Assembly (NCBI RefSeq): GCF_036241575.1
Contig: NZ_CP108455.1
Coordinates: forward strand, 3,282,001-3,346,000
Source of the DNA: Streptomyces sp. NBC_01267
Lineage (GTDB): Bacteria > Actinomycetota > Actinomycetes > Streptomycetales > Streptomycetaceae
Length of the DNA stretch: 64,000 nt
Direction of reading: 5' to 3'
Shown piece by piece: positions 1-64,000 of this stretch (positions are counted from its first letter, which is position 1; every line of letters starts with the position of its first letter). The notes beneath the pieces are model-generated. The model made no database searches, was not told where the DNA came from, and worked only from the letters and a program-made list of their open reading frames with translations. Position numbers and translations under genes: made by a program.

Positions 1-2
1 TC

Positions 3-1112
3 GACGACGCCACCCCCTACGCCCTGCACGCCCAGGCCGCGCGCCGCGCGCTCGCCGACTCGGGACTGAGCCGCGACCTGATCGACGGCTTCGGCTCGGC
101 CGGCCTCGGCACCCTCGCCCCGGTGGAGGTCGCCGAGTACCTGGGCCTGAAACCCACCTGGGTGGACTCCACCGCTGTCGGCGGCTCCACCTGGGAGGTC
201 ATGGCGGCCCACGCGGCCGACGCGATCGCCGCGGGCCACGCCAACGCGGTTCTGCTCGTCTACGGTTCGACCGCCCGCGCCGACATCAAGGCCAAGCGCC
301 GCACGTCCAACCTCTCGTTCGGCGCGCGCGGCCCGCTCCAGTTCGAGGTGCCCCACGGCCACTCGCTCATCGCCAAGTACGCGATGGCCGCCCGCCGCCA
401 CATGCACGAGTACGGCACCACCCTGGAACAGCTGGCATCGGTGGCCGTCCAGGCACGGGCCAACGCGGCCCACAACCCGGACGCGATGTACCGCACCCCG
501 ATCACCGTGGACGAGGTCCTGGCGGGCCCGATGATCGCGGACCCGTTCACCAAGCTGCACTGCTGCATCAGGAGCGACGGCGGCTGCGCGGTCCTGCTGG
601 TCGCCGAGGAGTACGTGGCGGACTGCGCGAAGGCCCCGGTGTGGGTGCTGGGCACGGGCGAACACGTCTCGCACACCACGATGTCCGAGTGGGACGACTT
701 CACGGTCTCCCCGGCGGCGGTGAGCGGTCGGCTGGCCTTCGAACGCGCGGGGGTACGCCCGGCGGACGTGGACCTCGCGGAGATCTACGACGCGTTCACC
801 TATATGACGCTGGTGACGCTGGAGGACCTGGGCTTCTGCGCGAAGGGCGAGGGCGGCGCGTTCGTCGAGAAGGGCCGCCTGCTGCGCGACGGCGACCTCC
901 CGGTGAACACGGACGGCGGCGGCCTCTCGGCCTGCCATCCGGGGATGCGCGGGCTGTTCCTCCTGGTGGAGGCGGTACGCCAGCTCCGCGGCGAGGCGGG
1001 CGAGGGCCGCCAGGTCCTGAAGTCGGGCGGACGCCTCCCGGAGATCGCGGTGGCGTCGGGCACGGGCGGCTGGTTCTGCTCGTCGGGGACGGTGGTACTG
1101 GGGCGGGGGTGA
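3..1112 (+). CDS. Thiolase-like acyltransferase/aldolase (5' truncated by window edge)
   Basis: The reading frame is open from base 3, so the true start lies before the window; 369 residues are visible and probably only about 15 are missing. It belongs to the thiolase superfamily, nonspecific lipid-transfer/SCP-x branch: the C-terminal part has the CHPG motif followed by RGLFLLVEAVRQL and a terminal GTVVLGRG strand. The segment where a classical thiolase carries its nucleophilic Cys reads VDSTAVGGSTWEV, with no Cys. Ltp2-type homologues also lack this Cys, act as retro-aldolases on acyl-CoA side chains and need a DUF35 partner; a DUF35 gene lies at 14358-14849. The family is clear. Thiolase versus aldolase activity is inference. 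Confidence 0.85.
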   Translation, partial: DDATPYALHAQAARRALADSGLSRDLIDGFGSAGLGTLAPVEVAEYLGLKPTWVDSTAVGGSTWEVMAAHAADAIAAGHANAVLLVYGSTARADIKAKRRTSNLSFGARGPLQFEVPHGHSLIAKYAMAARRHMHEYGTTLEQLASVAVQARANAAHNPDAMYRTPITVDEVLAGPMIADPFTKLHCCIRSDGGCAVLLVAEEYVADCAKAPVWVLGTGEHVSHTTMSEWDDFTVSPAAVSGRLAFERAGVRPADVDLAEIYDAFTYMTLVTLEDLGFCAKGEGGAFVEKGRLLRDGDLPVNTDGGGLSACHPGMRGLFLLVEAVRQLRGEAGEGRQVLKSGGRLPEIAVASGTGGWFCSSGTVVLGRG

Positions 1113-1243
1113 CCCTGCGCGGCGGCCGGAAGGCGGACGCCGGTCGGCGGGCTACGGGGGCCGACCCCCGGCCAGAGGGCCCCGGATTCCGGCCTCCGTT
1201 CAAAGGCCCGCGGATTCCGGCCCCCGCCGGGCCAGGGATCCCG

Positions 1244-1915
1244 TCAACCGGCCACGGACTCCGGTTTGCGGGCCATGAAGGTGGCGTACGTCCGCGTCGC
1301 CCCCTCTTCCGGCGCCTCCACCAGCTGCGCGCTGACGGCGAGTCCGGCCCGGCCCAGCAGGTCGGCGATCCGGGCCGGTGGCAGCAGGTGGGACTCGTAG
1401 GACACGGGGTGACCGCCGTAGGCCTGCACGGGCCGCCGGACCTCGTCGTTGCCCACATGGCCGGCCAGCATCAGATGGCCACCGGGCACCAGGGTGCGGT
1501 GGAACTCGGCGAACACCACCGGCAGCAGTTCCGGCGGCGTGTGGTGAGTGGAGTAGTAGGCGAGGATGCCGCCGAGTCCGTCGTCCTCCAGCTCCAGCGC
1601 GGTCATCGAGCCCACGGCGAACCGCAGTTCCGGGTAGGCCTCCCGGGCCAGCTCGACCATCCTCGGTGACACGTCGACACCGAAGGCCGTCACCCCCAGC
1701 CCCGCCAGGTGCGCAGTCACCTTCCCCGGACCGCAGCCCAGATCCGCGACCGGCCCCCGGCCGGCGGTCCGCACGAGTTCGGCGAACGCGGCCAGCATCG
1801 CGCGCGACACGGGATCGAGCTCGGCGGGATTCTTGACGCGCGCCACGTAGTCGGCGGCGACGGTGTCGTACGACTCGCGGACCGCGGTGAGGTAGGTGGG
1901 TTCAGTCACGCCCAT
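1244..1915 (-). CDS. Class I SAM-dependent methyltransferase
   Basis: A 223-residue methyltransferase of the UbiE/Methyltransf_25 type. The start is the ATG at 1915 (MGVTEPTYLTAVRESYDTVA), because the N-terminal YDTVAADYV segment is the usual beginning of the family; the frame stays open further upstream but that part looks non-coding. SAM-binding motif I is VADLGCGPGKVTAHL, about 55 residues in, followed by FGVDVSPRMVELAR (motif II) and MLAGHVG near motif III. The substrate cannot be told. It converges on the thiolase gene and is divergent from the winged-helix/nucleotidyltransferase gene. The 1113-1243 interval holds two copies of GGATTCCGGCC and no gene. Confidence 0.85.
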   Translation of the reverse strand: MGVTEPTYLTAVRESYDTVAADYVARVKNPAELDPVSRAMLAAFAELVRTAGRGPVADLGCGPGKVTAHLAGLGVTAFGVDVSPRMVELAREAYPELRFAVGSMTALELEDDGLGGILAYYSTHHTPPELLPVVFAEFHRTLVPGGHLMLAGHVGNDEVRRPVQAYGGHPVSYESHLLPPARIADLLGRAGLAVSAQLVEAPEEGATRTYATFMARKPESVAG

Positions 1916-2020
1916 GAACCTAGACGCGAGCACTGACAGAGCCCTGAGGGGGATCCACCAGGTACCGGGGGCATGGCGCAGCTGAAGCCACACGGCGTTC
2001 TCGGCCGGAAGGCCTTCCGG

Positions 2021-2064
2021 GCGTTTGCATAACATGCAAGCTAAGCTTCATCTTATGCAAACGC
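2021..2064. promoter_or_regulatory. Long palindrome, probable autoregulatory operator
   Basis: Arms GCGTTTGCATAA (2021-2032) and TTATGCAAACGC (2053-2064) are perfect 12-bp inverted repeats. The interior continues the dyad around AAGCT-A-AGCTT at 2038-2048, with one mismatch and one extra base. The site is strikingly AT-rich for this genome and runs into the start of the winged-helix/nucleotidyltransferase gene. An operator for that protein is the natural reading. Confidence 0.7.
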
Positions 2065-2642
2065 CGGTGTCGCTGCTCCTGCCTCTACTGCGCTCGCAGA
2101 CACAGGGCGAGCTGCTCGCTCTGCTCTACCTCCACCCGGAGCAGGAGTACTCCCTCTCCGAACTGGCCGCCCAGCTGCAGGTGTCCGTGGCCACGGTCAG
2201 CCGCGAGGCCGACCGTCTGGGCGCGGCCGGGCTGATCAAGGAGCGCAGGTACGGCAACATGCGGCTCGTGCGGGCTGCCACCGACACGGTGGTCTCCCGC
2301 CCACTGACGGATCTGCTGGCCGCCACCTTCGGCCCGCTGCCCGTACTCGGAGAACTGCTCGCAGAGGTGGCCGGGGTGGCCGAGGCGTACATCTACGGCT
2401 CGTGGGCCGCACGCCACGAAGGCGTACCGGGGCCGGTCCCCCGCGACATCGACGTCCTCGTGATCGGCACCGCCGACGAAGACGACCTGGACGACGCCGC
2501 GCGGTCCGCGGAATCCCGGCTGGGCCGTGAGGTGAACATCCACCGCGTGTCCCGCCGCAGCTGGGCCGAGACGGACGGCGGCCCCTTTCTGGAGACCGTG
2601 CGTACCCAGCCCATGGTCCCGCTCGTTCTCCCCGAGGAGTGA
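2055..2642 (+). CDS. Winged-helix DNA-binding protein fused to MNT-type nucleotidyltransferase
   Basis: About 195 residues. Residues 5-75 form an ArsR/MarR-like winged helix (helix pair SLSELAAQLQVSVATVSREA with a wing ending RRYGNMRLV). Residues about 100-195 are a minimal nucleotidyltransferase with G115-S116-W and the D131-x-D133 metal pair (PRDIDVLVIG). Starts at TTG 2025 and ATG 2034 would lie inside the palindrome, so ATG 2055 is preferred; no Shine-Dalgarno is visible, which suggests a leaderless or very short leader transcript. The HEPN-like gene follows after 18 bp. MNT proteins are known antitoxins that AMPylate HEPN toxins; here the antitoxin side appears to carry its own DNA-binding domain. 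Confidence 0.8.
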   Translation: MQTPVSLLLPLLRSQTQGELLALLYLHPEQEYSLSELAAQLQVSVATVSREADRLGAAGLIKERRYGNMRLVRAATDTVVSRPLTDLLAATFGPLPVLGELLAEVAGVAEAYIYGSWAARHEGVPGPVPRDIDVLVIGTADEDDLDDAARSAESRLGREVNIHRVSRRSWAETDGGPFLETVRTQPMVPLVLPEE

Positions 2643-2660
2643 GACCGGGGAGGGTCCGAC

Positions 2661-3125
2661 ATGCGGTGGGAACAAGGGCGTTCGGAAATCGACGCCATGC
2701 TGAGCAAGGGTGAACTGCAGAAGGTCGCGGCCAGCCGCGAGCAGGCGGACCGCCTCATGGCGCAGGCGGTCAGACACCTCGAAACGGCGCGCGCAGCGGC
2801 AGCCAACGATGCGGTGGGGGCCTACCAACTCGTCTACGACGCCGCGCGTAAAGCGCTGTCGGCCACCCTGGAGAACCAGGGGCTCAGGGCCACGAGCAGA
2901 GGCGGGCACCTCGCCATCCGCGACGCGGCTCTGGCACAGTTCGAGCCGCCGCTGGGCAAGATCCTGCGCCCCTTCGACCGCATGCGGCGTCGGCGGAACG
3001 GGGCCGAGTACCCGGACCGTGACACACCCGAGATCACGGCAGAGGACGTCGAGAACGACCTTCCCAAGGCCGAGCAGATCGTCAAGCTCGGGGCGCGGGT
3101 ACTCGACCGGATGCGCCCCTACTGA
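2661..3125 (+). CDS. HEPN-like helical protein, partner of the MNT protein
   Basis: A 154-residue all-helical protein placed 18 bp downstream of the winged-helix/MNT gene, same strand, clearly co-transcribed. Helices around residues 25-70 (EQADRLMAQAVRHLETARAA and YDAARKALSATLE) and the RRNGAEYPD loop at about 111-119 are HEPN features. In toxic HEPN RNases the loop is R-x4-6-H; here the residue after RNGAE is Tyr and no His is present. It may therefore be a catalytically altered HEPN or a member of a family using the loop for binding. The toxin-antitoxin role is inferred from context. Confidence 0.65.
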   Translation: MRWEQGRSEIDAMLSKGELQKVAASREQADRLMAQAVRHLETARAAAANDAVGAYQLVYDAARKALSATLENQGLRATSRGGHLAIRDAALAQFEPPLGKILRPFDRMRRRRNGAEYPDRDTPEITAEDVENDLPKAEQIVKLGARVLDRMRPY

Positions 3126-3143
3126 TGCCGACGGCCCGCCGCG

Positions 3144-3280
3144 CTACCCCTTCGGCGCCTGCGAGATGCGCACCATGTTGCCCGAGGGGTCCCGGAACGC
3201 GCAGTCGCGTGGGCCCCAGGGCTGGTCCATGGGCTCCTGCAGCACCTCGGCGCCCGAGGCCCGTACCTTCTCGGCCACCG
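3144..3280 (-). pseudogene. C-terminal fragment of a VOC/glyoxalase-fold protein
   Basis: Read on the minus strand, the segment ending at the TAG at 3144-3146 encodes the last beta-alpha-beta unit of a vicinal-oxygen-chelate protein: VRASGAEVLQEPMDQPWGPR, then DCAFRDPSGNMVRISQ and the stop. Only about 45 codons survive. There is no start, and upstream the sequence switches abruptly to a different fossil on the other strand. I read it as a decayed gene remnant. Confidence 0.6.
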
Positions 3281-3402
3281 GGCTTCTGATCCTCCAGGTA
3301 CGGGACGGCCGGATCGTCCATGCCCGCGACTACATGGACAGCCTCGGCACCTACCGCGAACTGGATCAACTGCCTGCGCTGGTCGCCGCTCTCCGTACCT
3401 GA
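3281..3402 (+). pseudogene. C-terminal fragment of a SnoaL-like/NTF2-fold protein
   Basis: The plus-strand frame ending at TGA 3400-3402 reads LILQVRDGRIVHARDYMDSL and then LDQLPALVAAL, the characteristic last two strands of SnoaL-like polyketide-cyclase-fold proteins, where VxDGKIVxxRDYxD is typical. Roughly 40 codons remain and no N-terminal part exists. It is joined directly to the VOC fragment of opposite strand. From 3403 to 3607 I recognise nothing. Confidence 0.6.
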
Positions 3403-3607
3403 CAGCTGGGCCGGTGCCTCACGCCACGGCCAGCCAGTACGCAAGGACGGCTTCCCGTGGGCGTGGATCGAGGGCCGGAATTCGGCTTCCGCCCTGTTGA
3501 CAACGAGACCAGCCTGAAGCGCGGCAGCCCGGTCGCCCACTGGAGCGTCACAAACGCGCTCGATATCGGTTGGCTGCGGGTCGCACGCTTCTGTCAGGCT
3601 GGCGGCC

Positions 3608-4693
3608 ATGACACGTGTCTTCCTGCCCGGTCTTGAGCTGGCGCGGCTGTTTCACACCGAGGTCGTCGCCCCCATCCTGAGCACGGCGCTGGGCGGGGTG
3701 CCGTATTCGGCAGCGCTGCTCGGCTGGGGCTCCGAAGTGCAGGGTTTCGACACCGCGCGCTCCACCGACCACGCCTGGGGCCCCAGGATGCAGGTGTTCC
3801 TCAGCAGCGACGACTTCCGTACGCACGCGGACGCACTCGATGCCCAGCTGGACCGCGAGCTGCCGCAGACGTTCCGCGGATACCCGGTCCGCTTCCCCTT
3901 TCCCGACAACGCACCGGCCCGGCACTGGGTGCACGTCAACGACCTTCAGGCCTTCTTCACCGAGCAGCTCGGCGAGGACCCGGCCGTCGGCCTGTCGCCG
4001 TCCGGCTGGCTGACGACGCCGACGCAGGTCCTGCGCGAGCTGACCGGGGGCACGGTCTTCCACGACGGGCTCGGCCTGCTGGATTCCTACCGTAAGGAAC
4101 TCGCCTGGTATCCGGACGACATCTGGCGCTACGTCCTGGCCTCTCAGTGGATGCGCCTGTCACAGGAGGAACCGTTCGTCGGGCGCTGCGGTGAGGTCGG
4201 TGACGACCTGGGTTCCGCAGTGGTGGCCGCCCGACAGGTACGCGACCTGATGAAGCTCTGTCTGCTGATGAACCGGGTCTATCCGCCCTACAGCAAATGG
4301 CTGGGCACCGCGTTCTCCGAACTTCCGTGCGCTGCGACGCTCAAGCCGCTCCTCTCCGCCGCGCTGGCGGCGCGCAGTTGGCAGGAACGCGAGCGGCATC
4401 TGGCCCCGGCCTACGAGATCGCCGCAGGTATGCACAACGACCTGGGCCTGACCGAACCGCTGGAGACAGAACCCCGCTACTTCCACACCCGGCCGTTCCT
4501 GGTCATCGACGGCTACCGCTTCACCGATGCCCTGATGGCCACGGTCAACGACCCCCGGGTCAGGGCGCTGCCGCCTGTCGGGGCGATCGACCAGTACATC
4601 GACAGCACCGATGTGACCGACCGCAGCCTCGCCGATCGGCGCAGGCAGTACGCCACGGGACCAGTACCGGCCGCGCCCACGCTCGACACGTAA
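3608..4693 (+). CDS. DUF4037 nucleotidyltransferase-fold protein
   Basis: 361 residues. The N-terminus has the nucleotidyltransferase-like signature of DUF4037 proteins: LLGWGSEVQGFDTARSTDHA at about 38-57, giving a G-x-G/S loop followed by the acidic D-x-x-x-S-x-D pattern. The middle (about 100-230) is helical and contains HDGLGLLDSYRKELAWYPDD and a WMRLSQEEPFVGR segment. A C-terminal stretch (KWLGTAFSELPCA) matches the KWL feature of the family. Function is unknown. The start is the ATG at 3608, preceded by GGCGGCC. It sits between two fossil regions, one of them a truncated nucleotidyltransferase on the opposite strand. Confidence 0.75.
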   Translation: MTRVFLPGLELARLFHTEVVAPILSTALGGVPYSAALLGWGSEVQGFDTARSTDHAWGPRMQVFLSSDDFRTHADALDAQLDRELPQTFRGYPVRFPFPDNAPARHWVHVNDLQAFFTEQLGEDPAVGLSPSGWLTTPTQVLRELTGGTVFHDGLGLLDSYRKELAWYPDDIWRYVLASQWMRLSQEEPFVGRCGEVGDDLGSAVVAARQVRDLMKLCLLMNRVYPPYSKWLGTAFSELPCAATLKPLLSAALAARSWQERERHLAPAYEIAAGMHNDLGLTEPLETEPRYFHTRPFLVIDGYRFTDALMATVNDPRVRALPPVGAIDQYIDSTDVTDRSLADRRRQYATGPVPAAPTLDT

Positions 4694-4826
4694 ACCACGT
4701 ACGTCCAGGCACTCGGCGGGCGTCTCCGCGTGGTCGCCGACTTCGGCGACGCCGAGTACACCGTGGCGTGAGCCAGGCCGGAAGCTGCTCCGCGAAGGTC
4801 GTCGTCAGAGGCGTCGCGACCTCCGG

Positions 4827-5290
4827 TCAGCCCCCGACCGCCGCGCCCACCGGCTCGGGGTCGCCGTGCCAGACCCGGCGATAGCCCTCGCGGAGCGGAC
4901 CACCGACCAGGGCGAGGATCTCCGACGCCGCGTCGATGAGGCGCGCGGGGTCGCCCGACTCGCACAGGTGCAAGTGACCGTCCAACAGGGCGCCCCCACG
5001 CGGTTCGTCCGCCTCCAGCACACGGCGCGGCAGCCACTTTCCGCTGCCGGTCCAGGCGCGGTGGTAGCCGCAGAGCAGTTCGGCCGCAGCGTTGAGGACG
5101 AACCCGGCCACCGCCAGGCGCTCGATGAGGTCGGTCGCGTCGGTGAGGTCGTCCAGTGCGTCGGTCAGCAGGTACCTCTGGGTTTCCACCGCCTGCGGGT
5201 CCAGTGCCGGAGGGCCGTTCCTGAGGTCCGCCTCGGCCAGGGCGCGGGCACGCCCGGCCTCACCATCCGTATCGACCAGCCCACCGACCA
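4827..5290 (-). pseudogene. N-terminally truncated nucleotidyltransferase remnant
   Basis: The minus-strand frame ending at TGA 4827-4829 encodes a convincing C-terminal helical domain of a Streptomyces nucleotidyltransferase family: YLLTDALDDLTDATDLIERL, AGFVLNAAAELLCGYHRAW, SGKWLPRRVLEAD and GGPLREGYRRVW. The catalytic GS...D-x-D half is missing. Upstream the frame runs into a 12-bp tandem repeat (5274-5309) and then into sequence that belongs to the divergent patatin gene. A start at ATG 5474 would be possible but would give a nonsensical N-terminus, so I treat it as a fossil. Bases 4694-4826 hold nothing recognisable. Confidence 0.6.
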
Positions 5291-5309
5291 GCCCACCGAC
5301 CAGCGCACC
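5274..5309. repeat. 12-bp tandem repeat, three units
   Basis: GACCAGCCCACC is repeated at 5274, 5286 and 5298 (the last unit with one change). It marks the broken 5' end of the truncated nucleotidyltransferase remnant, and replication slippage or end-joining at this point could have caused the loss of the catalytic domain. Confidence 0.85.
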
Positions 5310-5472
5310 GAAGGGACCGGCGAGGCGGTACCCGGGCGGCACCTCCCGCTCGTTCGCGGATTTCCCTACTGCGAACTGATTTTCGGGGAATCCGTGGCCG
5401 GTGGAAGCCGTTTCTGCCAGAGTGCTGATGTGCGGTGGCGGGAGTCCAAGGACCTGATCCTGCGGGGGAACC

Positions 5473-6585
5473 ATGCAGACCGGTGATGCCAAGAGCACGC
5501 TCGAATACTGGGATCCGGAGCATCCTGTTCTGGAGATCCTGCGTGCCCGGCGGGATTCCGGGAGCTTACCGGGGCAGCGCGACGACGGTGCGACCGTCGC
5601 CCTGGCCGTCGAGGGCGGCGGCATGCGCGGGGTGGTGTCGGCGGCGATGCTGTCCCAACTTGAGGACTACGGCTTCAAGAACGCCTTCGACGTGGTGTAC
5701 GGCTGCTCCTCCGGCGGCATCAACGGAGCCTACTTCCTGGCCGGGGAGACCTGGTATCCGCTCTCGATCTACTACGACGACCTGACGACCAAGCAGTTCG
5801 TCGACTTCTCCCGCGCTCTGCGCCGCCGCCCGATCCTGGACCTGGGCTACTCCTTCGACCGCATCATGGAACGCGTCAAGCCACTGGACTACGAGGCGGT
5901 CATCGCCTCTCCGATAAGGCTGGCTGTTCCGATCACCGATGTGGATGCCCTGGAGACCGTCGTCCTGCGGGAGTTCTCCTCCGCACAGGACCTCAAGTCC
6001 GCGCTGCGCGCGTCCGCCTGGCTGCCCATCGCCGTTCCCGGCACCGCGCGGACACCGGACGGACGACGCGCCGTCGACGGAGGGGTGCTCACGGCGCTGC
6101 CGTTCCGGCTGGCGGTCGACGACGGCTGCACGCACATCCTGTCCCTCAGTACGCGGCCGATGCGTCCGAGCGGTACCGGGCTCTCCTTGCTGCACCGCTA
6201 CACCTACCTGCACCTTGAGCGCATGCGCCGTGGCCTCGGCAGCGGCTACCTGGCAGCGATCCGCCAGAAGCACCGGGACCAGGAATGGCTGCGCCGGATG
6301 CGCACCGCACCCGAGGCCGGCACCCCGTACGTCCTCGATCTGGCGCCGCTGCCCTGGATGCCCGAACTCAAGCGCCACGAACTGGACCAGCACGAAATCC
6401 TGGAGAGCGCGCGGATGGCGTACGAGACGGCGTTCTGCGCCACCGAAGGCAGGCCACCCGAGCTGATTCGCCGGGGGAGCATACGGGCCATGCCGAGACT
6501 GATGGTGGTGGAGAGCGCGGATGGAGAGCCAAGGCGCGACGCTGGATCTGCTGGTAGCGGCACTTCGCGAGCTGGCGGGGTATAG
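5473..6585 (+). CDS. Patatin-like phospholipase
   Basis: A 370-residue patatin-family Ser-Asp lipid acyl hydrolase. It has the oxyanion loop GGGMRG at 48-53, the nucleophile elbow G77-C-S79-S-G81 and the catalytic Asp in DGG at 202-204, all intact. No signal peptide or membrane segment is seen, so it should act from the cytosol on membrane phospholipids. The start is ATG 5473, preceded by CTGCGGGGGAACC. Its last 65 bp overlap the kinase-like gene at 6521, so the two are translationally coupled. Patatins are common effectors in bacterial defence (for example CapV of CBASS), but no cyclase of that type is seen here, so the partner and trigger are unknown. Confidence 0.9.
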   Translation: MQTGDAKSTLEYWDPEHPVLEILRARRDSGSLPGQRDDGATVALAVEGGGMRGVVSAAMLSQLEDYGFKNAFDVVYGCSSGGINGAYFLAGETWYPLSIYYDDLTTKQFVDFSRALRRRPILDLGYSFDRIMERVKPLDYEAVIASPIRLAVPITDVDALETVVLREFSSAQDLKSALRASAWLPIAVPGTARTPDGRRAVDGGVLTALPFRLAVDDGCTHILSLSTRPMRPSGTGLSLLHRYTYLHLERMRRGLGSGYLAAIRQKHRDQEWLRRMRTAPEAGTPYVLDLAPLPWMPELKRHELDQHEILESARMAYETAFCATEGRPPELIRRGSIRAMPRLMVVESADGEPRRDAGSAGSGTSRAGGV

Positions 6586-8902
6586 CGAACGGCGTCTGGC
6601 TCCCCTGCGGACCCTGTTGGAGCTGGACACGGACGGCCGGCCGGAGACCGCTAGGCAGCGGACCCGCCGCCTCAAGTTGTGGCGGCGGCTGCTCCAGGAC
6701 ATATCGCTGGACGAGGTCTCCTTCGACGGCCGGTTCGGACTCGGCAGCAGACGGGCGACCCTCGCGAGCCTGGTCCCCTGGTGCCTCGGCTACCTCGCGC
6801 CGAGCAGGCGGCGCCAGGCGGGGCCGGACGCGCTGTTCGGGTTCGTCGGCCTGTTCCTGCTGACCCTGCTCGGCCTCGCGGAGTCCGAGGCCCAGCGCTC
6901 GCTCCCGCAGTCTTCGGCGCCCCCCGGCGGCAGTGGTCAGGCGCTGACTCATGACTGCGGCAGCATCTGCGGCGTGCTCATCGCCGAGGACGCGGTCGCG
7001 GAAGCCGTCAGCGCCGTCTACAGCCCGCAGCCGGTCACCGGCCGCCGACGGGCCGACGCGAACCTGGATCCCGCCGAGCGCGAATGGCGGGCCCTGGACC
7101 GGAAGTTACGGTTCCACCGGCACGGCACCACGTCCATGATCCTGCGCGGAAACACAGCGAGTTCCGTTCATGGAACCCGGCCGGAATTCGCTCTCAAGCT
7201 CATCCTCTATCCGTTCACCCGGATCAGCACCCTCGCGCATGCCACGCGCACGTACGCGGAGACGTACGGCACTTCGAGCACCGCTTCACAGCACCTGGTG
7301 CGCGTCTGGGCCAGCTTCGACAGCTGGATCCTGATGGACTTCATCAAGGGCAAGACGCTCGCCGAGGTCGTCCGCGAGGAGTCGGAACAGGAATCATCCG
7401 CAGGGCAGGTACCCACGCTCCGGCTCGACAGGCTCAGAACAAAGGGGCTGCTGCTCTTCGAGGCGATGGAGGAGCTCCAGCGCATCGCGGAGGACAGTCC
7501 GGAGCACAGTCGGGTCAAGGGCCTCCACGCGGACCTCTCGCCGTCCAACATCATCGTGTCCGACGCCGACGGCACCTTCAAACTCATCGACCTCGGCCGG
7601 AACTACCTCTACACCCACACCATCACGGGGACGACGGGTGCCGAGTCCTGTTACGTCGCGCCGGAAGCGAAGGCCGGGGACAACGAGATCGGCCGGGCCG
7701 ACCTCTACTCGCTCGGCCAGCTGCTGATCCTCTTCGGCAGCGGACGAGCAGGCACCGACGGCGTGGTGCCGGACATCTTCTACATGCGCGCCACGCCGCT
7801 CGCGCGTTTCATCGAGGATCTGATCGATGCCGACCCGGCGCGCAGACTGCTCATCTTCTCCACCGGACCCGGGACCGGACCCGAGCCGGCATTCTCCTTC
7901 GCGGAGCTGAAGAGCGGCTTCCTGACGGAGCTCGACATGGTGCAGGCCGCCGAGCGGGACGAGACCGTTCTGCGGGTCGAGGCCGGTTGGCGGGCGCTGC
8001 CCAAGCTGCTGCGCCCGCTGGCCGGGGATCCGGGCCGGGAATGGCGGCTGTGGCAGATGCGGAGGCGACAGGGCGACCGCCCGGACGCACACCGCAGCCA
8101 GTTCACCAACTGGCTGCTCTTCTGGTCCCTGCTGTCGGCGCTGATCTGGGCAGTGACGAACACCGTCGTCCTCACCTGGATCCTGCGGGACCTGGACCTC
8201 TCCTGGGGAAACTCACTGGTCGACCTGGTGCAGCACGCCAGCCACAACCCCACGGGCCTGCCGATCGTCGACTCCTGGCGGGCGAGCGACTACCGGGTGC
8301 CCGACTGGCGGGCGAACCTGCCTGCCCGGATCGTCGGGCTCTCCTACGCGATCGCGGCGCCCAAGTACTACCAGATGCTGTTCTCCGGCCTCACGCCCAT
8401 CGTGATCGGATGGAGAGCCGGTGCGCTCAGCCGCCTTGCCCTGGCAACGGAGACGATCATGCGGATCATGGCCGTCGCGCCGTGCATGCTCGTGCTGGCG
8501 ATCACCCTGGTCGAGCCACGCTGGTGGCCGATCAACTCCGCGATCGGGCAGTGCCTGACCTGGCTCGCGAACTTCCTGACCCTGGCCTACATCCGCGCGG
8601 TCATCGCCCGTTCACGACACCTCGGGCTCAGCACGGTCCCCTCCGACGACAGCAAGATCACCGGCCTGTCCCAGTTCACCCAGTGGGTGCCGACCTCGCT
8701 CTTCTACGCCACGGCCGTACTGACCATCGGCACTTTTCTCTACCTGCAACTCCTGCACGACACCTACGTGTACGCGCTCGCCGTCGCCTCGACCAACGTC
8801 TTCCTGTTCTACGTGATCAAGTGCGGCATCGGCGGACCGACGATCCGGGTGGCGATCGTCCGCACCTGCCTGGCCGCCGAACGCGTCGGCCGGTGCTCGT
8901 AG
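6521..8902 (+). CDS. Membrane-anchored Hanks-type kinase-like protein
   Basis: 793 residues. Residues about 190-450 form a protein-kinase fold: invariant Lys K226 (FALKLIL), catalytic loop H336-A-D338-L-S-P-S-N343, D357-L-G359 in the DFG position, APE at 380-382 and D-L-Y-S-L-G at 394-399. No glycine-rich loop of standard form is seen. The N-terminal 180 residues are unassigned; the C-terminal 270 (from about 530) contain five or six hydrophobic segments (for example 531-557, 645-664, 672-693, 723-745, 750-768). Start ATG 6521 has GGAG seven bases upstream and lies inside the patatin gene. This kinase-plus-membrane architecture coupled to a patatin is not one I recognise. Confidence 0.8.
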   Translation: MESQGATLDLLVAALRELAGYSERRLAPLRTLLELDTDGRPETARQRTRRLKLWRRLLQDISLDEVSFDGRFGLGSRRATLASLVPWCLGYLAPSRRRQAGPDALFGFVGLFLLTLLGLAESEAQRSLPQSSAPPGGSGQALTHDCGSICGVLIAEDAVAEAVSAVYSPQPVTGRRRADANLDPAEREWRALDRKLRFHRHGTTSMILRGNTASSVHGTRPEFALKLILYPFTRISTLAHATRTYAETYGTSSTASQHLVRVWASFDSWILMDFIKGKTLAEVVREESEQESSAGQVPTLRLDRLRTKGLLLFEAMEELQRIAEDSPEHSRVKGLHADLSPSNIIVSDADGTFKLIDLGRNYLYTHTITGTTGAESCYVAPEAKAGDNEIGRADLYSLGQLLILFGSGRAGTDGVVPDIFYMRATPLARFIEDLIDADPARRLLIFSTGPGTGPEPAFSFAELKSGFLTELDMVQAAERDETVLRVEAGWRALPKLLRPLAGDPGREWRLWQMRRRQGDRPDAHRSQFTNWLLFWSLLSALIWAVTNTVVLTWILRDLDLSWGNSLVDLVQHASHNPTGLPIVDSWRASDYRVPDWRANLPARIVGLSYAIAAPKYYQMLFSGLTPIVIGWRAGALSRLALATETIMRIMAVAPCMLVLAITLVEPRWWPINSAIGQCLTWLANFLTLAYIRAVIARSRHLGLSTVPSDDSKITGLSQFTQWVPTSLFYATAVLTIGTFLYLQLLHDTYVYALAVASTNVFLFYVIKCGIGGPTIRVAIVRTCLAAERVGRCS

Positions 8903-8985
8903 CCCGCTGTCCCGCACGGGCGGCTTCTCCGTACCTCGTGTGTCGCCGTCGACGGTACGGAGATCGCCGCCCTGCTTCGATGCGG

Positions 8986-9225
8986 TCAGCCGGGGAGCTG
9001 CTCCACGAAGGTCGTCCAGGCCGCCGGGGCGACCGTGAAGGTCGGGCCGTCGGGGACCTTGGAGTCGCGGATGTGGATGGCGTGGGGGTGGGCTGCCACC
9101 TCTACGCAGGCACCGCCCTCGTTGTTGCTGTAGCTCGACTTGCGCCAGTCGTAGGAGACTTCGAGGCAGTCACCGCCCTCGTTGTTGCTGTAGCTGCTCT
9201 TGAACCACGTGAGTTCGGTGCTCAT
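8986..9225 (-). CDS. DUF397 protein with duplicated motif
   Basis: 79 residues, typical DUF397 size. The family signature KSSYSNNEGG-x-C-x-EV appears twice, at about residues 9-20 and 29-40. The second copy arises from an in-frame 60-bp duplication. The end carries the usual VRDSK-like IRDSKVPDGPTF and a W-x-x-F-V terminus. ATG 9225 overlaps the stop of the upstream XRE regulator (ATGA), the standard arrangement in Streptomyces, where such pairs act as regulator and small antagonist. The role here is inferred from that arrangement. Confidence 0.9.
   Translation of the reverse strand: MSTELTWFKSSYSNNEGGDCLEVSYDWRKSSYSNNEGGACVEVAAHPHAIHIRDSKVPDGPTFTVAPAAWTTFVEQLPG
9111..9195. repeat. Intragenic 60-bp duplication in the DUF397 gene
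   Basis: A 25-base stretch beginning CACCGCCCTCGTTGTTGCTG is identical at 9111-9135 and 9171-9195, exactly 60 bp apart. It doubles the KSSYSNNEGG motif without breaking the frame. Confidence 0.9.
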
Positions 9226-10058
9226 AGCCGATCTGCCATCCTCTCGATCAGTTCTGCGGACTCCCAGGGCGTGAGCGCCTGGGCCCGCAGCTTCCCGAAG
9301 CGGTCGATGAGCTGGTTGACCTGCTGCGGCTTGGAGATCAACGTACCTCCGGCATGAACCTCTTCGTAGGCCCAATTGCGGCCGTCCGGCGTGCTGATCA
9401 ACTTGATCGGACCGTTCAGGCCCGCATGCGCAGGCCTCGCCGTAGGCATCACCTGCACCATCAGATGGTGCATCGTCTGCATGCACTTCAGCATGTGCAG
9501 CATCTGGTTCCGCAGCACCGTCCGCCCGCCGATCGGCCGCTCAAGTACCGACTCCTCGATGACGTACGAGACGATCGGCAGCGGGTCCCGCATCAGCACC
9601 GCCTGTCGTTCCAGCCGCGCCTCGACGTGCTTCTCGATCTCCGCCTCGGAGAACTGCGGGACGCGCTCCTCGTACAGCGCCTGGATGTACTCCTCGGTCT
9701 GCAACAGACCCGGGAAGAACATGTTCTCGTACGCGCTGATGCTGGACGCGATCTTCTCCAGCCGTACCCACCCCACGAACGTGCGCGGGTACTTCTCGTC
9801 CTCCATCAGCGGGATGCAGGACTTGAGCGCGCCCCGCGCGTCCAGTACCCCGTCCGCGTCGTGCAGGAAGCTCGTCGTCGGGATGCGCTCGCCCCGTTCG
9901 TACGCCCCGGCCAGGGACTCCGAGATGAGCAGGCGTTCGCCCACGTCCTGCCGGGTCAGGCCCGCCCGGGAGCGGAAGTTCCTGATCAGGTCCCCTACGT
10001 GCCGCCTCGCCGGGGACGGCTGGGCCGCGTTCACTTCACTCGGCTTGCTGGTTGCCAC
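9222..10058 (-). CDS. XRE-family regulator with DUF5753 domain
   Basis: 278 residues from GTG 10058, which has AGGA seven bases upstream; a GTG at 10079 is also possible. The N-terminal helix-turn-helix lies at about 20-75 (LIRNFRSRAGLTRQDVGERL and SESLAGAYERGER). The rest is a DUF5753 ligand/partner domain with its standard FFPGLLQTEEYIQALY, RPIGGRTVLRNQMLHML and VMPTARPAHAGLNG motifs. It forms an operon with the DUF397 gene and is divergent from the 139-residue hypothetical at 10143. Conserved trios like this are abundant in streptomycetes and affect development or secondary metabolism; the target here is unknown. Confidence 0.9.
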   Translation of the reverse strand: MATSKPSEVNAAQPSPARRHVGDLIRNFRSRAGLTRQDVGERLLISESLAGAYERGERIPTTSFLHDADGVLDARGALKSCIPLMEDEKYPRTFVGWVRLEKIASSISAYENMFFPGLLQTEEYIQALYEERVPQFSEAEIEKHVEARLERQAVLMRDPLPIVSYVIEESVLERPIGGRTVLRNQMLHMLKCMQTMHHLMVQVMPTARPAHAGLNGPIKLISTPDGRNWAYEEVHAGGTLISKPQQVNQLIDRFGKLRAQALTPWESAELIERMADRL

Positions 10059-10142
10059 AAGATCATCCTGCCTTTCCACATCGTCCCGATGTGCACCGGA
10101 TTCCTCTGGTCACGCTACGCAATCGGCCCGATGCTCGTAGCC

Positions 10143-10562
10143 ATGACGACGGAAAATCTCCCCGATTGGGTACCGGCCACGGGCCACCAACTCCGACTGA
10201 CCGGGGTGCACTTCGATGCCATCCGGGTCCGGGGTGTGCGCGGTGAGGCCGTACTGCACCATCTCGCCACGCTCACCGACGGGTTCCCGGGGCCCGTCGT
10301 GCGGGAGATCGCCGGGGGCCGGTGGACGTACTTCCTGATTCCGCCGGGGTCCTCGCACGAGTTCGACTGGCCGCCGGGGGTGACCTGTTACGGGCCGTCC
10401 GCGCGGGATCAGTACATCGGGATCCCGGCGCCGGACGGCAACACGTATCCGCTCCAGTGGCGGTGCGATCCGCCGGTGGAGGGGACGTTCGTCGATCCGG
10501 AGCTGCTGCACGGGGTGATCACGGCGCAGCTCTGCCGCGATCCGGAGGAGACCATGAGGTGA
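10143..10562 (+). CDS. Conserved hypothetical protein, primase/polymerase-like fragment
   Basis: 139 residues from ATG 10143. The sequence has GGRWTYFLIPPGSSHEF, a central YIGIPAPDG and a terminal WRCDPPVEGTFVDPELLHG. This layout recalls the small Streptomyces proteins annotated as bifunctional primase/polymerase N-terminal domains (compare 60173-60841), but no catalytic residues can be assigned. It is divergent from the XRE/DUF397 pair, a usual companion position, and is followed after 29 bp by the PNPOx-like gene. Function unknown. Confidence 0.7.
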   Translation: MTTENLPDWVPATGHQLRLTGVHFDAIRVRGVRGEAVLHHLATLTDGFPGPVVREIAGGRWTYFLIPPGSSHEFDWPPGVTCYGPSARDQYIGIPAPDGNTYPLQWRCDPPVEGTFVDPELLHGVITAQLCRDPEETMR

Positions 10563-10591
10563 CCGGGGCCCGGCATGGCCACAATGTCCGT

Positions 10592-11251
10592 ATGGACGAC
10601 TTCACCGAGTTCCTGCACACCCTGCGCGTCTGGGACCTGCCCGAACTTCCGCAGTTCGACCCGGACTCGGCCCCCGACGCGCCGCTCCCCCTCTTCCGGG
10701 AGTGGCTGCGCTCCGCCGCCGCTGCCGGGCAGCCCGAGCCGCACACCATGACGCTCGCCACCGTCGATGCCGAGGGGTGTCCCGACGTACGGACCCTGAT
10801 GCTGCACGGGGCGGACGAGCGCGGCTGGCACTTCGCCTCGCACTCCGGCAGCGCGAAGGGGCGCCAGCTCGCCGAGCGGCCCGCTGCCGCGCTCGGGTTC
10901 TACTGGGCGGCGCAGGCCCGGCAGGTGCGGGTGCGCGGGCCGGTGACGGCGGCGCCGTCGGCGGAGGGACAGGCCGATCTGCACGGGCGGTCGACGGGGG
11001 CGCTGGCCGCCGCGCTGACCGGGCGGATGAGTGAGGTGCTGGGCTCGCTCGGCGAGTTGGAGCGGGCCTCGGCCGCGGCGTGGGAGCGGGCGCAGGCCGA
11101 GCCGGAGGCGCCGGTGCCGTCCTGGACGCGGTACGTACTGGACCCGGTCGAGGTCGAGTTCTTCCAGGGCGACGCCCGGCGGCGTCATGTGCGGCTGCGT
11201 TACCGGCGTACGAAGGGGCGCAGCTGGGGGCGGGAGCTGCTCTGGCCGTAG
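10592..11251 (+). CDS. Pyridoxamine 5'-phosphate oxidase-family flavoprotein
   Basis: 219 residues, the length of PdxH-like split-barrel FMN proteins. It contains the FMN-binding strands PHTMTLATVDAEGCPDVRTL and the phosphate-contacting SHSGSAKGRQL, the dimer strand AALGFYWAAQARQVRVRGPV, and the C-terminal PNPOx dimerisation part RYVLDPVEVEFFQGDARRRH ending in LLWP. This resembles PdxH closely enough to propose oxidation of pyridoxine/pyridoxamine phosphate to PLP, but Streptomyces has several paralogues. The start is ATG 10592. Its 3' end overlaps the convergent signal peptidase gene by 52 bp. Confidence 0.85.
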   Translation: MDDFTEFLHTLRVWDLPELPQFDPDSAPDAPLPLFREWLRSAAAAGQPEPHTMTLATVDAEGCPDVRTLMLHGADERGWHFASHSGSAKGRQLAERPAAALGFYWAAQARQVRVRGPVTAAPSAEGQADLHGRSTGALAAALTGRMSEVLGSLGELERASAAAWERAQAEPEAPVPSWTRYVLDPVEVEFFQGDARRRHVRLRYRRTKGRSWGRELLWP

Positions 11252-11880
11252 GGCACCACGGCGGCCAGGTGCCGGCGGCGGACCACCCGGCCCGCGAGTC
11301 CGAACCCGGCGCCCGCGAGGGCGAGGAGCGTGCCGCCGAGGGCGCTCCCGCCCAGCAGCAGCGTCATGGCGGGGTTGTCGATGGTCCGGCCGCGCACCAC
11401 CCGTACGGAGAGGGTTCCCGACTGGTCGGCCAGGAAGAAGCGGGAGTCCATCGAGTCGGCACGGTTGTCGCCGAGGGTGAACATCCGGCCCTTCGGGACC
11501 TGTACGTCGTAGGCGGGCGACGTGCCCTGGTTCCCGCCGTCGAGGTACGGCTCGACCAGTGCCGAGCCGTTGAGCAGGAGCTGGGTCCCGTCGAAGACGA
11601 GGTGGTCGCCGCCGAGCGCGATGACGCGTTGCAGTACGTCGGCGCCGTCGTAGCGGTCGGAGGTGCGGTAGATGACCATCTCACCGTGGTGCAGTCCGTT
11701 GCCGTTGCTCTTCTCGACGGCCACCCGGTCCCCCTTGCGGAAGGTCGGTGCCATCGAGTCGGTCGACATGGTGACCGACTCGTACCCCCGGAATCCCCAG
11801 TAGGCGGCGACGGCCAGAAGTACGACACCGATTCCGCCCAGCACCCACCCAGTGACCGTCAGCGCGCGTCCCTCGCCCAT
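11200..11880 (-). CDS. Signal peptidase I family (S26) protein
   Basis: 226 residues. An N-terminal membrane anchor lies at about 10-30 (GWVLGGIGVVLLAVAAYWGF); box B is S39-T-D-S42-M-A-P-T with Ser42 as nucleophile; box D/E is VLQRVIALGGDH at 82-93 and GDNRADSMDSR at 137-147. A second hydrophobic helix is at about 171-197. In canonical enzymes Lys precedes the Arg of box D (KRV); here it is Gln84. So either another Lys serves or activity is altered. The start is ATG 11880. It runs convergent with and overlaps the PNPOx-like gene. Confidence 0.85.
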   Translation of the reverse strand: MGEGRALTVTGWVLGGIGVVLLAVAAYWGFRGYESVTMSTDSMAPTFRKGDRVAVEKSNGNGLHHGEMVIYRTSDRYDGADVLQRVIALGGDHLVFDGTQLLLNGSALVEPYLDGGNQGTSPAYDVQVPKGRMFTLGDNRADSMDSRFFLADQSGTLSVRVVRGRTIDNPAMTLLLGGSALGGTLLALAGAGFGLAGRVVRRRHLAAVVPYGQSSSRPQLRPFVRR

Positions 11881-11929
11881 TTCCGGACCCCCTTCGTCAT
11901 CTGTTCCTGCGTCCTCGACCGGTGGAGCG

Positions 11930-12526
11930 TTACGCTCCGGGGCGAGGTGGGCACGGCTGGTCGACTTCCGGATACGCGTCCGAGGCCAGCCGGGCATGCA
12001 GATGCTGGTCGCGGTAGGTGCCGATCCGCTGGGCCTGGTGCATGGCCCCGCGCCGGGTTCCCTCGTACAGATAGCCGCAGCGCTCCGCGACCCGGCAGGA
12101 CCCGGCGTTCTCCAGGGCGTGGCCCAGCTCGATGCGGTGGAGGTTCTCCTGCTCGAAGGCCCAACGGCTGCACAGCTCCAGCGCGCGGGTGGCGATGCCC
12201 CGGCGGCGGCGCTCCGGCAGCACCCAGTAGCCGACGCCCGAGCGGCGCATATGACGGTCGATGCGGGTGATCCCCACGCCCCCGACGACCGCTCCGTCCT
12301 CCAGGACGGCGAACTGCGCGAGCTCGTCGCGGCGCCAGGCCTCGGCCCGCCTCTCGATCGCGGCGCGGGCGGATTCGAGATCGGTGACAGGGCGCCGGAC
12401 GGTGTTCCAGCGCCGGAACTCGGGGTCGGTGACACCACGCAGCAGCACGGCGGCATCGGCCACGTCCCAGGGGCGCAGGCCGAGGCCGAGTCCGTACACC
12501 TCCGGCTGGTTCCGCATGTCGGTCAT
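11930..12526 (-). CDS. GNAT-family N-acetyltransferase (RimJ/RimL type)
   Basis: About 198 residues; the ATG at 12526 gives the usual start, a second ATG lies at 12541. GNAT features are clear: FAVLEDGAVVGGVGI (beta 2-4), YWVLPERRRRGIATRALELC with the acetyl-CoA-binding R/Q-x-x-G-x-A loop, and NAGSCRVAERCGYLYEGTRR near the C-terminus as in RimJ/RimL enzymes acting on protein N-termini or small amines. It is the gene upstream of the signal peptidase on the same strand (49-bp gap). The acceptor cannot be predicted. Confidence 0.85.
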   Translation of the reverse strand: MTDMRNQPEVYGLGLGLRPWDVADAAVLLRGVTDPEFRRWNTVRRPVTDLESARAAIERRAEAWRRDELAQFAVLEDGAVVGGVGITRIDRHMRRSGVGYWVLPERRRRGIATRALELCSRWAFEQENLHRIELGHALENAGSCRVAERCGYLYEGTRRGAMHQAQRIGTYRDQHLHARLASDAYPEVDQPCPPRPGA

Positions 12527-12587
12527 ACGGCTATTGAACACGCGGGGGCGGTGGGGGTCCGCCGAGGGGGCGGGTGTTCAGGCTTTG

Positions 12588-12630
12588 CGGATGTCTCCCG
12601 GATGTCTCCCGGATGTCTCCCGGATGTTCG
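12588..12630. repeat. 11-bp tandem repeat, nearly four units
   Basis: CGGATGTCTCC is repeated head to tail at 12588, 12599 and 12610, followed by a partial unit to 12630. It lies between the 5' end of the GNAT gene and the 3' end of the RibD-like gene. Confidence 0.9.
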
Positions 12631-12712
12631 ACTCCGGGATCCGCCCACGTCGTGGATGCGCGGGGTCGGCAACCAGCAGCTGACCCCGCTCACCCCCGAG
12701 TGGGACCGTGCG

Positions 12713-13357
12713 TCACTTCCGCCAGAACAGGTGGTGCGACATACCACTCGGGCTGGCCACGACCTCGAGGTGGAACCGGTCGAGCAGCTCGTCGGGTGAC
12801 TCCCAGAGGTGCACTCCGGACCCGAGCTCCACCGGCGAGACCGCCACGTGCATGGTGTCGACGAGGTCGGCGTCCAGGAACTCCCGGATGGTGGTGACGC
12901 CGCCGCCGAGTCGGACGTCCTTGCCCTGCGCCGCCTCCCGCGCCTGTTCGAGGACGGTGGCCGGGTCGCCGTCGACGAAGTGGAACGTGGTGTCGGAGAG
13001 CGAGAACGAAGGCCGCTCGTGGTGGGTCATGACGAACACCGGGGTGTGGAACGGCGGCTCGTCGCCCCACCAGCCGAGCCAGTCGTGGTCCTGCCAGGGC
13101 CCGCGCTGGGGTCCGAACTTGTTGCGGCCCATGATCTCGGCGCCGATGTTGCGGGTGAAGTCCCGAGTGAAGTAGTCGTCGATGCCGCGGCTCCCGCCGG
13201 AGTCGGTGCGCATGGGCCAGCTGGCTGTGGCGCCGGCCCAGGAGAACAGCCTCTCGGGATCGACATGCCCGAACGGCCTCTCAAGGGTCTGGTCCTCACC
13301 GGCACCGATCCCGTCACTGGAGACGGTGATGTTCTGGACTCTCAGTAGCTGAGCCAC
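12713..13357 (-). CDS. RibD C-terminal/dihydrofolate reductase-fold protein
   Basis: 214 residues. The GTG at 13357 is chosen because GGAGG lies five bases upstream; the TTG at 13381 has no such signal. The protein is a RibD_C-type NADPH reductase fold: an N-terminal strand VQNITVSSDGIGAG, then IGAEIMGRNKFGPQRGPW (the family MGRxxF signature), VFVMTHHERP, and GKDVRLGGGVTTIREFLDAD with the glycine loop that binds the cofactor. Small actinobacterial members have uncharacterised substrates. It converges on nothing nearby and sits downstream of a 12-bp palindrome. Confidence 0.85.
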   Translation of the reverse strand: MAQLLRVQNITVSSDGIGAGEDQTLERPFGHVDPERLFSWAGATASWPMRTDSGGSRGIDDYFTRDFTRNIGAEIMGRNKFGPQRGPWQDHDWLGWWGDEPPFHTPVFVMTHHERPSFSLSDTTFHFVDGDPATVLEQAREAAQGKDVRLGGGVTTIREFLDADLVDTMHVAVSPVELGSGVHLWESPDELLDRFHLEVVASPSGMSHHLFWRK

Positions 13358-13370
13358 GTGTTCCTCCTGT

Positions 13371-13382
13371 GTTGTCGACAAC
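13371..13382. promoter_or_regulatory. 12-bp perfect palindrome upstream of RibD-like gene
   Basis: GTTGTCGACAAC lies 14 bp before the chosen GTG start of the RibD-like gene. This is a plausible operator, though a palindrome this short needs comparison with orthologous loci. Bases 13383-13538 contain no recognised gene. Confidence 0.35.
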
Positions 13383-13538
13383 GGTGATGAGACTCGCCGG
13401 ATCGGCCGAACTCATCGCTGCGGCCGTGACCGGACAGGTCCTGGTCGTCGGGGATACCCAGGGCGTGGCTCACGGGCTGCTGCCTCTACGCCGCCGTGAC
13501 CTTGCCGGGGCTCTTGGCAACTCTAGAGAATCTGCGGC

Positions 13539-14108
13539 TCAATGCACTTCGACGCGCGTCGGTCCCGGCCCGCCGCCTTCGCTCCTGGTCGGAGTTCCGT
13601 CCGGTGCGAACGAGTGGTGGAAGGTGAAGGCGTGCGGCCCGGGTCCGTGGTCGTGGAGGTGTTCCAGCCCGGAAACCCCCTCCTGCCAGGTGGGTATCGT
13701 GCCGTCGGCGACCCACCAGAGCACATGACCCGGGTGTCCCGTCCTCTCGAACCAGTCGGAACGCCTGCTGAGCGCCGCGCGGTGCGGACCGGTGTAGAGG
13801 GAGTCGAAGGCGGGGCGCAGGTCGGTCCAGAGCGAGAGGGTCGCGGCCAGGGCGATGGTTTCCGGGGTGCGGCCCTTCTCGTACCAGGCCGGAACAGCGA
13901 ACTCTCCCCACTCACCCCAGTCCGATTCGAAATCCGTCCGTGCGCCCAGGCTGCGATCTGCCGCTTCAGCACGAGCGATGTACGCGGGGTGCCCGCCGAT
14001 CTCCCGGTAGACGGCCGCACCGCTCTCGTGGAACTCCCTCGTCAGACGTGCGGGATCGGCGAGGGGTGATTTCAGGACGCCGAAGGTGTACAGAGCAAGA
14101 TGGGGCAT
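13539..14108 (-). CDS. DUF3291 family protein
   Basis: 189 residues. The sequence follows the DUF3291 pattern: an N-terminal HLALYTFGVLKSPLADP, a central TLSLWTDLRPAFDSLYTGPH, then LSRRSDWFERTGHPGHVLWW and a C-terminal HDHGPGPHAFTFHHSFAPDG. These proteins are predicted alpha-beta barrel monooxygenase-like folds with no known reaction. The start is ATG 14108. It is probably a single-gene transcript. In the 249 bp between this gene and the DUF35 gene I recognise nothing. Confidence 0.85.
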   Translation of the reverse strand: MPHLALYTFGVLKSPLADPARLTREFHESGAAVYREIGGHPAYIARAEAADRSLGARTDFESDWGEWGEFAVPAWYEKGRTPETIALAATLSLWTDLRPAFDSLYTGPHRAALSRRSDWFERTGHPGHVLWWVADGTIPTWQEGVSGLEHLHDHGPGPHAFTFHHSFAPDGTPTRSEGGGPGPTRVEVH

Positions 14109-14357
14109 GCGTCTCTCCCTGGTCGGGGGTGCCTGGTGCGGACCCGATTCGGTGGACTACGCATGGGCGAGGATTCGTGGGGTGTGACCCACTCGTCCCG
14201 TGACAGGTGGCTCAGCCTGAAGGAACCCCTGTACGACCATGGGCGACCGCCGAACGCCAGGTGAAGGTAGCTGCCTTTGCGGGCCATGTCGAAGTTGCCT
14301 TTTGGCGGTCCAAGTGGCTTCCTGCACAGGCCTTTTCGCCTACCGCCGTTCCGGCGA

Positions 14358-14849
14358 CTACCGCGCGGCGTCCGGCGTCGCAGCCTTCCGGAAGACCGGT
14401 ACGGACGTACCGGGGGTCAGCTCCCGGAAGGTGACGTCCAGCGCCATGCCGATCCGCAGGTCGTCCTCCGGGCAGTCGACGATCTCCGTCATCATGCGCG
14501 GCCCCTCGGCCAGGTCGACGACCGCGGCCGTGTACGGGACGCGGGAGCCGAAGGGGGGCAGGTCGTTGCGGTGGACGACGGACCAGGTGTAGAGGGTGGC
14601 CCGGCCGCTCGCCCGTTCCCAGGTGACGTCCTCGCTCCAGCAGTGCGGGCAGAACTCGCGCGGATAGTGGTGCGGCTTCGCGCAGGCGCCGCAGCGCCGG
14701 ATCAGCAGGTGGCCCTCGCGGGCGGCGTCCCAGTAGGGCTCGGTGAAGGCGTCGGGTTCGGGGAGGTCGAACCGTGCGGCCGGGCGCGCGGGCGGGGTCG
14801 CGGCAGGCGTGGCGGACTGGGTCGCGGACGGGGTCGCGGGCTTGGTCAT
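14358..14849 (-). CDS. DUF35 OB-fold protein with zinc ribbon
   Basis: 163 residues. After an Ala/Thr/Pro-rich leader (1-27), residues 52-70 hold a rubredoxin-like zinc ribbon C-x2-C-x11-C-x2-C (CGAC...CPHC), followed by an OB fold with GRATLYTWSVVHR and VPYTAAVVDLAEGPRMMTEI. DUF35 proteins partner thiolase/Ltp-type enzymes and bind acyl-CoA; ChsH2 with Ltp2 in steroid side-chain removal is the known case. ATG 14849 overlaps the doxX stop (ATGA), so both form one operon under the CTGAC-N5-GTCAG site at 15341. Its thiolase partner could be the gene at the window's left edge. Confidence 0.85.
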   Translation of the reverse strand: MTKPATPSATQSATPAATPPARPAARFDLPEPDAFTEPYWDAAREGHLLIRRCGACAKPHHYPREFCPHCWSEDVTWERASGRATLYTWSVVHRNDLPPFGSRVPYTAAVVDLAEGPRMMTEIVDCPEDDLRIGMALDVTFRELTPGTSVPVFRKAATPDAAR

Positions 14850-15298
14850 GAGAAGAGTCCGATCGCGTGGTCGAGGGACCAGGTCTGCCAGGCCATCGCG
14901 CCGAGGGCGGCCAGGGAGATCAGCGCCATCATCGCGTTCTGCCCCTGTTCGGCCCAGTCGTGGATCATCAGCACCAGGTAGAGGAGGTTCAGGAGGAGGC
15001 CCGCGACGAGCGCCACGGGGGTCAGGAGGCCGACCACCAGGCCTAGCCCCAGGGCGAGTTCGGCGTAGACGACGACGTACGCCATCACCTTGGGGCGGGG
15101 CGCGACCACCTTCTCGAAGCCGCGCTTCACCACCGGCCACTTGTGCTTGCCCGCGACGTCCGCCGCCCAGGCGATGCCCGTACCCCGTTCGAACCAGGCC
15201 GACTTGTCCTTGTGGCGCCAGCTCTCCAGCCACCACAGACCGAGTCCGATACGGAGTACGGCGAGCCATTCGGCGCCGCTGAGCCAGATCGAATGCAT
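14846..15298 (-). CDS. DoxX-family membrane protein
   Basis: 150 residues with four predicted membrane helices (about 11-25, 72-90, 91-112, 121-140). It fits the DoxX fold: RIGLGLWWLESWRHK near the N-terminus, then YVVVYAELALGLGLVVGLLT and LNLLYLVLMIHDWAEQGQNA. DoxX proteins are quinone-interacting or redox-linked membrane proteins. The start ATG 15298 lies 42 bp downstream of a CTGAC-N5-GTCAG inverted repeat. It is the first gene of a two-gene operon with the DUF35 protein, which suggests it serves the same acyl-CoA pathway; how is unknown. Confidence 0.8.
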   Translation of the reverse strand: MHSIWLSGAEWLAVLRIGLGLWWLESWRHKDKSAWFERGTGIAWAADVAGKHKWPVVKRGFEKVVAPRPKVMAYVVVYAELALGLGLVVGLLTPVALVAGLLLNLLYLVLMIHDWAEQGQNAMMALISLAALGAMAWQTWSLDHAIGLFS

Positions 15299-15340
15299 CG
15301 GGGCTTCCTCACTCGCCTTCCGAACGTACCCATCAGCTTT

Positions 15341-15355
15341 CTGACGGTACGTCAG
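15341..15355. promoter_or_regulatory. CTGAC-N5-GTCAG operator (doxX-DUF35 operon)
   Basis: CTGACGGTACGTCAG, a perfect dyad with arms CTGACG/CGTCAG. It is 42 bp before the doxX start and 112 bp before the divergent monooxygenase gene. The same motif recurs at six other places in the window before acyl-CoA or redox genes; the spacing is typical of a TetR-family operator. Confidence 0.7.
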
Positions 15356-15467
15356 TTCAGCCGATGGAAGGTGTCGCGCGCAAGGGGCGTGCAGGCGTGA
15401 TCGATTCGCAACCGGTTGTGACCTTGACCGTGACCTATCAACGGAATGGGCGGTTACGCTCCGATTC

Positions 15468-16607
15468 ATGGACGACACGAACGACGCCCGGCCCGTCTAC
15501 GTCATCGGCGCCGGACCGGGTGGCCTGGCCGTTGCCGCCGCGCTGCGCGACCAGGGAGTACGGGCCGTCGTACTGGAGAAGTCCGACGCCGTCGGGGCCT
15601 CCTGGCGCCGCCACTACAACCGGCTGCACCTACACACCACCCGGCGGCACTCGTCCCTGCCGGGGCTGCGGATGCCGCGCTCCTTCGGGCGCTGGGTGGC
15701 GCGCGAGGACGTCGTGCGGTACCTGGAGACGTACGCGCGGCACCAGGAGCTGGAGATCGTCACGGGGGTCGAGGTCTCCCGCATCACCCCCGCCGAGGGC
15801 TCCGGCTGGCTGCTGCACGCCACCGGTGGACGGCAGTTGAACGGGCGCGCGGTGGTCGTGGCCACCGGCTACAACCACACCCCGGCGCTGCCGGACCGGG
15901 CGGGCGCGGACACGTACAGCGGGGAGCTGCTGCACGCGGGCGAGTACCGCGAGGCGGGTCCGTACGCGGGCCGGGACGTGCTCGTCGTCGGCGCGGGGAA
16001 CACCGGTGCGGAGATCGCCGTCGACCTGATGGAGGGCGGCGCGGCCCGGGTACGGCTGGCGATCCGTACGGTTCCGCACATCCTCCGGCGCTCGACGGCC
16101 GGGTGGCCCGCGCAGTACACCGGCATCCTGGTCCGCAGACTGCCGACCCGGCTGGTGGACCGGGCCGCCGGGCTGATGAGCCGGATCGCGGTGCCCGACC
16201 TCTCCGCGCAGGGGCTGCCGCGCCCCGACACCGGTCTGTACTCGCGGGTGCGCCAGGGGGCGATCCCCGTGCAGGACGTCGGGCTGATCGCCGCGGTGCG
16301 CACCGGACGGGTCGAACCGGTCGCGGCCGTGGACTCCTTCGACGGCGGCACGGTGGTCCTGGCCGACGGCGCCCGGATCCAACCGGACGCGGTGATAGCG
16401 GCGACCGGCTACCGGCGCGGACTGGAGCCGCTGGTGGGGCACTTGGGCGTACTGGACGGACGGGGGCGGCCGGTCACGCACGGGCGCCGCACGCCGAAGC
16501 AGGCGCCGGGGCTCTACTTCACCGGGTTCACCAACCCGATCAGCGGGATGCTCCGCGAGCTGGCCATCGACGCGCGGAAGATCGCTTCGGCCATCGCCCG
16601 GCGGTGA
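15468..16607 (+). CDS. Flavin-containing monooxygenase-like NAD(P)/FAD oxidoreductase
   Basis: 379 residues. FAD-binding Rossmann motif G-A-G-P-G-G at 14-19 with the acidic end VVLEKSD; substrate-side SWRRHYNRLHLHT; central ATGYNHTP; the second dinucleotide motif G-A-G-N-T-G for NADPH; and a second ATGYRRG near the C-terminus followed by PGLYFTGFTNPISGML. This layout is that of small FMO/YUC-type oxygenases. ATG 15468 follows a short intergenic region shared with doxX, so it may fall under the 15341 operator. The substrate is not predictable; oxidation of a carbonyl or thioether is typical. Confidence 0.85.
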   Translation: MDDTNDARPVYVIGAGPGGLAVAAALRDQGVRAVVLEKSDAVGASWRRHYNRLHLHTTRRHSSLPGLRMPRSFGRWVAREDVVRYLETYARHQELEIVTGVEVSRITPAEGSGWLLHATGGRQLNGRAVVVATGYNHTPALPDRAGADTYSGELLHAGEYREAGPYAGRDVLVVGAGNTGAEIAVDLMEGGAARVRLAIRTVPHILRRSTAGWPAQYTGILVRRLPTRLVDRAAGLMSRIAVPDLSAQGLPRPDTGLYSRVRQGAIPVQDVGLIAAVRTGRVEPVAAVDSFDGGTVVLADGARIQPDAVIAATGYRRGLEPLVGHLGVLDGRGRPVTHGRRTPKQAPGLYFTGFTNPISGMLRELAIDARKIASAIARR

Positions 16608-16682
16608 GCACGGCGCTACCGGCCCGGCCCGACGGGCGCCGCCCCGTCACCCGCCCCGTCACTCGCCCTGCCAGCCGCCCTG

Positions 16683-17312
16683 TCAGCCCAGGCGGCGCAG
16701 GAAGGATTCGACCAGCCGGTCGGTGAAGTCCTTGCCGACCGGCTCGTCCGTGACCAGGACGCGGTAGTAGAGCGGGCCCACGATCTGGTCGGTCTCGGCG
16801 GCCACGTCGAGGTCCGCGGGCAGCTCCCCGCGCAGTACGGCGCGCTCCAGCGGCGCACGGTCGCGGCGGCGCTGCTCGTCGAGGTACCTGGCCCGGAAGA
16901 CCTCGGCGAACGCCGGGTCGTGCTGGCTCTGTGCCATCAGCGCCTTGAAGACGGCCCCGGGATCGGTCCCGCCGAGGAAGTGGCCCAGCCGGCCCAGGTG
17001 ATCGCTCAGGTCGCGCGCGACATCGCCGTGGTCGAGCGAAGGCGGCTCCTCCGCCACATCCTGCAGGAAGGCGTCCATCAGGACCTCGGTCTTGGTGCGC
17101 CACCAGCGGTAGATGGTCTGCTTGGCTACCCCGGCCCGCGCCGCGATGCCCTCCATCGTGACGCCCGCGAAGCCCTTCTCGGCGAGCAGGTCGTCGGCCG
17201 CCTCCAGCACCGCGAACCGGGCGATCTCGCTGCGCCCGTGCCGATTGCCGTGGTGGCGTCGGCCCGACGTACCGACGGCCCCACCCCGGGCGGATCCTGC
17301 CGCAACTCCCAT
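16683..17312 (-). CDS. TetR-family transcriptional regulator
   Basis: 209 residues. ATG 17312 with GGAGG four bases upstream; the open frame extends further up without sense. The helix-turn-helix lies at about 30-75 (FAVLEAADDLLAEKGFAGVT, IAARAGVAKQTIYRWWRTKT), followed by a TetR_C-type ligand domain ending RLVESFLRRLG. It is divergent from the MFS gene at 17436, with a 32-bp interrupted palindrome between them, the normal design for a TetR repressor controlling an exporter and itself. Its operator differs from CTGAC-N5-GTCAG, so it is probably not the regulator of the acyl-CoA genes. Confidence 0.9.
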   Translation of the reverse strand: MGVAAGSARGGAVGTSGRRHHGNRHGRSEIARFAVLEAADDLLAEKGFAGVTMEGIAARAGVAKQTIYRWWRTKTEVLMDAFLQDVAEEPPSLDHGDVARDLSDHLGRLGHFLGGTDPGAVFKALMAQSQHDPAFAEVFRARYLDEQRRRDRAPLERAVLRGELPADLDVAAETDQIVGPLYYRVLVTDEPVGKDFTDRLVESFLRRLG

Positions 17313-17346
17313 GGCGCCTCCCTTTACCCCAGGATAGTCAGCCGCC

Positions 17347-17378
17347 CTAGACCTCACGCAACGGTGCGTCTACTCTAG
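17347..17378. promoter_or_regulatory. 32-bp bipartite palindrome between TetR and MFS genes
   Basis: Outer arms CTAGA (17347-17351) and TCTAG (17374-17378) and inner arms ACGCA (17356-17360) and TGCGT (17365-17369) are spaced by exactly four bases each, centred on ACGG. It lies in the divergent promoter region. A TetR dimer-of-dimers operator is the simplest reading. Confidence 0.7.
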
Positions 17379-17435
17379 CGGCTACACCTTCGCTCACACG
17401 TTCACAGCCTGAATCTCATGAGGAGACAACCGAGG

Positions 17436-18773
17436 ATGTGTGCCGCCTGCGGCATTTCCACCCACCTGGCGGAGCCGGAAGAGGGCCCGCCCACCGGGGC
17501 GTTGACCGACAAGACCCTGAACTCCGCCCCGCCCGCGGGCCCGCCCCAGCGGTTCGCCGCGCTGCGTAACCGCGACTGCCGTCCGTACCTGTTCGGCGCG
17601 GCGCTCTCGATGATGGCCGACAACATCGAACACGTCATCACCTACTGGGTGCTGTGGCAGACGTTCCACTCCCCGGCGCTGACCGGGTTCCAGGTCATCA
17701 GCCACTGGGTGCCGTTCCTGCTGCTCTCGATGTGGTTCGGCTCGCTGGCCGACCGCTACGACTGCCGCCGCATCATCCAGGCGGCGCAGGGCCTGTTCAT
17801 GGCGGTCTCCGTCACCTGGGGCATCCTGTTCCTCACCGACTCCCTCCACATGTGGGAGGCGTGCGTCCTGCTCGTCCTGCACGGCCTGGCCGGTTCGCTG
17901 TGGAGTCCGGGCGAGCAGTTGATGCTGCACGACTTCGTCGGCCCCACCGAACTGCCCAGCGCGGTACGGCTGAACGCCACCTTCCGCAGCCTGGGCGTCC
18001 TGTTCGGCCCGGTCGTCGGATCCGCGCTGCTGCTGGGGCTCGGCCCCACCGCCGGCATCTTCGCCAACGTCGCGTTCTACCTGCCGCTGACGCTCTTCCT
18101 CTTCCGTACCAAATTCACCGGCCACACCCGCGACCGGCACAGCCGGCCACGGGTGGGACCACTGGAATCGCTGCGTGTCATACGGCAGATCGCGGCCAAC
18201 CGCACCCTGGTCAGCATGATCATCCTGGGCGGTCTGGGCTCCTTCTTCGTCGGCGCCTCGCTCCAGTCCTCGATGCCGATCTTCGCCCACGACCTCGGCG
18301 CCGGAAGTGCCGGACTCGCCTACGGGGTCCTGCTGTTCGCCAACGGTGCGGGCGGAGTCGTCGGCGGCATCGTCCTGGAGGCGACCGGGTGGATCAAACC
18401 CCATGTGCCCGCCGCCGTCATCAGTACCGCCGTGTACGGCGTGACCAGCCTCTTCTTCGCCCTCACCACCAGCTACCCGGTGGCCCTGATGCTGCTGCTG
18501 GTCGGCGGCGTCGCCAACCTGGCCTCGATGTCGATCGGCCAGACCGTCGTGCAGCTGGTCGCCCCCGCCGCCGACCGCGGCCGGGTCCTCGGCGTCTACG
18601 GCATGTCCGCCAACGGACTGCGCGCGGGCAGCGGCTTCACCGTCGGCCTGCTGGGCGCCGCCATCGGCGTCCACGCGTCGCTGGGCTTCAGCGCCGCCGC
18701 CCTGTGCGTCGGCACCGCAGCGGCGGGAGTGCACGCCCTGCGCGGCCACCGCCGGGCCGCCTCGGCCGGCTGA
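17436..18773 (+). CDS. MFS transporter (MFS_3/EntS-like exporter)
   Basis: 445 residues from ATG 17436, preceded by AGGAG ten bases upstream; an ATG at 17418 in the same frame is possible. About 12 membrane helices; the first loop has the MFS signature GSLADRYDCRRI. The family is the transmembrane-secretion-effector type (EntS-like), as seen in SPGEQLMLHDFVGP and LNATFRSLGVLFGPVVGSAL. It starts with a Cys-containing, soluble 40-residue N-tail. It is divergent from the TetR gene and probably repressed by it. The export substrate is unknown. Confidence 0.85.
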   Translation: MCAACGISTHLAEPEEGPPTGALTDKTLNSAPPAGPPQRFAALRNRDCRPYLFGAALSMMADNIEHVITYWVLWQTFHSPALTGFQVISHWVPFLLLSMWFGSLADRYDCRRIIQAAQGLFMAVSVTWGILFLTDSLHMWEACVLLVLHGLAGSLWSPGEQLMLHDFVGPTELPSAVRLNATFRSLGVLFGPVVGSALLLGLGPTAGIFANVAFYLPLTLFLFRTKFTGHTRDRHSRPRVGPLESLRVIRQIAANRTLVSMIILGGLGSFFVGASLQSSMPIFAHDLGAGSAGLAYGVLLFANGAGGVVGGIVLEATGWIKPHVPAAVISTAVYGVTSLFFALTTSYPVALMLLLVGGVANLASMSIGQTVVQLVAPAADRGRVLGVYGMSANGLRAGSGFTVGLLGAAIGVHASLGFSAAALCVGTAAAGVHALRGHRRAASAG

Positions 18774-18850
18774 CCGGGACGGGCCGGGGCGCCTCACCCG
18801 GCTGACCGGGACGAGCCGGGGCGCCTCGCCCGGCCGAGCGGGACGGGCCA
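18767..18850. repeat. 32-bp tandem repeat straddling the MFS stop codon
   Basis: Two nearly identical 32-bp units beginning CGGCTGACCGGGAC (18767 and 18799) and a 20-bp partial third (18831). The first unit contains the stop codon of the MFS gene. Confidence 0.85.
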
Positions 18851-18891
18851 CGCCGCCCCCTCCGCCACAGTCTTTGCTTGCAGCACTGTTC

Positions 18892-18930
18892 CTGACGGGC
18901 CGTCAGTTCAGTAACCTGACTAAGTGTCAG
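18892..18930. promoter_or_regulatory. Two tandem CTGAC-N5-GTCAG operators
   Basis: CTGACGGGCCGTCAG at 18892-18906 and CTGACTAAGTGTCAG at 18916-18930, centre to centre 24 bp apart; the second is extended to AACCTGAC...GTCAGGTT (18913-18933). They lie before the NDP-forming acyl-CoA synthetase. The second one covers the GTG at 18924, which argues against that codon as the start. Confidence 0.75.
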
Positions 18931-18965
18931 GTTCTTCGGCCATCGAGCAGGAGCGGGCGGAAACG

Positions 18966-21191
18966 ATGCTTGGATCGACTCACGGCACCCTCACCACCGA
19001 CTTCCGTGCGCGCGTGGTGGCCTGCGGGGAGCAGCCCCCCGTCGCCGTCCACGGCACGGCAGCAGCGGAAGGCGACCTGGATGTCAGCGGACGCCCGCTG
19101 TACGCGTCCGTGCCCGACCTGGACCGGTTCTTCCGGCCCGAGTCGGTGGCCGTCATCGGCGCGTCCGACGCCGAAGGGCGGCCCAACACCGGGATCACCC
19201 GCCAGCTGATGGCCTGGTCGGAACGGGTGGGCGCCCGGCTGTTCCCCGTACATCCGACGCGCGAGTCGGTCTTCGGCATCCCCTGCTCGCCCACCGTGGC
19301 CGCGCTGCCCGAACAGGTCGACCTGGCCGTCCTGCTGGTCGCCGACCCACTGCCGGTCATCCAGCAACTGGCCGAGGCCAAGGTGAAGTTCGCGGTGGCC
19401 TTCGCCTCCGGGTTCGCCGAGACCGGCGAGGAGGGCGCGAGCGCCCAGACCCGGCTGACGGCGGCCGTGGAGCGCTCGGGCCTGCGGCTGCTGGGCCCGA
19501 ACACCAATCTCAACGCCTTCGAGAAGTTCCGCGACGACCTGGAGGGCCCGGCGGTCGCGCTGATCACCCAGTCCGGCCACCAGGGCCGCCCGGTCTTCGC
19601 CATGCAGGAGCTGGGCATACGCCTCTCGCACTGGGCGCCCACCGGCAACGAGGCCGACCTGGAGACCTCCGACTTCATCTCGTACTTCGCCGAGCGCCCC
19701 GAGGTCGGGGCCATCGCGTGCTACGTCGAGGGCCTGAAGGACGGCCGTTCCTTCCTGCTCGCCGCGGACCGGGCGGCGCGCGCGGGGGTGCCGGTGGTCG
19801 CGGTCAAGGTGGGGCGTACGGAGCTTGGCGCCAGGTCGGCCGCTTCCCACACCGGCAAGCTCACCGGCGCGGACCAGGTGGTCGACGCGGCCATGCGGCA
19901 GTTCGGGGTGGTCCGGGTGAACGGGCTGGACGAACTCCAGGACACCTCCGCCCTGTTGGCCCGTGCCAGGAAGCCGCAGGCCGAAGGCGTGGTGGTCTAC
20001 TCGATCTCTGGCGGCACGGGTGCGCACTTCGCCGACCTGGCGACGGCGGCGGGCATCGCGCTGCCGACGCTGTCCGCCGACAAGCAGGACGAGCTGCACA
20101 CCTGGATCCCGGAGTACCTGAACGTCGCGAACCCCGTCGACAACGGCGGCCACCCGGTGGGCGACTGGCGCGGCCGGAAGATCATCGACGCGATTCTCGC
20201 CGACCCGGAGGTGGGGGTCCTGATCTGTCCGATCACCGGCCCGTTCCCGCCGATGAGCGACAAACTGGCCCAGGACCTGGTGGACGCGGCCGAGGCCACG
20301 GACAAGCTGGTGTGTGTGGTGTGGGGGTCGCCGGTCGGCACCGAGGAGGCGTACCGCACGACGCTGCTCGGCTCGTCCCGGGTGGCCACCTTCCGTACCT
20401 TCGGCAACTGCGTCACCGCGGTGAAGGCGTACCTGGACCACCACCGCTTCACCGCCCACTACACCTCCCCCTTCGACGAGGCGCCCCGCACCCCGTCCCC
20501 CTCCTTCCGCAAGGCGCAGGCCCTGATGCGCCCGAACCAGCAGCTCAGCGAGCACGCGGCGAAGCAACTGCTACGGGCGTACGGGATCCGCGTCCCGCGC
20601 GAACAGCTGGTGACGAGCGCCGCCGCCGCGGTACGGGCGGCCGGTCTCGTCGGCTACCCGGTCGTCATGAAGGCGTCGGGGGCGCAGCTGGCCCACAAGA
20701 CCGAACTCGGCCTGGTGAAGGTCGGGTTGACCTCGGCCAGCCAGGTGCGGGACGCGTACCGCGAGCTGACCGACATCGCCCGGTACGAAGGGATCGAACT
20801 GGATGGCATCCTGGTCTGCCAGATGGTGGAACGCGGGGTGGAGATGGTCGTGGGCGTCACCACGGACGCCCTGTTCGGCCCGACGGTGACGGTCGGCCTG
20901 GGCGGCGTCCTGGTCGAACTGCTCGGCGACACAGCGGTGCGGGTGCCCCCGTTCGGCGAGGACCAGGCACGGGCGATGCTCGGCGAACTGCGCGGCCACC
21001 CGCTGCTGGAGGGCGGGGTACGGGGGGCGCCGCCGGCGGACGTGGACGCGCTGGTGGAGGTGGTGCTCCGGGTGCAGCGGATGGCGCTGGAGCTGGGGGA
21101 CCAGCTGGCGGAACTGGATGTGAATCCGCTGATGGTGCTGGGACGCGGGCAGGGGGCGGTGGCGCTGGACGCGCTCGCGGTGTGCCGGTGA
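18966..21191 (+). CDS. Acyl-CoA synthetase, NDP-forming (acetate-CoA ligase type)
   Basis: 741 residues from ATG 18966. A GTG at 18924 is open but lies within an operator. The order is CoA-binding Rossmann domain (FRPESVAVIGASDAEGRPNT), succinyl-CoA-synthetase-like flavodoxin domains with the SHTGKLTGAD segment carrying the probable phospho-His, then an ATP-grasp domain (LLRAYGIRVPRE, YPVVMKASGAQLAHKTELGL). Such fused alpha-beta proteins convert carboxylates to CoA thioesters with ATP or GTP, giving NDP and phosphate; in actinobacteria some act on aromatic or branched acids. Two CTGAC-N5-GTCAG operators precede it, linking it to the catabolic regulon inferred here. Confidence 0.9.
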   Translation: MLGSTHGTLTTDFRARVVACGEQPPVAVHGTAAAEGDLDVSGRPLYASVPDLDRFFRPESVAVIGASDAEGRPNTGITRQLMAWSERVGARLFPVHPTRESVFGIPCSPTVAALPEQVDLAVLLVADPLPVIQQLAEAKVKFAVAFASGFAETGEEGASAQTRLTAAVERSGLRLLGPNTNLNAFEKFRDDLEGPAVALITQSGHQGRPVFAMQELGIRLSHWAPTGNEADLETSDFISYFAERPEVGAIACYVEGLKDGRSFLLAADRAARAGVPVVAVKVGRTELGARSAASHTGKLTGADQVVDAAMRQFGVVRVNGLDELQDTSALLARARKPQAEGVVVYSISGGTGAHFADLATAAGIALPTLSADKQDELHTWIPEYLNVANPVDNGGHPVGDWRGRKIIDAILADPEVGVLICPITGPFPPMSDKLAQDLVDAAEATDKLVCVVWGSPVGTEEAYRTTLLGSSRVATFRTFGNCVTAVKAYLDHHRFTAHYTSPFDEAPRTPSPSFRKAQALMRPNQQLSEHAAKQLLRAYGIRVPREQLVTSAAAAVRAAGLVGYPVVMKASGAQLAHKTELGLVKVGLTSASQVRDAYRELTDIARYEGIELDGILVCQMVERGVEMVVGVTTDALFGPTVTVGLGGVLVELLGDTAVRVPPFGEDQARAMLGELRGHPLLEGGVRGAPPADVDALVEVVLRVQRMALELGDQLAELDVNPLMVLGRGQGAVALDALAVCR

Positions 21192-21290
21192 CGGTTCCGG
21201 TGACGGTTCCGGTTCCGGTGACGCGAGCGGGGGCGCCGGGGCGTGGGGACCCGGCGCCCCATCGGCGGCCGGACTGCGGGCCGTCAGACG

Positions 21291-21335
21291 GTGGGCGGTC
21301 AGGCCGTGGGCGGTCAGGCCGTGGGCGGTCAGGCG
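21291..21335. repeat. 15-bp tandem repeat, three units
   Basis: GTGGGCGGTCAGGCC at 21291, 21306 and 21321 (last base changed), running into the stop codon of the deaminase gene. A separate GTGACGGTTCCG duplication starts at 21187, just at the stop of the acyl-CoA synthetase. Confidence 0.9.
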
Positions 21336-21826
21336 GTGGGGGCGCCCGGTACCCGGCGCTCACCGCCGTTGCGCTCCTGCCACGTCCGGTACACATCAGT
21401 GGCCGCCTCGCGCGGCTCGTGGCGCATCGGCAGGCGGCGCTGGGTGTAGTCCTTGGCGAACTCACCGTAGAAGGTGTCCAGTTCGAAGTACTTGCGGTCG
21501 TCCACGTAGTGCGGTTCGTAGGCGTCGCGGGTGGTCAGGAACACCACCTCGTCCGGGGAGCAGTAGTACAGCGCGCCCAGGCACATCGGGCACGGGTGGG
21601 CGAGTACGTAGATGACCGTGCCGGTCAGGTGCTCGGTGCCGAGCTTCGTGCACGCCTCGCGGATGGCGAGCACCTCGGCGTGCGCGGTGGGGTCGGAGGT
21701 CTGGGCGACCTTGTTGCCGCTCTCGGCCAGGATCTCGCCGTCCTTGACGATGACGGTCGCGAAGGGGCGCCCGCCCTCCTCGACGTTGCGGCGGGCGAGG
21801 TCGATCGTGCGCTGTGCGAAGTCCAT
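21329..21826 (-). CDS. Nucleoside/guanine deaminase (CDA fold)
   Basis: 165 residues. Zinc-dependent cytidine-deaminase-fold enzyme: H49-A-E51 supplies the first ligand and the catalytic Glu, and P78-C79-P-M-C82 the two Cys ligands. EEGGRPFATVIVKDGEILAE and the C-terminal DDRKYFELDTFYGEFAKDYT resemble GuaD-type purine deaminases more than tRNA adenosine deaminases. ATG 21826 has GGAGA close upstream. It is the third gene downstream of the carbonic anhydrase and cyanase genes on the same strand, so it may belong to a nitrogen-salvage operon releasing ammonia. Confidence 0.8.
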   Translation of the reverse strand: MDFAQRTIDLARRNVEEGGRPFATVIVKDGEILAESGNKVAQTSDPTAHAEVLAIREACTKLGTEHLTGTVIYVLAHPCPMCLGALYYCSPDEVVFLTTRDAYEPHYVDDRKYFELDTFYGEFAKDYTQRRLPMRHEPREAATDVYRTWQERNGGERRVPGAPTA

Positions 21827-21925
21827 CGGGTCTCCTTCAGGGGGCGTGAGGGGCGGGGCCGGGGCCGGGCGCCGGTGACCACCGCGATGCGGCAGTCACC
21901 GGCTCGGCAATCACCGATGCGGCCT

Positions 21926-22396
21926 TCAGAAGGGCTTCGTCGGGAGGTACTTGCCGTCCAGGGTGATGACCGCGCGCTCCCCGCCCTCGGGGTCGGCGAC
22001 CTTCTGCACGTCCAGCCGGAAGTTGATCGCGCTGATGATGCCGTCGCCGAACTGCTCGTGGACCAGCGCCTTCAGCGTGGTGCCGTAGACCTGGAGCATT
22101 TCGTAGAAGCGGTAGATGGTCGGGTCGGTCGGGATGCCGCCCTCGATGGAGCCGCGCATCGGGACGGTACGGAGCAGCAGCGCCGCATCGTCGTCCAGGC
22201 CCAGCAGCTCGGCGACGGCGCGCGCGGACTCCTCGGGCAGGGCGTGCTGGCCGAGCACGGCGGCGGTGACGAAGGCGACCGACAGACCGGCGGCGTCGGC
22301 GATCTGCTGCCAGGACAGGTCCTTGCGCACCTTCGCCTCGACGGCGGTCACGGCCAGGGCCTGGCGGGCGGTGGGGTCGAGCTGGGCGTGCAGCAT
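21926..22396 (-). CDS. cynS: Cyanate hydratase (cyanase)
   Basis: 156 residues, the length of E. coli CynS. It catalyses cyanate plus bicarbonate to ammonia and carbon dioxide as a homodecamer. The catalytic triad is present at the same numbers as in E. coli: Arg96 and Glu99 in TIYRFYEML and Ser122 in [10 protein letters not shown]. An N-terminal helical HTH-like domain (residues 10-75) precedes the catalytic domain. Downstream of the carbonic anhydrase gene, with an 84-bp gap, it forms the classic cynTS pair under a divergent LysR regulator. Confidence 0.95.
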
Positions 22397-22480
22397 GGGA
22401 GGGACTTCCTTCCGGAGGGGTGCCGTGCGCCGGGTTCGGGGCGCGGCGGGGGGTTCGGGGTGGGGGGTACGGGCGAACGG

Positions 22481-23164
22481 TCAGGCCGCGAGGGCAGCCG
22501 GGTGGCCCAGGGAATCGGTGAAGCCGGTGGAATCGGTGGCGCCCATGGCAGGTGGCGGCCCCGCGGGGTCGAGCACCTCGACGGTCCCGGCCGGGATGTC
22601 GTAGACCCAGCCGTGCAGGCTCAGCGTGCGCTCGGCGAGGGCGCGGGCCACCGAGGGGTGGGTCGCGAGGTTCACCAGCTGCGCCCGTACGTTCTCGCGC
22701 ACCAGAGCGGCCACGTCCGTCCCACAGGTCCCACCGGTCCCACCCGTCGCGCCGTTCGCGGCGGTGGCACGCGCCCGGGAGGCATCGGCGTGCCGCAGCC
22801 AGTCGGCGACCGCCGGCAGCCCGGTGAGGTCGTGCTGCTCGGCGAGGGCGGTCATGGCGCCGCAGGCGGAGTGCCCGCACACCACGATCTCGGACACCCC
22901 CAGGACGGCGACGGCGTACTCGATACTGGCCGCGACACCGTCCGGGCCGGGGGCGTGCGCCGGTACGAGGTTGCCCGCGGTCCGGATGACGAACAGCTCG
23001 CCCGGCTCGCTCTGGGTGATCAGCTCGGGCACCACCCGGGCGTCGGAGCAGCTGATGAACAGGGTCGTCGGGCGGTGGGTACCGGCGAGGTGCGTGAAGA
23101 GTTCCGCCTTGGCGGGGAAGACGTCGTGCTGGAATCGGGCGACGCCTTCGGCAAGGTCATGCAT
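22481..23164 (-). CDS. cynT: Beta-class carbonic anhydrase
   Basis: 227 residues from ATG 23164 with GGGAG five bases upstream. Zinc ligands are C39-x-D41 (CSDARVVP) and H98-x2-C101 (CGHSACGAM). In cyanate metabolism this enzyme returns CO2 to bicarbonate, the co-substrate of cyanase, so the pairing with cynS is functional. The segment 130-150 is a Gly/Thr-rich loop (GATGGTGGTCGT), longer than in E. coli. It is transcribed divergently from the LysR-type gene. Confidence 0.92.
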   Translation of the reverse strand: MHDLAEGVARFQHDVFPAKAELFTHLAGTHRPTTLFISCSDARVVPELITQSEPGELFVIRTAGNLVPAHAPGPDGVAASIEYAVAVLGVSEIVVCGHSACGAMTALAEQHDLTGLPAVADWLRHADASRARATAANGATGGTGGTCGTDVAALVRENVRAQLVNLATHPSVARALAERTLSLHGWVYDIPAGTVEVLDPAGPPPAMGATDSTGFTDSLGHPAALAA

Positions 23165-23228
23165 GGTCACTCCCTTCGGTGGCTGCCGGTCCTGCGGGGC
23201 CGACGGAATCCACCATGCATGAGCTGGC

Positions 23229-23281
23229 CCTATAGCGTCCAAGACGCACTACGCATGCCAGCCATTGGTGACATCTATAGT
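23229..23281. promoter_or_regulatory. Divergent cynT/LysR promoter region
   Basis: Two TATAG-containing -10-like elements face opposite ways: TATAGG read on the minus strand at about 23229-23234, 65 bp before cynT, and TATAGT at 23276-23281, seven bases before the LysR start. Such a short distance implies a leaderless or nearly leaderless LysR message. The interval is where a LysR protein would bind. Confidence 0.5.
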
Positions 23282-23288
23282 TGCGGTC

Positions 23289-24212
23289 ATGGCTCCGGAA
23301 CTCCGTCATCTGCGCTATCTGCTCGCCGTCGCCGAGCACGGCAGCTTCACCCGCGCGGCGGAAGACCTGCGCGTCTCCCAGCCCACCCTGTCCCAGCAGG
23401 TCAGGCAGCTGGAGCGGACCGTGGGAGCCCAGCTGCTCGACCGCACGGGCCGCACCGTACGGCTCACCGACGCGGGCCGGGCGTACACGCACTACGCGCG
23501 CCGCGCCCTGCGGGATCTGGCTGCGGCCGAACGCGCCGTACTGGATGTCGCCGACCTCTCGCGGGGAACGCTGCGGCTGGCGGTCACCCCGACCTTCACC
23601 GCCTACCTGGTGGGTCCCCTGGTCGCCGAACTCCACACCCGGCACCCCGGCATCACGCTGGACGTACGGGAGACGACCCAGGACCGCATCGAGTCCGGGC
23701 TGCTGGCCGACACGGTCGACCTCGGTATCGCCTTCGACGGCCCCCGTCCGGCCGGTATCGCCTCGACGGCACTGTTCACCGAGACCCTGAGCCTGGTCGT
23801 GGGCGACCACCGGCCGGGCGCCGCTGCCGAACCCGGCGCGCCCCGCTCCGTACAGGAGCTGACCGCACAACAACTCGCGCTGCTCAGCGCGGACTTCGCC
23901 ACCCGTGGCCACATCGATGCCTACTTCGCGGCCCACCGGGTGCGACCGCACATCGCGGTGGAGGCCAACTCCATCCAGGCCCTGACCGAAATCGTCCGGC
24001 GCACCCCGCTGGCCACGGTCCTGCCCGACGCCATCACCCACGACCACCCCCATCTGACGCCCGTCCCCCTCGAACCGCCCCTCCCGGCCCGAACCGTCAC
24101 GCTGCTGCGACGTGAGGGCGCCTACCGGAGCGCCGCCGCCCGCGCCTTCACCGACCTGACCCGTGAACTGGTCCGCGCACGCGGTTACGCCCCGCCCGAC
24201 CCGGCGCCGTGA
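23289..24212 (+). CDS. cynR: LysR-family regulator, probable cyanate regulator
   Basis: 307 residues. N-terminal winged HTH (residues 1-60) with MAPELRHLRYLLAVAEHGSF, RAAEDLRVSQPTLSQQVRQL; the C-terminal part is a LysR substrate domain (about 90-290) with GTLRLAVTPTFTAYLVGPL. It is divergent from cynT, as CynR is in E. coli, where cyanate induces the operon. ATG 23289 lies just after a TATAGT element. The CynR assignment rests on context and overall family fit. Confidence 0.85.
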   Translation: MAPELRHLRYLLAVAEHGSFTRAAEDLRVSQPTLSQQVRQLERTVGAQLLDRTGRTVRLTDAGRAYTHYARRALRDLAAAERAVLDVADLSRGTLRLAVTPTFTAYLVGPLVAELHTRHPGITLDVRETTQDRIESGLLADTVDLGIAFDGPRPAGIASTALFTETLSLVVGDHRPGAAAEPGAPRSVQELTAQQLALLSADFATRGHIDAYFAAHRVRPHIAVEANSIQALTEIVRRTPLATVLPDAITHDHPHLTPVPLEPPLPARTVTLLRREGAYRSAAARAFTDLTRELVRARGYAPPDPAP

Positions 24213-24241
24213 CCCGGCCGCCCGACTGCCGAAAGGCCCCG

Positions 24242-25081
24242 ATGACTTCCGAGAGCACGACGCCCGAAGCCCCGACCTCGGCCCCCACCTCCGTCCCGGA
24301 CACCGTCCTGCACACCGTCCGTGACTCCGTCTCCCTCATCACCCTCAACCGGCCCGAGGCGATGAACGCGGTCACCTGGTCGCAGCGCGAGCGCATCATC
24401 GGCCTGCTGGCGGAGGCCACCGCCGACCCGGACATCCGGGCGGTCGTCATCACCGCGACCGGCAGGGGATTCTGCGCGGGCGCCGACCTCCGGGGCGCGC
24501 CCGCCACCGGCGAGCGGGTCCCCGGCGATGTGGCCCGCACGATCCGGCTGGGCGCGCAGCGCCTCGTAGCCGCCGTACTCGACTGCGAGAAGCCGGTGAT
24601 CGCCGCGGTCAACGGCACCGCGGCCGGGATCGGCGCCCACCTCGCGCTGGCCTGTGATCTCGTACTGGCCGCGGAATCCGCCAAGTTCATCGAGGTGTTC
24701 GTCCGCCGCGGGCTGGTCCCGGACGGCGGCGGCGCGTATCTGTTGCCCCGGCTGGTCGGCCCGCAGCGCGCCAAGGAGCTGATGTTCTTCGGCGACTCGC
24801 TCCCGGCGGCCGACGCGGAACGGATGGGCCTGGTCAACCGGGTGGTGCCCGACGAGGAGCTGCTGAAGACCGCCCACGCCTGGGCCGAGCGCCTCGCGCA
24901 GGGGCCCACCCGCGCCCTCGCCCTCACCAAGCAACTGGTGAACAGCTCACTGGAGTCGGACCGCGCCACCGCGTTCGCCGCCGAGGCCGCCGCCCAGGAG
25001 ATCAACATGACGACGGCCGACGCGAACGAGGGAGTGGCGAGCTTCGTGGAGCGGAGGGCGCCGGAGTACCGGGGCCGGTAG
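24242..25081 (+). CDS. Enoyl-CoA hydratase/isomerase family (crotonase)
   Basis: 279 residues from ATG 24242 (AAGG five bases upstream); GTG 24209 overlaps the LysR stop and is less likely. Crotonase features: oxyanion-hole segments GRGFCAGADLRG and VNGTAAGIGAHLALACDL, followed by FVRRGLVPDGGGAYLLPRLV. At the second catalytic Glu position the sequence reads VPDGGG, so an Asp is present instead of Glu. It is 29 bp downstream of the LysR gene but probably unrelated to cyanate; beta-oxidation of an acyl-CoA is expected. Confidence 0.88.
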   Translation: MTSESTTPEAPTSAPTSVPDTVLHTVRDSVSLITLNRPEAMNAVTWSQRERIIGLLAEATADPDIRAVVITATGRGFCAGADLRGAPATGERVPGDVARTIRLGAQRLVAAVLDCEKPVIAAVNGTAAGIGAHLALACDLVLAAESAKFIEVFVRRGLVPDGGGAYLLPRLVGPQRAKELMFFGDSLPAADAERMGLVNRVVPDEELLKTAHAWAERLAQGPTRALALTKQLVNSSLESDRATAFAAEAAAQEINMTTADANEGVASFVERRAPEYRGR

Positions 25082-25190
25082 AAGGCGGACCGGGCACCCT
25101 CTCGATGGAAGGCGGAGCGGGCGCCCGGCCGGTGGAAAGCGGGCCGGGCGCGCGTATGCCGCCCGGCCGCCGCCCCCATGCCGGTCGGTC

Positions 25191-25967
25191 CTACTCCGGG
25201 TTGCTGACCCGGATCTTCGACTGGCCGTGCTTGCGGGTCTCCCAGTCGTCCATGAACCGGCCGCGCAGCCCCCGCTTCTCGGCCAGCGCGATCAGTGTCC
25301 CGGTGCGGTAGTAGAAGTCCTCCCGCAGTACCTGGTGTTCGGTCCCCTCGGTCCGGTCGAAGGTGAAGTCGAAGAAGCCGCCGGGTGCCAGGATGCGGCC
25401 GACGTGGGAGAAGCACTCGTCGATGACGTCGAGCGGCGAGTGCGAGAAGACGCTGTGCGCGTGCACCACGTCGAAGTGGGCGTCCGGGAGGAATTCCAGC
25501 TTCAGGTTCTGGGTGATGGTCAGGTGCGGCAGCTTCGCCTGGAGGTTGTACCTGGTCAGGGTCTCCTTGGCGGATATGAGGATGTCGGGCGAGATGTCGA
25601 TGCCGTAGTAGTGGCCGCTGTCCAGGTAATCGATGAAGCGCCAGCCCGCACGGAGGTTGCCGCAGCCGATGTCGAGCATCCGGTGCGCGGGAGTGAGCCC
25701 GTGCTCGCCGAGGTAGTCGAACTGCATCTTGCCGAGCGCCAGCCACCGGTCGTGGGTCTGGCTGCCGACGGCCGCCTCCGGGTTGCGGGCAGTGTCGGAG
25801 GCCATGACGGCGCGGTAGTAGTCGACGTGGTTCGGGTGCTTGATACGGAGCCAGCTGTCCCGCGCGGTCCGCTTCACGTACGGCGCGACCCGAGCGGGAT
25901 TCATCACTGCATAACGGACCTTGTGGGACAAGCTGGTTCGGTTTTTGAGCATGGCTTTGGACGACAC
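25191..25967 (-). CDS. Class I SAM-dependent methyltransferase
   Basis: 258 residues from GTG 25967, which has GGAGG eight bases upstream. Motif I is RMLDIGCGNLRAGWRFIDYL (about 96-115), motif post-I YYGIDISPDI, and motif IV/V VHAHSVFSHSPLDVIDECFS and RILAPGGFFDFTFD. Residues 1-60 (KNRTSLSHKVRYAV, VKRTARDSWLRIKHP) are basic and may bind a membrane or glycan. Similar proteins occur in cell-surface glycan clusters but nothing nearby supports that. Function unknown. Confidence 0.8.
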   Translation of the reverse strand: MSSKAMLKNRTSLSHKVRYAVMNPARVAPYVKRTARDSWLRIKHPNHVDYYRAVMASDTARNPEAAVGSQTHDRWLALGKMQFDYLGEHGLTPAHRMLDIGCGNLRAGWRFIDYLDSGHYYGIDISPDILISAKETLTRYNLQAKLPHLTITQNLKLEFLPDAHFDVVHAHSVFSHSPLDVIDECFSHVGRILAPGGFFDFTFDRTEGTEHQVLREDFYYRTGTLIALAEKRGLRGRFMDDWETRKHGQSKIRVSNPE

Positions 25968-26013
25968 GGTGCGGACCTCCGAGGTGACGGCGGGTGTGGT
26001 GTGACGTGCGTAC

Positions 26014-26045
26014 GGATGGACGGGTGGACGGATGGACGGGTGGAC
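26014..26045. repeat. 16-bp tandem repeat, two units
   Basis: GGATGGACGGGTGGAC at 26014 and 26030, followed by G-rich degenerate sequence to about 26100, between the methyltransferase start and the end of the ABC permease gene. Confidence 0.85.
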
Positions 26046-26119
26046 GGGGAGGCAGAGACGGGGAAACGGAGACGGGCGGGCGGGGACGGGGCTGAGTCGG
26101 GCCGGCCCCGGGACCCGTC

Positions 26120-27079
26120 CTAGAAGCGCCGGCCGCGCAGCCTCACGACGATCAGCGCGATCAGCGCCACGGCCAGCACCAGGAAGACGGCCGACTCGAT
26201 CGCCTGCAAGGACCAGAAGTCGCTGCTGGGATAGACCTTGTAGAAGCGGCCGACATAACCGTGTTCAGCCATGCACCGCTTGAGTTCGGCGCCCGAGAAC
26301 TCGCAGTTGACGATCCCCTCGTGCTTGCCGGACGGGGTGAGGTATCCCCAGTCCCCGGCGGACCTGGCGCTGCCGATCAGCGCCTTGGGCTGCATACCGG
26401 GGCTGGTCCGGGTGAGCGGGGTGAGCCAGCCGAGGTGGAAGCGGCACGCGTCCAGTACGGCGCGGACGCCCAGGACGACGACCAGCGTCACCCCCATCGC
26501 GGGCAGCACCCGGCGCACCAGCAGCCCGGCCGCGGTTCCGGCGGCGAGGCCGAAGAGGGCGCCGGCCACGGCGGCCGGGCCGGTGGCGTCGAAGATGGCG
26601 CTGTCGTACCAGTAGGGGCCGTCGAGCATGTTGGAGATCGGCGCCCACCACCAGGCGACGAGCCCGGCGAACGCGGCCGAGCCCACCACCGTGCAGAGCG
26701 CGGCGAGACCGAAGCGGGAGACGAACCAGCGGACCGGTCCCACGCCCTGGGTGAGCGCCAGCCGGTAGGTGCCGCTCTCCAGCTCGCGGCCGATCAGGGG
26801 CGCACCCCAGAAGAGGCCGATGAGCACCGGCAGGGCCGCGCTGATCCAGCCGAGCATCCTGATGTGGTCGGCGTGGGTGTAGAGCAGTTCGAGAACGTAC
26901 GGGCTGTCGACGCAGGGGCCGTTCCACCCCTTGCAGAGAGCGACGTGATGACTGTCGATGAACGACGTCATGTCCGCGCGCTGCAGCGCGACATAGAGCG
27001 CGCAGGCCGCGACGACGACCACGCCGACGGCTATCTGGATGCGCTGCTGGCGCCAGGCCAGCCAGAGGGTGCCCCTCAC
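26120..27079 (-). CDS. ABC-2 type permease
   Basis: 319 residues from GTG 27079, which overlaps the stop of the ATPase gene (GTGA). Six hydrophobic segments are visible; the first follows MRGTLWLAWRQQRIQIAV. A large extracytoplasmic loop with two Cys pairs (CKGWNGPCVDS, CEFSGAELKRCM) is consistent with a YtrC/ABC2 membrane subunit. GRELESGTYRLALTQGVGPVR is the signature of this permease class. It forms one operon with the ATPase and the GntR regulator. Confidence 0.8.
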   Translation of the reverse strand: MRGTLWLAWRQQRIQIAVGVVVVAACALYVALQRADMTSFIDSHHVALCKGWNGPCVDSPYVLELLYTHADHIRMLGWISAALPVLIGLFWGAPLIGRELESGTYRLALTQGVGPVRWFVSRFGLAALCTVVGSAAFAGLVAWWWAPISNMLDGPYWYDSAIFDATGPAAVAGALFGLAAGTAAGLLVRRVLPAMGVTLVVVLGVRAVLDACRFHLGWLTPLTRTSPGMQPKALIGSARSAGDWGYLTPSGKHEGIVNCEFSGAELKRCMAEHGYVGRFYKVYPSSDFWSLQAIESAVFLVLAVALIALIVVRLRGRRF

Positions 27080-28014
27080 GCTTCGGCCTCCTCTGTGGTG
27101 GGTACGGACGGTGCGGCGCCCTGGCCCGGGAGCGGCGGCACCGGGGCGCGGAGGTGGGCGAGCAGGAGTTCTTCCAGCGAGGGGCGGGCGGTGTCCCAGC
27201 GGCTTCCGGCGGGACCGCCGCCGCGGACCATGGCGGTGACCTGGCGCCCGGTGACGGTGACTTCCACGACCGTGGCGCGGTCCAGTTCGGGCGGCAGCCC
27301 GTCGGCGGCGCCCTCGTCGGCGCGGCCGGTGAGCAGGGTGTGGCTGTCGCACAGGTCCTGGGCGTCACCGGTCAGCCGGACCCCGCCGCCCTTGAGCAGC
27401 AGGACGTGGTCGCAGACGTTCTCCAGCTCGGCGAGCAGGTGCGAGGACATGACGACGCTGATGGAACGCTCGGCGACCTCGGCCATCAGCAGGCCCATGA
27501 CCTCGTGGCGTACGACGGGGTCGAGGTCGGCCAACGGCTCGTCGAGCAGCAGCAGATCGGGCTTCTTGCCGAGTACCACGGCCAGCGCGATCCGGGTGCG
27601 CTGCCCCGGCGAGAGGGTGCCCACCCGGGCGTGCGGGGAGATGTCCCCGGCCCGTACGACGCTCTCGGCCAGGGCGGCGTCCCAGCCACGGTTGAGCTTG
27701 CGCCCCATCCGGAGGGTGTCGGCGACGGTGAAGCCGGCGTAGAGCGGTTTGTCCTGGGCGAGGAAGGCCGTACGGTCACGGGCCCCGGGGGCGCCGGGCA
27801 GGGCACCGAAGACGCGGACCTCGCCGGTCGTGGGGCGCATCAGATCGGAGACGAGGTGCAGCAGGGTGCTCTTGCCCGCGCCGTTGGGGCCGACGAGGCC
27901 GGTGATCCGGCCCGCCGGTACCGCGAAGTCGCAGTCACGCAGGGCCCATCCGCTGCCGAACCTGAGCCCGAGGCCTTGCGCCCGCACCGCTGTGTCTGCG
28001 GTCGGAACAGTCAC
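27076..28014 (-). CDS. ABC transporter ATP-binding protein
   Basis: 312 residues. Walker A GPNGAGKST at 42-50; signature LSPGQRTRIAL; Walker B LLLLDEPLADL; switch His in VVMSSHLLAEL. The last third is an extra domain. It belongs to the YtrB/NodI-like class. The start overlaps the GntR stop by four bases. With the permease gene and GntR gene it forms the classic GntR(YtrA)-ATPase-permease operon that is induced by cell-envelope stress in Gram-positives; the substrate is unknown. Confidence 0.88.
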   Translation of the reverse strand: MTVPTADTAVRAQGLGLRFGSGWALRDCDFAVPAGRITGLVGPNGAGKSTLLHLVSDLMRPTTGEVRVFGALPGAPGARDRTAFLAQDKPLYAGFTVADTLRMGRKLNRGWDAALAESVVRAGDISPHARVGTLSPGQRTRIALAVVLGKKPDLLLLDEPLADLDPVVRHEVMGLLMAEVAERSISVVMSSHLLAELENVCDHVLLLKGGGVRLTGDAQDLCDSHTLLTGRADEGAADGLPPELDRATVVEVTVTGRQVTAMVRGGGPAGSRWDTARPSLEELLLAHLRAPVPPLPGQGAAPSVPTTEEAEA

Positions 28015-28526
28015 TCTTCTTCCTCCAATGAGTCCGGCTCCGACGAGTCCGGCTTCGATGAGCCCGGCTTCGATGAGCGCGGCTTCGACGAGCGCGGGGA
28101 GTCCTGGGAACGCGGGGTGCCCTGGGAGCGCGGGATGTTCTGGGTACGCGGATGGCTCTCGTCCAGCGCGTCGGCCACCAGGGCCGTCACGTCCTCGCGT
28201 TCGAGCCCGGCCTCGCGGGCCCGCGCCAGCCAGTCGGCAAGCTCCGCGCGGAGCGGGGAGCCCGCCGCGGCCTCCGGTCTGGAGAGCGAGCGGGACACGA
28301 AGGTCCCCTTGCCGGGCCGTGGCTCGACGAGCCCTTCCCGCTCCAGCTCGCGGTAGGCCTTGAGCACGGTGTTGGGGTTGATCGCGGTGGCCTCCACCAC
28401 CTGCCGGGTCGTGGGGAGCCGGTCCCCCGGCTCCAGTGCGCCGAGGCGCAGCGCGGTCTTCACCTGATGGACGATCTGCAGGTACGTGGCGACCCCGCTG
28501 TGCCGGTCGATCCGGAATGCGACCAT
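28011..28526 (-). CDS. GntR-family (YtrA-type) regulator
   Basis: 171 residues from ATG 28526; GTG 28532 with GGAG five bases upstream may be the real start. Winged HTH at about 10-75 (YLQIVHQVKTALRLGALEPG, PTTRQVVEATAINPNTVLKA). The short C-terminus carries a low-complexity tail (about 130-171) with PRSQ repeats, SSKPx repeats and a final EEEE. A 24-bp palindrome precedes it (28547-28570), doubtless its own operator. It heads an operon with an ABC ATPase and permease. Confidence 0.88.
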   Translation of the reverse strand: MVAFRIDRHSGVATYLQIVHQVKTALRLGALEPGDRLPTTRQVVEATAINPNTVLKAYRELEREGLVEPRPGKGTFVSRSLSRPEAAAGSPLRAELADWLARAREAGLEREDVTALVADALDESHPRTQNIPRSQGTPRSQDSPRSSKPRSSKPGSSKPDSSEPDSLEEEE

Positions 28527-28546
28527 CTCCACCCTCTCTCCACCCT

Positions 28547-28570
28547 CTTTCACTAACGTGTTAGTGAAAG
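28547..28570. promoter_or_regulatory. Perfect 24-bp palindromic GntR operator
   Basis: Arms CTTTCACTAAC and GTTAGTGAAAG separated by GT, 21 bp before the GntR start. A perfect dyad of this length next to a YtrA-type gene is an autoregulatory site. Confidence 0.8.
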
Positions 28571-28642
28571 GATGATGACACAGACTCAGGGCAACGCCGA
28601 CAGGTACCCCCACAAGCCGTCCGGGCGCCCGGGGGTTCCCAT

Positions 28643-28657
28643 CTGACGCACCGTCAG
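28643..28657. promoter_or_regulatory. CTGAC-N5-GTCAG operator (flavin reductase)
   Basis: CTGACGCACCGTCAG ends 16 bp before the flavin reductase ATG and just upstream of its GGAGG. It would block the promoter or early elongation if bound. Confidence 0.7.
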
Positions 28658-28673
28658 CTTCAATGGAGGAGTG

Positions 28674-29279
28674 ATGGGACACGCAGGGATGGCGGTCGCC
28701 GCCGTCCGATACCTCAGGTCCGTGGGCGCCCCGACGACGGCACAGCCGGTCGACCCGCTCCCCCGCCCCGACCTGCGGGCCGTCGCGGACGACGAGCGGC
28801 TGCCGGTGGACCCGGCCGAATTCCGCCGCGTACTGGGCAACTTCGCCAGCGGCGTCACGGTCATCACGGCCACCGACGCCGACGGCCCGACCGGCTTCGC
28901 CTGCCAGTCGTTCGCCTCACTGTCCCTGGACCCGCCACTGGTCGCGTTCATGGTCGCCCGTACGTCGACGACCTGGCCGCGCATCGCCCGCGCCGGAACC
29001 TTCTGCGTCAACATCCTGGGCGCGGACCAGGGCCCACTGTGCCGCGGCTTCGCGGTGAGCGGCGCGGACAAGTTCGCGGGCGTCGTCCACACCCCCGCGC
29101 CCGTGACGGGCGCACCGCTGCTCGCGGACGTACCGGCCTGGATCGACTGCCGCATCCACGCCGTGCACACGGGCGGCGACCACCTGATCGTGGTGGGCCG
29201 GGTGGAGGCACTGGGCGGCACGGGCGAGGGTGTGCCGCTGCTGTTCCACCAGGGGAAGTTCGGCCGCTTCACGGCCTGA
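28674..29279 (+). CDS. Flavin reductase (HsaB/HpaC-type)
   Basis: 201 residues from ATG 28674 with GGAGG four bases upstream. FMN-binding split barrel: DPAEFRRVLGNFASGVTVIT, GFACQSFASLSLDPPLVAFM, and GTFCVNILGADQ, the hallmark of two-component flavin monooxygenase reductases. It would supply reduced FMN or FAD to a partner oxygenase; HsaB of steroid ring degradation is a typical relative. No large oxygenase subunit is next to it. A CTGAC-N5-GTCAG operator overlaps its leader, so it is placed in the inferred catabolic regulon. About 43 residues precede the conserved fold. Confidence 0.85.
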   Translation: MGHAGMAVAAVRYLRSVGAPTTAQPVDPLPRPDLRAVADDERLPVDPAEFRRVLGNFASGVTVITATDADGPTGFACQSFASLSLDPPLVAFMVARTSTTWPRIARAGTFCVNILGADQGPLCRGFAVSGADKFAGVVHTPAPVTGAPLLADVPAWIDCRIHAVHTGGDHLIVVGRVEALGGTGEGVPLLFHQGKFGRFTA

Positions 29280-29777
29280 GGGGGCTGCCCCTCTCAGCCT
29301 TCGGCCCCCGCGCAGAGCGCCCGATTTTGCAAGCACTTGTCACCGCGGGCTGGGGCTGGTGTGCCGGATGCGGAATCGCGCTCCGGCTGTTCGTCGGCTG
29401 GCTCCGCAGAATTCAAGGCGTCGAGCTCGCGTCCACGTACAGCGAGCCCAGAGACCAGTAGCAACCCCACGACGCGGGCAAAGCCGCCCGGCGACCAGCC
29501 ACCTGGGTGCTGCCGTGGCCCCTGCTCTCCGGGGCCCAGCGCCAGAGATTCACACAGTGGCCTCACCCCTGATGGGGATACCGCAGGCCCTCGGCGATCA
29601 CGATCAGCGAGCGGGCCACCACGTCCTCCCACGGATGTCCGTCCGACCAGAGTCCGGGAGACCCGTTCGGACAGGCACGAAAGTGACCAACGAGGCTATT
29701 TCGCAGGGGCTTTCGTCCGGCAGCACCGTCTCAAGCGGGCGTACCGTTCCTAGTGGCCGCCAGAAACGGAGATCCGT
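29280..29777. other. 498-bp region without a supported gene
   Basis: I find no complete gene. On the minus strand, 29569 to about 29650, a coding-like tail reads SDGHPWEDVVARSLIVIAEG then LRYPHQG and a stop, perhaps the end of a decayed gene. The last 100 bp before 29778 are lower in GC and would hold the promoter of the graspetide-cluster regulator. Confidence 0.5.
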
Positions 29778-30962
29778 ATGCCCCCGCACGTCGAAGAGCA
29801 CGCCGGTGCACGCATCGCCCACGCTCGCAAGGTCCGTCGGCTGACCCAGCGAGAACTCTCCGACCTCTCCCACATCTCGTACAGCACCATCACCAAGGTT
29901 GAGCAAGGTGCGATGCCCGCCAGCCCATCCGTGATGGGGGCGCTGGCCCGTGCACTGTCCGTCCCCATCACGGAGCTGACAGGCCAGCCGTACATGGACG
30001 AGCTGCGAAAGGATCAGCTGGACGGTCTGATCAATCCCATCCGCGAGGCTTTGAACATCTACGACCTCGGTGCCGACCCCGACATCGCGCCGCGTTCCCT
30101 GGAAGAGCTTGAGGCGGACGCCGAGCGGCTGTGCGCACTGGTGCGGAAGACAAACATCAAGCAGGTCGCGGCCGCGCTGCCGAGTCTCATCCATGAGGCG
30201 ACGACGGCCGCGCACACGCAGGACAGTGACCGGGTGTGGCAGCTCCTGGCGAGCACGTACCGCACTGCGTACGACGTGACGACCAAGCTCGGGTTCGCGG
30301 ACCTGTGCACGGTGGCCCTGGACCGGATGGACTGGGCTGCCCGGCGGGCATCGGACCCGGTACTGAGTGGGCTGAGGCAGTACATGCGCGCCCTGGCCTA
30401 CCTGCGGGCGAGTGACTACCGAACGGGCAAGCGGCTGATCGCGCTCGGCATGTCCGCGCTGGAGCAGGCCGAGCCAGGCCGGGTGACGGACGTAGCCATG
30501 GGACAGCTCCACCTGGGCGTTGCGGTCCTGGCAGGCCGCGACAAGGACCGGGAGACCGCGCAGGCGCATCTCGGTGAAGCCAAGCGCCTCGCGGAGATCA
30601 CAGGGCCCGCGGAGACGGTCCACTGGCTCTCCTTCGGACCGACGAATGTCAGCGTGCACCGGGTGGGCGTCCTCGCTGAACTGGACCTGTACCCGGAGGC
30701 CGTCGAAGAAGCGGCCAGGATCACCGTCCCGGAGGGCTGGCCGCCGTCACGACTCGCGCACCATTACGCGGAGGTGGCTCGGGCACAGATGTGGACCGGG
30801 CACACCGAGTCGGCGTTCAAGAGCTTGCAGACGGCGCGGAAACTCGCTCCACAGCAGACTCGCTATCACCCGACGGTCCGTGAGACGTACGCGGGACTGC
30901 ATGCCGCGCGTCGCCGCATGCCCGAGACCTTTGGCAACTACGGCTCATGGCTGGGCCTATGA
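29778..30962 (+). CDS. XRE-family regulator with TPR-like domain
   Basis: 394 residues. HTH at 8-70 (ARIAHARKVRRLTQRELSDL, SYSTITKVEQGAMPASPSVM). The remaining 300 residues are helical repeats of TPR type (for example YMRALAYLRASDYRTGKRLI and RVGVLAELDLYPEAVEEAAR), as in peptide-sensing or quorum-type regulators. It stands at the head of a group leading to the graspetide genes and is followed by a strong terminator. In related Streptomyces loci this regulator type accompanies Tgm-type clusters; that is from family knowledge. Start ATG 29778 after GGAGATCCGT. Confidence 0.88.
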   Translation: MPPHVEEHAGARIAHARKVRRLTQRELSDLSHISYSTITKVEQGAMPASPSVMGALARALSVPITELTGQPYMDELRKDQLDGLINPIREALNIYDLGADPDIAPRSLEELEADAERLCALVRKTNIKQVAAALPSLIHEATTAAHTQDSDRVWQLLASTYRTAYDVTTKLGFADLCTVALDRMDWAARRASDPVLSGLRQYMRALAYLRASDYRTGKRLIALGMSALEQAEPGRVTDVAMGQLHLGVAVLAGRDKDRETAQAHLGEAKRLAEITGPAETVHWLSFGPTNVSVHRVGVLAELDLYPEAVEEAARITVPEGWPPSRLAHHYAEVARAQMWTGHTESAFKSLQTARKLAPQQTRYHPTVRETYAGLHAARRRMPETFGNYGSWLGL

Positions 30963-30978
30963 CGTAGTGTCACCCTCT

Positions 30979-31014
30979 GGCCGGAACTGTCAGTGAACTC
31001 TGACAGTTCCGGCC
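30979..31014. terminator. Strong hairpin terminator
   Basis: Perfect 15-bp arms GGCCGGAACTGTCAG (30979-30993) and CTGACAGTTCCGGCC (31000-31014) with loop TGAACT, followed by TTCTTCTGTC. It lies 17 bp after the regulator's stop and isolates it from the DUF6415 gene. Confidence 0.85.
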
Positions 31015-31099
31015 TTCTTCTGTCTGCACAGTGAGAGTCAGGACCCCCGCAGCCGCGTGAACGGCCCGGGGGCGTGGCCGATCTGAGGAGCAGACCGAC

Positions 31100-31480
31100 A
31101 TGCAGAAACCTACAGTTCTACCGGCGCAGCCGAACAGAGACCCACGTCCGGTCGATGTCGAGACGATGCGCGTCATCACCGCCCGTCTGCTGGGTGAGAA
31201 CGCAGAACTCCCTTCTCTGAAAGAACTCGACACCATGTGCCTGCAACTTCGTGGGCATCTGATGCTGCTCATCCCTGAAGTTTCGGAGCTCGCTTCTCAG
31301 CGCCCCCCGGAGGACGAACTGCGGGCTACTACGGCGGCCGGTATCGGTGAGGCGCGTCGACGCCTGAGCGCTACACAGGGATACCGGCTGCCCGTCGTGC
31401 TCAGCTATGCGCAGCGCCTGGCGCGCTCGGTGGACGCGTTGTGCACGCACCTGGAGAACCTGGAGGCGTGCGGTGAGTGA
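31100..31480 (+). CDS. DUF6415 family protein
   Basis: 126 residues. Helical; the conserved part is VDVETMRVITARLLGENAEL and LRGHLMLLIPEVSEL, then GIGEARRRLSATQG and the terminal AQRLARSVDALCTHLENL, matching DUF6415 (natural-product-associated proteins of unknown function). ATG 31100 has GGAG ten bases upstream. It overlaps the next gene by eight bases. It is a usual member of Streptomyces graspetide (Tgm) neighbourhoods; its role in them is unknown. Confidence 0.8.
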   Translation: MQKPTVLPAQPNRDPRPVDVETMRVITARLLGENAELPSLKELDTMCLQLRGHLMLLIPEVSELASQRPPEDELRATTAAGIGEARRRLSATQGYRLPVVLSYAQRLARSVDALCTHLENLEACGE

Positions 31481-32036
31481 CTGCGTCGCACCGTGGAAGC
31501 CTCCGCAGGGGACCGTGGGCGAGCTGGTGGCCGCCGGACGCTCCTGGGACGCCGTCCGTGCCCCGTGCAGCATCGGAGCCACCGTCGTCGACCAACTCGG
31601 CGAGAACTGCGGCGCGGTGATCCAGGACGGCTACGCACAGAAGCTGTACTGGCTCATCAAGCCTGGCACCGCCGACACATGGCAGCACCGGCCCGGATCG
31701 TGCGTGACCGTACTGGGTAGCGCCTCGTACGTATTCGTACCGTCCGTGGAGCGCACCGAAGGACCGGGCCTGTGGTGGAAGGTCCCGCTTGAACCGTTGC
31801 GCTACCTCACCGACGCGGAGCAGCTGAAGGCCGCGCTTGAGGAGCAGTTGGATGCGGCGCTCGGCCCGCGAACCCTGCTGGCCTGCGAACCATGCATGCA
31901 GGCCCGGGTGTTCAGGACGGACCATGACGGGTGCACGGGCGTCAGCAGTACGGAGTTGCAGGGCAGGCGGATGCGCCCGGGTGAGCCCCGTCCCTGCCCC
32001 TGCGATCACCAACCGCCCCGGAACAGCGATGCGTGA
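31473..32036 (+). CDS. Hypothetical protein with C-terminal Cys motifs
   Basis: 187 residues from GTG 31473, overlapping the DUF6415 stop. I do not recognise the family. The first 130 residues look globular (SWDAVRAPCSIGATVVDQLG, YWLIKPGTADTWQH, GPGLWWKVPLEPLRYLTD). The C-terminus has CEPC, a spaced single Cys (DHDGC) and CPC-D-H, which could bind metal. It is translationally coupled on both sides, so it likely belongs to the same operon as DUF6415 and the tiny membrane ORF. Confidence 0.7.
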   Translation: MSDCVAPWKPPQGTVGELVAAGRSWDAVRAPCSIGATVVDQLGENCGAVIQDGYAQKLYWLIKPGTADTWQHRPGSCVTVLGSASYVFVPSVERTEGPGLWWKVPLEPLRYLTDAEQLKAALEEQLDAALGPRTLLACEPCMQARVFRTDHDGCTGVSSTELQGRRMRPGEPRPCPCDHQPPRNSDA

Positions 32037-32127
32037 GCCGAAGAACCGCCTCGCCGCCCTGACGGTGCTCTCCTGCCTCGTCGCTGTCCCGCTCCTCATG
32101 TTCCGCGTTCACGACCTGGCCGTATAA
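32029..32127 (+). CDS. 32-residue membrane microprotein
   Basis: ATG 32029 overlaps the end of the previous gene by eight bases and ends at TAA 32127. The 32-residue product has a basic head (MREPKNRL) and one hydrophobic helix (AALTVLSCLVAVPLLMF). The overlap is the coupling type used throughout this operon, but short overlaps also arise by chance. Function unknown. Bases 32128-32338 (211 bp) hold no gene and contain CCGGCCGG inverted repeats near 32189-32220, perhaps a terminator or leader. Confidence 0.45.
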   Translation: MREPKNRLAALTVLSCLVAVPLLMFRVHDLAV

Positions 32128-32338
32128 CCCACGCACCACACCCCATGGCGACCGAATCGGGTTCAAGGGTCGCACCCGACAACACCCGCCCCGGCCGGAG
32201 TCCCGTAAGACCCGGCCGGAGCGGGCCTCCGACCGCAACGCATGAGAGAGAGAAGGCGACTACCCAACTCGCCTACGGCCAGGAGTAATCGAGCTTGAGC
32301 GGCCCGGCCCCGCTCCACTACGAAGGAAGAGAGAGATC

Positions 32339-32638
32339 GTGACCACAGTCGCACACCCACGTGAAGCATTTCCCATGGCGCCTGAAGGCGACCGTCTGCC
32401 GTCCAGTGCGGAAGAGCCCTCCCCTGTGAGCAGCCGACCGTGGATTCTCCGTTTCGTCCGAGTCCCCGACGCCCAGCAGGCCACCGTCGTACCCGAGACC
32501 GCCTATGACGACGAACTTCAGATGTCGCTCACCACCGACGGCAATCCGGTCACCGTCATGGCCAATACGCACTCCCCGACGATTCCCGACGGCAGCACCA
32601 CGAACCCGCCCCCGCTGGATGAGGGGGCCAAGGACTGA
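32339..32638 (+). CDS. tgmA: ATP-grasp-modified peptide precursor (graspetide, TgmA-type)
   Basis: 99 residues from GTG 32339 (AGGAAGAGAGA upstream). It fits the GRASP-targeted peptide family: a leader with RPWILRFV at 33-40 and a recognition stretch QMSLTTDGNPV at 61-71, then a core from about 72 to 99 rich in Thr/Ser (T73, T77, S79, T81, S86, T87, T88) and acids (D84, D94, E95, D99), the residues that ATP-grasp ligases join as omega-esters. D84-G85 suits aspartimide formation after methylation. The stop overlaps the start of the ATP-grasp gene by one base (TGATG). Cleavage site and ring pattern are not known. Confidence 0.85.
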   Translation: MTTVAHPREAFPMAPEGDRLPSSAEEPSPVSSRPWILRFVRVPDAQQATVVPETAYDDELQMSLTTDGNPVTVMANTHSPTIPDGSTTNPPPLDEGAKD

Positions 32639-33606
32639 TGTCGGCGATCCTGGTCATCGCGGCTCGGGACGACTGGCCGACCGACCGCGTCATCAAGATT
32701 CTCGGCGAGCGCGGGGCGCGGGTATTCCGCATGGACACCGCTGACTTTCCCCAGCATTTGGGGGTGGCGGCCCGGATCGATCAGGCGGCCACCTGGCACG
32801 GCGAACTGGCCACGGACAGCCGGACGGTGGATCTGGCCGACATCGACGCTGTCTACTTCCGGGCGCCGGGAGGATTCTCCTTCCCCGAAGACATGTCCGG
32901 GCCTGAACGGCGTTTCGCCGCCGCGCAGGCCCGCGCCGGGCTCGGCGGGGTCATCACCGCTCTGGAGGGCTGCCGTTGGGTCAGCAACCCAGCCGCCATG
33001 GCCCGCGCCGAGTACAAGCCGGTCCAGCTGGCCGCAGCCCGGGAAGCCGGCCTGCGGATCGCTCCGACCCTCATCACCAACCGACCTGAATCCGTACGGG
33101 CCTTCGCGGCCGAGGCACGGGGCCCGATCGTGTGCAAGCCCGTCGCGTCCCCGGTGTTCATCGAAGGCAACCAGCTCAAGGCCGTCTACTCGAAGCGCCT
33201 GGACGCGGACGGCCTGACGGACCTGCGGGGCATCGAGAGCACCGCGCACCTTTTCCAGGCGTGGGCCGACAAGGCGTACGAAGTACGGCTCACTGTCGTC
33301 GGGAACCGCATGTTCGCTGCGGAGATCCATGCCGGGAGCGATGCCGCGTACGAGGACTGGCGCACCGACTACGCGTCGCTCACCTATGCGGCAACCGACA
33401 CCCCCGCCGACGTCGCGAGCGGGGTGCGTCGACTCCTCGACATGCTTCATCTGCGCTACGCCGCCTTGGACTTCGTCGTCTCGCCCGCCGGGGAGTGGAC
33501 GTTTCTTGAGGCGAATCCGTGCGGACAATGGGACTGGATCGCGCACGCCACGGATCTGCCGATCGCGGAAGCCATCGCCGACGAACTGCAAGGAGCAGCC
33601 GCGTGA
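32638..33606 (+). CDS. tgmB: ATP-grasp ribosomal peptide maturase
   Basis: 322 residues. ATP-grasp fold: N-terminal VIAARDDWPTDRVIKIL, central GPIVCKPVASPVF with the ATP-binding Lys, and the Mg-binding E-x-N in WTFLEANPCGQWDWIA at the end. This FLEANPxGQW motif is typical of graspetide maturases of the TgmB/MvdD class, which activate side-chain carboxylates as acyl phosphates and form ester or amide crosslinks. Start ATG 32638 overlaps the precursor stop. No Shine-Dalgarno is seen, so translation is coupled to the precursor. Confidence 0.92.
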   Translation: MSAILVIAARDDWPTDRVIKILGERGARVFRMDTADFPQHLGVAARIDQAATWHGELATDSRTVDLADIDAVYFRAPGGFSFPEDMSGPERRFAAAQARAGLGGVITALEGCRWVSNPAAMARAEYKPVQLAAAREAGLRIAPTLITNRPESVRAFAAEARGPIVCKPVASPVFIEGNQLKAVYSKRLDADGLTDLRGIESTAHLFQAWADKAYEVRLTVVGNRMFAAEIHAGSDAAYEDWRTDYASLTYAATDTPADVASGVRRLLDMLHLRYAALDFVVSPAGEWTFLEANPCGQWDWIAHATDLPIAEAIADELQGAAA

Positions 33607-34784
33607 ATCAGTCAGCTGCCGACATCGCACGACCGCACCTGGCCGTGCTCTCCGACGAACTGGCCAAGGCCGGCGTGATCCGCACGCCGCAGTGGGCCGA
33701 GGCGTTCTCCAAGGTCCCCCGGCACGTTCTCGTGCCCCGCTGGTACGAACAGGAGACCAATGCCAGGGGCATTACGGTGTGGCGCCTGCGGCACACCGTC
33801 CACGAGGGCGGGCTTGAGGATGTCTACCGCGACCGCACGCTCGTCACGGCCCTCGACCCGGCTTCGGCCGAGAAGGTGGATGACCAGGCGTGGACGGGGA
33901 TCCCCACGTCGTCCAGCACTCTGCCGAGCCTGATGGCGGGAATGCTGGACGACCTGTCGGTGCAGGACGGGCAGCGCGTCCTGGAAATCGGAACGGGTAC
34001 CGGATACAACGCGGGCCTGCTCTCTGCCCGCCTCGCTGACCATCTGGTGCACTCCGTCGACGTGGACCCGGACTTCGTACAGCTCGCGCGGACCCGTCTC
34101 GGACAGCTGGGCTTCCATCCGCACCTCGCAGTCGGAGACGGGCAGAGCGGCTTCCCGGGAGGGGGACGGTTCGACCGGATCATTGCCACGTGCTCGGTGC
34201 CCCGGATCCCGGATGCGTGGATCGAGCAGACAGAGCCGGGCGGGTTCGTCCTCACCGACCTCGCGTTCGGGATCGACGGGGGGATCGTCCGCCTCGCCGT
34301 CGAAGCGGACGGCACGGCAACCGGGCACTACACCCGCACGAGCGGGCGCTTCATGCCCGCACGGAGCGCACCCACGACCTACCCGAACCGTCAACGCGCG
34401 CCGTACGCGACGGAGACCGGAACGCGACCGACCGTGGTGACGGCCACCGACATCCGTGGCTGCTACCCGTTCCGGCTGCTGCTCGGTTTCACCCTGCCTG
34501 ACGCCGAACTCGTCTACCACATCGACGACGACGGCCGGACCGCTCTGCAACTCCAGACACCGGACGGAGCATGGGCGCGCACACCGCTGACAGCGCCACA
34601 CGGAGGCGCGACCGTCACCTGGGGCGGCCCCGGAGAGCTGTGGGAGGAGGTCGAAGCTGCCTGGAGGTGGTGGACCGAGCAAGGGATGCCCGACCAGTCC
34701 CGTTACGGAATCACTCGTGCACCGGACGGCCATGTGCACGCCTGGTACGCACCGGACGGCCGACGCTGGAACCTCGGTGCATGA
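33603..34784 (+). CDS. tgmC: PIMT-like methyltransferase of graspetide system
   Basis: 393 residues from GTG 33603, overlapping the maturase stop (GTGA). Residues about 90-240 are a protein-L-isoaspartate O-methyltransferase-like fold: TLPSLMAGMLDDLSVQDGQR, VLEIGTGTGYNAGLLSARL, and FDRIIATCSVPRIPDAWIEQ. The remaining 150 residues are an extra C-terminal domain as in TgmC and the fuscimiditide-type enzymes, where methylation of a core Asp leads to an aspartimide. Here the candidate Asp is D84 of the precursor (DG). It is the last gene of the tgmABC operon. Confidence 0.9.
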   Translation: MNQSAADIARPHLAVLSDELAKAGVIRTPQWAEAFSKVPRHVLVPRWYEQETNARGITVWRLRHTVHEGGLEDVYRDRTLVTALDPASAEKVDDQAWTGIPTSSSTLPSLMAGMLDDLSVQDGQRVLEIGTGTGYNAGLLSARLADHLVHSVDVDPDFVQLARTRLGQLGFHPHLAVGDGQSGFPGGGRFDRIIATCSVPRIPDAWIEQTEPGGFVLTDLAFGIDGGIVRLAVEADGTATGHYTRTSGRFMPARSAPTTYPNRQRAPYATETGTRPTVVTATDIRGCYPFRLLLGFTLPDAELVYHIDDDGRTALQLQTPDGAWARTPLTAPHGGATVTWGGPGELWEEVEAAWRWWTEQGMPDQSRYGITRAPDGHVHAWYAPDGRRWNLGA

Positions 34785-34831
34785 ACCCGGGCAGCCGCTT
34801 CTCGGCCTGAGGAGCTCCCCCCCTCTAGGTT

Positions 34832-36148
34832 TCAGCCCGCCGCGACTGCCATCACCGGCCGCTGCCTGATCACCAGTGCCATCAGCGCCGCCGCCGCGCA
34901 GAGCGCCCCCGACGCGTACCAGATCACGTCGTACGAGCCGAAGACGTCCCGCGCCAGACCGCCCAGGTACGCGACCAGTGCCGCGCCCACCTGGTGCGAG
35001 GCCAGCACCCAGCCGAAGACGATCGCGCTGTCCTCGCCGTAGTGCTCACGGCAGAGGGCGATGGTCGGCGGGACCGTGGCCACCCAGTCGAGGCCGTAGA
35101 AGACGATGAAGAAGACCATCGGCGGGTGGACGGACGGAGCGAGCAGCATCGGGAGGAAGAGCAGCGAGATGCCGCGCAGCGCGTAGTAGACCGCCAGCAG
35201 CCGGCGGGACTCGAAGCGGTCGGTGAACCAGCCCGACGCGATCGTGCCCATGATGTCGAAGACGCCGATCACCGCGAGCAGCGAGGCGGCGGCCGTGACG
35301 GGCATGCCGTGGTCGTGGGCGGCCGGGACGAAGTGGGTCTTCACCAGGCCGTTGGTGGACGCGCCGCAGATCGCGAACGTACCGGCCAGCAGCCAGAACG
35401 GCCCTGTGCGGGCCGCCCGGAACAACACGTCCAGGGTACGGCGGGCCGCACCCGTGGCGGGCGGCGGCTTAGGTACGAACTCTGTTGCACCGTAGGGAGA
35501 TTGACCGACGTCCGCGGGGTGGTCGCGCAGCAGGATCCAGACCAGCGGCACCACCGCGAGCGCCGCCAGTGCCACGGTGACCGCAGCCGGGCGCCAGCCG
35601 TGGTGTTCGACCAGCCAGGACAGGAACGGTAGGAAGACCAGTTGGCCGGAGGCGCCCGCCGCGGTGAGGACGCCGGTGACCAGGCCCCGCTTGGCGACGA
35701 ACCAACGGTTGGTGACCGTCGCCGCGAACGCCAGCGCCATCGAGCCGCTGCCCAGACCGACCAGGACGCCCCAGTAGAGGATCAGCTGCCAGGCGGCCGT
35801 CATCCACACCGTCAGCACCGAGCCGACCGCGATGACGGTGAGCGCGACCGCCACCACCCGGCGGATCCCGAAGCGGTCCATCAGGGCCGCGGCGAACGGC
35901 GCCGTGAGCCCGTACAGCGCGAGGTTCACCGAGACCGCGAAGCCGATCGTGCCGCGCGACCAGTGGAACTCCCGATGCAACGGATCGATCAGGAGCCCCG
36001 GCAGCGACGCGAAGGCCGCGGCGCCGATGATCGTCACAAAGGTCACCGCGGCGACGAACCAGGCGCGGTGCAGGCGCGGTCGGCGGCCGAGGGGTGGCCG
36101 TTCGGGGGCGGCGAGATGTTCGCTTGTCTGCGTCACGCGGCCCAGCAT
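34832..36148 (-). CDS. MFS transporter (OFA/monocarboxylate-like)
   Basis: 438 residues from ATG 36148 (a GTG at 36136 is possible). Twelve predicted membrane helices. Loop motifs fit the oxalate/formate or monocarboxylate porter branch: FAAALMDRFGIRRVV in the 2-3 loop, VTNRWFVAKRGLVTGVLTAA (the NxWF...G motif of OFA members) and IASGWFTDRFESRRLL. It could import or export a carboxylate, but none of its neighbours helps. It is followed, 154 bp upstream, by the other MFS gene on the same strand. Confidence 0.85.
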   Translation of the reverse strand: MLGRVTQTSEHLAAPERPPLGRRPRLHRAWFVAAVTFVTIIGAAAFASLPGLLIDPLHREFHWSRGTIGFAVSVNLALYGLTAPFAAALMDRFGIRRVVAVALTVIAVGSVLTVWMTAAWQLILYWGVLVGLGSGSMALAFAATVTNRWFVAKRGLVTGVLTAAGASGQLVFLPFLSWLVEHHGWRPAAVTVALAALAVVPLVWILLRDHPADVGQSPYGATEFVPKPPPATGAARRTLDVLFRAARTGPFWLLAGTFAICGASTNGLVKTHFVPAAHDHGMPVTAAASLLAVIGVFDIMGTIASGWFTDRFESRRLLAVYYALRGISLLFLPMLLAPSVHPPMVFFIVFYGLDWVATVPPTIALCREHYGEDSAIVFGWVLASHQVGAALVAYLGGLARDVFGSYDVIWYASGALCAAAALMALVIRQRPVMAVAAG

Positions 36149-36302
36149 CACGCGGGCGGCCGGGCCGTACGAGTGGCCCGGGGGACAGCCTTCGATACGA
36201 TCGGGCCACCGGGTCCGAGTGGCCTGCGCGACCGTTACGGCCCTGAGCGACCCGGACGGCGTGCGCGCCCTCCGTACGGCCTGCACGCCCCGCGGCCTGT
36301 GC

Positions 36303-37568
36303 CTACACCTTGCGCCGCAGCCCCCGTATCGCCGGGACCGCGAACAGCACCGCGCACACCAGCACGTTGATCACCACCCCGGTCACCAGCACCTGCTTCA
36401 TACCGACCGCGTCGGCGACCGGTCCGGCCAGCGCCCGGCCGACCGCGAGCATGATCATCGAGCCCGCCACGTCGTACGCGTGCAGCCGGTTCAGGGCCTC
36501 CGTCGGTACGTGGGTCTGGACCGTCGTCGACCACATCACCAGCCAGAACGCGGACGCCACACCGCCGATGAAGAAGCCCAGGGAGAGCAGCGCCAGCGGT
36601 ACGTCGTAGGCCAGGACCAGCAGGTTGGCGATCATCCCGAAGAGGGCGAAGGTACCGGCGAAGAGCGGGCGGCGGGGGCGGGCGCGCATGGCGATCAGGC
36701 CGCCGACCGCGTTGCCCGCGCCGTTGACCGTCATCATCAGGCCGTACATCGCGGAGCTGTGCCGCCCGGTGACGACGACCGCCTCCAGCGGGATCAGCGG
36801 GCCCAGGACCATCACCCCGTACACCGTCCAGACGGCGATGACACCCCAGAGCCAGGTACGTGCCTTGAACTCCTTCCAGCCACCCACGATTTCCGCCACC
36901 AGCGACTCGCCGTGACTGCGGGCCATCGGGGCCATCCGGATCAGGAAGAGGCAGATGCCGCTGACCGCGAAGGTCGCCGCGTTCAGGCCGAAGACCGTGC
37001 CGGGGCCGCCCATTCCGGCCAGGGCGCCCGCCACCGCGGGGCCCGCCATCGTCGTCAGCGATTCGGCGACCCGCAGCAGTGCGTTGCCGCGCTGCACGTC
37101 GGGGACGACCTTGGGCAGCATGCTCGCGACGCCCGGCTGGAAGAGCGCGGCGCCCAGGCCGTTGACCGCGCTCAGCCCGTACACGAGCCAGAGCGGCGGC
37201 GCGCCCGTCACGAAGACCAGCGCGAGCACCGTGGTGGCGACGAGGCGCATCGCATCCGCGAGCACCATCATCCGGCGGGGGGTGAAGCGGTCCGCCAGCA
37301 CTCCGCCCACGATGACGAACCCGGCGAAGCTCACCGTCCAGGCCCCGAGCGCGAAGCTCACGGCGGAGGCGCCATGACCGGTGTCCAGCAGCCCTGCGGC
37401 GAGGGCGACGGGCACCATGCCGTCGCCGAAGCGGGCCACGGTACGGGCGGTGAAGAAGTAGCGGAAGTTGCGGTTCCAGAGAGTCAGCGGCTCACTGTCG
37501 AAGCCTGCCGGGGAGAGCGGGGAAGGGAGTTCGGGAATGACCTGGTCGGTCAGGTGCTTTTCAGTCAC
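36303..37568 (-). CDS. MFS transporter (MFS_3 exporter)
   Basis: 421 residues from GTG 37568; no clear Shine-Dalgarno. About 12 helices; the first part contains ARFGDGMVPVALAAGLLD and GGVLADRFTPRRMMVLADAM, the A-motif of EntS-type drug or siderophore exporters. MLPKVVPDVQRGNALLRVAE and LNAATFAVSGICLFLI follow the same class. It is divergent from the GlxA-type regulator with a GTGGTC-TG-GACCAC palindrome between them, so that regulator may control it. Confidence 0.85.
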   Translation of the reverse strand: MTEKHLTDQVIPELPSPLSPAGFDSEPLTLWNRNFRYFFTARTVARFGDGMVPVALAAGLLDTGHGASAVSFALGAWTVSFAGFVIVGGVLADRFTPRRMMVLADAMRLVATTVLALVFVTGAPPLWLVYGLSAVNGLGAALFQPGVASMLPKVVPDVQRGNALLRVAESLTTMAGPAVAGALAGMGGPGTVFGLNAATFAVSGICLFLIRMAPMARSHGESLVAEIVGGWKEFKARTWLWGVIAVWTVYGVMVLGPLIPLEAVVVTGRHSSAMYGLMMTVNGAGNAVGGLIAMRARPRRPLFAGTFALFGMIANLLVLAYDVPLALLSLGFFIGGVASAFWLVMWSTTVQTHVPTEALNRLHAYDVAGSMIMLAVGRALAGPVADAVGMKQVLVTGVVINVLVCAVLFAVPAIRGLRRKV

Positions 37569-37590
37569 AGTGTCTGATGCATATCAAGGA

Positions 37591-37604
37591 GTGGTCTGGA
37601 CCAC
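37591..37604. promoter_or_regulatory. Palindrome between MFS and GlxA-type genes
   Basis: GTGGTC-TG-GACCAC, a perfect 14-bp dyad in the 70-bp divergent interval, 35 bp before the GlxA-type start. Operator status is inferred from position only. Confidence 0.4.
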
Positions 37605-37638
37605 CAGTCCTGTCTCACAAGGAGGAACGGAGAGCCCC

Positions 37639-38670
37639 ATGCCCCGGCCCCACCGGATCGTCGTGCTCGCCCTCGACGGGCTGCTCCCCTTCGAACTCGG
37701 CATCCCGCACCGCATCTTCGACCGCCCGCACGGCTCCGACGGACGCCCGCTCTACGAGGTCGTCACCTGCTCCGTGCGCCCGCCGGGCACCGTCCGTACC
37801 GACGCCGATTTCTCCATCAGCGTCGAGAACGGACCCGAGGCGCTCGCCACCGCCGACACCGTCGTCGTCCCCGCCTCGTACGAACTCGGCCCGGTGCACA
37901 CCGAGGGCAGGCTCACCGGCGAGCTGGCCGCCGCCCTTGCCCACATCCGGCCCGGCACCCGGCTCGTCTCCATCTGCACCGGCGGATACGTCCTCGCCGC
38001 GGCCGGATACCTCGACGGGCGCCCCGCGACCACGCACTGGTCGTCCGCCGAGCACTTCCAGCGGCTGTTCCCCGCCGTGCGCGTCGACCCCGACGTCCTG
38101 TTCGTCGACGACGGCGACGTACTGACCTCGGCGGGCGTGGCCGCGGGCATCGACCTGTGTCTGCACATCGTGCGCCGCGACCACGGAACGGCGGTCGCCA
38201 ACGACGTGGCCCGCCGTACGGTCGTCCCGCCGCACCGGGACGGCGGCCAGGCCCAGTACATCCAACGCCCGCTGCCGGACGCGCAGTCGGCGACGACGAC
38301 CGGGGCACGGGCCTGGGCGCTGGGCCGGCTGCACGAGCCGATCCGGCTGCGGGACCTGGCCGCGCGGGAGTCGATGTCCGTCCGCACCTTCACCCGCCGC
38401 TTCCGGGAGGAGGCGGGCATCAGCCCCGGTCAGTGGCTGACCCGTCAGCGGGTGGAACGTGCCCGGTATCTGCTGGAGTCCTCGGACCTGTCGGTCGACG
38501 AGGTGGCACAGGACGCGGGGTTCGGCACCGCGCAGTCGCTGCGCCAGCACTTCCAGGCGGCGCTGGGGGTGACGCCGACCGCGTACCGGCGGACGTTCCG
38601 TACGGCACACGGCGCCCCGGCCGGGGACCGCCAGGCACACGGCACCCCGGCCGGGAGCGTGGCACCGTGA
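37639..38670 (+). CDS. GlxA-family AraC-type regulator
   Basis: 343 residues. The N-terminal half (1-190) is a DJ-1/PfpI domain with the nucleophile-elbow Cys at 113 (RLVSICTGGYVLAAAG), and the C-terminal 100 residues hold two AraC HTH motifs (IRLRDLAARESMSVRTFTRR and LSVDEVAQDAGFGTAQSLRQ followed by PTAYRRTF). GlxA relatives in Streptomyces respond to ADP-ribosylation or redox signals. ATG 37639 follows GGAGGAACGGAGAGCC. The last 20 residues carry a HGxPAG duplication. It is divergent from an exporter gene. Confidence 0.88.
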   Translation: MPRPHRIVVLALDGLLPFELGIPHRIFDRPHGSDGRPLYEVVTCSVRPPGTVRTDADFSISVENGPEALATADTVVVPASYELGPVHTEGRLTGELAAALAHIRPGTRLVSICTGGYVLAAAGYLDGRPATTHWSSAEHFQRLFPAVRVDPDVLFVDDGDVLTSAGVAAGIDLCLHIVRRDHGTAVANDVARRTVVPPHRDGGQAQYIQRPLPDAQSATTTGARAWALGRLHEPIRLRDLAARESMSVRTFTRRFREEAGISPGQWLTRQRVERARYLLESSDLSVDEVAQDAGFGTAQSLRQHFQAALGVTPTAYRRTFRTAHGAPAGDRQAHGTPAGSVAP

Positions 38671-38695
38671 ACCGGCCGGGACCGTAACACCGGGC

Positions 38696-40264
38696 TCAGC
38701 GCAGCAGCTGCACCCCCGGCCGCCCCGACCGCACCTGCAGCCGGGCCAGGGTGCTCGCCTTCGCCTTCCGGCTGAGCACCGTGTCCACCACCCGCACCTG
38801 CGCGTCCACCGACGACTGCCCGATGTCGAACAGGTGGTAGCCGCGGTGCGCGTCGATGACCTTCCAGTGCGGGTTGTCGGCCTTCAGCGGGTCCCACTCC
38901 TTGTGGAACGCCGCCAGGTCCTGGTCGCCGCCGCTGGAGATGGACGTACCGACGAACTCCGCGCCGACCACCGCCGACGACGGGTGCGCGAAGTCCTTCT
39001 TCAGGTCGCTGATCATCGTCAGATGGCGGTCGCCGGAGAGCACCACCGGGTTGTGGACCTTCTGCAACTCGGCCATCAGGGCGTTGCGTTCGACCTGGTA
39101 GCCGTCCCAGGCGTCGTAGTACCAGAGCTTGCCCGCCCCGAGCTTCAGGTCGGTCTCGGCCATCATGATCTGCGAGGCGATGATGTTCCACTGGGCCGGT
39201 GAGCGGTGCAGCCCCTGCAGCAGCCACTCCTTCTGCCGCGCGCCGAGCATGGTGAGCTTCGGGTCCTCCGCGCCCGCCTGGGTGGTGACCTGGTTGCTGC
39301 GGAACTGGCGGGTGTCCAGGACGTTCAGCCGGACGAGGCGGCCGTAGTCGAAGCGCCGGTACATCTGGACGTGCGGCCCGTTCGGGACCTGCGCGGCGCG
39401 CACCGGCATGTGCTCGTAGTACGCCTGGTAGGCGGCGGTGATCCGGGCGACGAACGCCTCGTGCGACTGCTTGGCCGGATCCTGCGGGACCTGGCCGGCG
39501 TAGTCGTTGTCGACCTCGTGGTCGTCGAAGGTCACCACCCAGGGCGCCTGCGCGTGGATCGCCTGGAGGTCGGGGTCGGTGCGGTACTGGGCGTAACGGT
39601 TGCGGTACTGGCCCAGGGTGTACGGCTCGCCGTGGCCCTCGTGGACGCGCACGGCGGCGGCCGACGGGGTGGACTCGTAGATGTAGTCGCCGACGAAGAG
39701 GACCAGGTCGGGGTCCTGGGCGCGCATGTCCGCGTACGGGGTGAAGTACCCCTGCTGCCAGTTCTGGCAGGAGGCGAGGGCGATGCGGAGCTTGCCGCCG
39801 GAGGAGAGCGGATCCGGCGCGGTCCGGGTGCGGCCGACGGGCGAGACCTGGCCGCCGCAGCGGAACCGGTACCAGTATCTGTGGTCCGGCTTCAGCCCCT
39901 TGGCGTCGGCGTGCACGCTGTGGGCACGCTCCGGTACGGCGCTCTCGGTGCCGTGGCGCACGATGGTGCGGAAGCGCTCGTCCTCGGCGATCTGCCATTC
40001 GACGGTGACCGGGGCGTCCGGCATCCCGCCGCCGTTCAACGGGTCGGGTGCGAGCCTGGTCCAGAGGACGACGGCGTCCGGCAGCGGGTCGCCGGACGCG
40101 ATGCCGAGCCGGAACAGCCCGTCGGGGAGGGCCGGGGTGGCGGCGGATGCGGCGCCGGAGAACGGAAGTTGGACGGTGGCCGCGGCGCCGAGCGCGACGG
40201 CGGAACCTGCGAGGAACCGGCGGCGGCCGGTGAGAGCGGAGCGTGCTGCGTCTGCTGCGGGCAT
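38696..40264 (-). CDS. phoD: Tat-exported PhoD-like alkaline phosphatase
   Basis: 522 residues from ATG 40264. The N-terminus is a twin-arginine signal, R14-R-R-F-L with the helix AGSAVALGAAATVQLPF and an ASA cleavage region near residue 41. The mature protein has the PhoD N-terminal domain and the calcineurin-like core: FVGDYIYES, WVVTFDDHEVDNDY (the DDHEVxN metal motif) and VVLSGDRHLTMISDL. PhoD enzymes hydrolyse phosphodiesters and phosphomonoesters outside the cell, using calcium and iron. A typical Pho box is not evident upstream. Confidence 0.92.
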   Translation of the reverse strand: MPAADAARSALTGRRRFLAGSAVALGAAATVQLPFSGAASAATPALPDGLFRLGIASGDPLPDAVVLWTRLAPDPLNGGGMPDAPVTVEWQIAEDERFRTIVRHGTESAVPERAHSVHADAKGLKPDHRYWYRFRCGGQVSPVGRTRTAPDPLSSGGKLRIALASCQNWQQGYFTPYADMRAQDPDLVLFVGDYIYESTPSAAAVRVHEGHGEPYTLGQYRNRYAQYRTDPDLQAIHAQAPWVVTFDDHEVDNDYAGQVPQDPAKQSHEAFVARITAAYQAYYEHMPVRAAQVPNGPHVQMYRRFDYGRLVRLNVLDTRQFRSNQVTTQAGAEDPKLTMLGARQKEWLLQGLHRSPAQWNIIASQIMMAETDLKLGAGKLWYYDAWDGYQVERNALMAELQKVHNPVVLSGDRHLTMISDLKKDFAHPSSAVVGAEFVGTSISSGGDQDLAAFHKEWDPLKADNPHWKVIDAHRGYHLFDIGQSSVDAQVRVVDTVLSRKAKASTLARLQVRSGRPGVQLLR

Positions 40265-40665
40265 GCGAATTGACTCCCTGGCTCCTGGGGCCTCTTGTCG
40301 CGAACGAGAGTCACAGGACCGAGTGGCCGTACCGCTGAACGCCACGCATCGTGCGTGTGACGGTTGCCGGAAAGGCGCGATCGCGAGCCCCGGGTACCGC
40401 CGCCGGGGCCGCAGCGACTGGACGGAGCACGCGGGGAAGGCACGTGGCGGGCCGAAACCCGGCCGAATCCGGCTGCTCCGAACGAGCAGCCGGATCACCG
40501 GACAGTCAGAAGGCCGGATAGCCGGGTATCCGGATAGCCGGATAGCCGGAAGGCCGGGTAGCCGGAAGGTCCGGACATCGGAGCTTCCGAACGTCGGAGA
40601 GTCCGAGGCTCAGAACGTCAGAGAGTCAGAGAGTCTGAACGTCCGAGTTTCAGAACGTCTGAGCA
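40265..40665. repeat. Intergenic block of short degenerate repeats
   Basis: No gene is seen. From 40511 to about 40568 there are six copies of a GATAGCCG or GGTAGCCG-like 8-9-mer. From 40600 a second motif, CAGAACGTC, occurs at 40611, 40651 and 40667, with GAGAGTC between; the last copy covers the stop codon of the alcohol dehydrogenase gene. Confidence 0.75.
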
Positions 40666-41715
40666 TCAGAACGTCAGGACCCCGCGTGCCACCCGCCCGT
40701 GCTCCGCGTCGTCCACCGCCTTCGCGAAGTCCTCCACCGGGTAGGTCTCCGTCACCAGTTCGTCGAGCAGCAGCCGCCCCTGCTGGTACAGCCCGGCGTA
40801 CAGCGGAATGTCCCGCTGCGGGCGCGAGGCCCCGTACCGGCAGCCCAGGATCGACTTGTCCAGGAACATCGACGACACCAGGAACGACGCCTCCGCCGTC
40901 GCGGGCGGGGTACCCAGCATGATCGCCTGGCCGTGCCGGTCGAGGAGGTCGATGGCCTGGCGGATCAGCTCCACCCGGCCCACGCACTCGAAGGCGTGGT
41001 CGGCGCCCTTGGGCAGGATCTCCCGTACGCCCTCCACCGACGTCAGGAAGTGCGTCGCCCCGAACTGCCGGGCCACCGCCTCCTTGTCGGGGTTCGCGTC
41101 GACCGCGACGACGGTCGCCGCGCCCGCGATCCGCGCGCCCTGGAGGACGTTGAGGCCGATGCCGCCGGTGCCGATGACCACCACGGAGTCGCCGCGGTCG
41201 ACCTTCGCCCGGTTCAGTACCGCCCCCACACCCGTCAGTACCCCGCAGCCGATCAGGGCGGCCGAGGTCAGCGGGATGTCCTGGGGGATCTTGACGGCCT
41301 GGACCGCCTTGACCACCGTGCGTTCGGCGAAGGCCGAGTTGGACGCGAACTGGTACAGCGGTTGGCCACCGCGCGAGAACGGCTGCCCCGGTCGGCCGAT
41401 CGCCTTGCGGCACATCGTCGGGCGGCCCCGGTCGCAGTCCGCGCACGCGCCGCAGTTGGCCAGCGTGGACAGCGACACGTGGTCACCAGGCGCCACGTGC
41501 TTCACGCCCGCCCCGACCGCCTCGACGACGCCCGCGCCCTCGTGGCCGAGAACGACCGGTGCGGGAAAGGGAATCGTCCCGTCGATCACGGACAGATCGC
41601 TGTGGCAGAGACCGGCCGCCGCGATGTCCACCAGGACCTCGCCGGGCCCCGGGTCACGTATCTCCAGGTCGTCGACCACCCGGGCCTGCTTGCCGTCGAA
41701 GACGACACCCCTCAT
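40666..41715 (-). CDS. Zinc-dependent alcohol dehydrogenase (MDR, class III-like)
   Basis: 349 residues. Catalytic zinc ligands C37 (GLCHSD) and H58-E59 (LGHEGAG); structural zinc Cys at 88, 91, 94 and 102; NAD-binding GTGGIGLNVLQG at about 182-193. The sequence resembles Rv-type mycobacterial and rhodococcal NDMA/acyl alcohol dehydrogenases found in catabolic operons. ATG 41715 overlaps the stop of the acyl-CoA dehydrogenase gene (ATGA), so it is the third gene of an SDR-ACAD-ADH operon. It would oxidise an alcohol intermediate; the substrate is unknown. Confidence 0.88.
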   Translation of the reverse strand: MRGVVFDGKQARVVDDLEIRDPGPGEVLVDIAAAGLCHSDLSVIDGTIPFPAPVVLGHEGAGVVEAVGAGVKHVAPGDHVSLSTLANCGACADCDRGRPTMCRKAIGRPGQPFSRGGQPLYQFASNSAFAERTVVKAVQAVKIPQDIPLTSAALIGCGVLTGVGAVLNRAKVDRGDSVVVIGTGGIGLNVLQGARIAGAATVVAVDANPDKEAVARQFGATHFLTSVEGVREILPKGADHAFECVGRVELIRQAIDLLDRHGQAIMLGTPPATAEASFLVSSMFLDKSILGCRYGASRPQRDIPLYAGLYQQGRLLLDELVTETYPVEDFAKAVDDAEHGRVARGVLTF

Positions 41716-42950
41716 CTCGGCTCCCTCGGTAGGCCGAGCACCCGCTCGGCGATGATGGTGCGCTGGATCTCGTCCGAGCCGCCGTAGATCGTGTCGGCCC
41801 GGCTGAAGAGGAACTGGCTCTGCTGTGCGTCGAGTCGGTACGGGTTCGCCGGCTCCCAGTCGTACGGTCCGACGGCGCCGCCCGCCCCCTGCACCTGTAC
41901 GGCCAGCTCGCCGAGACGCTGGTGCCAGCCGCCCCAGAGCAGCTTGGCCACGCTCGGGGCGCCGACGTCGTCGGTGCGGCCCAGGGTGCGCAGGGCGTTC
42001 CAGCGCATCGTGCGCAGCTCGGCCCACTGGCGTACCAGCCGGTCGCGCAGCACCGGGTCGTCGGCGGCCCCGGACGTGACGGCGGTGCGCACCACCTCGG
42101 CCAGTTCGGCGGCGAAGCCGATCTGCTGGACGAGTGTGGAGACCCCGCGCTCCAGCGCGAGCAGGCCGGTGGCGACGCGCCAGCCGTTGCCCTCGCCGCC
42201 GACCACGCAGTCCGCCCGCGCACCGTCGAAGAAGACCTCGTTGAACTCGCTGGTGCCGGAGAGCTGGCGGATCGGCCGTACGTCGATCCGGCCCGGCTGG
42301 TCCATCGGGACCAGCAGGAACGACAGCCCCCGGTGGCCGCGGCTGCCCGCCTCGGTGCGGGCCAGTACGAAGCACCAGTCGGCCTCCCGGGCGAGCGAGG
42401 TCCAGATCTTCTGGCCGGTGACGCGGTAGCCGCCGCCCCCGTCCGGTACGGCGGCGGTGCGCACCGCCGCCAGGTCGGAACCGGCGCCCGGCTCGCTGTA
42501 GCCCTGGCACCAGAGGGCCTCGCCACGGGCGATCGGCGGCAGGAAGCGGGCCCGCTGTTCGTCGTCGCCGAAGGCGATGAGGGTGGGGGCGAGCAGGTTC
42601 TCGCCGATGTGGCCGACCCGGCCGGGGGCGCGGATCCTGGCGTACTCCTCGGCCCAGACGACCTGTTGGGTGAGGGTGGCGCGCCGGTTCCCGTACGGGC
42701 CACGGCCCGTACCGGCCGGGCCTTCGCCCTGACCGGCGCCGCCCCGGCCTTCGCCGTCCCAGCCGATGCCGACCCAGCCGCCCGCGCCCAGTTCGCGTTC
42801 CCAGGCGCGGCGCAGCTCCGGTGCCTCGTGTTCGGTGCCGGGTCCGCCGATGGATTCGGCGGCGGTGAACTCGCCCACGAAGTGGCTTTCGAGCCAGGCG
42901 CGGGCCTCCGCGCGGAAGGCGCTGTCCTCAGGCCCGGGGGTGAAGTCCAC
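41712..42950 (-). CDS. Acyl-CoA dehydrogenase with Gly-rich insertion
   Basis: 412 residues from GTG 42950 (GGAGGAG seven bases upstream). Acyl-CoA dehydrogenase fold: WCQGYSEPGAGSDLAAVRT and GQKIWTSLAREADWCFVLAR, followed by LERGVSTLVQQIGFA and DTIYGGSDEIQRTIIAERVL at the C-terminus. Residues about 64-88 are a Gly-rich insert (GEGRGGAGQGEGPAGTGRGP) at the place where relatives have GRG-LPLL. It belongs to the FadE family used in steroid or branched-acid breakdown. It is in an operon with the ADH and, probably, the SDR gene (56-bp gap). Confidence 0.88.
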   Translation of the reverse strand: MDFTPGPEDSAFRAEARAWLESHFVGEFTAAESIGGPGTEHEAPELRRAWERELGAGGWVGIGWDGEGRGGAGQGEGPAGTGRGPYGNRRATLTQQVVWAEEYARIRAPGRVGHIGENLLAPTLIAFGDDEQRARFLPPIARGEALWCQGYSEPGAGSDLAAVRTAAVPDGGGGYRVTGQKIWTSLAREADWCFVLARTEAGSRGHRGLSFLLVPMDQPGRIDVRPIRQLSGTSEFNEVFFDGARADCVVGGEGNGWRVATGLLALERGVSTLVQQIGFAAELAEVVRTAVTSGAADDPVLRDRLVRQWAELRTMRWNALRTLGRTDDVGAPSVAKLLWGGWHQRLGELAVQVQGAGGAVGPYDWEPANPYRLDAQQSQFLFSRADTIYGGSDEIQRTIIAERVLGLPREPR

Positions 42951-43006
42951 GGTGCGCCTCCTCCACGGGAGCGTGCGGGCGACCGGCTCGGCGGACGGCC
43001 GCCGGA

Positions 43007-43921
43007 TCACCCATTGGGCCGCTCCTTCGCCGCCGCCGCCCGCGCCATCTCCTCCAGCTGGGCCAGCATCGGCATCGGGTCCACCCCCACCGTCCCCGGC
43101 AGGAAGTCCGCGATCCGCTCGGGCGTCCAGGGCGCGCCCTCCGCGTAACCGGCCCGCAGCTCCCTCGGCTGGGCCCAGACCGCGATCTTCGGGCCCGCGA
43201 TCGTGTACACCTGGCCGGTGATCTTCTCCGCGCGCGCCCGGTCGGAGAGCAGGTACGTCACCAGGGCGGCCACATCCTCCGGTTCGCCGATCTCCTTCAG
43301 CTCCATGGGTACGTTCGCGGACATCCGGGTCCGGGCCACCGGGGCCACCGCGTTCGCGGTCACGCCGTACTTGTTGAGGCCGAGCGCCGCACTGCGGACC
43401 AGCGAGATGATGCCGCCCTTGGCCGCGCTGTAGTTGGCCTGGGCGACGCTGCCCTGGTGGTTGCCGCTGGTGAAGCCGATGAGGGTGCCCGAGCCCTGTT
43501 TGCGCATCACCGCCGACGCGGCCCGGAAGACGGTGAACGTGCCCTTCAGATGGGTGGCGACCACCGGGTCCCACTCCTCCTCGGACATGTTGAAGAGCAT
43601 GCGTTCGCGGAGGATCCCGGCGACGCACACGACGCCGTCGATCCGCCCGTACCGCTCCAGTGCGACATCGACGATCCGCTGACCGCCCGCCATCGTCGAG
43701 ATGTCGTCGGCGACCGCGACCGCTTCGCCGCCCGCCGCCTCGATCTCCTTGACGACGGACTCGGCGACCTCGCTGGCGGGTTCACCTCCCTCGATGGAGA
43801 CGCCGTAGTCGTTGACGACGACCTTCGCGCCCTCGGCTGCGGCGGCGCATGCGACCGCCCTGCCGATGCCACGCCCGGCACCTGTCACGGCGATGACTTT
43901 GCCTGCCAAGAAGTTCCCCAT
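43007..43921 (-). CDS. Short-chain dehydrogenase/reductase
   Basis: 304 residues. NAD(P)-binding TGAGRGIG at 13-20, catalytic Y164-x3-K168 in QANYSAAKGGIISL, with the active-site Ser in GFTSGNHQGS. The extended C-terminus (WTPERIADFLPGTVGVDPMP) is typical of 3-hydroxyacyl-CoA dehydrogenases of the MFE-2/HSD17B4 type without its hydratase domain. It would oxidise a 3-hydroxyacyl-CoA. ATG 43921 lies 22 bp from a near-match CTGAC-N5-GTTAG operator shared with the divergent cyclase gene, and heads the SDR-ACAD-ADH operon. Confidence 0.9.
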   Translation of the reverse strand: MGNFLAGKVIAVTGAGRGIGRAVACAAAAEGAKVVVNDYGVSIEGGEPASEVAESVVKEIEAAGGEAVAVADDISTMAGGQRIVDVALERYGRIDGVVCVAGILRERMLFNMSEEEWDPVVATHLKGTFTVFRAASAVMRKQGSGTLIGFTSGNHQGSVAQANYSAAKGGIISLVRSAALGLNKYGVTANAVAPVARTRMSANVPMELKEIGEPEDVAALVTYLLSDRARAEKITGQVYTIAGPKIAVWAQPRELRAGYAEGAPWTPERIADFLPGTVGVDPMPMLAQLEEMARAAAAKERPNG

Positions 43922-43943
43922 GTCCGGCCCCTTCCCGCGGTTT

Positions 43944-43958
43944 CTGACGGACCGTTAG
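43944..43958. promoter_or_regulatory. Near-consensus CTGAC-N5-GTCAG operator (SDR/cyclase)
   Basis: CTGACGGACCGTTAG, one mismatch from the dyad. It lies between divergent genes, 22 bp from the SDR start and 47 bp from the cyclase start, and can control both. Confidence 0.6.
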
Positions 43959-44005
43959 ATTTTACGGGTAGCCAGTCAGCCGAGCACAAGCCCCCTGGAG
44001 GCCCG

Positions 44006-44932
44006 ATGTCCCTGCCGGCGGAATTCCACGACATCGCCAAACGCGTGAACAACTGGGGGCGTTGGGGCTCCGAGGACCAGATCGGCACCCTGAACCTGAT
44101 CACCGACGAGGTCGTACGGGAGGCCGCGGCGACCGTGCGCACCGGCCGCCGGATCCCCCTCGCGATACCGCTGGAGCACGACGGCGTACAGACCGGCATG
44201 ATCCCGGGGCGGGTGAACCCGCTGCACGCGATGGTCCAGATCAACCAGGAGCTCTTCGGCCCCGGCACCGTCGCCACCAGCGACGACATCGTGACGATGA
44301 GCCTCCAGACGGCGACCCACTGGGACGCGCTCACCCATGCGTCGCACTCCGGGAAGATCTACAACGGCCGCCCCGCGACCTCCGTCACCGCGCACGCGGG
44401 AGCCGAGTTCAGCGGGATCGGGACCGTGCGGCACCTGGTCTCGCGCGGCGTACTGCTGGACGTGGCGCGCGCCCGGGGCGTGGACCGCCTGGAGGGAGGT
44501 CATGCGGTGACGCCCGAAGATCTGGAGGCGGCGGAGGAGTTCGGCGGAGTCAAGGTGCGCGCCGGGGACGTCGTGCTCGTACGGACCGGTCAGATGCAGC
44601 TCTACCTGGGCGGCGACAAGCACGGCTACACCTATCCGTCGCCGGGACTGTCCGTCCGTACGCCGGAGTGGTTCCACGCCAGGGATGTCGCCGCGGTCGC
44701 CAACGACACCGTCACGTTCGAGGTGTTCCCGCCCGAGATCGAGGATCTCTGGATGCCCGTGCACGCCCTGGACCTGGTGGAGATGGGCATGCTCCAGGGC
44801 CAGAACTGGAATCTCGAAAAGTTGTCCACAGCCTGTGCAGAAGAGCGGCGGTACGCCTTCCTGCTCACCGCGACACCCGAACCCTTCGCGGGTGGCACGG
44901 GATCACCGGTCGCGCCGGTGGCCGTCCTGTGA
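44006..44932 (+). CDS. Cyclase-family hydrolase (kynurenine formamidase-like)
   Basis: 308 residues from ATG 44006 with TGGAGG five bases upstream. The metal-binding motif is H105-W-D107-x3-H111-x2-H114 (THWDALTHASHSG), as in the formamidase-like cyclase family (Pfam Cyclase). The fold continues with GVLLDVARARGVDRL and GDVVLVRTGQM. Members hydrolyse amides or lactones or open rings. It is divergent from the SDR operon and shares its operator, so ring-opening of a catabolic intermediate is possible. It is longer than KynB (about 210 residues). Confidence 0.85.
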   Translation: MSLPAEFHDIAKRVNNWGRWGSEDQIGTLNLITDEVVREAAATVRTGRRIPLAIPLEHDGVQTGMIPGRVNPLHAMVQINQELFGPGTVATSDDIVTMSLQTATHWDALTHASHSGKIYNGRPATSVTAHAGAEFSGIGTVRHLVSRGVLLDVARARGVDRLEGGHAVTPEDLEAAEEFGGVKVRAGDVVLVRTGQMQLYLGGDKHGYTYPSPGLSVRTPEWFHARDVAAVANDTVTFEVFPPEIEDLWMPVHALDLVEMGMLQGQNWNLEKLSTACAEERRYAFLLTATPEPFAGGTGSPVAPVAVL

Positions 44933-45021
44933 CGGGCGACCGGCTGGAGGTGCGTTCCGGATGACGGCAGAACCGCCCGCCATCTCCGCACCATTACGAC
45001 CGACTTATTACCTTTTGCGCG

Positions 45022-45510
45022 TCACGCAGGACGGGTGACCTGGCGTACGGGCTGATACCTGGGCTCGCAGGTGCCTTCCGTGCGCCCCGGCGCACCACCC
45101 GCGGCCTCGCACACGCCCCGGTCCACCTCGCACCAGATGGACTTGCCGCGCCCCTCGGCCTGCCAGCCCCAGCGGTCCGCGAGCCCGTCGACCAGCTCCA
45201 GGCCACGGCCGTTGGTGTCCTCGCCCTCCGCGTGCCGCGGCCGGGGCGGGCAGGCGCTGGTGTCGGCGACCTCGACCCGTACCGTGCCCGTGTCGTCGGC
45301 CGGGCCGAACAGCATCCGCAGCACAGCCGGACAACCGGTGTGCACCACGGCGTTGGTGACCAGTTCCGAGATCAACAGAATGAGCGTCTCGGCCAGTGGC
45401 TCGTCGACCTTTATTCCACATCCGACGAGCCTGGACCGCGCCCATCTACGGGCCCGTCCCACCTCCGCGGGATCGGGTCCGATCTCCAGCTGCACCTGAA
45501 GCACCTGCAC
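45022..45510 (-). CDS. ATP-binding anti-sigma-factor-like protein (HATPase_c)
   Basis: 162 residues. GHKL/HATPase_c_2 fold: ARSRLVGCGIKV, then the N-box LILLISELVTNAVVHTG, VADTSACPP (G1) and NGRGLELVDGLADRWGW (G2). This is the SpoIIAB/RsbW-like kinase family, very abundant in Streptomyces, used to phosphorylate STAS antagonists or to hold sigma factors. The STAS gene at 51096 could be a partner but is 5.6 kb away. ATG 45510 has no evident upstream signal. It lies alone. Confidence 0.88.
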   Translation of the reverse strand: MQVLQVQLEIGPDPAEVGRARRWARSRLVGCGIKVDEPLAETLILLISELVTNAVVHTGCPAVLRMLFGPADDTGTVRVEVADTSACPPRPRHAEGEDTNGRGLELVDGLADRWGWQAEGRGKSIWCEVDRGVCEAAGGAPGRTEGTCEPRYQPVRQVTRPA

Positions 45511-45683
45511 CGCTCACACCATCCGAACCGGCCGGGGGTACCCCCACCCTTTTCAAGCACCGGGGGAACATCGCCTAGCGCCTCCCAGGAGTCACGGACC
45601 GTGATTCCCTTGAGAGACAGCATGGTTGACGTACAGTCACCGCAACAAGCGCTTCGGGCATATTCCAGCGCGAAGGAGTAGGC

Positions 45684-45872
45684 GTGGTGCATACTGTGCG
45701 ACGCCTGTTGCGGACAGTCGAACGAGGGCACTTCTCGCACCCACGTACGGTGCGAACGGCACGCATTCCCCGCCCGGTGTCCACCTCACAGGCAACACCG
45801 GGACATCCGCGCAACACGGTCGTTCGCATCACTCGGAGCGTACCGGAGCGCGGCCCCGACTCCGGCCCGTGA
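45684..45872 (+). CDS. Possible 62-residue small protein
   Basis: GTG 45684 has GAAGGAG five bases upstream, a better ribosome-binding site than most genes nearby. The product is short and basic (MVHTVRRLLRTVERGHFSHP, then Arg/Thr/Pro-rich). No family is recognised and the composition is close to random for GC-rich sequence. It lies in a 475-bp gap (45511-45985) between two minus-strand genes in which I see nothing else. Confidence 0.35.
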   Translation: MVHTVRRLLRTVERGHFSHPRTVRTARIPRPVSTSQATPGHPRNTVVRITRSVPERGPDSGP

Positions 45873-45985
45873 CGAGTCCGCCGGAGGACACAACCCGATA
45901 TCAACGCTCGGTGACCCCGCCGCGACGGCCGCCGTGCCGCCCGCCGGACAGCGGCGGCGGCGTCGGTGGCGGAGCCTCCGGCGCC

Positions 45986-46960
45986 TCACAACCGGGACGC
46001 GACCAGTTCCTCGGCCTCGGCCGCGGTGATCCACTGCCCGGCCCTGACCCAGGCCCGCTTCAGGTGGAGATGAACATCTGCCTCCCAGGTGAATCCCATA
46101 CCGCCGTGGACCTGGAGACAGTCCCGGGCGTTACGGACGGCCGCGTCGTCGGCGAGCAGCTTCGCACCGGCCGCCTCGTACGCGTCGGGCACGCACGCGC
46201 CCGTCACGTCCGCCTCGTCCGCCGCCGCCTCGGCGGTGACGGCAGCCGCGTACACGGCCGCCCTGGCGATCTCGGTCCGTACCAGCATCTGCGCGCACAG
46301 ATGTTTGACGGCTTGGAATGCTCCGATGGGCTGTCCGAACTGTTCGCGCTGCCGGGCGTGTTGGACGGCCAGCTCGGTGGTGCGGGCGGCGCTGCCGAGC
46401 TGGAGCGCCGCCGTCAGCAGCGCCGCGGTCAGCGCGGTCGCGTCCGGTGGCAGCGTCAGGGTCACCACGTTCGTGCCCGGCGGCAGGACCACGTCCGGCC
46501 CGGCGGTCCGTTCCCCGCCCACCCGGTGCAGCGGGGTCAGCGGGTCCACCGACCGGATGGGGCGGGCGTCCTGGGCGAGGTCCTGGCCCAGCACGTCGTC
46601 GGCTTCCGCCAGCCACTCCACCAGGGCGCCGTCCGACGCGGTGACCACCGCCTCCCCGGTGTCGGCGCCCGGCACCGCGCCGGCCGCGAGGTGCGTGGCG
46701 ACCAGCGGGCCCGGCAGCAGCGCCCGCCCCGCCTCCTCGAAGACGAGTACGGCCTCGGGCAGTCCGAGCCCGACACCGCCCCGCGCCTCGGGGAGCCGCA
46801 GCGAGAACAGCCCGGCGTCGCCCAGCTCCCGCCACAGCGCCCGGTCCAGGGTGCCCCGGTCCACGGCCGCCCGCAGTGCCTCCCGGTCGAAGCGTCCGGC
46901 GAGCAGCTCGCGGAAGCCGTTGCGCAGGGCCAGTTGATCGTCGGTGAGCCGGAAGTCCAT
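45986..46960 (-). CDS. Acyl-CoA dehydrogenase, short subunit (FadE27/29-like)
   Basis: 324 residues, shorter than single-chain acyl-CoA dehydrogenases (about 380). It starts MDFRLTDDQLALRNGFRELL and ends with CLQVHGGMGFTWEADVHLHL, where the conserved ACAD C-terminus is. The central ligand region is simplified. Such short forms pair with a full-size ACAD as alpha2-beta2 heterotetramers in steroid side-chain oxidation. ATG 46960 overlaps the stop of the next ACAD gene (TGATG), as expected for a co-translated pair. A typical catalytic Glu cannot be assigned with certainty. Confidence 0.85.
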   Translation of the reverse strand: MDFRLTDDQLALRNGFRELLAGRFDREALRAAVDRGTLDRALWRELGDAGLFSLRLPEARGGVGLGLPEAVLVFEEAGRALLPGPLVATHLAAGAVPGADTGEAVVTASDGALVEWLAEADDVLGQDLAQDARPIRSVDPLTPLHRVGGERTAGPDVVLPPGTNVVTLTLPPDATALTAALLTAALQLGSAARTTELAVQHARQREQFGQPIGAFQAVKHLCAQMLVRTEIARAAVYAAAVTAEAAADEADVTGACVPDAYEAAGAKLLADDAAVRNARDCLQVHGGMGFTWEADVHLHLKRAWVRAGQWITAAEAEELVASRL

Positions 46961-48123
46961 CAGCGCCCCTTGGGGAGGCCGAGGATGCGCTCGGCGACGA
47001 TGTTCTGCTGGATCTGCGAGGTACCGGCGGCGATCGTGTACGAGAGCGAGGACAGCCGGTCCTGGTTCCAGGGGTGCGAGAGGTCCAGCGCGTCCGGTCC
47101 CAGCACCTCGGCAGCCACCTCGTACAACTCCTGGCGGGCGTGCGAGTAACGGAGTTTGAATACCGAACCACCGGTACCCGGCACCCCGCCGCTGCGCTGG
47201 GCCTCGCTCACGTTCCACTGGGTGAGCCGCCACAACGCGGCGAACTCGGCGCCGATCCTGCCCAGTCGGCGGCGGAGCACGGTGTCGGACCAGCGGCCGT
47301 TCTCCCGTGCGGCGCGCGCCAGTTCGCCCAGCGCGCGGCGGCAGGCGACCACTTCGCCGACGAAGGCGGTGCCGCGTTCGAAGGACAGGGTCACCATGGT
47401 GACGCGCCAGCCGTCGTTCTCCTCGCCGACCCGGTCGGTCACCGGGATCCGTACCTCGTCGAGGAACATCTCGGCGAACTCGGTGGATCCGGCGAGGGTC
47501 CGCAGCGGCCGTACGGTCACGCCGGGCGCGTCCATCCGCATCGCCAGCCAGGTGATCCCCCGGTGCTTGGGGACGCTCTCGCTGACCGGCTCGGTACGGA
47601 CCAGCAGTTCGCACCAGTCCGCGACCTCGGCGTGCGAGGTCCAGATCTTGGACCCGCTGACCACGTAGTGGTCGCCGTCGCGGACCGCGCGGGTCCGCAG
47701 CGAGGCCAGGTCGGAGCCCGCGTCCGGTTCGCTGAACCCCTGGCACCAGATCTCGTCGCCGCGCAGCACCGGCGGCAGCCAGCGGGCCCGCTGCTCGGCG
47801 GTGCCCTCGGCGGCGACGGTCGGGCCCGCGTGCAGCAGCCCGACGAAGTTCGCCCCGACGTACGGCGCCCCGGCCCGCTCCGTCTCCTCCAGGAAGATCA
47901 GGTGCTGGGTGGGGGTGGCGCCGCGCCCGCCCGCGTCGGCGGGCCAGTGCAGCCCCGCGTACCCGGCGTCGTACAGCATCCGCTGCCACGCCGTGTCGTA
48001 CGCCCGCCGTCCCGGCCAGTCCAGCGGATCCGGCGCGGGCGGCAGCGTCGGGAGGGCCTTGGCCAGCCACTCCTTCAGCTGCCCGCGGAAGACCTCCTCC
48101 TCCGCCGTGGACGTGAGGTCCAT
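46960..48123 (-). CDS. Acyl-CoA dehydrogenase, long subunit (FadE26/28-like)
   Basis: 387 residues. FAD/substrate motifs IWCQGFSEPDAGSDLASLRT and SGSKIWTSHAEVADWCELLV, central LSFERGTAFVGEVVACRRAL and the C-terminal YTIAAGTSQIQQNIVAERIL. It is the larger partner of the ACAD at 45986, with start and stop overlapping by one base, and it is itself coupled (TGATG) to the amidohydrolase gene. I propose a heteromeric FadE complex. Order in the transcript: amidohydrolase, long ACAD, short ACAD. Confidence 0.88.
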   Translation of the reverse strand: MDLTSTAEEEVFRGQLKEWLAKALPTLPPAPDPLDWPGRRAYDTAWQRMLYDAGYAGLHWPADAGGRGATPTQHLIFLEETERAGAPYVGANFVGLLHAGPTVAAEGTAEQRARWLPPVLRGDEIWCQGFSEPDAGSDLASLRTRAVRDGDHYVVSGSKIWTSHAEVADWCELLVRTEPVSESVPKHRGITWLAMRMDAPGVTVRPLRTLAGSTEFAEMFLDEVRIPVTDRVGEENDGWRVTMVTLSFERGTAFVGEVVACRRALGELARAARENGRWSDTVLRRRLGRIGAEFAALWRLTQWNVSEAQRSGGVPGTGGSVFKLRYSHARQELYEVAAEVLGPDALDLSHPWNQDRLSSLSYTIAAGTSQIQQNIVAERILGLPKGR

Positions 48124-49334
48124 CAGCGGCCGGTCCTGCCCGGCTTGTCGAAGTCGAGGTCCAGCATGCGGATCGCGTTGCCGCGCATCAGCTTGTAGAC
48201 GGTCTCGTCGTCGAGCCCCTTGACGTGCTCCAGGGCGACCTCCTTGGTGTTCGGGAAGGTCGAGTCGACGTGCGGGTAGTCCGTCTCGAAGGTGGCGTTG
48301 TCCCGGCCGACGGTGTCCAGCGACGCGACCCCGTGCATGTCGCGGAAGAAGCAGCAGAAGATCTGCCGGTAGTAGTACGTCGACGGCGGCTCGGGGATCA
48401 GGTCCTTCACCCCGCCCCAGGCCCGGTGCTCCTGCCAGACGTCGTCGGCGCGCTCCAGGGCGTACGGGATCCAGCCCATCTGGCCCTCGCTGTACGCCAG
48501 CTTGAGCGCCGGGAACTTCACCAGCACCCCGGAGAACAGGAAGTCCATCATCGACGCCATCGCGTTGTTGAACGACAGCGAGGCCTGCACCGCGGGCGGT
48601 GCGTCCGGGGAGGCGGCGGGCATCTGCGAGGACGAGCCGATGTGCATGTTGACGACGGTCCCGGTCTCCTCGCAGACCGCGAAGAACGGGTCCCAGTACC
48701 CGGAGTGGATCGACGGCAGCCCCAGATAGGTGGGGATCTCGCTGAACGTCACCGCCCGCACCCCGCGCGCGGCGTTTCGCCGGATCTCGGCGACCGCGAG
48801 GTCGATGTCCCAGAGCGGTATCAGGCAGAGCGGGATCAGCCGGCCGCCGCTGTCACCGCACCACTCCTCGACCATCCAGTCGTTGTAGGCGCGGACGCAG
48901 GCGAGCGCGACCTCCTTGTCGTGCGCCTCCGCGAAGGTCTGGCCGCAGAAGCGCGGGAAGGTCGGGAAGCAGAGCGAGGCCTCGACGTGGTTGAGGTCCA
49001 TGTCCTTCAGCCGCGCGGCCGGGTCCCAGCAGCCGCGCCGCATCTCGGCGCGGGTGATGCCCTCCAGGGTCATCTCGTCGCGGTCGAAGCCGACGGCGGC
49101 GATGTTGCGCTTGTACGGGAACTTCAGGTCCTCGTAGATCCACCAGTCGGTCGGCGGGCCCGCCGGGTCCATGGTGATCTGGTACTTCCCCGCCACATAG
49201 GCCAGCTCGCCGATGCCCGCCGTCAGCGGCTTCGGCCCGCGGTCCCGGTACTTCGCGGGCAGCCAGGTCTCGAAGAGATGCGCCGGTTCGATCACATGGT
49301 CGTCGACGCTGATGATCCGGGGCAGTTCGGTCAT
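48123..49334 (-). CDS. Amidohydrolase family (Amidohydro_2, ACMSD-like)
   Basis: 403 residues. Metal-dependent TIM-barrel hydrolase: ISVDDHVIEPAHLFETWLP at the N-terminus, where ACMSD-type enzymes have the first metal motif; VVNMHIGSSSQMP in the middle; and FETDYPHVDSTFPNTKEV near the end. The family includes decarboxylases and ring-cleaving hydrolases of CoA catabolism. ATG 49334 lies 50 bp downstream of a near-consensus CTGAC-N5-GTCAG operator, opposite the acyl-CoA ligase gene. It heads an operon with the heteromeric ACAD pair, and may open a ring or decarboxylate the acid. Confidence 0.85.
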   Translation of the reverse strand: MTELPRIISVDDHVIEPAHLFETWLPAKYRDRGPKPLTAGIGELAYVAGKYQITMDPAGPPTDWWIYEDLKFPYKRNIAAVGFDRDEMTLEGITRAEMRRGCWDPAARLKDMDLNHVEASLCFPTFPRFCGQTFAEAHDKEVALACVRAYNDWMVEEWCGDSGGRLIPLCLIPLWDIDLAVAEIRRNAARGVRAVTFSEIPTYLGLPSIHSGYWDPFFAVCEETGTVVNMHIGSSSQMPAASPDAPPAVQASLSFNNAMASMMDFLFSGVLVKFPALKLAYSEGQMGWIPYALERADDVWQEHRAWGGVKDLIPEPPSTYYYRQIFCCFFRDMHGVASLDTVGRDNATFETDYPHVDSTFPNTKEVALEHVKGLDDETVYKLMRGNAIRMLDLDFDKPGRTGR

Positions 49335-49383
49335 GGTGTCCCTTCCGGCGTATCCGGTGGCCGGACATCCGGTGCGCGGATAT

Positions 49384-49476
49384 CTGATGGCCCGTCAGAA
49401 ACCAGGCTAGCCCCGACCCTCTGGACCGACAAGGCACAGAGCCCTACGCTCTCCGCACGATCTGACTACCCGTCAG
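49384..49476. promoter_or_regulatory. Two CTGAC-N5-GTCAG operators in divergent promoter
   Basis: CTGATGGCCCGTCAG at 49384-49398 (one mismatch) is 50 bp before the amidohydrolase start; CTGACTACCCGTCAG at 49462-49476 is 31 bp before the acyl-CoA ligase start. One site serves each divergent gene. Confidence 0.7.
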
Positions 49477-49507
49477 TTGTACTGTCTGCCGCGAGGGAGT
49501 TCGCCGC

Positions 49508-51037
49508 ATGGACGAAACCGCGCACGCACTGGGCGCGTCCCGCACGCTCTGGGAGCTCATCGAGCGCCGGGCCGCGCTCACCCCGGACCGGCCGGTCCTG
49601 CTCCAGGAGGACCGCCGCCTGACCTTCGGCGAACTGCGGGACCGCTCGGAACGGGTCGCCGCCGGGCTGTACGGCATGGGCGTACGGCCGGGAAGCGTCG
49701 TCACCTGGCAGCTGCCCACCCGGATCGAGACCGCGCTGCTCTCCTTCGCGCTGGCCAGGATCGGCGCGGTGCAGTCCCCGGTGATCCCCTTCTACCGGGA
49801 CCGCGAGGTCGGCTTCGCGCTGCGCGAGTCGCGGGCCGACTTCTTCGCCGTACCGGGCACCTGGCGCGGCTTCGACCACGGGGCGATGGCCGAACGACTG
49901 GGCGCGCGCGGGGTGTTCGAGGCGTACGACGACCTGCCGGACGGCGACCCCGCCGTCCTCCCGCCGCCGCCCACCGACGGTACGGCGGTGCGGTGGATCT
50001 ACTGGACCTCGGGCACCACGTCCGACCCCAAGGGCGTGCTGCACACCGACCGTTCACTGATCGCGGGCGGCTCCTGCCTGGCCCACGCGCTCCAGCTGTC
50101 GGCGTCCGACGTCGGCTCGATGGCCTTCCCCTTCGCGCACATCGCGGGCCCCGACTACACGGTGATGCTGCTCCTCTACGGCTTCCCCGCCGTGATGTTC
50201 GAGCACTTCGCGATGCCCGCGGCGCTGGAGGGCTACCGCAGGCACGGGGTCACGGTCGCGGGCGGGTCCACCGCGTTCTACTCGATGTTCCTCACCGAGC
50301 AGCGCAAGGACCCGGACCGGAAGCTGATCCCCACCCTGCGGCTGCTGGCCGGGGGCGGGGCGCCGAAACCGCCGGAGATCTACCACGCGGTCGTACGCGA
50401 GATGGGCGTCCAGCTCACCCACGGGTACGGCATGACCGAGGTCCCCATGATCACCATGGGGGCGCCCGACGACACGGCGGAGAACCTGGCCACGACGGAG
50501 GGCCGTCCGCCTGCCGGGATGGAGATCCGCATCGTGGACGAGGCGGGCAAGCCGGTACCGGCCAGGGTGGACGGGGACGTGCGGCTGCACGGGGAGGCGG
50601 TCTGCCAGGGGTACGCGGACCCGGCCCTGGCGGCGGACACCTTCGACGCGGACGGGTTCCTGATCACCGGCGACGTCGGGCACCTCACGGAGAGCGGCCA
50701 CCTCGTGCTCACCGGGCGCGTGAAGGACATCATCATCCGCAAGGGCGAGAACATCTCCGCCAAGGAGATCGAGGATCTGCTCCATGAACACCCGGGGGTG
50801 GGGGACGCGGCGGTGATCGGGCTACCGGACCCGGAGCGCGGGGAGCGGGTCTGCGCGGTGGTCGAGCGGGCGCCCGGCGCCGGGGAGTTGACGCTGGCCG
50901 AGGTCTCGGCGTTCCTGCGCGGCCAGGGGCTCTCGGTGTACAAGCTGCCGGAGCAGCTGGAGGTGGTGGACGCGCTGCCGCGCAACGACGCGCTGCGGAA
51001 GGTGCTCAAGTACAAGCTGCGGGAGCGGTACAGCTGA
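49508..51037 (+). CDS. AMP-forming acyl-CoA ligase
   Basis: 509 residues. Adenylate-forming (ANL) enzyme: A3 motif WTSGTTSDPKGVLHT at 166-180, A5 THGYGMTEVPM, A8 GFLITGDVGHL, and C-terminal A10 with PRNDALRKVLKYKL; Lys498 fills the GK position where relatives have GK. The N-terminal half resembles cyclohexanecarboxylate- and steroid-acid CoA ligases. It would make the CoA thioester entering the amidohydrolase/ACAD/SDR route. ATG 49508 is 31 bp after an exact CTGAC-N5-GTCAG operator. Confidence 0.9.
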   Translation: MDETAHALGASRTLWELIERRAALTPDRPVLLQEDRRLTFGELRDRSERVAAGLYGMGVRPGSVVTWQLPTRIETALLSFALARIGAVQSPVIPFYRDREVGFALRESRADFFAVPGTWRGFDHGAMAERLGARGVFEAYDDLPDGDPAVLPPPPTDGTAVRWIYWTSGTTSDPKGVLHTDRSLIAGGSCLAHALQLSASDVGSMAFPFAHIAGPDYTVMLLLYGFPAVMFEHFAMPAALEGYRRHGVTVAGGSTAFYSMFLTEQRKDPDRKLIPTLRLLAGGGAPKPPEIYHAVVREMGVQLTHGYGMTEVPMITMGAPDDTAENLATTEGRPPAGMEIRIVDEAGKPVPARVDGDVRLHGEAVCQGYADPALAADTFDADGFLITGDVGHLTESGHLVLTGRVKDIIIRKGENISAKEIEDLLHEHPGVGDAAVIGLPDPERGERVCAVVERAPGAGELTLAEVSAFLRGQGLSVYKLPEQLEVVDALPRNDALRKVLKYKLRERYS

Positions 51038-51095
51038 CGGCTGCCGTCCGGTGCGGGGGCTGGCCGACAGCTGACGGCCGTTGTCCGGTGCGGGG

Positions 51096-51491
51096 TCAGG
51101 CCGAGATCGGGTGGGCGTCGTCCTCCGCCGTGGCCTCGTACACGTCCGCGTACACGTCGAAGAGGCGGCGCACGCCCAGCGCGGCCAGCACTTTGTTGAC
51201 GTGTGCGGCGCCGCCCCGGCCGGACATGCCGCCCACCGAACCGTCGGACGGCAGGATCAGCCGCAGCCGTCCCTGACAGGAGCGCATCAGCCGGCGGGCC
51301 GCGATCAGGACACTGACGCCGCTGGAGTCGCAGAACACCACGTCCGAGAGGTCGAGCACCACGTCGTGGCAGCCGACCGCGACCGCGTCGTGCACGCGCT
51401 GGCGGACAGCGGGCGAGCTGACCAGATCCATTTCGCCCGATATGCGCAGCACGAGCCATACACCGTGTTCGGCTTCCCTCACGTTCAGCAT
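51096..51491 (-). CDS. STAS-domain anti-sigma factor antagonist
   Basis: 131 residues from ATG 51491 (GTG 51494 also possible; AAAGG about ten bases upstream). STAS fold: VWLVLRISGEMDLVSSPAVR, and VVLDLSDVVFCDSSGVSVLI with the phosphorylatable Ser in D55-S-S-G58. The C-terminus is extended (RLRLILPSDGSVGG... EDDAHPISA). It would be phosphorylated by a HATPase_c kinase such as the one at 45022 and control an unnamed sigma factor. It is convergent with the ligase gene. Confidence 0.88.
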   Translation of the reverse strand: MLNVREAEHGVWLVLRISGEMDLVSSPAVRQRVHDAVAVGCHDVVLDLSDVVFCDSSGVSVLIAARRLMRSCQGRLRLILPSDGSVGGMSGRGGAAHVNKVLAALGVRRLFDVYADVYEATAEDDAHPISA

Positions 51492-51776
51492 CACGGGACT
51501 GGACCTTTCAGCTGTCGGTCCGGAAGATCCGGAAGTTTCCGTTCCACCTCGCGGCTGCCCCACCACCCCCTCATGAAACACCGTGCGCACAGGGAACACG
51601 CGGAAGGTTTCGGACAGAAAGATCATATTTGACCGCCCAGGTCTGGCCAAAAGCTGTCGCTGTCGGCCCCTTTACCACCTCGGGCCGCCCAGAGGCCGCA
51701 CTTGGTGCAAAGAGGCGCACTCCACTGCCCGTCCGACTACTGTCGGAGCGACGAGGGGCAGATGTTTGGGGGCCTA

Positions 51777-52358
51777 ATGCCGAAGGACGCACCACCCCGC
51801 TGGGACCGCAGGATGCAGCAGCGACTCGCACGGGGCGAGGCCGCCGCGCTCGGAGAGCTCTACGACCGGTTCGCGTCCCTCGTACACAGCCTGGCCCACC
51901 GCGTGCTCGACGACGACGAGGCCGCCGACCGGATCACCCGCGAGGTCTTCGTCCACATCTGGGAGCACCCCGACGAGTACGAGCCCAAGCACGGACCGAT
52001 GCGGTCCTGGGTCGCCGCACTCGCGCACCGGCAGGCCGTTCAGCAACTGCGGCTGGCGGAGACGGCGTCACTCGCCACCAGCGGCGAAGGCACCACGGAG
52101 GAGCTGGAGCAGAAAGTGCGCAGAGCATCCGCCGCAGCCCGCGCGGACTACATCGTCACCTCCATGCCCGCGCCGCTGCGGAAGGCGCTGGAACTCGCGT
52201 ACTTCCAGCGCAGGGACTACCGGCAGACCGCCGCCGACCTCGGCGTGACCGAGGACGAGGCGCGCAGACGGCTGCGGCTGGGACTCCAGCTGCTCTCCAC
52301 GGCCAACACCCGCCCGGCGGACGGGGCGCCACCGCCCGGATACGGCCGTGCGCTGTGA
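51777..52358 (+). CDS. ECF-type RNA polymerase sigma factor
   Basis: 193 residues from ATG 51777; an ATG at 51762 in the same frame is possible. Sigma region 2 at about 20-85 (ALGELYDRFASLVHSLAHRV, AADRITREVFVHIWEHPDEY) and region 4 at about 120-175 (MPAPLRKALELAYFQRRDYR, QTAADLGVTEDEARRRLRLG). It overlaps the anti-sigma gene by four bases (GTGA), so it is held by that protein. It resembles the SigK/RpoE-type ECF factors that respond to thiol or envelope stress. Confidence 0.88.
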   Translation: MPKDAPPRWDRRMQQRLARGEAAALGELYDRFASLVHSLAHRVLDDDEAADRITREVFVHIWEHPDEYEPKHGPMRSWVAALAHRQAVQQLRLAETASLATSGEGTTEELEQKVRRASAAARADYIVTSMPAPLRKALELAYFQRRDYRQTAADLGVTEDEARRRLRLGLQLLSTANTRPADGAPPPGYGRAL

Positions 52359-53572
52359 CCGGGCCGGCCGAGGAGCGGTCCGGACGCCCCGACGAGGAAC
52401 TCCCCTCGCGGATACCGGGACCACGCGGGGCCGCCGACGACCTCGCGTTCCTGCCCACGCCGCCGGTGGAGCTCTCGCACAAGGTGCTGCGTTCGCTGCT
52501 CGGGGCCTGGGCGCTGTCGGCCTGCTCGCCGGAGGAGACGGAGTCCGTCGAGGCCCATCTCCCCGAGTGCGCGCCCTGCGCCGAAGAGGCGCTGCGGCTG
52601 CGGGACGCGGTGGCGCTGCTGCACACCGAGCGGAGCCTGGACCTCGACCCGCTGCTGCGTTCCCGGGTCCTTCAGGGCTGCCTGGGCCGAAGGCCCGCCC
52701 GTATCCCGGTACCGGAGTGGGCCGCGCCCTACGAGACGGAGACCGCCAGGCTCGACGCCCTGCTGAACGACTTCGGCGACGCGGAGTGGCACGCCCCGGT
52801 CCGGCTGAAGTGGTTCGAGGAGGAGCACCCGACCTCCCGGCGGACGACGGTGGCCGGAGTCATCGGTCACCTGCTCGCCGTGGACGGCCTGGTGTCCACG
52901 GCGCTCGGACTCGACGACGGCCTGAACGGCGCCCTCGGCGACGACGCGCCGCGCTCCCCGGCGGAGCGCACCGCCCGGTACTGGCGCACGCTCACCGAGC
53001 CCGCGACCCGGACGATCCGGGAGCCGTGGCGCGCGCAGTCCCACTCGCTGATCCGCGCGGCTTCCTTCGCGGGCCCCCGGGCCACCGAATTCGCCGTACC
53101 GTACGGGGGCTTCGCCCTCCCGCTGGGCGACTCGCTCCTCGACCGGGCCTTCGAGTGCTGGGTGCACGCGGACGACATCGCGAACGCGGTGGACTATCCG
53201 TACGACCCGCCGACCTCCGCGCACCTCTACCGGATGATCGACCTGGCGGCCCGGATGCTCCCGGTCACCCTGGCGGGCCGCCGCAGCACCGGCCTGGCGG
53301 GCCCGCCCCGCGAACCGGTCGCGGGCACACCGGGCCGTTCGCTGCGGCTGGAGATCGAGGGCATCGGGGGCGGCGAGTGGTACATCGCCCTGGACTCCCC
53401 GGCGCCGGGCTCACCGGACCACGCGGTGGCACATGTGGCGCTGGACGGCGTGGAGTTCTGCCAGCTGGCGGCAGGACACGTGAAGCCCGAGGAGGCGGTG
53501 GCCGGTCAGGAGGGAGACCGGGAGGCGATCCGCGACGTACTCTTCGCGGCGGCTTCGCTGAGCCGGATGTAG
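52355..53572 (+). CDS. Zinc anti-sigma factor fused to MDMPI/DinB-like domain
   Basis: 405 residues from GTG 52355 overlapping the sigma stop. Residues 45-85 are a ZAS domain: H68-x3-C72-x2-C75 with an additional C57. From about 130 on it is a mycothiol-dependent maleylpyruvate isomerase-like DinB fold (DALLNDFGDAEWHAPVRLKW, GHLLAVDGLVSTALG) with the C-terminal steroid-carrier-like domain ending EEAVAGQEGDREAIRDVLFA. The fusion suggests that a thiol or maleylpyruvate-like ligand is coupled to release of the ECF sigma factor; the signal is inference. Confidence 0.85.
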   Translation: MTGPAEERSGRPDEELPSRIPGPRGAADDLAFLPTPPVELSHKVLRSLLGAWALSACSPEETESVEAHLPECAPCAEEALRLRDAVALLHTERSLDLDPLLRSRVLQGCLGRRPARIPVPEWAAPYETETARLDALLNDFGDAEWHAPVRLKWFEEEHPTSRRTTVAGVIGHLLAVDGLVSTALGLDDGLNGALGDDAPRSPAERTARYWRTLTEPATRTIREPWRAQSHSLIRAASFAGPRATEFAVPYGGFALPLGDSLLDRAFECWVHADDIANAVDYPYDPPTSAHLYRMIDLAARMLPVTLAGRRSTGLAGPPREPVAGTPGRSLRLEIEGIGGGEWYIALDSPAPGSPDHAVAHVALDGVEFCQLAAGHVKPEEAVAGQEGDREAIRDVLFAAASLSRM

Positions 53573-53594
53573 CCGCGCGCTCCGCCCCCCGGGC

Positions 53595-53620
53595 CCCGGG
53601 CCTTTCGCGAAAGGCCCGGG
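53595..53620. terminator. Bidirectional hairpin terminator
   Basis: A perfect 26-bp palindrome with CCCGGGCCTTT arm, CGCG centre and AAAGGCCCGGG arm, lying between the convergent anti-sigma and purU genes, 22 bp after each stop. Confidence 0.75.
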
Positions 53621-53641
53621 ATCGCCGGGCGCGCCCGGGGG

Positions 53642-54493
53642 TTACGCGAAGACCACCGTACGGCTGCCGTTGAGCAGGATCCGGTGCTCCGCATGCCACT
53701 TCACCGCCCGCGCCAGCGCCTGGCACTCCACATCGCGCCCGATCGCCACCAGTTGGTCCGGGGTGACCTGGTGGCCCACCCGCTGGACCTCCTGCTCGAT
53801 GATCGGGCCCTCGTCGAGGTCCGCCGTCACATAGTGCGCGGTCGCGCCGATCACCTTCACGCCCCGGGCGTGCGCCTGGTGGTACGGCTTCGCGCCCTTG
53901 AAGCTCGGCAGGAAGGAGTGGTGGATGTTGATGATCCGGCCGTTCAGCGCCTTGCAGAGATCGTCGGAGACGACCTGCATGTAGCGGGCGAGCACCACCA
54001 GCTCGACGTCCTCCCTGCGGACGATCTCCAGCAGTTCGGCCTCGGCCTCGGCCTTGTTGTCCTTCGTCACCGGGATGTGGTGGAAGGGAATCCCGTACGA
54101 ACCGACCAGCTCGGCGAAGTCCGGGTGGTTGGAGACGACCGCGGCGATCTCCACCGGCAGCGCACCCGTACGGGAGCGGAACATCAGGTCGTTCAGGCAG
54201 TGGCCGAACTTGCTGACCATCAGGACGATCCGCATCCGCTCCTCGGCGCGGTGGATCTGCCAGTCCATCCCGAAGGTGTCGCCGACGGCGGCGAAGCCGG
54301 CCCGCAGCTTCTCCACCGTCACCGGCTGCTCGGCCGCGAAGTGCACGCGCATGAAGAAGAGACCGGTGTCGCGGTCCCCGAACTGCTGGCTGTCCTCGAT
54401 GTTGCACCCGGTGATGAACAAGGAGCTCGACACGGCATGCACGATGCCCTGCTTGTCCGGGCAGGAAAGGGTGAGGACGTACTGGTCGGTCAT
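53642..54493 (-). CDS. purU: Formyltetrahydrofolate deformylase
   Basis: 283 residues, the usual PurU length. N-terminal ACT domain (6-85: VLTLSCPDKQGIVHAVSSSL, FITGCNIEDSQQFGDRDTG) and a C-terminal formyltransferase/hydrolase domain with IINIHHSFLPSFKGAKPYHQ and VTADLDEGPIIEQEVQRVGH, giving the catalytic Asn-His-Asp set. It splits 10-formyl-THF to formate and THF, balancing the one-carbon pool. ATG 54493. Convergent with the anti-sigma gene across a terminator. Confidence 0.95.
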   Translation of the reverse strand: MTDQYVLTLSCPDKQGIVHAVSSSLFITGCNIEDSQQFGDRDTGLFFMRVHFAAEQPVTVEKLRAGFAAVGDTFGMDWQIHRAEERMRIVLMVSKFGHCLNDLMFRSRTGALPVEIAAVVSNHPDFAELVGSYGIPFHHIPVTKDNKAEAEAELLEIVRREDVELVVLARYMQVVSDDLCKALNGRIINIHHSFLPSFKGAKPYHQAHARGVKVIGATAHYVTADLDEGPIIEQEVQRVGHQVTPDQLVAIGRDVECQALARAVKWHAEHRILLNGSRTVVFA

Positions 54494-54523
54494 GCCCAGT
54501 AGGGTGCCACAACCTGTCCGCCG

Positions 54524-55015
54524 TCAGGCGGCGCCGGTCACGATGCGGAGCACTTCGAGGGTGCGGGGCGGTACGTCCGGGTCGTCACCGTCGGCCGCGG
54601 CCAGCCTGACGTGCGCCTCGCGCGCGGCCCGTACCGCCTCCGGCCAGCCGTGGTGCTCCATGTAGACCGACACCTGGGCGTCCGCGCCCACCTGGTGCAT
54701 GATGCGGAGCACCCGCAGCACGGCCACATCGACCAGGGCGGCCTCGCCGGAATCGCGGAAGACGGTCCCGACGTACTTCTCGGCGGACCAGTTGTCGAGC
54801 CAGGTGTCCTCGACCAGCCGGTACACGGCGTCGGTGACGTCCCCGTACTCCTCACGGCCGGTCAGCCAGAACTCCTGGTGGAAGACGGGGTCGGAGAGCA
54901 TATGCAGCGCAGAGCGCACATTGGCGCGCCAGCGCCACCACGGCATGTCGGTGAGCGGCATGCCGCCCATGGTGGTGGAGCTACGGCCGCGGCGGGAAGC
55001 GTTCGGGGAACCTTG
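54524..55015 (-). CDS. Conserved Streptomyces hypothetical protein
   Basis: About 163 residues; GTG 55015 gives VQGSPNASRRGRSSTTMGGM, a start seen in orthologues; ATG 54970 is shorter. The protein is helical and soluble (PWWRWRANVRSALHMLSDPV, EDTWLDNWSAEKYVGTVFRD, TLEVLRIVTGAA). Family unknown to me. It lies 30 bp upstream of purU on the same strand and may be in the same transcript; the order is conserved in my memory of related genomes, which I cannot check here. Confidence 0.7.
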   Translation of the reverse strand, partial: QGSPNASRRGRSSTTMGGMPLTDMPWWRWRANVRSALHMLSDPVFHQEFWLTGREEYGDVTDAVYRLVEDTWLDNWSAEKYVGTVFRDSGEAALVDVAVLRVLRIMHQVGADAQVSVYMEHHGWPEAVRAAREAHVRLAAADGDDPDVPPRTLEVLRIVTGAA

Positions 55016-55140
55016 CACGATTTCGATCGTACGTTCCTGGCGCGGGGCGCCTGCCGGACCCCCGCAATTCACCCTGCCGTCACCCTGTGTCGAGGCCCGA
55101 CCACCATCGCGTTACCCCTGGGGCGGAAGTGTTCCGGTCC

Positions 55141-56448
55141 ATGACCGGTTGGCGACGTTTCCTCACCGTCCTCGCACTCAGCACCGCCGTCGTGGTCCCC
55201 TCGCTCACCGGCTGCGGGGTACTGCCGGGCGGTTCGGGCGGCTCCCGGGAGCCCCTCACCGTCATGACCTGGGCACCCGAGGGCACCAGCGGGACGAACA
55301 TGCCGGGAATGCCCGCCCTGGCGCGGGCGTACGCCCGCGCGGTCAACGCCCGGGGCGGCATCGACGGGCACCGGCTGAGGATCATCACCTGCAACGACCG
55401 CAACGAGCTGATCGCCGCCGGGACCTGCGCCCGGCGGGCGGTCACCGAGGGCGCGGTCGCGGTCGTCGGCTCGTACAGCCTCTACGGGCAGTCGTTCATG
55501 CCGGTGCTCGAAGCGGCGGGCATCCCGTACCTCGGCGGCTACGGCGTCTCCACGGAGGAGTTCCGCTCGGCGCTCTCCTACCCGGTCAACGGCGGCCAGG
55601 CGGCGCTGCTGGCCGGCAACGGCAAACAGCTCGCCCGGGACTGCGAACGGGTCGCGCTGGTCCGCCCCGAGACCGTCGACGGCGACGAGCTCCCCGTCCT
55701 CCTCGACACCGGCCTGGCCGAGACCGGCAAGGCCCCGGCGGCCGACATCCGGGCCACCGAGAACGCGGGCGAGTACGGCGCCCAGGCCGCCGCGGCGCTG
55801 CGGGCGGTGGGCGCCGGGCCCGACGAGCCCGCGCGGCTCGGCCGGGCGGGAGCGGCCGAACAGGCGGCCAAGGGGTGCGTGACGGCGGCGCTCGGCGGCC
55901 GTACGGAAACCTTCTTCGACTCCTTCCGGCGGCTGGAGCGCCCCGGCCAGCAGGTCAGGATCGCCTCGGTGCTCGGCAGCATCGGGCAGGGCGTCGTCGA
56001 CAGCACGGGCGGCAAGAACGGCCCCTACGAAGGGGCGTACGTCACCGGCTGGTACCCGGAGTCCACGGACGCGCGCTGGCAGCCGATGCGGGACGTGATC
56101 ACGGAGTACGCCTTCGGGGACAACAGCCTCGACCCGGCCGACGCGGGCGTGCAGACCACCTGGATCGCGTACACCGCGCTGAAGCAGGCCGTCGAGTCGC
56201 TCGACAGGAACCGCGTCACGGCCGACGACCTCACCCGGGCGCTGGACGGCGGACTCGCCGTCCGCACGGGCGGGCTCACCCCGACGCTGCGCTGGGGCGT
56301 CCAGGACATGCTGGCGTCCCGGGACTTCCCGCGGCTCGTCAACCGCGAGGTGACGTACCAAGTGGTGCGCGAGGGGCGGCTGGTGGCGCTGCGCAAGGGC
56401 GCGGTGGATGTGGGGCCGACGCTGGAGAAAGCCTCACTCACCGGGTGA
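55141..56448 (+). CDS. Lipoprotein solute-binding protein (Leu/Ile/Val-binding type I)
   Basis: 435 residues from ATG 55141. Lipobox L-T-G-C25 after a hydrophobic segment (FLTVLALSTAVVVPS). The mature protein has a periplasmic-binding-protein type I fold: MTWAPEGTSGTNMPGMPALA, GTCARRAVTEGAVAVVGSYS, and VLEAAGIPYLGGYGVSTEEF. Relatives bind branched-chain amino acids or amides, but no permease or ATPase gene is adjacent, so it is an orphan; it may be a sensor or use a remote transporter. Confidence 0.85.
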   Translation: MTGWRRFLTVLALSTAVVVPSLTGCGVLPGGSGGSREPLTVMTWAPEGTSGTNMPGMPALARAYARAVNARGGIDGHRLRIITCNDRNELIAAGTCARRAVTEGAVAVVGSYSLYGQSFMPVLEAAGIPYLGGYGVSTEEFRSALSYPVNGGQAALLAGNGKQLARDCERVALVRPETVDGDELPVLLDTGLAETGKAPAADIRATENAGEYGAQAAAALRAVGAGPDEPARLGRAGAAEQAAKGCVTAALGGRTETFFDSFRRLERPGQQVRIASVLGSIGQGVVDSTGGKNGPYEGAYVTGWYPESTDARWQPMRDVITEYAFGDNSLDPADAGVQTTWIAYTALKQAVESLDRNRVTADDLTRALDGGLAVRTGGLTPTLRWGVQDMLASRDFPRLVNREVTYQVVREGRLVALRKGAVDVGPTLEKASLTG

Positions 56449-56486
56449 CGGCCCGGCCCGGCGGGGGCGGTCCTGTCCCCCGGCGG

Positions 56487-56539
56487 GTGACGGCTGTCCC
56501 TGAAGGTGACGGCTGTCCCTGAAGGTGACGGCTGTCCCG
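56487..56539. repeat. 19-bp tandem repeat, nearly three units
   Basis: GTGACGGCTGTCCCTGAAG at 56487 and 56506, with a partial third unit from 56525. It lies between the binding protein stop (56448) and the stop of the convergent membrane protein (56574). Confidence 0.9.
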
Positions 56540-56573
56540 CCGGGTTACGGCCTTTCCGCCGGCCCTGGCACCG

Positions 56574-58214
56574 TCAGAGCTGGTCGACCCTGCGCGTCGT
56601 CAGGCTGTACTTCTCCGCGATGGTGTTCCACAGACCAGACGCCTGCTTCTTCGCCGCGGTCGCCTGACCACTGGCCGCGTCGCCCCGGCCCGCCGCCTCG
56701 GTCCGCTTGGCGCGGCCGTGCTTGCAGCCCTTCTTGCCCTTGTCCGCGACGTTGCGGGCCCACGCGGCGTACTGCTCGTCCGCGGTGGCCGACGCGTTCC
56801 ACGCCGTGGTGAGGGAGGACGTCAACTGCGCGTGGTCCGGCAGCTGGTCGACCGAGAGGGCGCCCAGCCGGGTCACCAGCGAGTGCCGCTGCTTCGCCGC
56901 GCCGCTCAGGTCCTGCTCCGCCTGGTCCAGGTTCTGGCAGGAGTTGATGTGGGCGACCGCCGCGATCACCGCGGAGCGGCTGCTGTTGCTGTCGGCGAGG
57001 AGCTTGTCGAGCGCGACCGCCTGCGCCTTCGCGGGGTCCTCGGCGGCCTGCGCGGGCTTCGACGCCGCGGTCTCGGTGGAGGCCGCGGGCTGCTTGTCGT
57101 CCTTGGTGTCCGAACCGCCGCCACTGAGCAGTGCGCCCACTCCCAGCCCCACGACGGCGATACCGACGACGGCCGCGGCGATGAGGGGCACCCGGGAGGA
57201 CCTGCGCCGGTCCGCGCCGGCGGCGGCGCGGGAGCCGGGCGGCGGGGGCTGCGGGGCGTACTGCTGCTGCGGCGGAGGCGGGGGCTGCTGCCCGTACGCA
57301 CCGTTGCCGTACGGGGCGTTCCCCCGGCCGTTCCCCGGGCCGTGCCCTGCCGGGCCGTTCCCCGGGCGGTCGTTCCCGTACGGCTGCTGCGCGTCGAAGA
57401 CCGGCAACTGCTGTGTCTCACCCGCCGCTTGCGGGCCGGACGCGGCGTCCGAACGGAAGAGGCTGTCGAACTCGGCGGGCGGCACGCGGTCCTCGGGGGC
57501 GCCCGGCCTGATGTCGTACGGAGCGGCGGCGGGCGCGGCCGGGACGGGCGGCAGGAACTGCGTCGCGTCGGCGTCCGAACCGGGGGCCGCGCCGGGCTGC
57601 GGGTGGTGGCCGAGGAACTGCGTCGATTCCGCCGGGCTCTCGGGCGGTACGGAGATGGGCGCGATGAACTGGGTGGCGTCGCTGTCCCCCAGCCCCAGCC
57701 CCATGCCCATTCCGGGAACGGCCTCGGGAGGCAACGGCTGGGCGTACGAAGGCGATTGCGGCTGCGCCTGCGGGTGCATCGGGTGCTGCATCTGCGGCAT
57801 CGGCTGCGCCTGGGGGGCCTGAGGGGCCTGGTACGGCAGGTGCTGCTGCGGCTGCGGCTGCGGCTGCTGCGGCTGCGGCTGCGGCTGCGGCTGCTGCGGG
57901 AGGTGCTGCTGCGGCTGCTGCGCCTGCGGCAGCGCCTGAGGCTGGTGGGGCTGGGACAGCGCCTGAGGCTGGTGGGGCGACTGCATGTACGGCTGGGACT
58001 GCGGCTGTTGCGCCGGTATCTGCTGCGGCGGCAGCGCCTGCGCGTCCTGCGGCCCCCAGGGCTGACCCCACGGCTGCCCACCGGCGGGCACCGTGTGCTC
58101 ACCGGCAACCTCGGGCACCCACGGCCCACTTCCGTCCGAGGGCAGTACGACACCTTCGTGCGCGCGCCGTACAGCGGGAAGCTGCGGCTCGTCGCCCTGT
58201 CCGTTCTGCGTCAC
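56574..58214 (-). CDS. Pro/Gln-rich membrane protein with repeated TQF motifs
   Basis: 546 residues. Residues about 50-165 are Pro/Gln-rich (PQPQPQQPQP repeats). Four Thr-Gln sites follow: DATQF at 179-183, ESTQF at 196-200, DATQF at 216-220 and ETQQL at 266-270, resembling phospho-Thr/FHA-binding motifs. A single membrane helix lies at 342-364 (VPLIAAAVVGIAVVGLGVGA), and residues about 400-546 form a soluble helical outer domain. No catalytic motif is seen. ATG 58214. Likely a type II membrane protein; I do not recognise the outer domain. The 299 bp upstream (58215-58513) hold no other gene. Confidence 0.75.
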   Translation of the reverse strand: MTQNGQGDEPQLPAVRRAHEGVVLPSDGSGPWVPEVAGEHTVPAGGQPWGQPWGPQDAQALPPQQIPAQQPQSQPYMQSPHQPQALSQPHQPQALPQAQQPQQHLPQQPQPQPQPQQPQPQPQQHLPYQAPQAPQAQPMPQMQHPMHPQAQPQSPSYAQPLPPEAVPGMGMGLGLGDSDATQFIAPISVPPESPAESTQFLGHHPQPGAAPGSDADATQFLPPVPAAPAAAPYDIRPGAPEDRVPPAEFDSLFRSDAASGPQAAGETQQLPVFDAQQPYGNDRPGNGPAGHGPGNGRGNAPYGNGAYGQQPPPPPQQQYAPQPPPPGSRAAAGADRRRSSRVPLIAAAVVGIAVVGLGVGALLSGGGSDTKDDKQPAASTETAASKPAQAAEDPAKAQAVALDKLLADSNSSRSAVIAAVAHINSCQNLDQAEQDLSGAAKQRHSLVTRLGALSVDQLPDHAQLTSSLTTAWNASATADEQYAAWARNVADKGKKGCKHGRAKRTEAAGRGDAASGQATAAKKQASGLWNTIAEKYSLTTRRVDQL

Positions 58215-58513
58215 CGGGACTCCTACTGCACGTGGACCTACGGAATCGTCGGTTCACGCTACCGGGTGAACCGACGCGTCTGCCACGGGGCGCCGGACCG
58301 GGGTGTGGGATGTAACACATGGGCCGTGCGGGGCGCTGATATGGGGGCGGTGGAGGCGGGCGGGCGCTTCGCGTGGCTTGTTCCCTCCCGCCCCCACCAG
58401 GTGGTCACCCGGAGATCGACGACGGCCACCGGCCGGGTCCAGGACCTGTCCGGTCGATGGCCGCCCACCGCCCCCGTTCCCGCCCCCGTTCCCGGCGCGG
58501 TCCCGGACAACCG

Positions 58514-59902
58514 CTACGCCGCCTGGATCTCCATCCGCGCCCCCAGTTCCCGCACCGACTTCTCCTCCCCGAACGGTTCCAGCCGCTCCCGCAGATCGTC
58601 CAGATAGTCCGCCCCCCGGTGCGAGCGCACCGTGCTCAGCAGCTCCACCGCCCGCGTCCCCGTCCGGCAGGCCTCCTCCACCTCTCGTTCCTGGACGTGC
58701 GCCGTCGCCAGCAGCACCAGGCCGATCGCCCTGCGGCGGGTCTTGGTCACCGGGAGGCCGGCCAGAGCCTCCTCCGCACGCCGGACACCCGCCGCGCCCT
58801 GGCCGAGATCGCGGTGGCAGTGGGCCAGTTCGTCGGCCAGGTACGCGGGATCGAAGTGGGTGATCCACTCCGGGTCGTCGCCGGATTCCTTGCCGGACTC
58901 GGCGCGGTCCATCGCGGCGAGCGCCTGGGCCGCCACCGCCTGGGTCGTACGGGCGTCACCCATCAGCGCGTGACCGCGCGCCTCCGCCGCGTAGAACATC
59001 GACTCCACACGGGACGTGACCCGCCCGCGCGCGCCCTCCTGGGCGGCCCGCGCCAGTTGGGCGATCTCGCGCGGGTTGCCCAGCTGGGCCGCGAGATGGC
59101 TCATCGAGGCGGCCAGCACATATCCCCCGTAACCGCGGTCGCCCGCCGCCTGGGCCAGCCGCAGGGCCTGGATGTAGTAGCGCTGGGCAAGTCCGGGCTG
59201 GCCCGTGTCGACCGCCATGTACCCGGCGAGTTCGGTCAGCCGGGCGACCGCGCCGAACAACTCCCGGCCCACCCCGTCCCGGTACGAACCGGCCAGCAGC
59301 CCGGACACCACACTGTTCAGGTAGTGGACGACGATCGGGCGCACATGTCCGCTGCCGAAACGGTGGTCGAGTTCGGTGAGCGCGGCGGTCGTGGCCCGCA
59401 CCGCCTCGACGTCCGACCTGCCGACCCGCGCCCCGGCGGCCCGCGCCACCTGTGGGTCCGCGCCGGTGATCAGCCAGTCGCGGCTCGGCTCGACCAGCGC
59501 CGAAGCGGCGACCGTGGAACCCGAGAGGAAGTCCCGGCGCCCCACGTCGCTGCGCCACAACTCGCAGACCTGCTCGATCGCACCGATCACCGTCGGCGCG
59601 AAGTGGAGCCCGACGCCGGACGCGAGGTTCTTGCCGTCGGCCATGCCGATCTCGTCGATCGTGACCGTACGGGTGAGCTTGCGGCCCAGCGCTTCGGCGA
59701 TGACGCCCGGTGCCCGGCCACGGGGCTGCTGCCCGCGCAGCCATCGCGCGACGGACGTCTTGTCGTAACGGAGATCGATACCGCGTTCCGCGCCGACCAT
59801 GTTGACGCGGCGGGCGAGGCCCGCGTTCGAGCAGCCCGCTTCCTGGATGAGTGTCTGCAGCCGTTCGTTCGGCTGGCGGGCGACGAGAGGCCTGGCGGCC
59901 AT
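58514..59902 (-). CDS. HTH-TPR regulator (NsdA-like)
   Basis: 462 residues from ATG 59902 with GGGGG five bases upstream. The N-terminus (10-90) is a lambda-repressor-like HTH: LIQEAGCSNAGLARRVNMVG, YDKTSVARWLRGQQPRGR. The rest is TPR-like helical repeats (LAGYMAVDTGQPGLAQRYYI, RAAQEGARGRVTSRVESMFY, AEEALAGLPVTKTRRRAIGL). It resembles NsdA/NsdB-type negative regulators of differentiation in Streptomyces. It is divergent from the small primase/polymerase gene, with a nested palindrome between, likely its own operator. Confidence 0.85.
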   Translation of the reverse strand: MAARPLVARQPNERLQTLIQEAGCSNAGLARRVNMVGAERGIDLRYDKTSVARWLRGQQPRGRAPGVIAEALGRKLTRTVTIDEIGMADGKNLASGVGLHFAPTVIGAIEQVCELWRSDVGRRDFLSGSTVAASALVEPSRDWLITGADPQVARAAGARVGRSDVEAVRATTAALTELDHRFGSGHVRPIVVHYLNSVVSGLLAGSYRDGVGRELFGAVARLTELAGYMAVDTGQPGLAQRYYIQALRLAQAAGDRGYGGYVLAASMSHLAAQLGNPREIAQLARAAQEGARGRVTSRVESMFYAAEARGHALMGDARTTQAVAAQALAAMDRAESGKESGDDPEWITHFDPAYLADELAHCHRDLGQGAAGVRRAEEALAGLPVTKTRRRAIGLVLLATAHVQEREVEEACRTGTRAVELLSTVRSHRGADYLDDLRERLEPFGEEKSVRELGARMEIQAA

Positions 59903-59968
59903 GAGTACCCCCTGAGACGTGCGGCGATCAATGATGCGGTCAGGCTGATCACTGCCCGGCAAATGTCG

Positions 59969-60009
59969 GGAGAATGCGCTGAAAAGCGGGAGTAATCCCG
60001 GCATTCTCC
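59969..60009. promoter_or_regulatory. Nested dyad between NsdA-like and primase genes
   Basis: Outer arms GGAGAATGC (59969-59977) and GCATTCTCC (60001-60009); inner arms CGGGA and TCCCG with GTAA loop (59987-60000). They lie 67 bp from the regulator start. The structure could be an operator or an RNA hairpin. Confidence 0.5.
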
Positions 60010-60172
60010 GTGCACCCCCGCAGATGGACATCGGCATGGATACCCGCTCGCGGGGTGCATTCGCGTACGCGCCCCCGTTCGTGCCTCCATGCGCCCCATA
60101 TGCCGGGAGCCCGCCCCCGCGACGGGTGCGGTGCGCCCGTAACCCCGGGTGACAGCGGGAGTTGAGCTGAAC

Positions 60173-60841
60173 GTGAATGACACCACCACGGGCACGGAAG
60201 CCGCACAGATCCCCGGGCAGCGCGGAGAAACGCTGCTGGACACCGCCGTACGGTACGCCGAACAACGGCACTGGGACGTGCTCTCCGGCACCTGGCTGGT
60301 GGCGAAAGAGGGTGTCGAACGGTGCTCCTGCGCCGATACGGGGTGTTCCGCGCCCGGCGCGCACCCCACGCGCCCCGACTGGGCGGCGCAGGCGACCGGC
60401 AGCGCCGTCGTCGCCCGCGCCCAGTGGTCCGAGCAGCCGACGGCCTCCGTACTGCTGCCGACCGGGCGGGCCTTCGACGCCGTCGACGTCCCCGAGACGG
60501 CCGGATTCCTGGCGTTGGCGCGGATGGAACGCATGGAGGTGACGCTCGGTCCGGTCACCCGCACGCCCGACCGCCGGATGCAGTTCTTCGTACTTCCCGG
60601 CACCGGCGCCAAAGTGCCGTTCCTGGTACGGAGGTTGGGCTGGGACCCGGCGGCGATCGACCTCACGGTGCGGGGCGAGGGCGGCTTCCTGGCGGCGCCG
60701 CCGACCCGGGTCGGGGCGGGCGGCGCGGTGCAGTGGGTGCGCCGCCCGACGGCCGCCAACCGCTGGCTGCCGGACGCGGACGAGCTGACCGGCCCGCTCG
60801 CGTACGCCTGCGGCCAGGAGACACGGGACCGCCGCGCGTAG
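60173..60841 (+). CDS. Bifunctional primase/polymerase-domain protein (short)
   Basis: 222 residues from GTG 60173 (GGGAG twelve bases upstream); GTG 60149 is also open. N-terminal Prim-Pol-like features: LLDTAVRYAEQRHWDVLSGT, then the Cys-rich CSCADTGCSAPGAHPTRPDW, followed by VLLPTGRAFDAVDVPET. The usual DhD metal acid pair is weak, so it may not polymerise. Small proteins of this kind are conserved in streptomycetes next to NsdA-like regulators. Function unknown. Confidence 0.75.
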   Translation: MNDTTTGTEAAQIPGQRGETLLDTAVRYAEQRHWDVLSGTWLVAKEGVERCSCADTGCSAPGAHPTRPDWAAQATGSAVVARAQWSEQPTASVLLPTGRAFDAVDVPETAGFLALARMERMEVTLGPVTRTPDRRMQFFVLPGTGAKVPFLVRRLGWDPAAIDLTVRGEGGFLAAPPTRVGAGGAVQWVRRPTAANRWLPDADELTGPLAYACGQETRDRRA

Positions 60842-60945
60842 GACCTGCCCTCCCGCAACGGGTCCGACCGCCCGGGAACGCCGGGTCGTGCAGCGTCCGC
60901 CCGTAGGGTGGCCCCAAGAGCTGGGACTCCGAGAGGCGCTGCACC

Positions 60946-61722
60946 ATGCCGGACCAGGCAGCCGTACGGGTAGAGGGACTGTGGAAGCGGTTCGGGGAAC
61001 AGATCGCGGTCGCCGGGATCGATCTCGAACTGCCCGCAGGCCAGTTCATCGGTCTGGTCGGGCCGAACGGCGCGGGCAAGACCACCACCCTGTCCATGGT
61101 GACCGGGCTGCTCCGGCCCGATCAGGGCACCATCGAGGTGGCGGGTCACGACGTCTGGCAGGACCCGGTCGCGGTCAAGTCCCGGATCGGCGTACTGCCC
61201 GAGGGGCTGCGGCTGTTCGAGCGCCTCTCCGGACGTGAACTCCTCGCGTACAGCGGGCGGTTGCGCGGGCTGCCCGGCGCCGAGGTCGACAAACGGGCGA
61301 CCCAGCTGCTGGACGTACTGGACCTGGCGGGCGCCCAGCACAAGCTGGTCGTCGACTACTCGACCGGGATGCGCAAGAAGATCGGGCTGGCCGCCGCGCT
61401 GCTCCACAACCCCGAAGTGCTCTTCCTGGACGAGCCGTTCGAGGGTGTCGACCCGGTGTCCGCCCAGACGATCCGCACCGTCCTGGAGCGCTACACGCAC
61501 TCCGGTGCGACCGTCGTCTTCTCCAGCCATGTGATGGAGCTGGTCGAGTCGCTCTGCGACTGGGTGGCGGTGATGGCGGCGGGCCGCATCCGCGCACAGG
61601 GTCCGCTCGCCGAGGTGCGCGGGGCCGCCCCCTCGCTCCAGCAGGCCTTCCTGGAACTGGTCGGCGCGCACGGCAGGAACACCGGGGACAGCCTCGACTG
61701 GCTGGGCGGTGGCCCCCGATGA
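60946..61722 (+). CDS. ABC transporter ATP-binding protein
   Basis: 258 residues. Walker A GPNGAGKTT at 39-47; Q-loop-like VLPEGLRLFERLSG; signature YSTGMRKKIGLAAAL; Walker B VLFLDEPFEGVDP; H-switch VVFSSHVMELVESL. It is the CcmA/YxlF-type class of exporters. It overlaps the permease gene by four bases (ATGA at 61719). ATG 60946 follows GAGAGGCGCTGCACC. The cargo is unknown. Confidence 0.9.
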   Translation: MPDQAAVRVEGLWKRFGEQIAVAGIDLELPAGQFIGLVGPNGAGKTTTLSMVTGLLRPDQGTIEVAGHDVWQDPVAVKSRIGVLPEGLRLFERLSGRELLAYSGRLRGLPGAEVDKRATQLLDVLDLAGAQHKLVVDYSTGMRKKIGLAAALLHNPEVLFLDEPFEGVDPVSAQTIRTVLERYTHSGATVVFSSHVMELVESLCDWVAVMAAGRIRAQGPLAEVRGAAPSLQQAFLELVGAHGRNTGDSLDWLGGGPR

Positions 61723-63353
61723 CCGCGGCCCCGGTCGCGCCCGCCGGGCCGACCGTCCAGCAACCCGCCGAACCCCTCACCGCCGTCTTCGTCCGGCTCA
61801 AGCTGTCGCTGCTGCGCAACGGCCTGCGCCAGTCGTCGGGCCGCCGGGCCGCGTACCTCGCCTCGGTGGTGCTCGCACTGTTCCTCGCCGTGCTGCTGCT
61901 CCTCGGGCTGATCGCCCTGCACGGCAACGCCCACGCGGGCACCCTGACCGTCATCCTCGTCACCGTCCTGGCGGTGGGCTGGTCGGCGATGCCGCTCTTC
62001 TTCCCCGGCGGCGACGAGACGCTGGACCCCAGCCGTCTGGTGATGCTGCCGCTGCGCCCCGAACCGCTGGTACGGGCGCTGCTCGTCACCTCACTCGTGG
62101 GCATCGGCCCGCTGTTCACGCTCTGCCTCGTCCTGGGCTCGGCCGTCGCGGTGGCGACGGGCCCGGCGGGCGCGGTGGTGGCGGTGGTCGCGGTGCCCCT
62201 CACGGTGCTGGTCTGTGTGGCGCTGGCCCGGACGGTCGCGGCGGCCAACGTCCGGCTGCTCACCTCGCGCAAGGGCCGCGATCTGGCCGTACTGAGCGGC
62301 CTGGTCATCGCGGTGGGCATCCAGGCGGTCAACTTCGGCGTCCAGCGGCTCGGCAGGGCGGGCGGGCTCTCCGCGCTCGACCCGGCCGGGGACGTGGTGC
62401 GGTGGCTGCCACCGGCGTCCGCGATCGGCGCGGTGGACTCGGCGGGCCGCGGCTCGTACGGGCAGGCCGCCGCCCAACTCCTCATCGCCGCCGCGGCCCT
62501 GGTGGTGCTCCTCCTCGCCTGGCAGCGCACCCTGGTCCGGCTGATGACGTCCCCGGACGGCTCGACGATCGCGGCGGGCGAACCGAGCCGCAAGGAGTCG
62601 GCGGCGGGCCTCTCCCGCTTCCTCCCGGAGGGGCGTACCGGCACCGTGATGCTGCGTACCCTGCGCTACATCTGGCGCGACCCGAAGACCAAGGCCGCCT
62701 GGATCGCATCGCTCGCGATCGGGCTGATCGTCCCGGTCCTCAACGCGGTCCAGGGCAGCGGGTCGATCTACTTCTCCTGCTTCGCGTCGGGGATGCTCGG
62801 CATCCAGATGTACAACCAGTTCGGCCAGGACACCTCGGCGTTCTGGATGGTCGCGCAGACGATCTCCACCCCGCAGGACGCCTACACCGAACTGCGTTCG
62901 CGGGCGCTGGCGTTGCTGGTGGTCACCCTCCCGTACACCGCCCTGGTCACCGTCGTCACGGCCGGGCTGCTCGGCGACTGGCGGGCGCTGCCGGAGGCGA
63001 TGGGCCTGGCCTTCGCGCTGCTCGGTGCGATGCTGGCGACGGGCGCCGTGACCTCGGCGCGCTTCCCGTACTCGATCCCCCAGGACAACGCCCACAAGAA
63101 CGTGGCCCCCGGCCAGGCGGGCCTCGCCTGGATCTCCATCTTCGGCGGCATGGTCTCGGCGTCGCTGCTCTGCTCCCCGGTGATCGTCCTGCTGATCACG
63201 CTGCACACCACGGGCAACGAGCCGTTGCTGTGGATCCTGCTGCCGGTGGGCACCGGGTACGGCGCGCTGGCCGCCTGGGCCGGCCTGCGGGTGGCCGCAC
63301 CGCAGGCGGCCACCCGGCTCCCGGAGATCCTGACGGCCGTCAGCAAGGGCTGA
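61719..63353 (+). CDS. ABC transporter permease
   Basis: 544 residues with 10 to 12 hydrophobic segments; the first is YLASVVLALFLAVLLLLGLI. Large membrane part with a duplicated halves pattern. A soluble patch around 290-305 (RKESAAGLSRFLPEGRTGTV) divides it. It pairs with the ATPase and acts as a single-subunit-type exporter membrane component; the substrate is unknown. ATG 61719 overlaps the ATPase stop. Confidence 0.85.
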   Translation: MTAAPVAPAGPTVQQPAEPLTAVFVRLKLSLLRNGLRQSSGRRAAYLASVVLALFLAVLLLLGLIALHGNAHAGTLTVILVTVLAVGWSAMPLFFPGGDETLDPSRLVMLPLRPEPLVRALLVTSLVGIGPLFTLCLVLGSAVAVATGPAGAVVAVVAVPLTVLVCVALARTVAAANVRLLTSRKGRDLAVLSGLVIAVGIQAVNFGVQRLGRAGGLSALDPAGDVVRWLPPASAIGAVDSAGRGSYGQAAAQLLIAAAALVVLLLAWQRTLVRLMTSPDGSTIAAGEPSRKESAAGLSRFLPEGRTGTVMLRTLRYIWRDPKTKAAWIASLAIGLIVPVLNAVQGSGSIYFSCFASGMLGIQMYNQFGQDTSAFWMVAQTISTPQDAYTELRSRALALLVVTLPYTALVTVVTAGLLGDWRALPEAMGLAFALLGAMLATGAVTSARFPYSIPQDNAHKNVAPGQAGLAWISIFGGMVSASLLCSPVIVLLITLHTTGNEPLLWILLPVGTGYGALAAWAGLRVAAPQAATRLPEILTAVSKG

Positions 63354-63364
63354 CGGCACCGGGG

Positions 63365-63430
63365 GTCGGTCGGTCCGTCGGCCGGTCGGTCCGTCGGCCG
63401 GTCGGTCCGTCGGTCCGTCGGTCCGTCGGT
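63365..63430. repeat. GGTCGGTCCGTC-type tandem repeats after the permease gene
   Basis: About 66 bp of interlocking 4- to 16-mers (GTCGGTCC, GTCGGCCG) between the permease stop and the convergent hydrolase stop. Like the other post-stop repeats, it starts within 12 bp of a stop codon. Confidence 0.85.
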
Positions 63431-63446
63431 CACGGTCGCCCCGGGA

Positions 63447-64000
63447 CTACTTCACGGCCACCGCGTCCAGGAACGGCTCTATCGCGGCGCGCCAGGCGTC
63501 GGGCTGGTCGTAGTGGACCAGATGGGCCGCGTCCGCCACCTCCGCGTACTCACCGCGGGTCAGCACCCGGACCATCTCCTGGGACTCCGCGCGGCCCAGC
63601 TCACCGTCCAGGCCACGGACCACCAGGGCCGGGCACCGGACCTGGGCCAGCTCCTCCCAGTGCGCTTCGAAGACCCAGGTCTCGCGGGACTTCAGCATCT
63701 GCCGGGAGGAGAACACGGGGCGCCAGCCGTCGGCCTGCTCGGCCATGACCTCGGCGAAGAACTCGCCCCTGGCCGGATTCGGGCGCTCCACCCAGGGGTC
63801 GTCCTCGCCGAACCACTTCCGGACGTCGGCGAGCGTCGCGAAGGGGACCGGCCAGGACGCGAACCAGTCCTCCCACTCGCGCTGGGTGGCCGTCCCCAGG
63901 GCCGAGGCCCGCATGTCGCAGATGATCACGGCCCGGACCAGGTCGGGGCGCTTGGCGGCGAGCTGCCAGGCGGTGAGCGCACCCATCGCGTGGCCGATGA
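63447..64000 (-). CDS. Alpha/beta hydrolase with Ala at nucleophile site (partial)
   Basis: About 184 residues visible; the 5' end lies outside the window. Alpha/beta-hydrolase fold: the elbow reads I-G-H-A-M-G (63981-63998), where Ser normally stands between His and Met; the acid region is VVRGLDGELGRAESQEMVRV and the C-terminal His is in DAAHLVHYDQPDAWRAAIEP. The Ser-to-Ala change would remove ester hydrolysis. It may be a binding protein or use another chemistry. The internal ATG at 63986 is inside the elbow and is not the true start. Confidence 0.8.
   Translation of the reverse strand, partial: IGHAMGALTAWQLAAKRPDLVRAVIICDMRASALGTATQREWEDWFASWPVPFATLADVRKWFGEDDPWVERPNPARGEFFAEVMAEQADGWRPVFSSRQMLKSRETWVFEAHWEELAQVRCPALVVRGLDGELGRAESQEMVRVLTRGEYAEVADAAHLVHYDQPDAWRAAIEPFLDAVAVK

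Follow-up and report, generated by a model that had tools for sequence, protein, structure and literature searches.

Dyad sites in the window and across the genome

The window (the whole 64,000-nucleotide stretch of Streptomyces DNA that was analysed) raises the question of whether a mirrored sequence, CTGAC-N5-GTCAG, found in front of several catabolic genes, marks one regulon, and which protein reads it. All seven positions given by a sequence-only reading were borne out, with the dyads lying 16-59 bp before gene starts (Table 1). The site at 15341 is 42 bp from the start of the DoxX gene and 112 bp from that of the FMO-like gene on the opposite side, the paired sites at 18892 and 18916 are 59 and 35 bp before the start of the NDP-forming acyl-CoA synthetase gene, and the site at 43944 is 22 bp from the SDR start and 47 bp from the cyclase start. 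Further one-mismatch matches at 1332, 32970, 54851 and 63549, absent from that reading, all fall within called genes.

Table 1. Predicted dyads, putative target genes and candidate regulator (window positions unless prefixed)
Feature	Position	Strand	Remark
Operator dyad, exact (predicted)	15341..15355	.	between DoxX-DUF35 genes and FMO-like gene
Operator dyad, exact (predicted)	18892..18906	.	distal of pair 24 bp apart, before acyl-CoA synthetase
Operator dyad, exact (predicted)	18916..18930	.	proximal of acyl-CoA synthetase pair
Operator dyad, exact (predicted)	28643..28657	.	16 bp before flavin reductase
Operator dyad, one mismatch GTTAG (predicted)	43944..43958	.	between SDR and cyclase
Operator dyad, one mismatch (predicted)	49384..49398	.	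49 bp before amidohydrolase
Operator dyad, exact (predicted)	49462..49476	.	31 bp before AMP ligase
Putative target: DoxX-like membrane protein	14846..15298	-	PF07681, 24.9 bits, cut-off 23.6
Putative target: DUF35 / ChsH2-like OB-fold protein	14358..14849	-	PF01796, PF12172
Doubtful target: FAD-dependent FMO-like oxidoreductase	15468..16607	+	PF00743, PF13738
Putative target: NDP-forming acyl-CoA synthetase	18966..21191	+	NCBIfam acetate/4-hydroxybutyrate-CoA ligase type, below cut-offs
Putative target: flavin reductase, HsaB-like	28674..29279	+	PF01613; best NCBIfam HsaB, below cut-off
Putative target: SDR oxidoreductase, leads run with ACAD and ADH	43007..43921	-	profile matches
Acyl-CoA dehydrogenase, downstream of SDR	41712..43010	-	profile match
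Zinc alcohol dehydrogenase, downstream in SDR run	40666..41715	-	profile matches
Putative target: putative cyclase	44006..44932	+	PF04199
Putative target: amidohydrolase (Amidohydro_2)	48123..49334	-	PF04909
Acyl-CoA dehydrogenase, downstream of amidohydrolase	46960..48123	-	profile match
Acyl-CoA dehydrogenase, IpdE2-like, downstream in amidohydrolase run	45986..46960	-	NF050027, below cut-off
Putative target: AMP-forming acyl-CoA ligase	49508..51037	+	PF00501
Candidate TetR gene	C1:3279147-3279794 (L033:17147-17794)	+	start by manual reading

When up to two mismatches are allowed, the window shows no excess of the pattern (34 copies versus 41 expected). The exact dyad occurs five times, versus a mean of 0.07 and a maximum of 1 in 60 first-order Markov simulations, and these five copies all have spacer length 5, with 0-1 exact sites at each other spacer length from 0 to 12. 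Across the 8.07 Mb genome there are 41 exact copies, compared with 2 of a reversed control string. With up to one mismatch the counts are 409 and 190, respectively, and they become 75 and 11 when A/T flanks and preferred spacer edges are also required. Outside genes and within 300 bp upstream of a start lie 28 of the 41 exact sites, with 8 in genes and 5 elsewhere; the non-coding share of the window is about 14%. Most of these promoter-type sites are close to their genes (22 of 28 within 75 bp upstream of start codons). By manual count, 22 of 28 are next to a gene that Pfam or NCBIfam assigns to CoA-ester, lipid or redox functions, and the remaining six adjoin HNH, MreB-like, POR-type, LuxR, Pfam-less or unscanned genes. 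Eighteen further one-mismatch places divide, by the gene calls of this analysis, into 11 in genes and 7 outside; among the latter, one acyl-CoA dehydrogenase gene and one nitronate-monooxygenase gene are in keeping with the regulon, unlike the others scanned. The site matrix used for scoring was built from 27 of the 41 exact sites, leaving out the 8 genic copies and those of L021, L037, L041, L043, L046 and L047.

About two dozen promoters carry the mirrored sequence, and most of these precede genes for the breakdown of lipids or rings. The initial impression that no site precedes an unrelated gene holds within the window but not genome-wide, given the six other promoters and the eight genic copies. 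Grouping of the sites into one control unit is supported by their position and by the genes that they adjoin, with the correction that the unit is genome-wide and not local. A dyad could also be a structural or processing element (hairpin, terminator or repeat) that has no single protein reader. Genomes of one bacterial family, f66, carry 232-473 copies each and, in a 400-kb sample from one such genome, the copies are nearer gene ends than starts, as such an element might be. In the source genome, by contrast, two-thirds of the exact copies are upstream of starts, and the spacer letters drift while the spacer length is fixed. Terminator stems are usually longer than 5-7 bp, and the stem here is short for one. 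We regard this explanation as highly improbable.

Conservation among Streptomyces

Orthologous promoters of six other Streptomyces also carry the window sites, with drifting spacers and retained half-sites. The 15341 site is found at the DoxX promoter in all four relatives in which a DoxX gene was found, and in the two remaining relatives it stands before DUF35/FMO; in four of the six, the orthologue of the FMO-like gene has no site. The flavin reductase site (28643) and, as at 49462, a site upstream of the AMP ligase are each present in 6/6 relatives, one with a mismatch in either case, and the variant half-site at 43944 is identical in all six. For the region shared by 49384 and 49462 the comparison returns the best site only, hence 49384 has no separate value. 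Eight site-free control genes with orthologues reached at most 1.9 bits in the relatives; the control genes g23289 and g29778, and also the GntR gene, for which no orthologue was found there, were outside this comparison. The acyl-CoA synthetase was found in 45 of 61 genomes and 30 loci were retrieved, one being the source genome. Paired sites 24, 25 or 35 bp apart are present in 29/29 fetched relatives (L117, which had no full-length match, is uncounted), with one partner degenerate (10 bits) in L267.

A candidate TetR regulator beside afsK

A TetR-like repressor had been expected from the sequence-only reading, which also held that the TetR of the window has a different operator. The TetR of the window (16683-17312) carries no site. 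A good candidate is encoded about 2.2 kb left of the window, beside afsK: this SCO4421-type TetR (PF19352) is probably the regulator sought. Its TetR_N helix-turn-helix (C1:3279234-3279332) scores 29.1 bits against a cut-off of 24 bits, a match so weak that it is missing from the profile matches at E<=1e-8. The C-terminal domain is TetR_C_38 (PF19352; 249.7 bits, cut-off 23.9), the protein has the all-helical character of the TetR fold, and an NCBIfam search returned no name for it. The name SCO4421 is given for position, not for sequence comparison with S. coelicolor: the gene is close to afsK in the source genome, as is SCO4421 in S. coelicolor (PMC3878966).

The candidate TetR is present in 28/28 sampled Streptomyces genomes. 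A dyad at its own gene, which the earlier reading had proposed as the mark of the regulator, overlaps its start in 30 of 31 Streptomyces loci and also in 80/80 named loci, and is a predicted autoregulatory-type site. Counting against it, this site has one mismatch in Streptomyces and a modest score (14.2 bits), and its conservation may be partly coding.

The best explanation, which we consider very probable, is that the dyad is the operator of this single TetR repressor, controlling about 20 catabolic promoters and its own and released by a CoA thioester. The unliganded dimer would occupy dyads that mostly lie no more than 75 bp ahead of start codons, blocking these promoters. The inducer would be a CoA thioester derived from the substrate, which is probably a cyclic acid of steroid-ring type; bound to the C-terminal domain, it would free the dimer and allow joint expression of ligases, acyl-CoA dehydrogenases, SDRs, thiolase/DUF35 pairs and flavin enzymes. 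The computed basis consists of the sites, their promoter position and conservation, the autoregulatory-type site, the co-occurrence of TetR and motif, and the gene neighbourhood; from these we infer TetR-dyad binding, repression with its direction of control, and the ligand class.

Another regulator might instead bind the dyad (the GntR protein encoded near 28643, the TetR_C_11 protein of the window, AfsR or an unlinked protein), leaving the TetR a bystander or a target. The GntR gene (28011-28532) starts 110 bp from a dyad, one dyad lies 189 bp before afsR, and the genome holds at least 108 TetR_N matches (150 of 251 candidates scored), with degenerate sites sought near part of them. This is nevertheless quite unlikely. 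First, within the compared 60-kb stretch of relatives with conserved sites, an orthologue was not found in 6/6 for GntR and in 5/6 for the TetR_C_11 protein. Second, the dyad on the afsR side has a simpler target, a divergent amidohydrolase gene starting 30 bp away that the gene calls had missed, and because of this gene we dropped that dyad as a link to antibiotic control. Third, the site-TetR co-occurrence and the sites at the TetR gene reach other families.

It is also unlikely that the TetR activates instead of represses, or that it mainly serves development or antibiotic control through the afsK/afsR neighbourhood. Besides the closeness to afsK, the SCO4421 promoter is described as active in spores, with lower expression in a whiA mutant (PMC3878966). 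Against this, the closeness of the sites to starts would be typical of repression, and catabolic genes make up most targets. We take SAV3818 to be the S. avermitilis counterpart of SCO4421. SAV3818 is cited as a positive regulator of avermectin production. Counting against the repressor reading, deletion of SCO4421 in S. coelicolor (strain K319) gave no detected phenotype in a sporulation study (PMC3878966). The repressor reading would supply this afsK neighbour with a candidate operator, a regulon and a testable pathway. If it is true, the acid-degrading operons of Streptomyces could be switched on jointly, and the substrate found.

TetR-motif pairing in other actinobacteria and a possible link to steroid-ring catabolism

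Among distant homologues of the candidate (34-57% identity), a site of at least 12 bits lies upstream of the TetR gene in 22 of 31 loci, with 0.047 expected per stretch; the other nine have no site within 400 bp upstream, which counts against the pairing. In family f3, a site of at least 11.5 bits is found at the TetR in 14/14 loci. Co-occurrence tests, covering two families and this one regulator, gave a higher site density with the TetR than without it in f67 (p 0.015) and f71 (p 0.0007), kinship being ignored in both. The helix-turn-helix letters TSxATFYQYF are invariant in 24 aligned sequences 41-88% identical to the query (the query and 23 hand-chosen homologues; L063 and L188, of the 25 picked, were left out). 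Several observations count against a strict pairing. L188 differs at two of these letters, yet has a 14.3-bit site. In Streptomyces G496 and G462, which have the TetR, there are just 1 and 5 exact sites, and sites are also few in the TetR-positive genomes G056 (2), G254 (5) and G089 (6). Conversely, no TetR was detected in G483 (17 sites; control 7), G501 (16), G503 (16) or G369 (15 sites; 68% completeness).

Searches of the literature by dyad, by TetR and steroid topic and by SCO4421/SAV3818 found no report of a CTGAC-N5-GTCAG operator among the papers listed; the kind of regulator is already known and the regulon looks unreported. KstR (Rv3574) is likewise a TetR protein with a palindrome in its own promoter and a large lipid-degradation regulon, reported as 83 genes in M. 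smegmatis (PMC1995591). It is another protein, and its operator core, TnnAACnnGTTnnA (PMC1995591), differs from the present dyad when compared by letters. The resemblance to KstR2, which controls the HIP/ipdAB regulon, is in the position of the f67 and f65 TetR genes by echA20-ipdAB-type ECH and CoA-transferase genes (pathway in PMC5380842). KstR2 differs in that the source genome has a separate homologue of it at L016:9572-10198, and it is absent from the ten PDB sequence matches of the candidate at E<=0.001. EthR matches the candidate over query residues 12-74 only (phmmer E 2.3e-5), with a low identity of 18%, and its motif is described as larger and multi-copy, with no classical short palindrome (PMC4482099). 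MftR is also a TetR repressor, with long-chain acyl-CoA effectors; in contrast, its palindrome is T-N2-GGCA-N5-TGCC-N2-A and it was studied for the mycofactocin cluster (PMC8728441).

The gene neighbourhood may point to the type of substrate. In the five f67 loci looked at and the single f65 locus, the TetR gene lies by an ECH gene and two CoA-transferase-type genes, 56-67% identical to L016 genes of the source genome. This BLAST comparison set the proteins of 18 loci against those of the fetched stretches only, with two of the seven f67 loci (L170 and L183) left out. Judged by sequence, these genes resemble echA20-ipdA of steroid-ring degradation; we assigned the names echA20, ipdA, ipdB and ipdC to them on our own assumption. 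In L172, the PDB sequence match is 6co6, 'Probable CoA-transferase alpha subunit', presumably IpdA; the neighbouring ECH has no PDB match at E<=1e-30, and no NCBIfam name was returned for the CoA-transferase genes. A reading of the L016-like neighbours in f67 as an mce operon was dropped, as the sequences and the PDB match indicate ECH and CoA-transferase genes.

The TetR is best read as a KstR-like repressor that controls the breakdown of cyclic or steroid-type acyl-CoAs and is putatively released by a CoA thioester. There is a small chance that one ancient actinobacterial TetR-operator pair acts alongside KstR and KstR2 as a third master switch for the catabolism of steroid-ring-type acyl-CoAs, and that its role in f66 has become genome-wide. 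There, the dyad would have spread to its 232-473 places, mostly non-promoter by the sample, together with a shortened regulator. Also in favour of the repressor reading is an isochorismatase gene next to the TetR: in the f17 locus L058, a 31-bit site lies 14 bp before this gene, which runs into the TetR gene, and its homologue in the source genome likewise has the dyad.

Dyads in the window, the genome and the relatives

The sequence-only reading had seen seven copies of the dyad CTGAC-N5-GTCAG before acyl-CoA, redox or catabolic genes and had linked these genes into a single control unit. All seven were found in those places, five exact and two with one mismatch, and the nearest called start lies 16-59 bp from each; four further one-mismatch copies in the window are all inside genes. 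Loose matching, with up to two mismatches, is uninformative (34 matches in the window against 41 expected), whereas exact matching is informative: five copies were observed against 0.07 expected from 60 Markov simulations, and a spacer of 5 gave five window copies while every other spacer length gave none or one.

Across the whole genome, the exact dyad occurs 41 times and the reversed string, our control, twice. The corresponding counts are 409 and 190 with up to one mismatch, and 75 and 11 under a stricter flank rule. Based on our own gene calls, plus one amidohydrolase missed by the caller and added by hand, 28 of the 41 exact dyads lie outside genes and ≤300 bp upstream of a start (22 of these 28 within 75 bp), 8 are in genes and 5 are elsewhere; 14% of window DNA is non-coding. 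By our count from family matches, a CoA-ester, lipid or redox gene adjoins 22 of the 28 promoter-type dyads, the kinds being enoyl-CoA hydratase, AMP ligases, SRPBCC, isochorismatase, PNPOx-type, DUF35, ferredoxin reductase, MaoC, thiolases, acyl-CoA dehydrogenases, LLM monooxygenases, SDRs and amidohydrolases. Neighbours of the remaining six are an HNH protein, an MreB-like protein, a pair of genes without a Pfam match, an oxidoreductase of POR type, a LuxR and one gene left unscanned. Ten exact dyads, five of them inside the window, fall within 3.229-3.332 Mb.

Conservation was assessed in 60-kb stretches over the orthologous cluster of six other Streptomyces, counting sites ≤300 bp upstream. 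All six relatives carry a site before the synthetase, flavin reductase, SDR, cyclase and AMP ligase, and all four in which DoxX was found carry one before that gene. The amidohydrolase has one in all five relatives where the gene was found; the best site there is shared with the AMP ligase, so this count applies to the region between the two genes rather than to 49384 by itself. Eight site-free window genes with orthologues score ≤1.9 bits in the relatives. The FMO-like gene has an upstream site in only 2/6 relatives and is a doubtful target. At 43944 this genome and 6/6 relatives share the variant half-site GTTAG in place of GTCAG, with a variable spacer. The synthetase promoter carries two dyads 24 bp apart, a pair kept in 29/29 fetched relatives (one partner being degenerate in locus L267) at a spacing of 24 or 25 bp, or in locus L268 of 35 bp, about one helical turn more. 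A GntR gene, with an ABC-transporter ATPase gene behind it, runs divergently from the flavin reductase; no GntR orthologue was found in the compared stretch of the six relatives.

Features with coordinates or identifiers (plain positions refer to the window, L numbers to locus stretches)
Feature	Location	Remark
Dyads in the window	15341, 18892, 18916, 28643, 43944, 49384, 49462	
GntR and ABC-transporter ATPase genes	25191-28532	
Site-free comparison genes	TetR_C_11, g17436, g36303, g37639, g38696, g53642, g55141, g60946	
Candidate TetR gene	L033:17147-17794, + strand	
Gene for 701-aa protein	L026:6140-8245	repeated acyl-CoA dehydrogenase domains; dyad 28 bp from gene start
Second catabolic cluster	L016:4722-14228	2.8 Mb from window
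Dyad in ipdC-like gene	L016:8001 (C1:505626)	exact, 24.9 bits
Loci of family f66	L189-L218, L277-L296	

A candidate TetR regulator

The sequence-only reading expected a TetR-like repressor, and judged by sequence a candidate exists outside the window. When a matrix trained on 27 sites was used for scanning, a copy scoring 14.2 bits was seen across the start of a TetR gene 2.2 kb to the left. The protein has a PF19352 domain and a TetR_N match, and its confidently predicted structure is closest to EthR. The gene is close to afsK; the S. coelicolor TetR gene close to afsK is described as SCO4421 (PMC3878966). Homologues were detected in 16/198 genomes of a phylum sample (E≤1e-20), in 52/296 of a class sample (E≤1e-25), including 28/28 of the genus, and in 17 genomes of a chosen set of 19; those without a homologue have 3 and 6 exact dyads.

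From the dyads, their placement and their conservation, all directly observed, we infer binding, repression and a ligand: a TetR dimer on the dyad probably blocks the promoter, and a CoA ester of the pathway probably frees it. KstR, described as a TetR protein with a palindromic operator, an own-promoter site and a large catabolic regulon (PMC1995591), follows the same plan, but protein and operator differ. Among the matches listed in literature searches, none reported a CTGAC-N5-GTCAG operator.

In Streptomyces, the site is present at the TetR gene in 30/31 loci (all but L081) and in 80/80 named loci. Its letters are nearly always identical, so coding constraint may contribute to its conservation. 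Streptomyces genomes G496 and G462 (loci L085 and L078) have only 1 and 5 exact dyads, yet both retain the TetR gene together with the site at its start; the TetR may therefore have a core duty beyond a large regulon.

The dyad in other families

All 14 loci of family f3 have an own-gene site of at least 11.5 bits. Outside Streptomyces and f3, where TetR identity is 34-57%, a site of at least 12 bits lies within 400 bp upstream in 22/31 loci against 0.047 expected per stretch, but these are not independent cases because they are drawn from five families (f44, 1; f65, 1; f66, 5; f67, 7; f71, 8), and in f66 genomes the dyad is frequent in any case. No such site was seen in the other nine loci, among them all three from f17. 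In one of these three (L058, genome G064), an isochorismatase gene runs in the same direction as the TetR gene and overlaps it; a 31-bit site, 705 bp upstream of the TetR gene and 14 bp ahead of the isochorismatase gene, may therefore head an operon common to both.

Five f66 genomes (G245, G265, G280, G294 and G307) have 232-473 exact dyads each, against 2-7 for the control. In 400 kb sampled from G245, the spacer is fixed: 24 dyads have 5 bases, while each other length from 0 to 12 gives 0-2. These 24 tend to sit by gene ends rather than starts, with 7 at ≤60 bp from an end (10% expected), 3 at ≤60 bp from a start (11% expected) and 9 in genes. The f66 TetR homologue is shorter, with the aligned helix-turn-helix letters kept. 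Outside f66, the top counts among genomes counted are 92 and 95 (G033 and G035, genus g5 of f3).

Co-occurrence was tested in two families, with descent ignored. Exact dyads per Mb number 3.0-8.0 with TetR (n=7) against 0.3-5.8 without (n=5) in f67 (p 0.015), and 1.8-3.6 with a clear homologue (n=6) against 0-2.0 without (n=17) in f71 (p 0.0007), where three genomes with weak homologues have 1.3-1.5. Results elsewhere vary: in a few TetR-positive genomes the count is 2-6 dyads, and in a few where no TetR was detected it is as high as 17.

Neighbouring genes and a possible ligand class

An ECH gene and two CoA-transferase-type genes stand beside the TetR gene in all five f67 loci inspected, as well as in the f65 locus. 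All eight f67 and f65 loci have a 17-28-bit matrix match 844-935 bp before the TetR start; in L171, L172, L177, L178 and L179 this match falls between the SDR and ECH starts. The first CoA transferase of L172 matches PDB 6co6, 'Probable CoA-transferase alpha subunit', which we take to be IpdA of the steroid C/D-ring pathway. Because the TetR is accompanied by genes like the steroid-ring ones, our guess is that its ligand is a cyclic, steroid-ring-type CoA thioester. The enzymes put forward as opening steroid C/D rings are EchA20 and IpdAB, and HIP-CoA is given as the KstR2 effector (PMC5380842).

The own-genome counterparts of these ECH and CoA-transferase genes (56-67% identity) belong to another cluster, in L016, which holds a KstR2 homologue, an ECH, a CoA-transferase pair and acyl-CoA dehydrogenases. 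The dyad in that cluster lies off promoter, inside a gene that we named ipdC-like.
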